Shown here in pieces: positions 1-20,959 of a DNA stretch of 20,959 nucleotides (the stretch's first letter is position 1; every line of letters begins with the position of its first letter). The stretch covers positions 1-20,959 of the forward strand of contig JAKLPX010000358.1 in the NCBI GenBank assembly GCA_022013635.1, read 5' to 3'. The translations under genes and the position numbers were made by a program. This stretch comes from Candidatus Delongbacteria bacterium (GTDB lineage: Bacteria > UBA4055). A model generated the notes under the pieces. The model searched no databases, had not been told where the DNA came from, and saw nothing but the letters and a program-made list of their open reading frames with translations.

Positions 1-1131
1 GCAAAACTTAAACTGGACAGCTTAAATACATCAGGATCAACTATTGGAAATCTTTATGCGATTTCCACTATCGGGAGTGTAGCAGGCACATTTTTATCGG
101 GATTTTATTTGATCCCGCACTTCGGCACAAACAGGCTTTTAATTATTTTATCGGTAACATTGATCGCAGTTTCTTTGTCGCTTTGTGCAAATAAGTTCAT
201 TAGAGTAAGATCAGTGCTTTTTATTTTTATAATTGTCAGCTGGATTGTCCCCGGCAGATTTAATTATCCGATAGAAAAAAAGGGATTTTTAGATATTGAC
301 ACTGCATATAACCGTATCTGGATTTACGACGGCTATGTTATGGAAACAAAAGAGCCTATTCTCATTTTTTCGATAAGTAATGTAGGTAGCTCCGCCATGT
401 TTCTAAACAAAGACGGTTTTGTTTATGAATATACAAAATATTTTCATCTCGCGAAGCATTTCAATCCTGACTTTAAAACAGCTTTAATGATCGGAGGTGC
501 AGGGTATTCGTACCCCAAAGATTTTTTAAAGAAGTATCCGGAAGCAACAATTGATGTGGTTGAAATTGACCCGATGGTTACGGAGCTTGCAAAAAAATAT
601 TTTCGCTTAAAAGAAAATCCGAGATTGACTGTTTATCATGAAGACGGCAGGGTGTATTTGAACAAAACGAAGAAAAAATACGACATTATATTCGGAGACA
701 CTACCGACTCGCATTATTCTCTGCCTTATCAACTGACAACAAAGGAAGCGATCCAGAAGAAATATGATATACTGAACGAAAACGGGACAGTCATTTTAAA
801 CACAATATCTTCAATAAAAGGTGAAAACAGCCGATTTTTAAGAGCAGAATATGCAACATATAAAAGTATCTTTCCGCAAGTTTATTTATTTCCCGTATCA
901 TATCCAAATAATGTGGATGAAGTGCAAAATATAATGTTAATAGCCTTGAAATCCAAAGAAAAACAAACCTTCAGCGATACCGACCCGGAGTTAAATGGAT
1001 ATCTACAGAATTTATGGGAAGAAGAGATCGAAACAGACATGCCTGTATTGACAGATGATTATGCGCCGGTGGATTATTATATGAGTAAAACTCTAACACA
1101 GGCTCAGTCCTGCATTAATATTGTCAGATAG
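1..1131 (+). CDS. Spermidine synthase-like protein with N-terminal membrane part, 5'-truncated
   Basis: The reading frame is open from base 1, so the gene starts outside the window; a TTG at 109 is only an internal codon. The visible N-terminal part (about 85 residues) is hydrophobic with at least two membrane segments and carries the GNLYAISTIGS-type stretch common in membrane-fused spermidine synthase homologues. From about residue 163 a Rossmann methyltransferase-like fold follows: a GGAGYSYP glycine loop, the acidic VEIDPMV strand end, EDGRVYL, and YDIIFGDTTD followed by LPYQL, which matches the SpeE layout for decarboxylated SAM and the putative catalytic Asp. Known family members make spermidine from putrescine, but many membrane-fused homologues are of unproven substrate, so aminopropyltransferase activity is an inference. 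It converges on the pilus operon, with stop codons only 3 bases apart and no visible terminator between them. Confidence 0.85.
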   Translation, partial: AKLKLDSLNTSGSTIGNLYAISTIGSVAGTFLSGFYLIPHFGTNRLLIILSVTLIAVSLSLCANKFIRVRSVLFIFIIVSWIVPGRFNYPIEKKGFLDIDTAYNRIWIYDGYVMETKEPILIFSISNVGSSAMFLNKDGFVYEYTKYFHLAKHFNPDFKTALMIGGAGYSYPKDFLKKYPEATIDVVEIDPMVTELAKKYFRLKENPRLTVYHEDGRVYLNKTKKKYDIIFGDTTDSHYSLPYQLTTKEAIQKKYDILNENGTVILNTISSIKGENSRFLRAEYATYKSIFPQVYLFPVSYPNNVDEVQNIMLIALKSKEKQTFSDTDPELNGYLQNLWEEEIETDMPVLTDDYAPVDYYMSKTLTQAQSCINIVR

Positions 1132-1134
1132 GTT

Positions 1135-3654
1135 TTATTTGTTTTGGGCGAGTTCCTGATCATTAATTACAAGATTGCCCAGATTACAGTATATCTTATC
1201 GCTTTCATCTGCGACGACGAAATTTATGTTTATGGATTCATCGTCTCCAAAACTTAATTTATAATTACCTTTCTTCATCTCGCTTATATAAAAATAACCT
1301 CCGTTATTTGTGAAAGCGGTTTTTGTTTCCATTGACGAATTGTCACAGGATTTAATTTTAATGACTTTTCTAATGACGGGTTCTCCGTTTTCATCAACCA
1401 GTCTTCCCTTGACGAATACAAAATCTTCCGCCTTGATATCAATAAGAAAACCGGACTTATAGGAAGGAAGAAGAACCTGATCGGTTCCCGTCACGACATA
1501 ACCGATAGGGAGATCCGGAAGATGAATATAAAAATCTTTGACTATATACGGACTCAAAGAGGAAAAGACAGCCGGACCTAAAATACCGGACTGATATTGA
1601 AATGATCCGCTCATGGTTTTATTGATCCCTGCAGTATATTTCCGAAGAAGGCTGTCAGGTCTGATTATAGCGAAGCTGTTACTTACAGGTCTGGATAATC
1701 CGAACACTCCGTCAACAAAGGCGACTCCGGTTCTAATATTCATGCTTGTTGTATGAGTAAAATTATTATCGTAATTTTCGTTGTATTCATGCCCTATGGA
1801 CACCGACCCCCTGTTTCCACTGTATGAAACTCTGTCTGATATGCTGATCCGTGTATCTTCTGAATTTCCGACAGATAGAGAATTATCGAAATTATAATCC
1901 GACGGCCTGTAACTCCAATTAATTGATCTGTCAGGGTTGGTTGTATTGTAACTTGTACTAAAATTATTATTCGGATCGAGACTATAATAGAAACCTATAT
2001 AACCTTTCCATTCATTATCTCCGTAAAGATTGTCGTAAATCAGCCTGCAAGATACATTCAAGGCTCTGAAAAATCTATAACCTGTGCCAAGTGAGTACAA
2101 GTACGAATCTTTACCTATATTATAAGAACCGCTAATTGACGCGCTTAAGTTTTCTACAACCCTCTGGCCCACCGATCCTGAAAATAAGAATTCGTCATTA
2201 TTGCCGGACTGTAAGTCGTTTAAGTATCCGAAATTTCCAGTTTTATAATCAAACGACGCACACCATTGTCTGCCGTACGGATTTTTTACATGATCGTTGT
2301 TGAAATAAGAATAAGTTGTTCCGGCAGCATAATCGAATTTTGAAAAACCGGCGGTATTTACCGCATAATCAACATTGAAACTGCCGAATTTTGTGCCGAA
2401 AATGTTACCAATACCGAATAAATACCGGTCTTTTTTTAACTGTGAATTAAAACTCGCCGTTAACATTTTATTCAATCCGATCCTGTAAAAGAAAGACAAT
2501 ACCGGTTTTTCCTTATTATATTCATAAGTCCGCCCGACTCTTTTGCTTTCAAATCCGAAATTAAAAGAATACTGCGACAATCCCGTCTCCAACTGCTGAT
2601 GGTTATAATAATCATCAAGAACTATAACATTTTCCTCTCCGAGATCATCGGTAATTTTAACGGTAACATTACTTAAACCGCGGCCTATTGAAGCCTGTTT
2701 GAAATTGAAAGGACCCGGTTCTACTTCTGACCTGTTTACAAGGATATTATTATTATAAATTTCAACTGTTGAACGCCTTAATATCATCACTTCTGTATTT
2801 GAAACCGGTTTAATGGTAAAATAGGGCTGAAGATTAAAATCCTTTGAAAAACCGAATCCTCCTATCGGTACAGATGTTCGAAAACCGTCAGTCGGATAGG
2901 TTATATCACCCGCATAATATCTTATCATCTGATCAGGTCTGTCATATACTACTCTTACACCGCCTCTCTGCCATTGCGTTGTTTCATTATAATCGGCACT
3001 GCCTTCAATAACAAAATTTTTAAAGTTAACTGCCCCGTCAAAATTTGATATAAAAGGTCTTCTTAAATCATTTACAGGGTAATTATTATTGTAGAAAAAT
3101 TCTTCTGAAGCTCTTATATTGACAAACGAACTGAAAGAATTCGGTCTTGTGGCATAGTTTATTGATTCGGGAACTCTGTTCAAACCGAAATTACTGCTGT
3201 TTCTCTTTCTGAATTCCGGCGGGATCGCAAGCTGGAAATACAGTATATCTTCATCGAATACCGCTTCAAAACCTTTTTCTTTAAGCTCCGTGAGGTGAAT
3301 TATATCCGAATCGTTCACTTCATTAAATGCATCTTCGACTTTCTGCAGATCGACATATCTTCCTATGTAGCTTACCAGATCTTTCTTTCTCATATAAAAG
3401 CCGCCGTTGTTTTCCGTGCGGAATAATTCAATTTTGCCAAAGCTTCTTTTTCCGAGATAGAAAGGCACGAGCAGCTGAGTCGGTTTCGGTTTTTCGTATC
3501 CGAAGACTTTTAAAAATAAAGCATCGTAATCAGTGCCGTTCGCTTCTGCCCTCTCAACATGATTTTGAGAAAACAGCAGTCCGGGCAACACAATCAAGAC
3601 TGCAATTACCGGATAGCGTGATATTCTACTTAATATATTTAACATTTTCAACAT
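1135..3654 (-). CDS. Outer-membrane usher of a chaperone-usher pilus system
   Basis: An 839-residue protein, the size of a fimbrial usher. Residues 1-29 form a signal peptide (basic start, long hydrophobic core, LLFSQ end). The body is rich in aromatic and Asn/Ser beta strands, as in a 24-strand barrel. Usher landmarks are visible: the RYYAGDITYP segment near residue 240, and near residues 295-345 a strand series with NNNILVNRSEVEPGPF and SNVTVKITDDLGEE, which correspond to the V/Y-x-G...PGPF...DL.V.v.d.dG block of PapC-type ushers. Residues about 745-830 look like a small carboxypeptidase-regulatory-like Ig domain (GRLVDENGEPV, then GGYFYISEMKKGNYKL), equivalent to an usher C-terminal domain. 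Its role would be to assemble and secrete the pilins encoded upstream. It is the last gene of the operon; its start overlaps the end of chaperone 1 by 29 bases. A second in-frame ATG lies at 3645. Assignment is by motif layout; it is a divergent family member. Confidence 0.8.
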   Translation of the reverse strand: MLKMLNILSRISRYPVIAVLIVLPGLLFSQNHVERAEANGTDYDALFLKVFGYEKPKPTQLLVPFYLGKRSFGKIELFRTENNGGFYMRKKDLVSYIGRYVDLQKVEDAFNEVNDSDIIHLTELKEKGFEAVFDEDILYFQLAIPPEFRKRNSSNFGLNRVPESINYATRPNSFSSFVNIRASEEFFYNNNYPVNDLRRPFISNFDGAVNFKNFVIEGSADYNETTQWQRGGVRVVYDRPDQMIRYYAGDITYPTDGFRTSVPIGGFGFSKDFNLQPYFTIKPVSNTEVMILRRSTVEIYNNNILVNRSEVEPGPFNFKQASIGRGLSNVTVKITDDLGEENVIVLDDYYNHQQLETGLSQYSFNFGFESKRVGRTYEYNKEKPVLSFFYRIGLNKMLTASFNSQLKKDRYLFGIGNIFGTKFGSFNVDYAVNTAGFSKFDYAAGTTYSYFNNDHVKNPYGRQWCASFDYKTGNFGYLNDLQSGNNDEFLFSGSVGQRVVENLSASISGSYNIGKDSYLYSLGTGYRFFRALNVSCRLIYDNLYGDNEWKGYIGFYYSLDPNNNFSTSYNTTNPDRSINWSYRPSDYNFDNSLSVGNSEDTRISISDRVSYSGNRGSVSIGHEYNENYDNNFTHTTSMNIRTGVAFVDGVFGLSRPVSNSFAIIRPDSLLRKYTAGINKTMSGSFQYQSGILGPAVFSSLSPYIVKDFYIHLPDLPIGYVVTGTDQVLLPSYKSGFLIDIKAEDFVFVKGRLVDENGEPVIRKVIKIKSCDNSSMETKTAFTNNGGYFYISEMKKGNYKLSFGDDESININFVVADESDKIYCNLGNLVINDQELAQNK

Positions 3655-4411
3655 TTTTCACAAGCTCAATATTTATTTGCCCCTGCGGTAATTTCTCCGG
3701 CCACGGTATTATAAACTTTCTTGAACTTTTCGCGAGAATTGCCTCCGCCATACCAGGAACAGCATAGCGATCTAAAATTATTGGTTCAAACTCCGGAAAT
3801 TGCTTCTTGTCGCTGCCGGGTCTTATTATAAAACTATAGCCTCTCAACTTACCATGAACATTCCCTTTGTTTAAGCAGGTAATGATTATCTCATTTTTTC
3901 CGTTCTCATCTGTTGAAGTTTTAATTGAATCAATTACAATCTCCGGTTCTCCCTTTGAGGGTGTCACATATAGCCTTGCATCATAGCCGATTAGGACATT
4001 CACGCTTACTGATATCTTTATTGTGTTTGGTTCTTTTTTTTCGAGAGGTATCTCGAGTTCCCTACATCTGACAGTATAAGTTTTCTCGATTTGTATTCCC
4101 GGATCGCCGATCCATCTTACCTGAACCATTTTCATTTCGTTTTTCTTAAGAATAAATTGAGCCGGAAAAACTATAAAGTCTTCATAATCTTCATTGCCTG
4201 TTATGCTTTTACCGTATATATCCTTTTTAAACTCATGGATCGTAATTTCTACAGGTATAGCTCTTTCTTCCGGATTTGCAATGGTATATAAAAAGCTTGA
4301 ATTATAACCGCCTGGCGACATCGCTGCGACTGATGGCGAAAAGGTATATGCATTAATAATTGAATGTATTATCATTATTACAAAAGCCGCGTTTTTCAAT
4401 ATGGTATCCAC
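3626..4411 (-). CDS. Periplasmic pilus chaperone 1 (PapD-like)
   Basis: A 261-residue secreted protein with two Ig-like domains expected. The start is GTG at 4411, backed by a good ribosome site (AGAGG, 5-base spacer). A hydrophobic signal runs to about residue 22, followed by YTFSPSVAAMSP. Chaperone landmarks: the FVFPAQFILKKNEMKMVQVRW strand pair (the G1/F1 region that caps pilin subunits in PapD), a second-domain strand with LNKGNVHGKL, and the closing AKSSRKFIIPWPEKLPQGQ block. Two cysteines (VRCREL and IITCLN) are shared with chaperone 2. It is a clear paralogue of the product at 6157-6939; both contain RPGSDKKQFPEF. The gene starts 14 bases after pilin A and overlaps the usher. It would hold unfolded pilins in the periplasm and deliver them to the usher. 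Confidence 0.8.
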   Translation of the reverse strand: MDTILKNAAFVIMIIHSIINAYTFSPSVAAMSPGGYNSSFLYTIANPEERAIPVEITIHEFKKDIYGKSITGNEDYEDFIVFPAQFILKKNEMKMVQVRWIGDPGIQIEKTYTVRCRELEIPLEKKEPNTIKISVSVNVLIGYDARLYVTPSKGEPEIVIDSIKTSTDENGKNEIIITCLNKGNVHGKLRGYSFIIRPGSDKKQFPEFEPIILDRYAVPGMAEAILAKSSRKFIIPWPEKLPQGQINIELVKNVENVKYIK

Positions 4412-4425
4412 AGTTGCCTCTTATA

Positions 4426-4953
4426 TTATAGAGAAATGAGCGTAAGTGTCACATAACAGCTGAACAGCCCTGCAAGGACATAAGTTGTATATGAATCATA
4501 AATTTTCACTCTGATGTTAAAAGTATAGTTTACCGTAGCGGTTGATGCCGTGCCAAGCGTGCGGATTCTTTGTTCATAAGCAGCTACCCACCAACTCATT
4601 TCGGTACCGGGCGGAGCCTCCAATGTAAGGCCTGTACCAAGCGTACCTGATACATATTCTATATCCGTTTCGAAATACATCCACTGATAACCGGTACTCA
4701 ATGAATTATACAAGACCCCAAACGCGTCACTACCAACAGTCGGGACATAATCTATTGTTATATACCATCCGCCAGCAGAATTGTTATTAACTACAACATT
4801 CGAAACGAAAACGATCATCGGATAGCCGGTCCCCCTGCTGACAGGTACCGGATCGGCATCGCGAGGATAACCGCCCACAGTCATAGTGTTAATGGCTGTT
4901 GCGTAAATATTTGCCATTGCCGCTATAAATATCGAAATTATTATCAGCTTCAT
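4426..4953 (-). CDS. Pilin-like subunit A, the most divergent; possible tip or minor subunit
   Basis: A 175-residue secreted protein. The ATG at 4953 has an AAGGA ribosome site, and a signal peptide covers about residues 1-19. It shares with the other three pilins an N-terminal VGGYPRD-type strand, an NNNSAGGWYITI segment equivalent to DNSLAGWTLTIT, the SGTLGTGLTLEAPPGT block, and a C-terminal beta strand. It differs in being richer in Trp/Tyr, in lacking the Y-x-(D/E)-T-L ending, and in having a single Cys near the C terminus. Because it lies last before chaperone 1 and the usher and is the odd one out, a tip or minor pilin is a reasonable guess, not proven. No binding domain beyond one pilin fold fits in its length. 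Confidence 0.65.
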   Translation of the reverse strand: MKLIIISIFIAAMANIYATAINTMTVGGYPRDADPVPVSRGTGYPMIVFVSNVVVNNNSAGGWYITIDYVPTVGSDAFGVLYNSLSTGYQWMYFETDIEYVSGTLGTGLTLEAPPGTEMSWWVAAYEQRIRTLGTASTATVNYTFNIRVKIYDSYTTYVLAGLFSCYVTLTLISL

Positions 4954-4982
4954 TATTCAATTTCCTTGTTTGAGATTTCTTA

Positions 4983-5573
4983 CTAATCGTCGGAACTTAA
5001 AGAGAGCGAAAGGGTCTCCGCATAATCGCCTGGAAGCTTGCCTACGGTTGCTGCTACCGTTATTGTCATCAGCAGGTCGAAAGAATAGCCTGTCGTCTCG
5101 TAATAGTCAGCGACTCCGGTCGGTGAAATCAAGGCAACATTAGCGGTAAAAGTCAGTGCGGTGCCGACAGTAGGGCTTAGAACCAGATTGGCCGGAAGGG
5201 TTCCTATTACGCCTCCGATCTCGAGGGTATAGGCAATCGTAGTAAAGTCAACGGGGTTTGTAAGAACCGAGCCTCCCGTAACCTGTGTTATGGATAATGT
5301 CCAGCCTGCCAAGCTGTTGTCAGTAATACCGATATCGTCCACAACAACAACATCGGTACATCCGGTGATACCGGGCACTATCGCAACGGGTGTGCCCCCG
5401 CTTATTCTTGTCGGATATGCCGCCGGCGTCAAAGCGGTATTTGATCCGACTATTGCTCTAAAATAGCCCGTGCTGGTTGGATTTGTTGTTCCATAAACAG
5501 AACACACAAGCAGTATAAATATTAAAAATTTTATCAGTTTCATCTTGGCTATCCAACCTATTTTTCTTAACAA
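4983..5573 (-). CDS. Pilin-like subunit B
   Basis: A 196-residue secreted beta-strand protein. The TTG start at 5573 is preferred: TAAGGAG lies exactly 7 bases before it, whereas the in-frame ATG at 5543 has no comparable site; starting at TTG gives a basic n-region (MLRKIGWIAKMK) before the hydrophobic core. The mature part has the family signature: an AAYPTRISGGTPVAI segment, CTDVVVVDDIGITDNSLAGWTLSITQ, and an ending DYAETLSLSLSSDD. Only one Cys is in the mature part, so there is no intrasubunit disulfide, unlike classical type 1/P pilins. It lies directly after pilin C, whose stop codon abuts the ribosome site. Assignment as pilin rests on paralogy to its neighbours and the chaperone-usher context. 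Confidence 0.65.
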   Translation of the reverse strand: MLRKIGWIAKMKLIKFLIFILLVCSVYGTTNPTSTGYFRAIVGSNTALTPAAYPTRISGGTPVAIVPGITGCTDVVVVDDIGITDNSLAGWTLSITQVTGGSVLTNPVDFTTIAYTLEIGGVIGTLPANLVLSPTVGTALTFTANVALISPTGVADYYETTGYSFDLLMTITVAATVGKLPGDYAETLSLSLSSDD

Positions 5574-5587
5574 TTCGCAACTCCTTA

Positions 5588-6133
5588 CTAATCGTTTGAA
5601 GCGAGAACGAAGTCAAGGGTCTCAACATAATTGCCGGCAAGAGGATCTACTACATCCAAATCTGCTATTGTCATCTGCAAGTCGAACAAATAATCTACTG
5701 TTGGGCTTGACGAACTTCCGGTCGCTTCAATTGTTTCGACTTTTGTCACAAAAGTCAGCGCGCCAAGGTCGCCATGGCTAAGAGACAAACCGGTTCCGAG
5801 AGCTCCCGAAACCAAATCAATCACTAAACTGTAAGCAATCGTCGCCGCGCTCGTTTCGTGTAACAAGTTGCCGTTTGTCTGTGTTATAGTTAATGTCCAG
5901 CCGGCCGCACTGTTATCATTAACAATAATATCATCCACGACAACAACACCGGAACATCCCGTCCCGTCAGATATTGGAGTAGGCGTGCCTGTCGTTGTAT
6001 TCGTCGGGTAAGCGGCTACAGTCAAAACCGTTCCCGAAGCTATTCTTGCGGCAATTTGACCGCTGTCTGTTAAACCTGCGAATAAACTCATGGCCACTGC
6101 CAATATGATCAGACTGACTGCTGTCTTCTTCAT
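5588..6133 (-). CDS. Pilin-like subunit C
   Basis: A 181-residue secreted protein with a typical signal peptide (MKKTAVSLIILAVAMSLFAG). The ATG at 6133 is preceded by GGGA at a suitable distance. Shared pilin signatures: VAAYPTNTTTGTPTPISDG, GCSGVVVVDDIIVNDNSAAGWTLTIT, SGALGTGLSLSHGD, a long TVDYLFDLQMTI strand, and the C-terminal NYVETLDFVLASND. It resembles pilin D and pilin B along its whole length, which points to local gene duplication. Expected to polymerise by donor-strand exchange after export with the chaperones; which end donates the strand cannot be read off directly. It could be a major shaft subunit or a paralogue expressed at lower level than pilin D because it lies after the terminator. 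Confidence 0.65.
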   Translation of the reverse strand: MKKTAVSLIILAVAMSLFAGLTDSGQIAARIASGTVLTVAAYPTNTTTGTPTPISDGTGCSGVVVVDDIIVNDNSAAGWTLTITQTNGNLLHETSAATIAYSLVIDLVSGALGTGLSLSHGDLGALTFVTKVETIEATGSSSSPTVDYLFDLQMTIADLDVVDPLAGNYVETLDFVLASND

Positions 6134-6156
6134 TTTATTATCCCATAAGTTTTATC

Positions 6157-6939
6157 CTATTTTGCATTTTTTACAAGCTCAACATTTATTTTGCCGAACG
6201 GTAATTTTTCCGGCCATGGTATTACAAACCGTCTTGATGATTTAGCGAGAATCACCTCTGCCATACCAGTAATGTCGTGTTCGTTTAAGTTAATCGGCAC
6301 AAATTCCGGAAATTGTTTCTTATCGCTCCCCGGTCTTATTATAAAGCTGTGGTTCAATAATCTGTCGTGAATATTCCCGATGTTTGAGCATATAATGATT
6401 ATTTCATTTTTCCCTGCTTCATTCGTGGAGATGTCAAACGATTCAATCACAATCTCCGAATTGCCGTAAAAGGGCGTTACCATTAACCTCGTGGCATAAT
6501 TCACTAAAATATTCAAGCCGAATGTAGTTCTCTCGATATCCACGCTATCCGGTTTGCTTTGCTCCGCAGGCATCTTAAGTTCTTTGCACAGAACAGTGAA
6601 TGCTTTTTCGATTTGTATATCAGGATCCCCGACCCATCTTACTTGAACTCTTCTTGTCTCTTTTTTCTTGAGAATAAACTGTGCCGGAAAAACTAAAAAA
6701 TCATCGTTAACCTCATCGCCTATAGATCTCACACCATTGATATCCTGTATTAAATCATAAATCGTAATTTCTAACGGAATAGGTCTATCTTCCTGATTTG
6801 TAACGGTGTAAATAAAGCTTGAATTATTACCCCTCGGCGACATAGTTGCGACTGATGGCGAAAATGAATATGCAAACATAAGGGAATGCATTATCACAGT
6901 TAAAAGTATAACGATTATTTTTTTATATATACCAATCAC
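6157..6939 (-). CDS. Periplasmic pilus chaperone 2 (PapD-like)
   Basis: A 260-residue paralogue of chaperone 1. The start is GTG at 6939 with a purine-rich AGGGAGGGG ribosome site close upstream. A hydrophobic signal ends near AYSFSP; the mature protein opens with SFSPSVATMSPRGNNSSF. Domain 1 contains FLVFPAQFILKKKETRRVQVRW; domain 2 contains IICSNIGNIHDRL, RPGSDKKQFPEF, and the closing AKSSRRFVIPWPEKLPFGK. The two cysteines of chaperone 1 are kept. It is the second gene of the operon, 88 bases after pilin D, and sits beyond the intrinsic terminator, so it should be made in lower amounts than pilin D. Two chaperones for one usher suggests that each may serve different pilins; this is an inference. 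Confidence 0.8.
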   Translation of the reverse strand: MIGIYKKIIVILLTVIMHSLMFAYSFSPSVATMSPRGNNSSFIYTVTNQEDRPIPLEITIYDLIQDINGVRSIGDEVNDDFLVFPAQFILKKKETRRVQVRWVGDPDIQIEKAFTVLCKELKMPAEQSKPDSVDIERTTFGLNILVNYATRLMVTPFYGNSEIVIESFDISTNEAGKNEIIIICSNIGNIHDRLLNHSFIIRPGSDKKQFPEFVPINLNEHDITGMAEVILAKSSRRFVIPWPEKLPFGKINVELVKNAK

Positions 6940-6984
6940 TACCCCTCCCTTAAGCTTTACTAATCAGTTCTCAATAATTAAAAA

Positions 6985-7012
6985 AAAAGGGGGTAATTGC
7001 CAACCCCCTTTT
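6985..7012 (-). terminator. Intrinsic terminator after the first pilin gene
   Basis: Read on the - strand, a perfect 10-bp stem (AAAAGGGGGT paired with ACCCCCTTTT) with an 8-base loop is followed by further T residues (the + strand has nine A from 6980 to 6988). It lies 14 bases after the pilin D stop codon and before chaperone 2, inside the operon. The expected effect is partial termination, so that pilin D mRNA is in excess over chaperones, other pilins and usher. Confidence 0.85.
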
Positions 7013-7026
7013 GTATTTATTGATTA

Positions 7027-7572
7027 TTAGTTGCCAGCTATAGTAAGTGTGAGGGTATCTTCATACCTGCCGACAAGAGGATCAACTACTGCACCGTTTG
7101 CTATTACCATATCAAAGTCTATTATATAGGTGTCCGTTGCGCTTGTTGCCACGCTTGTTGCTGCAATTGTTTCAACTCCTGCTACAAAAGTCAAAGCAGT
7201 ACCGTCAGTAGGAGCAACAGCCAAACCTGTTCCTAGAGTTCCAGAAACAAAATGCCAGTGTAGAGTATAAGCGATTGAGTCGGTAGTAGCAGGAGCAGTC
7301 GTGTGTACCAACCTGCCATTGTTAAAGTTTGTCTGCGTTACAGTTAATGTCCAGCCTGCCAAACTGTTGTCTGAGATAGTGATGTCATTCACAGCGAGAA
7401 CATTCGCCGTTCCAACACCGTCCGATATCGCAACCGGAGTGACATCTAACGGCCAACCTACTACTGATAAATTCGTTGTTGACGCGACACTTGCCGCAAT
7501 TTCACCGTTATTAATGGCGAACATTGCCACACTTACTGCTAGGACGATCAGTCCGATTATTAGTTTTTTCAT
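7027..7572 (-). CDS. Pilin-like subunit D, first gene of the operon; probable major pilin
   Basis: A 181-residue secreted protein with a clear signal peptide (MKKLIIGLIVLAVSVAMFA) and ATG at 7572 after an AGGAG ribosome site with an 8-base spacer. The mature part has the same plan as pilins B and C: VVGWPLDVTPVAISDG, NDITISDNSLAGWTLTVTQ, SGTLGTGLAVAPTDGTALTF, a TYIIDFDMVI strand, and a C-terminal RYEDTLTLTIAGN. It contains no cysteine at all. It is the promoter-proximal gene and the only one before the strong terminator at 6985-7012, which is the usual arrangement for a major structural subunit made in large excess. That role is inferred from position, not from the sequence of the protein. 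Confidence 0.7.
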   Translation of the reverse strand: MKKLIIGLIVLAVSVAMFAINNGEIAASVASTTNLSVVGWPLDVTPVAISDGVGTANVLAVNDITISDNSLAGWTLTVTQTNFNNGRLVHTTAPATTDSIAYTLHWHFVSGTLGTGLAVAPTDGTALTFVAGVETIAATSVATSATDTYIIDFDMVIANGAVVDPLVGRYEDTLTLTIAGN

Positions 7573-7598
7573 TCTGTTTCTCCTCTTTTATTTTTTGC

Positions 7599-7639
7599 CT
7601 TACGCTGTAAGACCGCTACGGTCCTGTTCGTAAAAGCGT
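7599..7639 (-). promoter_or_regulatory. Leader RNA with mutually exclusive hairpins
   Basis: In the pilus operon leader (- strand), ACGCT (7639-7635) can pair with AGCGT (7606-7602) around an inner perfect hairpin GACCG-TAG-CGGTC (7623-7611). An alternative hairpin CTTAC-AGC-GTAAG (7611-7599) competes for the same bases. The inner loop is the stop codon of the possible leader peptide. No known riboswitch consensus is recognised; regulation or mRNA stability are both possible. Confidence 0.3.
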
Positions 7640-7660
7640 TTTTATTTTTTCAACATTCAT
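7616..7660 (-). CDS. Possible 14-residue leader peptide (MNVEKIKTLLRTGP)
   Basis: A short frame in the pilus operon leader, ATG at 7660, stop TAG at 7618-7616. It is listed because it has the strongest ribosome site in the region, a full AGGAGG at 7670-7665, four bases before the ATG. The stop codon falls in the loop of a 5-bp hairpin, an arrangement seen in translational attenuators. The peptide shows no run of a regulatory amino acid. It could equally be a chance frame downstream of a purine-rich stretch. Confidence 0.3.
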   Translation of the reverse strand: MNVEKIKTLLRTGP

Positions 7661-7704
7661 AGCACCTCCTATGTGCAGACACAAACATCTCCGCACTGTT
7701 GAGT

Positions 7705-7733
7705 AGTATAATCTAAAAAAAGGATAAAGTCAA
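7705..7733 (-). promoter_or_regulatory. Sigma70-type promoter of the pilus operon
   Basis: On the - strand a TTGACT -35 box (7733-7728) is followed after exactly 17 bases by a TATACT -10 box (7710-7705). Each differs from consensus by one base. Transcription should start near 7698, giving a leader of about 125 bases before pilin D. Confidence 0.75.
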
Positions 7734-7787
7734 TGACAATTCTCATTTAATTCATTTTTTAGATTTAAATTGCTGAAGTGGATTAAT

Positions 7788-7805
7788 ATTGTGAAAATTG
7801 TGAAA
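7788..7805. repeat. Tandem direct repeat of ATTGTGAAA, candidate operator
   Basis: Two perfect, adjacent copies of a 9-mer (7788-7796 and 7797-7805) lie between the two divergent operons, 79 bases before the tusA start. The core TTGTGAA equals one half-site of the redox regulator Rex, but Rex sites are inverted, and here both copies point the same way. A direct-repeat operator for another regulator is possible; chance in AT-rich DNA is not excluded. Confidence 0.35.
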
Positions 7806-7812
7806 AAAACAG

Positions 7813-7841
7813 TGGCATTATCGTTGATAATTAAATATAAT
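7813..7841 (+). promoter_or_regulatory. Weak candidate promoter for the tusA-mvhD-hdr-flx operon
   Basis: TATAAT at 7836-7841 is a perfect -10 box and would start transcription about 37 bases before tusA, but no good -35 lies 16-18 bases upstream. The same stretch has TGGCAT-N5-TTGAT (7813-7828), which has sigma54 spacing but lacks the near-invariant GC at -12. Neither is convincing alone. Confidence 0.25.
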
Positions 7842-7884
7842 TGGAAAGGATATGAAAAAGCAACAAAAAATAAGGAGATTAAAA

Positions 7885-8109
7885 ATGGAAGTACACGAAT
7901 TGAATTGTCTCGGACTAAAATGCCCGCAACCGATTTTGAAAGTAGTGGCAAAGATTCCCGCCATTCCGGCAGGGGATATATTAGAGGTAAAGGCCGACTG
8001 TCCGTCTTTCCCGAAAGATATAAAAGCATGGTGCGACAGGACGGGAAAAACCTTGATGTTCTGCATGGATGAGGGAAACGGAGCTTACAGCGCACAGATC
8101 CAGCTGTAA
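7885..8109 (+). CDS. tusA: TusA-family sulfur carrier protein
   Basis: A 74-residue protein, the normal TusA size. The start ATG at 7885 has TAAGGAG with a 7-base spacer; an in-frame ATG at 7852 has a poorly spaced site. The family signature CLGLKCPQPILK is complete; Cys13 in CPxP is the residue that carries the persulfide in known TusA proteins. The rest (GDILEVKADCPSFPKDIKAWCDRTG) fits the beta-alpha TusA fold. TusA proteins hand sulfane sulfur to thiouridylation, molybdenum cofactor or sulfur-oxidation enzymes; relatives are also found in selenium metabolism. As first gene of an operon with three UGA-containing mvhD genes and Hdr subunits, it may supply sulfur or selenium or act as a substrate of the Hdr complex. 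Those roles are inferences; the family call is firm. Confidence 0.9.
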   Translation: MEVHELNCLGLKCPQPILKVVAKIPAIPAGDILEVKADCPSFPKDIKAWCDRTGKTLMFCMDEGNGAYSAQIQL

Positions 8110-8135
8110 AATTTTATAGCTGGAGATAAGAATAT

Positions 8136-8558
8136 ATGGAAGAATTCAAACCTAAAATAGTAGGATTTTTATGTAACTGGTGCACTTATGCGGCCGCCGA
8201 TATGGCAGGTGCTGCAAAAACTAAACTGCCTTCTTCGTTCAATGTAGTAAGGATAATGTGTTCCGGCAGAGTGGATCATAATCTCCTGCTTACGACATTT
8301 TTCAACGGCGCCGACGGCATTCTCGTAGCCGGCTGACATCCGGGAGACTGCCATTACCAGGTCGGTAATTATTACACACGAAGAAGATTCGCATTGCTCA
8401 AAAAAGTATTCCAGACACTTAGTATTGATCCTGAAAGATTTCAACTGACATGGATATCCGCTTCCGAAGGGAATAAATACGGGCAGGTTGTAAACGGATT
8501 TACCGAAAAGATAGCTAAGATGGGTCCAAACCCGCTTAAAAAAGATCTGAACTTATAA
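8136..8558 (+). CDS. mvhD: MvhD-type [2Fe-2S] electron transfer subunit 1, selenocysteine-containing (UGA at 8334-8336)
   Basis: A 140-residue protein if the in-frame TGA at codon 67 is read as selenocysteine; without that it would stop at 66 residues. The downstream frame is intact to TAA at 8556 and codes for the second half of the family (HPGDCHYQVGNYYTRRR, then TWISASEG near the end). Family ligands are in place: Cys13, Cys16 (CNWC), Cys42 (MCSGRVD), Sec67, Cys72. In MvhD/FrhD homologues the motif is GCHPGDCHY, so UGA replaces exactly the conserved Cys; Sec in MvhD relatives (methanogen VhuD, BamF of class II benzoyl-CoA reductase) is established. It passes electrons between a partner reductase and HdrA, and the hdrA-a gene follows after 14 bases. 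The ribosome site GGAGATAAG precedes the ATG. Confidence 0.9.
8334..8369 (+). promoter_or_regulatory. Sec UGA and candidate bacterial SECIS hairpin 1
   Basis: UGA at 8334-8336. Sixteen bases later comes a perfect 6-bp hairpin, ATTACC (8353-8358), loop AGGTC, GGTAAT (8364-8369). The loop contains AGGUC, as in the apical loop of the E. coli fdhF SECIS whose G and U contact SelB. The stem lies a few bases further from the UGA than in fdhF but within the range seen for bacterial SECIS elements. Confidence 0.65.
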
Positions 8559-8572
8559 GACGGGAATGATAA

Positions 8573-9859
8573 ATGAGCAGTAATGAAAATATATTGGTGA
8601 TCGGTTCGGGCGTAGCGGGGATGGAGGCGTGCATTATGCTGTCAAAAGCCGGAAAGAAAGTCTATCTTGTTGAGAAACTGCCGATAATAGGCGGAAAAAC
8701 TATTAAGAATGAAGAGACTTTTCCGAATCTTGACTGTTCCACCTGCCTTGTAGCTCCGATCCAGCAGGCAATTCTTCAGGACAAGAACATTGAAGTATTT
8801 ACATACAGTAAAGTTGAAAAAGTATCCGGACAGCGCGGAAATTTTAGTGTGACGATAAGAAAAAAAGCAAGATTCGTCAGTCTGGAGCTTTGTCTGGGAT
8901 GCGGAATGTGCTATGAACCCTGCCCTGTTTCACTCCCAAACGAATGGGAAGAGAATTTGATGGAAAAGAAAGCGGTATATGTGCCGTGTTCCGGGTCACT
9001 GCCGAATGTTCCGGTAATAGATGCCGAAAAATGCCTTCATTTGAACGGGACAGACCGAAGCTGTAATATATGTGTTGACTCCTGTATGTTCGCCGCAATT
9101 GATCTTGATGATAAAGATCAGATAATAGAAATTATTGCTTCAGAAATAATCGTCGCCGCGGGATTTGATCTTTACGATGTAAGTCAAATTGACCGATTCG
9201 GCTACGGAAAATATCAGGGTGTATATACTTCAATGGAATTTGAAAGGCTGTTCGCATCGAACGGGCCGACAGAGGGCAAAATTATAACGAGAAACGGAAA
9301 AATCCCCGAAAGCGTTGCGATAATACAGTGTGCCGGCAGAGAAGAGTCGGGATATTGTTCCGCAATTTGCTGCATGTCATCGTCAAAGCACGCTCACTTA
9401 ATAAAAGACAAGCTTCATAGCGTGAAAATATATAATCTGTATTCGGACTCATGCCTTACGGACAAAAATTATCAGAAATTCCATCAGAGCGTGAGATCAA
9501 ACGATTCCGAATATATCTTTCAGTCCGATATGAAAAGTGTTAAAGTAACCGAAGAGGAAGGCAAACTCAAAATTTCTTATTTGTACGGAAAGAATGAAGA
9601 TTCCGTGATTGTTGATATGGTGATACTTGCCAATTCGCTCAAGCCTTCAAATGGAATCGGAGAATTGACAGAGATTCTCGGAATAGATGTTGACAAGTTC
9701 GGTTTTATAAGTGTCGAACCTTATGAGATCGGATCCGTCGAAACCACAAAAGCAGGGATCTTTGTTGCCGGCTGTGCGGAAGGCCCCAAGGATATTCAGA
9801 GCTCGATACTTCAAGCTGAAGCCGCTGTGGCAGGCGTGCTGGCAATTGCAAAAGTTTAA
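8573..9859 (+). CDS. hdrA: HdrA-like FAD/iron-sulfur protein, N-terminal-type half (HdrA-a)
   Basis: A 428-residue flavoprotein that lacks the usual HdrA N-terminal cluster domain and C-terminal ferredoxin domain. Residues 7-35 are the FAD-binding VIGSGVAGMEA loop and EK strand end. DCSTC (Cys55, Cys58) is the HdrA CxxC before the second FAD strand. Residues about 100-180 are the inserted ferredoxin domain: CLGCGMCYEPCP from Cys107, and CLHL...CNICVDSC, for two 4Fe-4S clusters. QCAGREESGYCSAICC and the closing GIFVAGCAEGPKDIQSS loop are typical of HdrA/QmoA. It aligns in layout with residues 1-430 of the fused HdrA at 14231. Role: FAD-based electron splitting or relay in an Hdr-type complex, fed by MvhD1 just upstream. 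A QmoA-like function is the main alternative. Confidence 0.85.
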   Translation: MSSNENILVIGSGVAGMEACIMLSKAGKKVYLVEKLPIIGGKTIKNEETFPNLDCSTCLVAPIQQAILQDKNIEVFTYSKVEKVSGQRGNFSVTIRKKARFVSLELCLGCGMCYEPCPVSLPNEWEENLMEKKAVYVPCSGSLPNVPVIDAEKCLHLNGTDRSCNICVDSCMFAAIDLDDKDQIIEIIASEIIVAAGFDLYDVSQIDRFGYGKYQGVYTSMEFERLFASNGPTEGKIITRNGKIPESVAIIQCAGREESGYCSAICCMSSSKHAHLIKDKLHSVKIYNLYSDSCLTDKNYQKFHQSVRSNDSEYIFQSDMKSVKVTEEEGKLKISYLYGKNEDSVIVDMVILANSLKPSNGIGELTEILGIDVDKFGFISVEPYEIGSVETTKAGIFVAGCAEGPKDIQSSILQAEAAVAGVLAIAKV

Positions 9860-9871
9860 TAAAGGTCGAAT

Positions 9872-11533
9872 ATGAGTGATAAGATCGGTATATTTGTATG
9901 TGAATGCGGACCCAATATCGCGGGTAGAGTAGATATTGACAAGATCGTGAAGGAAATTTCGGAACTTAAGGATTTTAACGATAAAGAGCTTGTCGTAAAA
10001 AAACATAAGCTTCTCTGCTCGGTTGGCGGGAAAAAATTTCTTGAAGAGGAAATCAAATCGAATAATCTTACTCACATGGTTTGTGCGGCTTGTTCCCCGA
10101 GAGATCACGATACTACTTTTATAAATGTATGCAAAAAAACACAGATGAATCCGTATCTATATACAATGGTAAATATAAGAGAGCATTGCGCATGGGTAAT
10201 ACCCGATAAAGAAGAGGCAACAAAAAAGGCTATACAATATATACACGGTGGCATAAACAGGGTTTTTTATCAGGAAGAACTTTTCGAAAAACAGCTGGAA
10301 AGCAATCCCGATGTGCTTGTTATAGGCGGCGGGATCGCAGGAATTGAGTCTGCATTGAATCTCGCATCAGAAGAGAGGACTGTGTATTTAATCGAAAAAG
10401 CACCCGAACCCGGCGGTAAAACCATGCAGGGATCGAATCTTAACTTTATTCGGCAAAAGACGGCAAAACTGCTCAATAATCCGAATGTAAAGATATTCAC
10501 AAACACAAAACTTGAGAACATTATCGGGTTTCAGGGAAATTTCGAAATAGTAATCAAAAATATTATCAGTAACGAATTGACCGAATTCATGGCAGGCGCC
10601 GTGATCATAGCGACCGGATATGACCTGCTCGATTGTAAGGGATCTGAATATTTTAATTTTACAGATAAAGATGATGTTTTTTCCGGGTTGGAGATAGAAG
10701 CCCTTATGTCTGCCCAGAAAAAAATTGTCAAAAAGAACGGTAAAGCTCCGTCTTCTGTCGGTATGGCGCACTGCGCAGGAAGGGAAAAAGTGGGTTACTG
10801 TTCAAAGATCTGCTGCAATTATTTACTCAAGATATCCGGTTATTTAAAAACAATGTATCCGGATATTCCAATTCGCCATTATGTTAAGGAATTGTGCCTT
10901 CCGAATAAAGAAAATCAATCATATTATAATGAAATGAAAAGCGGTGGAGTTGAATTTCAATATGTTAAATCGCTTAACTTAAACGGAGAGACTGTAAATT
11001 ATACGGACATTTACGGTAATGCGGGAGAATCCGCTCACGATATGATAGTTTATGCACAGGCAATGATCCCTGCATCCGGCTCAAATGAATTGGCGAAACT
11101 GCTTAATACCGATCTGGATGAATTCGGGTTTTATAAGGAAGCTCATTTAAAGATAGATCCGATATCAACTTCAAACGACGGTATCTTTGCTGTCGGAGCG
11201 GCGCACGGACCGGCGGATGTAACGGATTCCGTCATTCAGGCAAAAGCCGCTGTCGCAAAAATATCCGTTCAGCTTATTCCGGGGCAAAAGATAATTCCCG
11301 AAGTCAAAGTATCAGAAATTCTCGAAGCTTATTGTACAGGCTGTCAAACCTGTCTGCAAATATGTAAATACGGCGCGATCTATTTTGACGATGAGAGAGC
11401 CGTATCGGTAGTAAACGAAGCTGTATGCAGAGGATGCGGAAACTGCGTGGGTAGCTGTCCGTCCGGATCTATAAGGTCAAAGCATTTCACAAATCCGCAA
11501 TTATTCCAGGAAGTAAAAGAAGCTGTAAGGTAG
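9872..11533 (+). CDS. hdrA: HdrA-like FAD/iron-sulfur protein, C-terminal-type half (HdrA-b)
   Basis: A 553-residue protein starting at an ATG with AAAGG 6 bases before it. Residues 1-140 form the HdrA N-terminal cluster domain (IFVCECGPNIAGRVD, CAACSPRDHD, NIREHCAW). FAD binding starts near residue 147 (LVIGGGIAGIES). Two features of canonical HdrA are absent: the CxxC after the first FAD strand (here GSNLNFI) and the inserted ferredoxin domain. HCAGREKVGYCSKICC is kept. The C-terminal ferredoxin domain has CTGCQTCLQIC from Cys488 and CRGCGNCVGSCP from Cys519. It therefore complements HdrA-a: together they equal the fused protein at 14231-17287. Twelve bases separate it from HdrA-a. Likely the partner of HdrA-a in one heteromeric unit. 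Confidence 0.85.
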   Translation: MSDKIGIFVCECGPNIAGRVDIDKIVKEISELKDFNDKELVVKKHKLLCSVGGKKFLEEEIKSNNLTHMVCAACSPRDHDTTFINVCKKTQMNPYLYTMVNIREHCAWVIPDKEEATKKAIQYIHGGINRVFYQEELFEKQLESNPDVLVIGGGIAGIESALNLASEERTVYLIEKAPEPGGKTMQGSNLNFIRQKTAKLLNNPNVKIFTNTKLENIIGFQGNFEIVIKNIISNELTEFMAGAVIIATGYDLLDCKGSEYFNFTDKDDVFSGLEIEALMSAQKKIVKKNGKAPSSVGMAHCAGREKVGYCSKICCNYLLKISGYLKTMYPDIPIRHYVKELCLPNKENQSYYNEMKSGGVEFQYVKSLNLNGETVNYTDIYGNAGESAHDMIVYAQAMIPASGSNELAKLLNTDLDEFGFYKEAHLKIDPISTSNDGIFAVGAAHGPADVTDSVIQAKAAVAKISVQLIPGQKIIPEVKVSEILEAYCTGCQTCLQICKYGAIYFDDERAVSVVNEAVCRGCGNCVGSCPSGSIRSKHFTNPQLFQEVKEAVR

Positions 11534-11543
11534 AGGAACGACT

Positions 11544-12698
11544 ATGGATAAAAATGTTCCGCAGGGTGTAAAACTCGGTTCAAAAGATAAACACAAAGAA
11601 GCGGCGGTTGATCTTGTCCGGTCTGCAATGAAATCCGGTGTTATAGATTCTGCGCTTCTTCCGATGGAAGTCCCTTCGGGAGATTCTTACGCATGGATGC
11701 TGATAAAGGACGAAGCATTTTTAGCGAAGGCGGAACCGTTTGCGCCGACAATGCCGGTAAATGCCGCCAATGCCGTGAAAAGATTGACAAGAAAGGGGAC
11801 GGGCAAGTATAAAACTGCCGTATTAATAAGACCATGTGAGGTCAGAGCGGCTGTTGAGCTGGTTAAATTGAATCAGGCGCATCTTGACGATCTACTGCTT
11901 ATCACTTACGACTGCGTAGGCGCTGTGCCGACGGATGATTATATAAAAGATCCGGCAGGCAAAAATAAAGCCTTCAAGACAGCTTTAGTATCGGGTAATT
12001 TCAATTCAGGAATAATGAAAGAAGTCTGCTCATTCTGTACCGATTTCAGCCGGACATCCTCCGATCTTCACCTGTCGCTGACGGACGATGGTATTTTTCT
12101 TTCTTCAAATAATGTAAAAGGCGATGATTTTCTTAAAAATATGAAACTGGAAGCGAAAGCAGACCTGTCAAAATGGTATGAAAAGATCGAAAGCATCAGT
12201 TCGGTCAGGAAAAATAAAAAGGTACAAATTTTCGAAAAAATAAAGAAGGATGTGGACGGACTTATAAATTTTCATAAAATATTTGAAAACTGCATAGGAT
12301 GCCATAGCTGCGGAAGTGTCTGCCCGATCTGTTATTGCAGGCAGTGCTTTTTCGATTCGACGGTCAATGAACAGAATTCCGATCTCAAATTTATCAGAGC
12401 GCGGCAGAAAGGCGTACTTTCTTTTCCTCCAGACAAACTGATGTTCCATATCGGCAGACTTTCCCACATGAGTTTATCATGCGTATCCTGCGGATTGTGT
12501 TCCGATGCCTGCCCCGTTGATATTCCCGTCGCAAGCGTATTCAGCTATGTCGCAGACCAAACTCAGTCTGCATTCGATTACAAGTCCGGAAACAGCGTCG
12601 GAGACGCGCTGCCGATGCGTGATTATAAGTTAGAAGAACTCGGTGAACTCGGAGAGCTTTCAAAAAGTGTTGACAGGCAGGAGGGCGCAGATGCTTAA
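11544..12698 (+). CDS. FrhB/FdhB-like iron-sulfur subunit 1
   Basis: A 384-residue soluble protein. The N-terminal 230 residues resemble the beta-subunit family of F420 hydrogenase/formate dehydrogenase (IRPCEVRAAVEL, then LLLITYDCVGAVPTDDY, then CSFCTDFS). The C-terminal part is a dicluster ferredoxin: CIGCHSCGSVCP from Cys250 continuing as ICYCRQC, and CVSCGLCSDACP from Cys313. The three extra cysteines after the first motif are shared with the proteins at 12691 and 17731. In known Flx-Hdr and FdhAB-Hdr systems such proteins relay electrons between a dehydrogenase and MvhD/HdrA. Whether it binds a flavin cannot be told. Ribosome site AGAGGA; its end overlaps the next gene by 8 bases. Substrate-specific activity is unknown. 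Confidence 0.7.
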   Translation: MDKNVPQGVKLGSKDKHKEAAVDLVRSAMKSGVIDSALLPMEVPSGDSYAWMLIKDEAFLAKAEPFAPTMPVNAANAVKRLTRKGTGKYKTAVLIRPCEVRAAVELVKLNQAHLDDLLLITYDCVGAVPTDDYIKDPAGKNKAFKTALVSGNFNSGIMKEVCSFCTDFSRTSSDLHLSLTDDGIFLSSNNVKGDDFLKNMKLEAKADLSKWYEKIESISSVRKNKKVQIFEKIKKDVDGLINFHKIFENCIGCHSCGSVCPICYCRQCFFDSTVNEQNSDLKFIRARQKGVLSFPPDKLMFHIGRLSHMSLSCVSCGLCSDACPVDIPVASVFSYVADQTQSAFDYKSGNSVGDALPMRDYKLEELGELGELSKSVDRQEGADA

Positions 12699-13782
12699 AG
12701 CAACAATTAAAAAAGACAGAAATACTGCGGTAAAAGATATTGCAAAATTCCTTTTGGACAGCGGTAAGATCAGCGGTGTATTTACATTAAAGAAATTTGA
12801 AGGAGCATCAAATGCGGATTACGGATTGATAACGGATCCGGCGCTTCTGGATTTTATACAGCCTTTCTTCCCGATCATGCCTCAGAACGCAGGCAAGACA
12901 TTAACGAAATTAACAAAGATAGATAAACCGATACTTGTTATCATCAGGCCTTGCGAGCACAGAGCTTTTATTGAAATGGTAAAGAGAGAGCAGGGAACTA
13001 CAGATAATTTTATCATAATAACTTATACTTGCGGCGGTGTAATTCCTTTAAAAGACCACGCAAAAGGACTCAAAGAAGGTGAACTGGATAAATATTGGAC
13101 TGATGTTCAAAAAAGTATCAATCCCGATACGATAAGGGATAACTGCCGGAGATGCGAACACTTTTATCCGGACAATTCAGATATTCTTGTGTCTGTTCTC
13201 GGATCTTCGGAAGACAGCACTGACATATACATAAATAATGAAAGAACAAAAACGATCCTTGAAGGATTTGATATATCACTTATCGCAGGGAAATTCGATG
13301 CATCAAGCCTTAAAAATATAATCGCAGAAAGAGCAGCCGAAAAGGAAAAACAGTTTAAAGCTGTTGATAAGAGCGGTAAAGGGCTCGACGGGCTTGTAGA
13401 AATATTCGGAAAATGTATCGGCTGCAGGGGATGTAATTCCGTATGCCCGATATGCTACTGTGCGCAATGTGATTTCGCATCCGCAAATTTCGATTACAAT
13501 AAAATGATCCTTGAGAAGGAACTTGATCAGAAAGGCGCGTTAAGATTACCGCCCGACACGATCTTCTTTCATATCGGAAGAATGTCCCATATTGCGTTTT
13601 CATGCGTAGGATGCGGGCAGTGTTCGGATGTATGCCCGGCAGGCATTCCGGTAGGCACTGTATTCAACAGAGCGGGAGAAAGCGTGGCCGGCGAATTTGA
13701 TTTCGTACCCGGAAGAAGCGCAGACGAAAAAATACCCGTGACGATATACAAGGAACAGGAATTTCCAGAACTTGGAGAGTGA
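12691..13782 (+). CDS. FrhB/FdhB-like iron-sulfur subunit 2
   Basis: A 363-residue paralogue of the preceding gene product. The ATG at 12691 is chosen because AGGAGG lies 6 bases before it; an upstream in-frame GTG at 12643 lies deep in the previous gene. Motifs in order: LVIIRPCEHRAFIEM, FIIITYTCGGVIP, NCRRCEHF, then CIGCRGCNSVCP from Cys242 with ICYCAQC, FHIGRMSHIAFSC, and CVGCGQCSDVCP from Cys305. The same domain plan as subunit 1 implies duplication, and two different copies kept side by side suggest a heterodimer or a two-step relay. It ends with UGA used as a normal stop, 2 bases before the ATG of mvhD2. Function as an electron-transfer subunit is inferred from context. Confidence 0.7.
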   Translation: MLKATIKKDRNTAVKDIAKFLLDSGKISGVFTLKKFEGASNADYGLITDPALLDFIQPFFPIMPQNAGKTLTKLTKIDKPILVIIRPCEHRAFIEMVKREQGTTDNFIIITYTCGGVIPLKDHAKGLKEGELDKYWTDVQKSINPDTIRDNCRRCEHFYPDNSDILVSVLGSSEDSTDIYINNERTKTILEGFDISLIAGKFDASSLKNIIAERAAEKEKQFKAVDKSGKGLDGLVEIFGKCIGCRGCNSVCPICYCAQCDFASANFDYNKMILEKELDQKGALRLPPDTIFFHIGRMSHIAFSCVGCGQCSDVCPAGIPVGTVFNRAGESVAGEFDFVPGRSADEKIPVTIYKEQEFPELGE

Positions 13783-13783
13783 A

Positions 13784-14209
13784 ATGAAAAATAAAAATTC
13801 ACTAAAAATAGTAAGTTTTTTATGTAAGTGGTGTTCATATACAGGAGCCGACCTTGCAGGCATTAACAGATCGCAGTATCCTACGGCAATTTTACCGATC
13901 AAAGTGATGTGTTCAAGCAGGATTGATCCGGTTTTTCTTATCAAGTCATATCTGAGAGGAGCCGACGGTATCCTCGTCGGAGGCTGACATCCGGGCGATT
14001 GCCATTACCAGGTAGGTAATTATCATGCAAGAAGAAGGATCAAGATCGTTAAAACATTATTTAATTCTCTCGGACTTGATGACGAAAGGCTCAGACTTTC
14101 ATGGATATCTGCTTCCGAGGGTCAAAAATTTGCTCAATTAGGCAATGAATTTACGGATAAGATACTAAGCAAAGGCGAAAATGATGCTAAAAAAAATATA
14201 TTCTTATAG
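13784..14209 (+). CDS. mvhD: MvhD-type [2Fe-2S] electron transfer subunit 2, selenocysteine-containing (UGA at 13985-13987)
   Basis: A 141-residue protein when UGA codon 68 is decoded as selenocysteine. The frame continues cleanly to TAG at 14207. The start is ATG 13784 with GGAG about 6 bases upstream; a TTG at 13772 lies within the preceding gene and is rejected. Family ligands: CKWC at 14 and 17, Cys43 in MCSSRID, Sec68 and Cys73 in the G-U-HPGDCHY motif. SWISASEG is again near the C terminus. It sits between the FrhB-like pair and the fused HdrA, so it is the likely electron bridge from the former to the latter. The protein is clearly related to the products at 8136 and 17309 but not identical, so this is old duplication and not a recent repeat. 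Confidence 0.9.
13985..14020 (+). promoter_or_regulatory. Sec UGA and candidate bacterial SECIS hairpin 2
   Basis: UGA at 13985-13987, then after 16 bases the same 6-bp stem, ATTACC (14004-14009) with GGTAAT (14015-14020), closing a loop of AGGTA. The distance from the UGA is identical to that in mvhD1 and mvhD3, and GU is kept in the loop. Confidence 0.65.
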
Positions 14210-14230
14210 ATTTCCGGCGGGGAAAATTTT

Positions 14231-17200
14231 ATGGGTTTAAAAAGCAGAGCTGTAATGGTAGCAGGAGCGGGAATAGCAGGAATTCAAGCCGCTTTAGACC
14301 TCGCTGAGATGGGAATAAAGGTACATCTTGTTGAAGAATCACCGTCAATAGGCGGGAGAATGCCTCAATTGGATAAAACATTTCCCACAAATGATTGTTC
14401 GATGTGTATTCTTTCTCCGAAGATGAGCGAGAGCGTGAGACATCCGAATATAAAGATATATACGACAACTACAATTGATTCCGTATCCGGTATTCCCGGT
14501 GATTTTACGGCGAAAATTGTTGAACGGGCCAAATATATTGATCAGGAAAAATGCGTTTCATGCGGATTATGCGAAGAAAAATGTCCGGTAAAAGTTGACG
14601 ATATCTTTGATATGAAGCTTCGTAAAAGAGGCGCTGTTTCCAGATATTTTTTACAAAGTATTCCATCCGAATACACGATTGATCCGCATAATTGTTTATA
14701 TTTGAATAAAGGCGTCTGCCGTTTATGCGAAAAAGTATGTCCGGCAGGGGCTATAAATTTTGATGATAAGGATAAAATATTCGAGATCAATGTCGGCGCT
14801 ATAATTCTTTCAGGCGGTATTGACTCGTATGATCCGATCCACTTGGGTAATTTCGGATACCGCAGGTATAAGAATGTAGTGACTTCACTCGAGTTTGAAA
14901 GGATGCTGTCGGCATCCGGACCACTCGGCGGACATGTTGTGAGACCCGGCGACCATAAAGAACCCAAAAGCCTTGCCTTCATACAATGCGTCGGATCAAG
15001 AGACGAGAACATCAATCATAATTACTGCTCTTCAGCCTGCTGTATGTTTGCGATAAAAGAGGCGATGATAGCCAAAGAACACATAAAGGATTTAGAATCA
15101 ACCGTATTCTATATGGATATCAGAGCATTCGGAAAGGATTTTGACAAATACTACGAAAAATCCAAAGATAAATACGGAGTCGAGTATATAAAATCCAAAG
15201 TGTCTGATATATCTGAAGACGACGATGGTAATTTAATTCTAAAATATGTTTATGAGAACGGTGATATTTCTCATAAGCAATTCGATATGGCAGTTCTTGC
15301 CGTCGGCCTGCAGCCCAGAAAAAGCATAGTTAATTTATCGAAATCATTGAATTTTAAACTTAATGAATTCGGGTTCTGCAGATCTGATACGAACTTACCG
15401 CTGGCTACAACCCGCGAAGGGATTTTTGTCTGCGGGGCAATGAACGGACCAAAAGACATTCCCGAATCGGTAACTGCAGCATCCGGCGCCGCAGCCGAAA
15501 CCTTAAAGTTCCTTAGATTGGAAAGGCAGGATATTTCTGCCGAAAAGGATGCTGTTCAGGAAAAGGATGTCGCCGGAGACAGGCCGAGAATAGGCGCGTT
15601 CGTATGCCATTGCGGTATCAATATAGCCGGCGTGGTTGATGTAAAAGATGTTGCCGAACACGCAAGACATCTGCCCAATGTCGAATATGCAGAAGATCTT
15701 ATTTACGCCTGTTCTCAGGACTGTATGAACACGATCAAGGAAAGAATAAAGGAATATGACCTTAACAGGATCGTCGTAGCGGCATGTACCCCGAGAACAC
15801 ACGAGCCGCTTTTCAGAGAAACGATAACCGAAGCGGGATTAAACCCGTATTTATTTGAAATGGCCAATATCAGGGACCAGTGTTCATGGGCGCACATGAA
15901 TGAACCTTGGCTTGCAACGGTAAAATCAAAAGACCTTATGAGTATGGGAGTTGCCAAAGCGAGGGAATTAAAACCGCTAAAGAGACTTCCCATTGAGATT
16001 AATCCTAAAGCAATGGTGATCGGCGGCGGTTTGGCCGGCATGACGACTGCGATATCGCTTGCCGAAGCCGGACATGAAGTCTATTTAATCGAAAAAGAAA
16101 ATGAACTCGGCGGAAACCTAAGAAATATTTTCTTTGATTTTGACAGCGATCCGCAGGTTCTTTTGGCTGATACTATATCAAAGGCGGAATCAAACGAATT
16201 GATACATATTTATAAAAATGCAATAATAAAAAAGATTGACGGTTTCGTAGGAAATTTTTCAACGACTGTCACCGGCAATAATAAAAATGAAGAAATAAGT
16301 TTCGATCACGGTGTCGTCATAATCGCCACAGGAGCAGATGAGCATGTGACTGAAGAGTATCTTTACGGCAGATCAGACAGGATAGTATCACAGGTCGAAT
16401 TGGAAGACATATTAAAGACAAGGAAATTTCCCGGTACAAGAAAACCGAAGAATGTCGTTATGATCCAATGCGTCGGTTCCCGCGAAGAAGGCAAAATGTA
16501 CTGCAGTAGAGTTTGCTGTACAAAAGCGGTTAAAAATGCAGGCGTCTTAAAGAATATTTTACCGAATGTGAATATTTATATAATTTACAGAGATATAAGA
16601 ACCTACGGTTTCAGAGAGAAACATTATTCCGAACTCAGAGACAAAGGAGCAATGTTCATACATTATACGCCTGAGAATAAACCGATAGTTGAACTGGTAA
16701 ATGAAAAGGATACGGACAGTCAGGTAAAGGTAACGGTTTTCGATCCGATAGTTAATAAAAACATTGAAATTCAGGCTGATATGCTGGTATTGGCAACTGC
16801 GATTGACGCAAAGAAAGAGAATATTGATCTCGTAAAAATGCTGAAAGTATCTTTGAATACGGACGGAATGTTTTTGGAAGCGCATGTTAAACTTCGCCCG
16901 GTTGATTTTGCCACCGACGGTATTTTCGTCGCCGGACTGGCTCACTGCCCGAAAGACTGCGATGAAAGTATTACTCAGGCAAAAGCCGCTGCAAGCAGAG
17001 CGCTTACTTTCCTGAATAAAAAAGCCATTCTCGCGGAAGGAACGATCTGCGAAGTCAACGACAGCCGCTGTACCGGATGCGGTTACTGTGTTCATATCTG
17101 CGCTTATAACGCGATCGAGCTTGATCCTGAAAAAGGAACAGCCCGAGTTAATGATGCGTTGTGCAAGGGCTGCGGTGCGTGCGTGGCTTCATGCCGCTGC

Positions 17201-17287
17201 GGTGCGCTTGACCTTAGGGGATTCACGAACGGACAGATGTTCGGCGTATTTGATTCGCTTGAAATGACGAATGTAATAGATGAATAA
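14231..17287 (+). CDS. hdrA: Double HdrA fusion protein (HdrA-a plus HdrA-b in one chain)
   Basis: A 1018-residue protein of two HdrA units. Residues 1-430: FAD loop VAGAGIAGIQAAL, CxxC in NDCSMCILSPKM, inserted ferredoxin domain (CVSCGLCEEKCP from Cys108; CLYL...CRLCEKVCP), CVGSRDEN...YCSSACC, and GIFVCGAMNGPKDIPES. A charged linker follows to about residue 452. Residues 453-1018: N-terminal cluster domain (FVCHCGINIAGVVD, Cys459/Cys461; VVAACTPRTHEPLF; NIRDQCSWAH), second FAD loop VIGGGLAGMTTA, CVGSREEG..YCSRVCC, and a C-terminal ferredoxin (CTGCGYCVHIC from Cys947, then CKGCGACVASC). The second FAD unit lacks the CxxC and the inserted ferredoxin, just like HdrA-b. HdrA is the FAD-bifurcating subunit in methanogens; double-length relatives are known, for example BamE-like proteins. 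It follows mvhD2 and precedes mvhD3. Confidence 0.9.
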   Translation: MGLKSRAVMVAGAGIAGIQAALDLAEMGIKVHLVEESPSIGGRMPQLDKTFPTNDCSMCILSPKMSESVRHPNIKIYTTTTIDSVSGIPGDFTAKIVERAKYIDQEKCVSCGLCEEKCPVKVDDIFDMKLRKRGAVSRYFLQSIPSEYTIDPHNCLYLNKGVCRLCEKVCPAGAINFDDKDKIFEINVGAIILSGGIDSYDPIHLGNFGYRRYKNVVTSLEFERMLSASGPLGGHVVRPGDHKEPKSLAFIQCVGSRDENINHNYCSSACCMFAIKEAMIAKEHIKDLESTVFYMDIRAFGKDFDKYYEKSKDKYGVEYIKSKVSDISEDDDGNLILKYVYENGDISHKQFDMAVLAVGLQPRKSIVNLSKSLNFKLNEFGFCRSDTNLPLATTREGIFVCGAMNGPKDIPESVTAASGAAAETLKFLRLERQDISAEKDAVQEKDVAGDRPRIGAFVCHCGINIAGVVDVKDVAEHARHLPNVEYAEDLIYACSQDCMNTIKERIKEYDLNRIVVAACTPRTHEPLFRETITEAGLNPYLFEMANIRDQCSWAHMNEPWLATVKSKDLMSMGVAKARELKPLKRLPIEINPKAMVIGGGLAGMTTAISLAEAGHEVYLIEKENELGGNLRNIFFDFDSDPQVLLADTISKAESNELIHIYKNAIIKKIDGFVGNFSTTVTGNNKNEEISFDHGVVIIATGADEHVTEEYLYGRSDRIVSQVELEDILKTRKFPGTRKPKNVVMIQCVGSREEGKMYCSRVCCTKAVKNAGVLKNILPNVNIYIIYRDIRTYGFREKHYSELRDKGAMFIHYTPENKPIVELVNEKDTDSQVKVTVFDPIVNKNIEIQADMLVLATAIDAKKENIDLVKMLKVSLNTDGMFLEAHVKLRPVDFATDGIFVAGLAHCPKDCDESITQAKAAASRALTFLNKKAILAEGTICEVNDSRCTGCGYCVHICAYNAIELDPEKGTARVNDALCKGCGACVASCRCGALDLRGFTNGQMFGVFDSLEMTNVIDE

Positions 17288-17308
17288 CAAATTATAACCG
17301 GAGTATTG

Positions 17309-17731
17309 ATGAAAGAATGGGAACCGAAAATATTGGCATTATTATGCAACTGGTGCTCGTATGCAGGCGCAGACTTGGCCGGAGTATCGAGAATGCAGTA
17401 TCCTGCAAATGTCAGAGTTATAAGAATACCATGTTCCGGCAGAGTTGATCCGCTTTTCATTATGAAAACACTGCAAAGCGGGTATGACGGTCTATTCGTA
17501 TCCGGCTGACATCCGGGCGACTGCCATTACCTGTCAGGTAATTTCATTGCAAGAAGAAAATTTGCGGCTATAAAGCCGTTATTGGAATATATCGGTATCG
17601 AGCCCGAAAGAGTTCAGTTCTCGTGGATCTCTGCGGGAGAAGGCGAAAGATTCGCTAAGATAATTGAAAAGATATCCAACGATATAAAAAGAATAGGCCC
17701 TGCCGAAAGACTTGTAAAAGGAGTAGTGTGA
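17309..17731 (+). CDS. mvhD: MvhD/FlxD-type [2Fe-2S] subunit 3, selenocysteine-containing (UGA at 17507-17509)
   Basis: A 140-residue protein if UGA codon 67 is selenocysteine; the frame then runs to UGA at 17729-17731, which acts as a true stop and overlaps the next ATG by one base. The start ATG 17309 has GGAG with a 5-base spacer. Ligands: CNWC at 13 and 16, Cys42 in PCSGRVD, Sec67 and Cys72 in the G-U-HPGDCHY motif. SWISAGEGERFAK occupies the C-terminal part as in other MvhD proteins. Being followed directly by FlxC-, FlxB-, FlxA-like genes and hdrC, it takes the position of FlxD in flxDCBA-hdr clusters, linking the NAD(P)H-side reductase to HdrA. One gene thus contains UGA with two meanings. 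Confidence 0.9.
17507..17542 (+). promoter_or_regulatory. Sec UGA and candidate bacterial SECIS hairpin 3
   Basis: UGA at 17507-17509. The hairpin begins after 16 bases as in the other two copies but is one pair longer: ATTACCT (17526-17532), loop GTC, AGGTAAT (17536-17542). The change in the loop-proximal bases is compensated (T with A), keeping a closed stem with GU at the top. Confidence 0.65.
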
Positions 17732-18696
17732 TGCTGCAGGAATTAAAGGATACGGTTAAAAAGCTGATATCGGAGAAAAAAGTTGATATCGTCATCGGAT
17801 GGAAGCGGGGAACACTGCCCGGCTCCGCATCTCCCCTGTTTATTCAAACTCAGGAAGATGCCGATGAGCTGATCTTTGACAGTACATGCAGAAATAATCT
17901 TACTGCATATCTCACAAAAGACAAAAGAAAAATGTCTAAAGATTATAAGAAGACAGGCATTATTGTCAAAGGCTGTGACGCAAGGTCGGTTGTCTTATAT
18001 GCGGTTGAAAATCAGGTTAAAAGAGAAAACATTTTTCTGATAGGAGTACCGTGCGAAGGTGTTTACGAAAAGAAGAAGATCAGAGCAGCAGTTGACGGAA
18101 AGGAAATTTTAGGGATAAAAAAGTCCGGCAATGCCGTAACCATTACAGGAAGGGACTTCGAGATCGCAGTGCCTGATAAAGATGTTTTATCGGATTCGTG
18201 CATTTATTGCAGATACCCCGATGCTTTGGAGTATGATGTTTTTATCGGAGAGCCGAGGAAGGAAGTTGATGTTAAGGATGAATTCGCGGCAGTAAAAGAA
18301 TTTGAGAAAAAAACTTCCGAAGAAAGATGGGAATACATTAAGTCCGAATACTCAAAATGTATCCGCTGTTATGCCTGCAGAAATGTTTGCCCTTCATGCT
18401 ACTGTAATGAATGTTTCGTAGATCAGAACAATCCTCAATGGATCGGCAAGACTCCCGAAATGACAGATTCGATAATTTTCCATCTAATAAGAAATTTACA
18501 TACAGCCGGAAGATGCGTTGACTGCGGATCATGCGTGTCTGCCTGTCCGGCGGAAATAGATCTCCGTATCATGAGCAAAAAGGTGGAAAAAGAAATTAAG
18601 GAAAGGTTTGATTACACTGCAGGGCTTGATATAAATGAAAAACCTGTAATGGCAACCTTTTGCGAGCACGAAAAACAAGATTTTATAATGAGTTGA
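17731..18696 (+). CDS. flxC: FrhB/FdhB-like iron-sulfur subunit 3 (FlxC-like)
   Basis: A 321-residue soluble protein, shorter than the two paralogues at 11544 and 12691. The ATG at 17731 has AAAGGAG 7 bases before it; a GTG one codon earlier is not preferred. The N-terminal region contains IVKGCDARSVVLYAV and IFLIGVPCEG, the beta-subunit-type fold core, and CIYCRYPDALEYDV. The C-terminal dicluster part has CIRCYACRNVCP from Cys210 with SCYCNEC, and CVDCGSCVSACP from Cys262. It lies between MvhD3 and the FlxB-like gene, the place of FlxC in Flx loci. Expected role: 4Fe-4S relay between the NAD(P)H reductase part and MvhD3. The letter C follows gene order and is less sure than the family. Confidence 0.65.
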   Translation: MLQELKDTVKKLISEKKVDIVIGWKRGTLPGSASPLFIQTQEDADELIFDSTCRNNLTAYLTKDKRKMSKDYKKTGIIVKGCDARSVVLYAVENQVKRENIFLIGVPCEGVYEKKKIRAAVDGKEILGIKKSGNAVTITGRDFEIAVPDKDVLSDSCIYCRYPDALEYDVFIGEPRKEVDVKDEFAAVKEFEKKTSEERWEYIKSEYSKCIRCYACRNVCPSCYCNECFVDQNNPQWIGKTPEMTDSIIFHLIRNLHTAGRCVDCGSCVSACPAEIDLRIMSKKVEKEIKERFDYTAGLDINEKPVMATFCEHEKQDFIMS

Positions 18697-18698
18697 AA

Positions 18699-19754
18699 AT
18701 GTTGAAAATTAAAAAAGAAAATATAAATACTCTGCTGGAAGAACTGATGAAGGACTATCAGGTGTATGCTCCGGTAAAAAACGGTTCTAAAGCCGCGTTT
18801 AAAGTTATTGAAAATCCTGATGATATTTTTACCGGTCATGTTAAATCCGAGTATTCGCCGAAGAGCGTATTTTTCCCTCAGTCCGAAGTTCTTTTCGAAT
18901 ATTCTAAAGAAGGCGTCAGTATTCCCGAAAAGAAAGAGAAACCGTACCTGCTTTGGGGAGTCAGGAACTGTGATACAAAAAGCATAAGGATGCTGGACAA
19001 AGTTTTCGGTAACGCAAGACAGGCTCCCGACAAAGACATGTACAAAGATCCGTACTGGAAGCAGAAATATGATACGAGCATAATCTTCAATTTTGCTTGT
19101 AACGCGCCTCTGACAACCTGTTTCTGCAACTGGTTCGGGAGTGGACCGTTTGATGAATCCGGCTCTGATATTTTTGTCGTTGAAACAAAAGACGATCTTA
19201 TCTTCAAAGGAATTTCAGAAAAAGGTAAAGAGCTTCTGAAGAAATTATCCGTATCGGAAATTTCGGACAAAAAAGATGAGGAAGCTGTTTCAGAACTAAA
19301 AGAAAAGGCAGTATCTATGATGCCTGAAGTTACGGATATTTCAGCATTATACGAAAAACTGCCAAAATTATGGAATGAACCGATCTGGCAGGAAATATCT
19401 TCCAAGTGTGTCAACTGCGGAGCCTGCGCTTTTATCTGTCCTACCTGTCACTGTTTCGATGTTTCCGATGAGGGAAAGAACGGAAAAGGAAAAAGGGTCA
19501 GATTGTGGGATTCATGCATGTTCCCGATCTTCACAATGGAAGCTTCAGGTCATAACCCGAGAGGAAATTCTGTTGATCGCGTCAGACAAAGAGTAATGCA
19601 TAAATTCAATTATTTCAAAGACAATTACGGAACACATCTGTGTACCGGCTGCGGAAGGTGCGTTGTCGTGTGCCCCGTAAATCTCGACATAAGAGATGTG
19701 ATAAAAGATATAATTAATTATGAATTAAATAAAAAGGTACCTGCCGATGTGTAA
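18699..19754 (+). CDS. flxB: 4Fe-4S dicluster subunit of AsrA/HydB type (FlxB-like)
   Basis: A 351-residue protein. The start is ATG 18699, two bases after the preceding stop; a TTG at 18660 inside the previous gene is rejected although no strong ribosome site precedes 18699. Landmarks of the anaerobic sulfite reductase A / sulfhydrogenase beta family: LWGVRNCDTKSIRMLD, DPYWKQKYD, CNAPLTTCFCNWFGSGPF, and GADIFVVET-like SGSDIFVVET. Two cluster motifs follow, CVNCGACAFICP from Cys237 running into TCHCFDV, and CTGCGRCVVVCP from Cys315, separated by the typical RLWDSCMFPIFTMEASGHNPR segment. In AsrAB and HydBG this subunit pairs with the FAD/NAD(P)H subunit, which is the next gene here (8-base overlap). 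Role: electron relay from NAD(P)H to the Hdr side. Confidence 0.75.
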   Translation: MLKIKKENINTLLEELMKDYQVYAPVKNGSKAAFKVIENPDDIFTGHVKSEYSPKSVFFPQSEVLFEYSKEGVSIPEKKEKPYLLWGVRNCDTKSIRMLDKVFGNARQAPDKDMYKDPYWKQKYDTSIIFNFACNAPLTTCFCNWFGSGPFDESGSDIFVVETKDDLIFKGISEKGKELLKKLSVSEISDKKDEEAVSELKEKAVSMMPEVTDISALYEKLPKLWNEPIWQEISSKCVNCGACAFICPTCHCFDVSDEGKNGKGKRVRLWDSCMFPIFTMEASGHNPRGNSVDRVRQRVMHKFNYFKDNYGTHLCTGCGRCVVVCPVNLDIRDVIKDIINYELNKKVPADV

Positions 19755-20577
19755 CGGTTATTTACCTATTCAGATGAGGGTTGACAAAGTCCTGACGGAA
19801 AATCCGGATAAGACCCTTAAAACTTTTGAACTGTCTTTCTTAAAAGATAACGACAGAGAGAATTTTAAGTATATGCCCGGCCAATTCTGCGAGTTTTCGA
19901 TCACGGGAAAAGGCGAATCGCCTTTTGGTATTGCGTCGTCCCCGACCGAAAAGGATATTCTTAAGTTCACGGTCAACAGGACAGGTTCGGTCACAAAAGA
20001 GATACATTATCTTCGTCCCGGAGACATTGTCGGAGTAAGAGGCCCGCTCGGTAATTGGTATCCTGTCGGGAAATTTAAAGGCGGCGATGTTGTGATTATC
20101 GGGGGCGGATTTGCTTTTACGACCCTGAGGTCGCTTCTGGTCTATATGCTTGAACACAGGTCTGACTACGGCAAGATCACGGTCATTTACGGTGCAAGAA
20201 ATCCCGACTTATTCATCTATAAGGAAGAGCTCGAAGCATGGGATAAAAGGAATGACCTGATCCTTCATCTTACGATTGATAAAGCGGTTGAAGGCTGGAC
20301 GAAACTCTGCGGATTTGTCCCGACTGTTACAAAGGAAGTAAAACTTGATCCGAAGTCATGGGCGGTAGTCTGCGGGCCTCCGGTCATGATCAAGTTTACT
20401 CTGCCGGTGCTTAAAGAGATAGGTTTTAATGACGGCATGGTTTATACATCTCTCGAAAGACGGATGAAATGCGGGATCGGCAAATGCGGAAGATGCGGGA
20501 TCGGCTCAAAATATGTCTGCATAGACGGGCCTGTCTTTTCATTAGAAGAATTGAAGAATATACCCGAAGCTTTTTAG
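19747..20577 (+). CDS. flxA: FAD/NAD(P)H reductase subunit with [2Fe-2S] site (FlxA/AsrB/HydG-like)
   Basis: A 276-residue ferredoxin-NADP reductase-fold protein. FAD domain: MPGQFCEFSITGKGESPFGIASSP near residues 43-66 and RGPLGNWYPVGKF. NAD(P) domain: VVIIGGGFAFTTLRSLL, VIYGARNPDLFIY, and CGPPVMIKFT. C terminus: cysteines 242, 247, 250 and 258 in KCGIGKCGRC...YVC, the [2Fe-2S] motif of the PyrK/HydG/AsrB family. Reaction: two-electron exchange between NAD(P)H and the cluster chain. It is the only pyridine-nucleotide enzyme seen in the operon, so it probably sets NAD(P)+/NAD(P)H as one redox partner of the whole complex. It overlaps the AsrA/HydB-type gene by 8 bases and lies 15 bases before hdrC. 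NADH versus NADPH preference cannot be told from the sequence. Confidence 0.85.
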   Translation: MCNGYLPIQMRVDKVLTENPDKTLKTFELSFLKDNDRENFKYMPGQFCEFSITGKGESPFGIASSPTEKDILKFTVNRTGSVTKEIHYLRPGDIVGVRGPLGNWYPVGKFKGGDVVIIGGGFAFTTLRSLLVYMLEHRSDYGKITVIYGARNPDLFIYKEELEAWDKRNDLILHLTIDKAVEGWTKLCGFVPTVTKEVKLDPKSWAVVCGPPVMIKFTLPVLKEIGFNDGMVYTSLERRMKCGIGKCGRCGIGSKYVCIDGPVFSLEELKNIPEAF

Positions 20578-20592
20578 TAAAGGAGAATTTGA

Positions 20593-20959
20593 ATGGATAA
20601 GATTATTTTAAGCGAAATGGACTCTAATTTTAAAAACGAGATCGCCTCCCGTCCGGGAGCAGAGCATTTTCAAAGATGTTTTACATGCGGGACCTGTACC
20701 GCCGCCTGCCCGGTAGCTGAAGTACATGAAGAGTATGACCCGAGGAGAATCATCAGAATGTGCATTCTCGGGATGAAAAAAGAAGTTCTTTCATCCGATT
20801 TGCTATGGATGTGCTCAAGATGCTATACATGTTACGCGCTTTGCCCGCAGGGAGTGAAATTCTCCGATGTTTTGGATATTTTAAGAGAAATGGCCGTAAA
20901 AGAAGGATATGTGCCAAAAGAAAGATATAATAACGCAAAAGAGCTGGATAAACAGCTGC
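20593..20959 (+). CDS. hdrC: Heterodisulfide reductase subunit C-like ferredoxin protein, 3'-truncated by the window edge
   Basis: The first 122 codons are visible; HdrC proteins are usually near 190 residues. The start ATG follows AAAGGAG with a good spacer. Two classical 4Fe-4S motifs with HdrC context are present: CFTCGTCTAACPV from Cys29, followed by YDPRRIIRMCILGM, and CSRCYTCYALCPQGV from Cys74, followed by FSDVLDILREMAVKEGY. There is no membrane segment in the visible part, so a soluble HdrC and not a DsrM/HdrE-linked one is likely. HdrC passes electrons from HdrA to HdrB, which holds the non-cubane clusters that reduce disulfides in methanogens. An hdrB gene is expected just beyond the right edge. 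Confidence 0.9.
   Translation, partial: MDKIILSEMDSNFKNEIASRPGAEHFQRCFTCGTCTAACPVAEVHEEYDPRRIIRMCILGMKKEVLSSDLLWMCSRCYTCYALCPQGVKFSDVLDILREMAVKEGYVPKERYNNAKELDKQL

Follow-up and report, generated by a model that had tools for sequence, protein, structure and literature searches.

A 13-gene operon encoding two Hdr-type modules was identified in the 20,959-nucleotide Delongbacteria stretch analysed here (the window): TusA-MvhD1-HdrAa-HdrAb-FrhB1-FrhB2-MvhD2 and HdrAA-MvhD3-FlxC-FlxB-FlxA-HdrC (Table 1). Its families and genomic surroundings point, tentatively and at somewhat under even confidence, to an Hdr-type system that would shuttle electrons among NADH, ferredoxin and sulfane sulfur carried by TusA, probably in the reductive direction and with bifurcation. 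The combination of TusA-MvhD-Hdr-FdhB and Flx genes is seen in several lineages, its parts being individually known.

Operon structure and distribution of the two modules

Open reading frames and family searches placed all 13 genes on the same strand (7885-20959) in one operon, which the end of the contig truncates within hdrC. Intergenic spacing from tusA to hdrC is 26, 14, 12, 10, -8, 1, 21, 21, -1, 2, -8 and 15 bases (mvhD3 stop taken as 17729-17731), and the TGA codons ending frhB2, mvhD3 and flxC were taken as ordinary stops. The content and order of the long, tightly packed Flx/Hdr operon described in the initial annotation were thus borne out. Promoters or terminators that might split the modules, which that annotation had named as evidence against its reading, appeared only at chance level (terminator-like sites, 12 versus a mean of 12.3; promoter-like sites, 34 versus 29.7). 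The first gene, tusA, lies within the region then covered but had gone unmentioned; in relatives, the operon starts with dsrE-tusA.

Table 1. Genes of the operon, with positions in the window and supporting matches.
Gene	Position	Strand	Product	Support
tusA	7885..8109	+	Sulfur-carrier protein, 74 aa, CPxP motif	PF01206 E 1.1e-16
mvhD1	8136..8558	+	MvhD, Sec at codon 67 (TGA 8334-8336)	PF02662 E 3.6e-49; Sec/Cys column; position-1 clade 98/96
hdrAa	8573..9859	+	N-half of split type II HdrA (FAD, inserted ferredoxin domain)	PDB HdrA 8rvv_A E 4e-82
hdrAb	9872..11533	+	C-half of split type II HdrA (N-terminal Fe-S domain, FAD, C-terminal ferredoxin domain)	7bkb_A E 1.8e-86
frhB1	11544..12698	+	FdhB/ElpB-like iron-sulfur (possibly flavo-) protein	9t1s_M E 5.3e-26
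frhB2	12691..13782	+	FdhB-like, paralogous to FrhB1; ATG 12691, TGA 13780-13782 as stop	PF04432; clade 100/99
mvhD2	13784..14209	+	MvhD, Sec (TGA 13985-13987); closes module 1	PF02662 E 2.6e-47
hdrAA	14231..17287	+	Type II (two-flavin) HdrA, 1018 aa; opens module 2	PDB 5odc_A E 4.9e-194
mvhD3 (= flxD)	17309..17731	+	MvhD/FlxD, Sec (TGA 17507-17509)	PF02662 E 6.6e-53; 5odc_D E 6.9e-49; position-3 clade 100/100
flxC	17731..18696	+	FdhB-like iron-sulfur protein	7bkb_E E 6.4e-30; clade 100/100
flxB	18699..19754	+	AsrA/HydB-like iron-sulfur protein	TIGR02910 E 3.5e-54, below its cut-off; 9nez_B E 2.2e-44
flxA	19747..20577	+	FAD/NAD(P)H oxidoreductase with [2Fe-2S] domain	PF00175, PF10418, PF00970; AsrB/HydG-like, below cut-offs
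hdrC	20593..20959	+	HdrC, 5' part, runs off contig	TIGR03290 E 6.2e-28, below its cut-off

The earlier division into three modules, each headed by mvhD, was wrong: MvhD2 ends module 1 instead of heading the HdrA fusion, and it follows FrhB2 in six relatives (L012, L013, L014, L015, L016 and L018). The two modules are separable, since they occupy opposite strands in L012 and L016; their layout is divergent in one locus from Stahlbacteria and convergent in another, from WOR-3. In phylogenetic trees, MvhD of position 1, MvhD of position 3, FrhB2, FlxC and 17 of the 20 FrhB1 rows formed separate supported groups across lineages. L006 and L043 also have the Flx set (flxA, flxB, flxC and flxD/mvhD with HdrA), and partly cut versions of it occur in L007, L012 and L016.

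At the protein level, FrhB1 gave a fold match to 7bkb_E (E 2e-13, TM 0.65) indicating an FdhB/ElpB fold, and 15 cysteines are kept in all 20 FrhB1 rows and in all 17 FrhB2 rows. The alignment of HdrAb to 7bkb_A skips the inserted ferredoxin domain. TusA is 85% and 78% identical to the two TusA proteins of L006, and Cys13 of the CPxP motif is kept in 15/15 aligned rows, paralogs included. The truncated HdrC is 90% identical over 122 aa to L006:19093-19458; its assignment as QmoC, the membrane subunit of QmoABC, was rejected, with a score of 76.9 versus a cut-off of 300 and a complete L006 copy of only 164 aa.

Selenocysteine, cofactors and bifurcation residues

Each of the three FlpD/MvhD genes carries one in-frame TGA. 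At this position the other Delongbacteria copies and L019 also have TGA, and all remaining copies read encode Cys; selB was found over its cut-off in the window's genome (C32). The three selenocysteines predicted earlier are therefore well supported by the TGA/Cys column and selB, whereas SECIS-like hairpins at the three codons (not above shuffles; z 0.36, 0.33 and -0.43) and an Rfam search of the window (no match) neither help nor decide. Analysis of conserved cysteines agreed with the previous counts of about five FAD and more than twenty Fe-S clusters, giving at least five FAD flavins (one each in HdrAa, HdrAb and FlxA, two in HdrAA) and roughly 30-35 clusters, an estimate which assumes, on the model of ElpB/FdhB (PMC12350162), that each FdhB-like protein holds four.

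At each of the window's four HdrA flavins, the Glu/Lys pair put forward as a sign of bifurcation (Glu356/Lys409 equivalents; PMC12054007) is conserved. In the aligned rows, E224/K272 of HdrAa was found in 12/12 rows (K272 is Arg in 8 of 120 homologs of the wider set), E276/K320 of HdrAb in 11/12, and the two pairs of HdrAA in 12/15 and 13/15.

Sulfur-trafficking genes around the operon

Upstream of MvhD1, TusA was present in 8 of 15 loci, with a complete DsrE in 7; five loci are cut there by a contig end and two lack TusA. DsrE was not found in the window's genome (82% complete). Since the window ends with its contig, the DNA to its right was read from relatives' loci. In three close relatives (G010, G005 and G012), hdrC is followed by TusA2, a YedE transporter, rhodaneses that by eye look exported, a porin and a GltD-containing HdrA; the hdrB sought there by the initial annotation is absent from all three. 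The rhodaneses and porin suggest bulk import rather than cofactor supply.

These genes could also belong to an ordinary Flx/Hdr NADH:ferredoxin:disulfide complex with an unspecified disulfide/thiol partner, TusA, DsrE and YedE merely providing sulfur for its many Fe-S clusters or for selenium or thiolation. A Flx-like set with HdrA and MvhD and no HdrBC is indeed known (Dred_0137-148; PMC4759654), and the window's TusA matches the model of the selenium-metabolism protein YedF, although below the cut-off (28.1 of 79 bits). Nevertheless, DsrE-TusA also accompanies module 1 where MvhD uses Cys, and the TusA linkage is kept in six loci with Cys in each MvhD found, so that selenium is not what TusA serves; the signs of bulk import also speak against this explanation, which we consider quite unlikely.

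Partner enzymes absent from the operon

No siroheme sulfite reductase (PF01077, NIR_SIR) was found in 13 family genomes or in eight other FrhB1-family carriers, several of these genomes being incomplete; six of the eight (G049-G053 and G056) hold module 1 proper, and 11 of 14 search controls matched. HdrB is the usual disulfide-reducing subunit, and without it the sulfur step has no proven site of catalysis: contigs known to carry the operon gave no CCG match (G005, C11; G010, C157; G012, C93 and C154; G009, C432 and C429; C338), and in the window's genome (82% complete) CCG matches fell in one protein only, the genome's own HdrB, at a separate locus (C241) beside another HdrA. HdrC-HdrB is present in three module-1 relatives (L012, L013 and L017). 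Rnf was found in the window's genome (C118); RnfC was not over its cut-off in carrier G010.

The claim that FlxA is the only catalytic input enzyme is true for the window. Pfam searches of the window genes and of part of the relatives' neighbouring genes revealed no BamB tungsten subunit, AOR, FdhA or acyl-CoA subunit. The Bam class II benzoyl-CoA reductase complex combines HdrA-like and Sec-containing MvhD-like subunits with the tungsten active-site subunit BamB; the operon shares the former, but the analogy drawn earlier is not supported, as the window genes include no tungsten subunit and relatives have the cluster as a sulfur locus. A complex of Fdh/Elp-like or Bam-like type, linked to formate, F420 or acyl-CoA and with its catalytic subunit encoded elsewhere, is very unlikely given these absences and the existence of FdhB-like arms without catalytic FdhA in Elp (PMC12350162), even though FdhB/ElpB are the best solved kin of FrhB1 and FlxC, FrhB1 homologs are labelled as formate dehydrogenase beta subunit in some sources, and Etf and old-yellow-enzyme-type genes lie 3' of module 1 in L009.

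A putative route for sulfur reduction

The oxidoreductase system is judged from its families to be cytoplasmic and soluble, and its subunits may form a physical complex. Sulfur would be imported via YedE and rhodaneses, and DsrE would help to load it onto TusA, whose putative persulfide would be offered to module 1 (MvhD1, the split type II HdrA, two FdhB-like proteins and MvhD2). Module 2 would provide the electron input, from NADH through FlxA, FlxB, FlxC and MvhD3 to the two-flavin HdrAA, which would split the pair: one electron would go down to ferredoxin, for Rnf and biosynthesis, and the second up via HdrC (here without its usual partner HdrB) to module 1 and on to the persulfide, from which sulfide would be released. 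An extra cysteine of HdrAa, Cys139, is a candidate sulfur acceptor. H2 may replace NADH where NiFe-hydrogenase subunit genes adjoin module 1, as in L013, L017 and L018 (PF00374 and PF01058 in three proteins scanned). The S0/HS- standard potential is only about 50 mV above that of NADH, so that bifurcation would need low sulfide.

Several observations count against the sulfur-reduction view: TusA could serve another sulfur need; residue 139 is Cys in 108 of 120 HdrAa homologs and Thr in the remaining 12; L011 and L019 hold a related FrhB-type core without TusA; and YedE has strong matches in three family genomes that lack module 1 (G003, G006 and G008), with only a weaker match in the window's genome. 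The missing HdrB (with HdrC-HdrB present in L012, L013 and L017), the missing DsrE in the window's genome, the RnfC result in G010, the need for low sulfide and the oxidative reading published for a similar Candidatus Stygibacter cluster (PMC8542988) weigh against it as well.

The reverse direction, in which sulfane sulfur on TusA (or sulfide) would be oxidised and module 2 would confurcate the electrons from sulfur with reduced ferredoxin to NADH, is unlikely, although it deserves serious consideration. An oxidative sHdr complex fed by TusA, DsrE and rhodanese relays is described (PMC6067878), and sulfur oxidation was inferred for a Candidatus Stygibacter cluster with Hdr, TusA, rhodanese and transporter (PMC8542988); the window's HdrAa shares 58% identity with a homolog (P0173) annotated to Ca. 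Stygibacter australis. However, sHdr has HdrB-type non-cubane sites and LbpA, the operon contigs are devoid of CCG matches, NIR_SIR was not found in the 21 genomes, and the hydrogenase neighbours suggest H2 as a donor.

Sulfur disproportionation of the YTD type, with the modules as two branches sharing electrons via ferredoxin and NADH, is very unlikely. A YTD cluster consists of yedE, tusA and dsrE with 2-3 conserved hypothetical genes; the three named genes are all found near the operon in relatives, though not every one in the window's genome, and in Desulfurivibrio dismutans, too, a porin and sulfurtransferases lie together with YeeE/YedE (PMC12142623). By contrast, the disproportionators considered have Dsr/Apr/Sat, carriers of the operon lack a PF01077 match, their genes are attached to Hdr/Flx modules, and only Desulfobacterota and Nitrospirota are described as having a complete YTD cluster (PMC12998232).

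Comparison with known systems

This combination was not found described in the literature searched, nor was the same gene order, the nearest known systems being FlxABCD-HdrABC, FdhB/Elp-Hdr and TusA-linked sHdr. As in FlxABCD-HdrABC of Desulfovibrio vulgaris (as cited in PMC4759654 and PMC9430772), the FlxA, FlxB, FlxC, FlxD (MvhD), HdrA and HdrC families occur together and NADH is the presumed donor; unlike it, the window has a two-flavin type II HdrA, no adjacent HdrB, a TusA-MvhD-HdrA-FdhB module in the same operon, and Sec in MvhD. Two-flavin HdrA with both Glu/Lys pairs and MvhD is shared with the type II HdrA-MvhD-FdhB clusters of methane-metabolising archaea (PMC12054007), and an FdhB-like arm without working FdhA with Elp-Hdr (PMC12350162), whereas the window lacks a molybdopterin-type subunit and HdrB, has two different FdhB-like proteins plus FlxC, and has TusA/DsrE attached (tusA in the window, DsrE in relatives). 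That relay, linked to an HdrA-type core, is also seen in sulfur-oxidising sHdr (HdrC1B1A-HdrC2B2 with TusA, DsrE and LbpA; PMC6067878), but here its two HdrB-type CCG subunits were not encountered, and MvhD, FdhB-like and Flx subunits are present.

The Hdr-TusA-TST-transporter cluster of Ca. Stygibacter, with homologs in Ca. Tenebribacter (PMC8542988), likewise joins Hdr and TusA to a signal-peptide rhodanese and a sulfur transporter; its published text, on which this comparison is based, names no FrhB, Flx or DsrE, does not describe a two-module layout and reads the cluster as sulfur oxidation. The idea of a new large bifurcating assembly thus stands in part: a large multi-adapter, probably bifurcating Hdr set has no exact counterpart in the literature searched, but module 2 is of the known Flx/type II HdrA kind and an Hdr-TusA-transporter cluster in Cloacimonadota is already in print.

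Implications

A broader possibility, doubtful but not negligible, is a hitherto unrecognised HdrB-free and Dsr-free sulfur respiration in several anaerobic candidate phyla, in which a soluble assembly combining two type II HdrA units with three MvhD and three FdhB-like arms would pass electrons from NADH or H2 to TusA-persulfide and yield reduced ferredoxin, thereby conserving energy with no membrane sulfur reductase. If true, it would explain sulfur use without Dsr in uncultured anaerobes (Delongbacteria, WOR-3, perhaps Cloacimonadota and others) and would tie TusA sulfur relays directly to flavin-based bifurcation. The gene string DsrE-TusA-MvhD-HdrAa-HdrAb-FrhB1-FrhB2-MvhD would then offer a marker for finding the system, and cytoplasmic S0 handling in anaerobes would become testable on one defined protein set.

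Operon structure and selenocysteine content

The operon comprises 13 genes, separated by gaps of -8 to +26 bases, in the order tusA, mvhD1, hdrAa, hdrAb, frhB1, frhB2, mvhD2, hdrAA, mvhD3, flxC, flxB, flxA and the start of hdrC, where window and contig (C338 of G000, a 2.04-Mb genome in 413 contigs and 82% complete) end together. The gene list of the initial annotation was correct, except that the first gene, tusA (PF01206), had been left unused; DsrE is absent before it in the window. Each mvhD contains a single in-frame TGA; at this position locus L019 and the other Delongbacteria copies read also have TGA, and all remaining copies encode Cys. Because of this codon pattern and the presence of selB in G000, the three selenocysteines proposed earlier are well supported. 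Additional selenocysteines at the terminal TGAs of FrhB2, MvhD3 and FlxC were rejected, and these codons were taken as ordinary stops. SECIS folding on the mvhD genes was uninformative, and an Rfam search of the window gave nothing useful. The promoter and terminator scan, one perfect sigma-70 consensus included, yielded counts at chance level overall. Outside the operon, none of the six small ORFs beside the usher-like gene matched an NCBIfam model, and Pfam gave no hit for the five of them scanned.

Coordinates of features in the window and at loci of relatives
Sequence	Feature	Position	Strand	Match
Window	Fused MFS/spermidine synthase family protein, cut by contig start	1-1131	plus	NF037959
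Window	Fimbrial-usher-like protein, 839 aa	within 1135-7572	minus	PF00577
Window	Possible chaperone-usher-like pilus locus	1135-7572	minus	
Window	Operon	7885 on	plus	
Window	Perfect sigma-70 consensus (TTGACA-16-TATAAT), inside flxC, antisense	17942-17969	minus	
L009	Two old-yellow-enzyme-type flavoproteins, ETF subunits, ETF-QO-like protein, directly 3' of module 1	9354-17140		
L016	HdrA of ~1485 aa with GltD/NfnB-like domain (type III-like)	2584-6957	minus	
L041	HdrA of ~1485 aa with GltD/NfnB-like domain (type III-like)	6729-11186	minus	
L049	HdrA of ~1485 aa with GltD/NfnB-like domain (type III-like)	9110-13567		
L055 (G000, C241)	HdrA-MvhD fusion, HdrC, HdrB, FAD-binding protein, succinyl-CoA-synthetase-type, fumarase and malic-enzyme genes	138-11220	one strand	PF00890, PF08442, PF05681, PF03949 (last four)

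The operon is built from two modules

The same operon was found in close relatives, all Candidatus Delongbacteria (L006, QKDR01000029.1, SZUA-455; L007, GH31), and a strong FrhB1 match was obtained in five of the 13 family genomes (the carriers G000, G005, G009, G010 and G012), matches in the other eight being weak or absent. A division of the operon into three modules, each headed by an mvhD, had been suggested; it was rejected on the synteny of L012, L014, L016 and L018 and on the MvhD tree groups. In L012 (Stahlbacteria), HdrAA-MvhD3-FlxC-FlxB-FlxA (module 2, followed by HdrC in the window) is divergent from TusA-MvhD1-HdrAa-HdrAb-FrhB1-FrhB2-MvhD2 (module 1), and in L016 (WOR-3) the Flx module is convergent with the end of module 1. 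Module 1 ends with MvhD2 in L014, with no module 2 within the stretch covered, and is separated from an HdrAA by a hydrogenase set in L018. In the trees, FrhB2 (100/99), FlxC (100/100) and the MvhD of positions 1 (98/96) and 3 (100/100) each fall on one side of a branch. The FrhB1 sequences do not, 17 of 20 rows grouping at 100/99 with three distant rows outside, and MvhD position 2 forms one group (98/90) only if two rows from L010 and L011 are included. Given these locus layouts and tree groups, the modules are old units, inherited together and joined in Delongbacteria. Variants of an MvhD-HdrA-FrhB-FrhB core were also seen in L010, L011 and L045/L046, with no TusA seen alongside (L010 is cut). 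A phylum search centred on G033 gave a match at 1e-40 or better in nine of nine genomes; the loci read from this phylum represent a related variant, in which FrhB occurs with HdrBC (L045, L076, L077).

FdhB-like proteins and HdrA flavin sites

FrhB1, FrhB2 and FlxC are FdhB-like. Indeed, the best PDB matches of FrhB1 and FlxC were FdhB/ElpB of the Fdh-Hdr and Elp-Hdr complexes, and the best fold matches of the FrhB1 model were 7bkb_E and 8rvu_E; only the fold match was used, since the Fe-S region of the model is of low confidence (mean pLDDT 70.9, residues 249-327 below 50). Elp illustrates that Hdr can receive electrons from an FdhB-like arm via an MvhD homolog even where no functional FdhA is present (excerpts of PMC12350162). 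The resemblance to the Bam complex suggested previously was rejected.

HdrAA belongs to the two-flavin (type II) HdrA proteins, and from their alignments HdrAa and HdrAb look like the two halves of such a protein as separate genes: HdrAa aligns to residues 139-556 of 8rvv_A, inserted ferredoxin domain included, and HdrAb carries the Fe-S domains of both termini, its alignment passing over the inserted one. Equivalents of E356 and K409 of M. thermolithotrophicus HdrA, proposed as markers of bifurcation (excerpts of PMC12054007), are kept at all four HdrA flavins of the window. Across rows, the Glu/Lys pair is present in 12/12 HdrAa, 11/12 HdrAb (both residues are missing in L013) and 12/15 and 13/15 HdrAA, both pairs being lost in L010 and L011 and the first in L046; among the best 120 of 2852 HdrAa homologs, Glu is found in 120 and Lys in 112. 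The list of invariant HdrAA residues is short because its 15 rows mix orthologs with L010, L011, L046 and other variants.

An extra cysteine, Cys139, lies inside the inserted ferredoxin domain of all 11 module-1 HdrAa, the window's included; the Mvh-linked L018_8734, set apart from this count, has Phe, and alignment by eye places Phe at this position in both 8rvv_A and 5odc_A, with His in 7bkb_A. The best 120 of the 2852 homologs have Cys in 108 and Thr in 12, which weakens Cys139 as a universal sulfur acceptor and leaves it as a candidate lead.

Association with sulfur-transfer genes

Upstream of MvhD1, relatives carry DsrE (PF13686/PF02635) and TusA. TusA was found there in eight of 15 loci (L006, L007, L009, L012, L014, L015, L017, L018), seven with a complete DsrE, L007 lying at a contig end; its place is cut in five (L008, L010, L013, L016, L020) and it is missing in two (L011, L019). 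In L008, TusA and YedE lie inside module 1, between HdrAb and FrhB1. TusA occurs in or before module 1 in Delongbacteria, Stahlbacteria, WOR-3, Dehalococcoidia and one Deltaproteobacteria-labelled bin classed as Myxococcota in tree taxonomy; in TA06 (L013), where the sequence is cut at the position of TusA, module 1 is otherwise present. Within the family genomes, DsrE of the operon type was found in three of 13, all carriers (G005, G010, G012), and not in carriers G000 and G009. Further DsrE-TusA(-DsrE) genes were seen away from the operon in G012 (L064, C199) and G005 (L066, C99). A role of TusA/YedE in selenium supply was rejected, since every MvhD found in six of the TusA loci (L009, L012, L014, L015, L017, L018) has Cys.

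Downstream of hdrC (158-164 aa when complete), G010 (L006, L041), G005 (L043) and G012 (L049) share a second TusA and a YedE-type transporter (PF04143), then a porin-like protein with two rhodanese-domain proteins before it and a third rhodanese after it, and lastly an HdrA of 1485 aa that bears a GltD-like domain. This HdrA is cut in G005 by the end of the stretch covered, and in G005 and G012 it is preceded by an FrhB-family gene; Pfam was run on the G010 set and the G005 FrhB-family protein. The contig of G009 stops after the second TusA. The strong YedE form was seen in every carrier except G000, which has a weaker match only (C392), and also in three genomes without module 1 (G003, G006, G008). 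Type III-like HdrA adjoins or is near the Flx module in Delongbacteria and one WOR-3 contig.

Comparison with described systems

FlxABCD-HdrABC is cited in excerpts of PMC4759654 and PMC9430772, which also report a Flx-like set without HdrBC (Dred_0137-148; PMC4759654) and a large GltD-containing HdrA in M. thermoacetica (PMC9430772). sHdr with TusA/DsrE/LbpA appears in part of PMC6067878. In the sections seen of PMC8542988, Hdr genes of Ca. Stygibacter are clustered with TusA, rhodanese and a transporter, and sulfur oxidation was inferred; its text makes no mention of FrhB, Flx or DsrE. Since P0173, a protein annotated to Ca. Stygibacter australis, is homologous to HdrAa and 58% identical to that of the window, this cluster may be the same system. 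The L055 locus resembles the Hdr-TCA cluster of Ca. Celaenobacter (Cloacimonadota) in the same excerpts. No such cluster was found in the available parts of PMC13293266, PMC4911364, PMC5736913 and PMC5109826. In literature other than subscription papers and preprints, TusA with FrhB (the pairing covered, rather than FdhB-TusA) gave one unrelated paper, and TusA with HdrA, sulfur reduction and electron bifurcation only PMC12142623; within that scope, no description of the two-module system seems to exist. Homologs of FrhB1 number 1039 at E 1e-30 or better, and those of HdrAa 2852 at 1e-40 or better; the 120 best for each protein include names, without gene context, from Cloacimonadota, Marinimicrobia, KSB1 and Armatimonadota.

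Metabolic setting and proposed mechanism

The missing HdrB is the main weakness of the sulfur-reduction reading. A search to the right of the operon, as the initial annotation had proposed, found no hdrB beyond hdrC in G010, G005 and G012. CCG matches of the carriers are all on other contigs (G005, C2 and C73; G009, C419 and C337; G010, C126 and C137), with none in G012, and the HdrB of G000 belongs to a separate HdrA-MvhD/HdrC/HdrB locus (C241). HdrC-HdrB is present in L012 and in the hydrogenase loci L013 and L017. HdrC may pass electrons to module 1 rather than to HdrB.

PF01077 was detected in none of the 13 family genomes and none of eight others reached through loci, several being incomplete and one of the eight of 0.8 Mb; the same search was positive in 11 of 14 control genomes. 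A role in sulfur disproportionation of the YTD type (YTD is treated in excerpts of PMC12998232, PMC9751629, PMC8780430 and PMC9123182) seems improbable. RnfC exceeded the cut-off in ten of 13 family genomes, G000 included (C118), with carrier G010 below it. Operation of the same system in the reverse direction is somewhat less improbable, though still unlikely.

NiFe-hydrogenase genes adjoin module 1 in L013 (large subunit, PF00374) and in L017 and L018 (small subunits, PF01058); the hydrogenase, HdrB and C241 identities rest on Pfam matches. The flavoprotein/ETF genes of L009 are possibly another electron partner. The donor side varies (NADH via Flx, H2 via hydrogenase) and DsrE-TusA-module 1 is constant, which argues for module 1 as the sulfur side. 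The potential of S0/HS- is near -270 mV, and would be about -150 mV at 0.1 mM sulfide, and that of NADH is -320 mV, so that the proposed bifurcation would need low sulfide. On the favoured reading, sulfur reduction, the partner at high potential would be TusA-bound sulfane sulfur, and the product at low potential would be ferredoxin.
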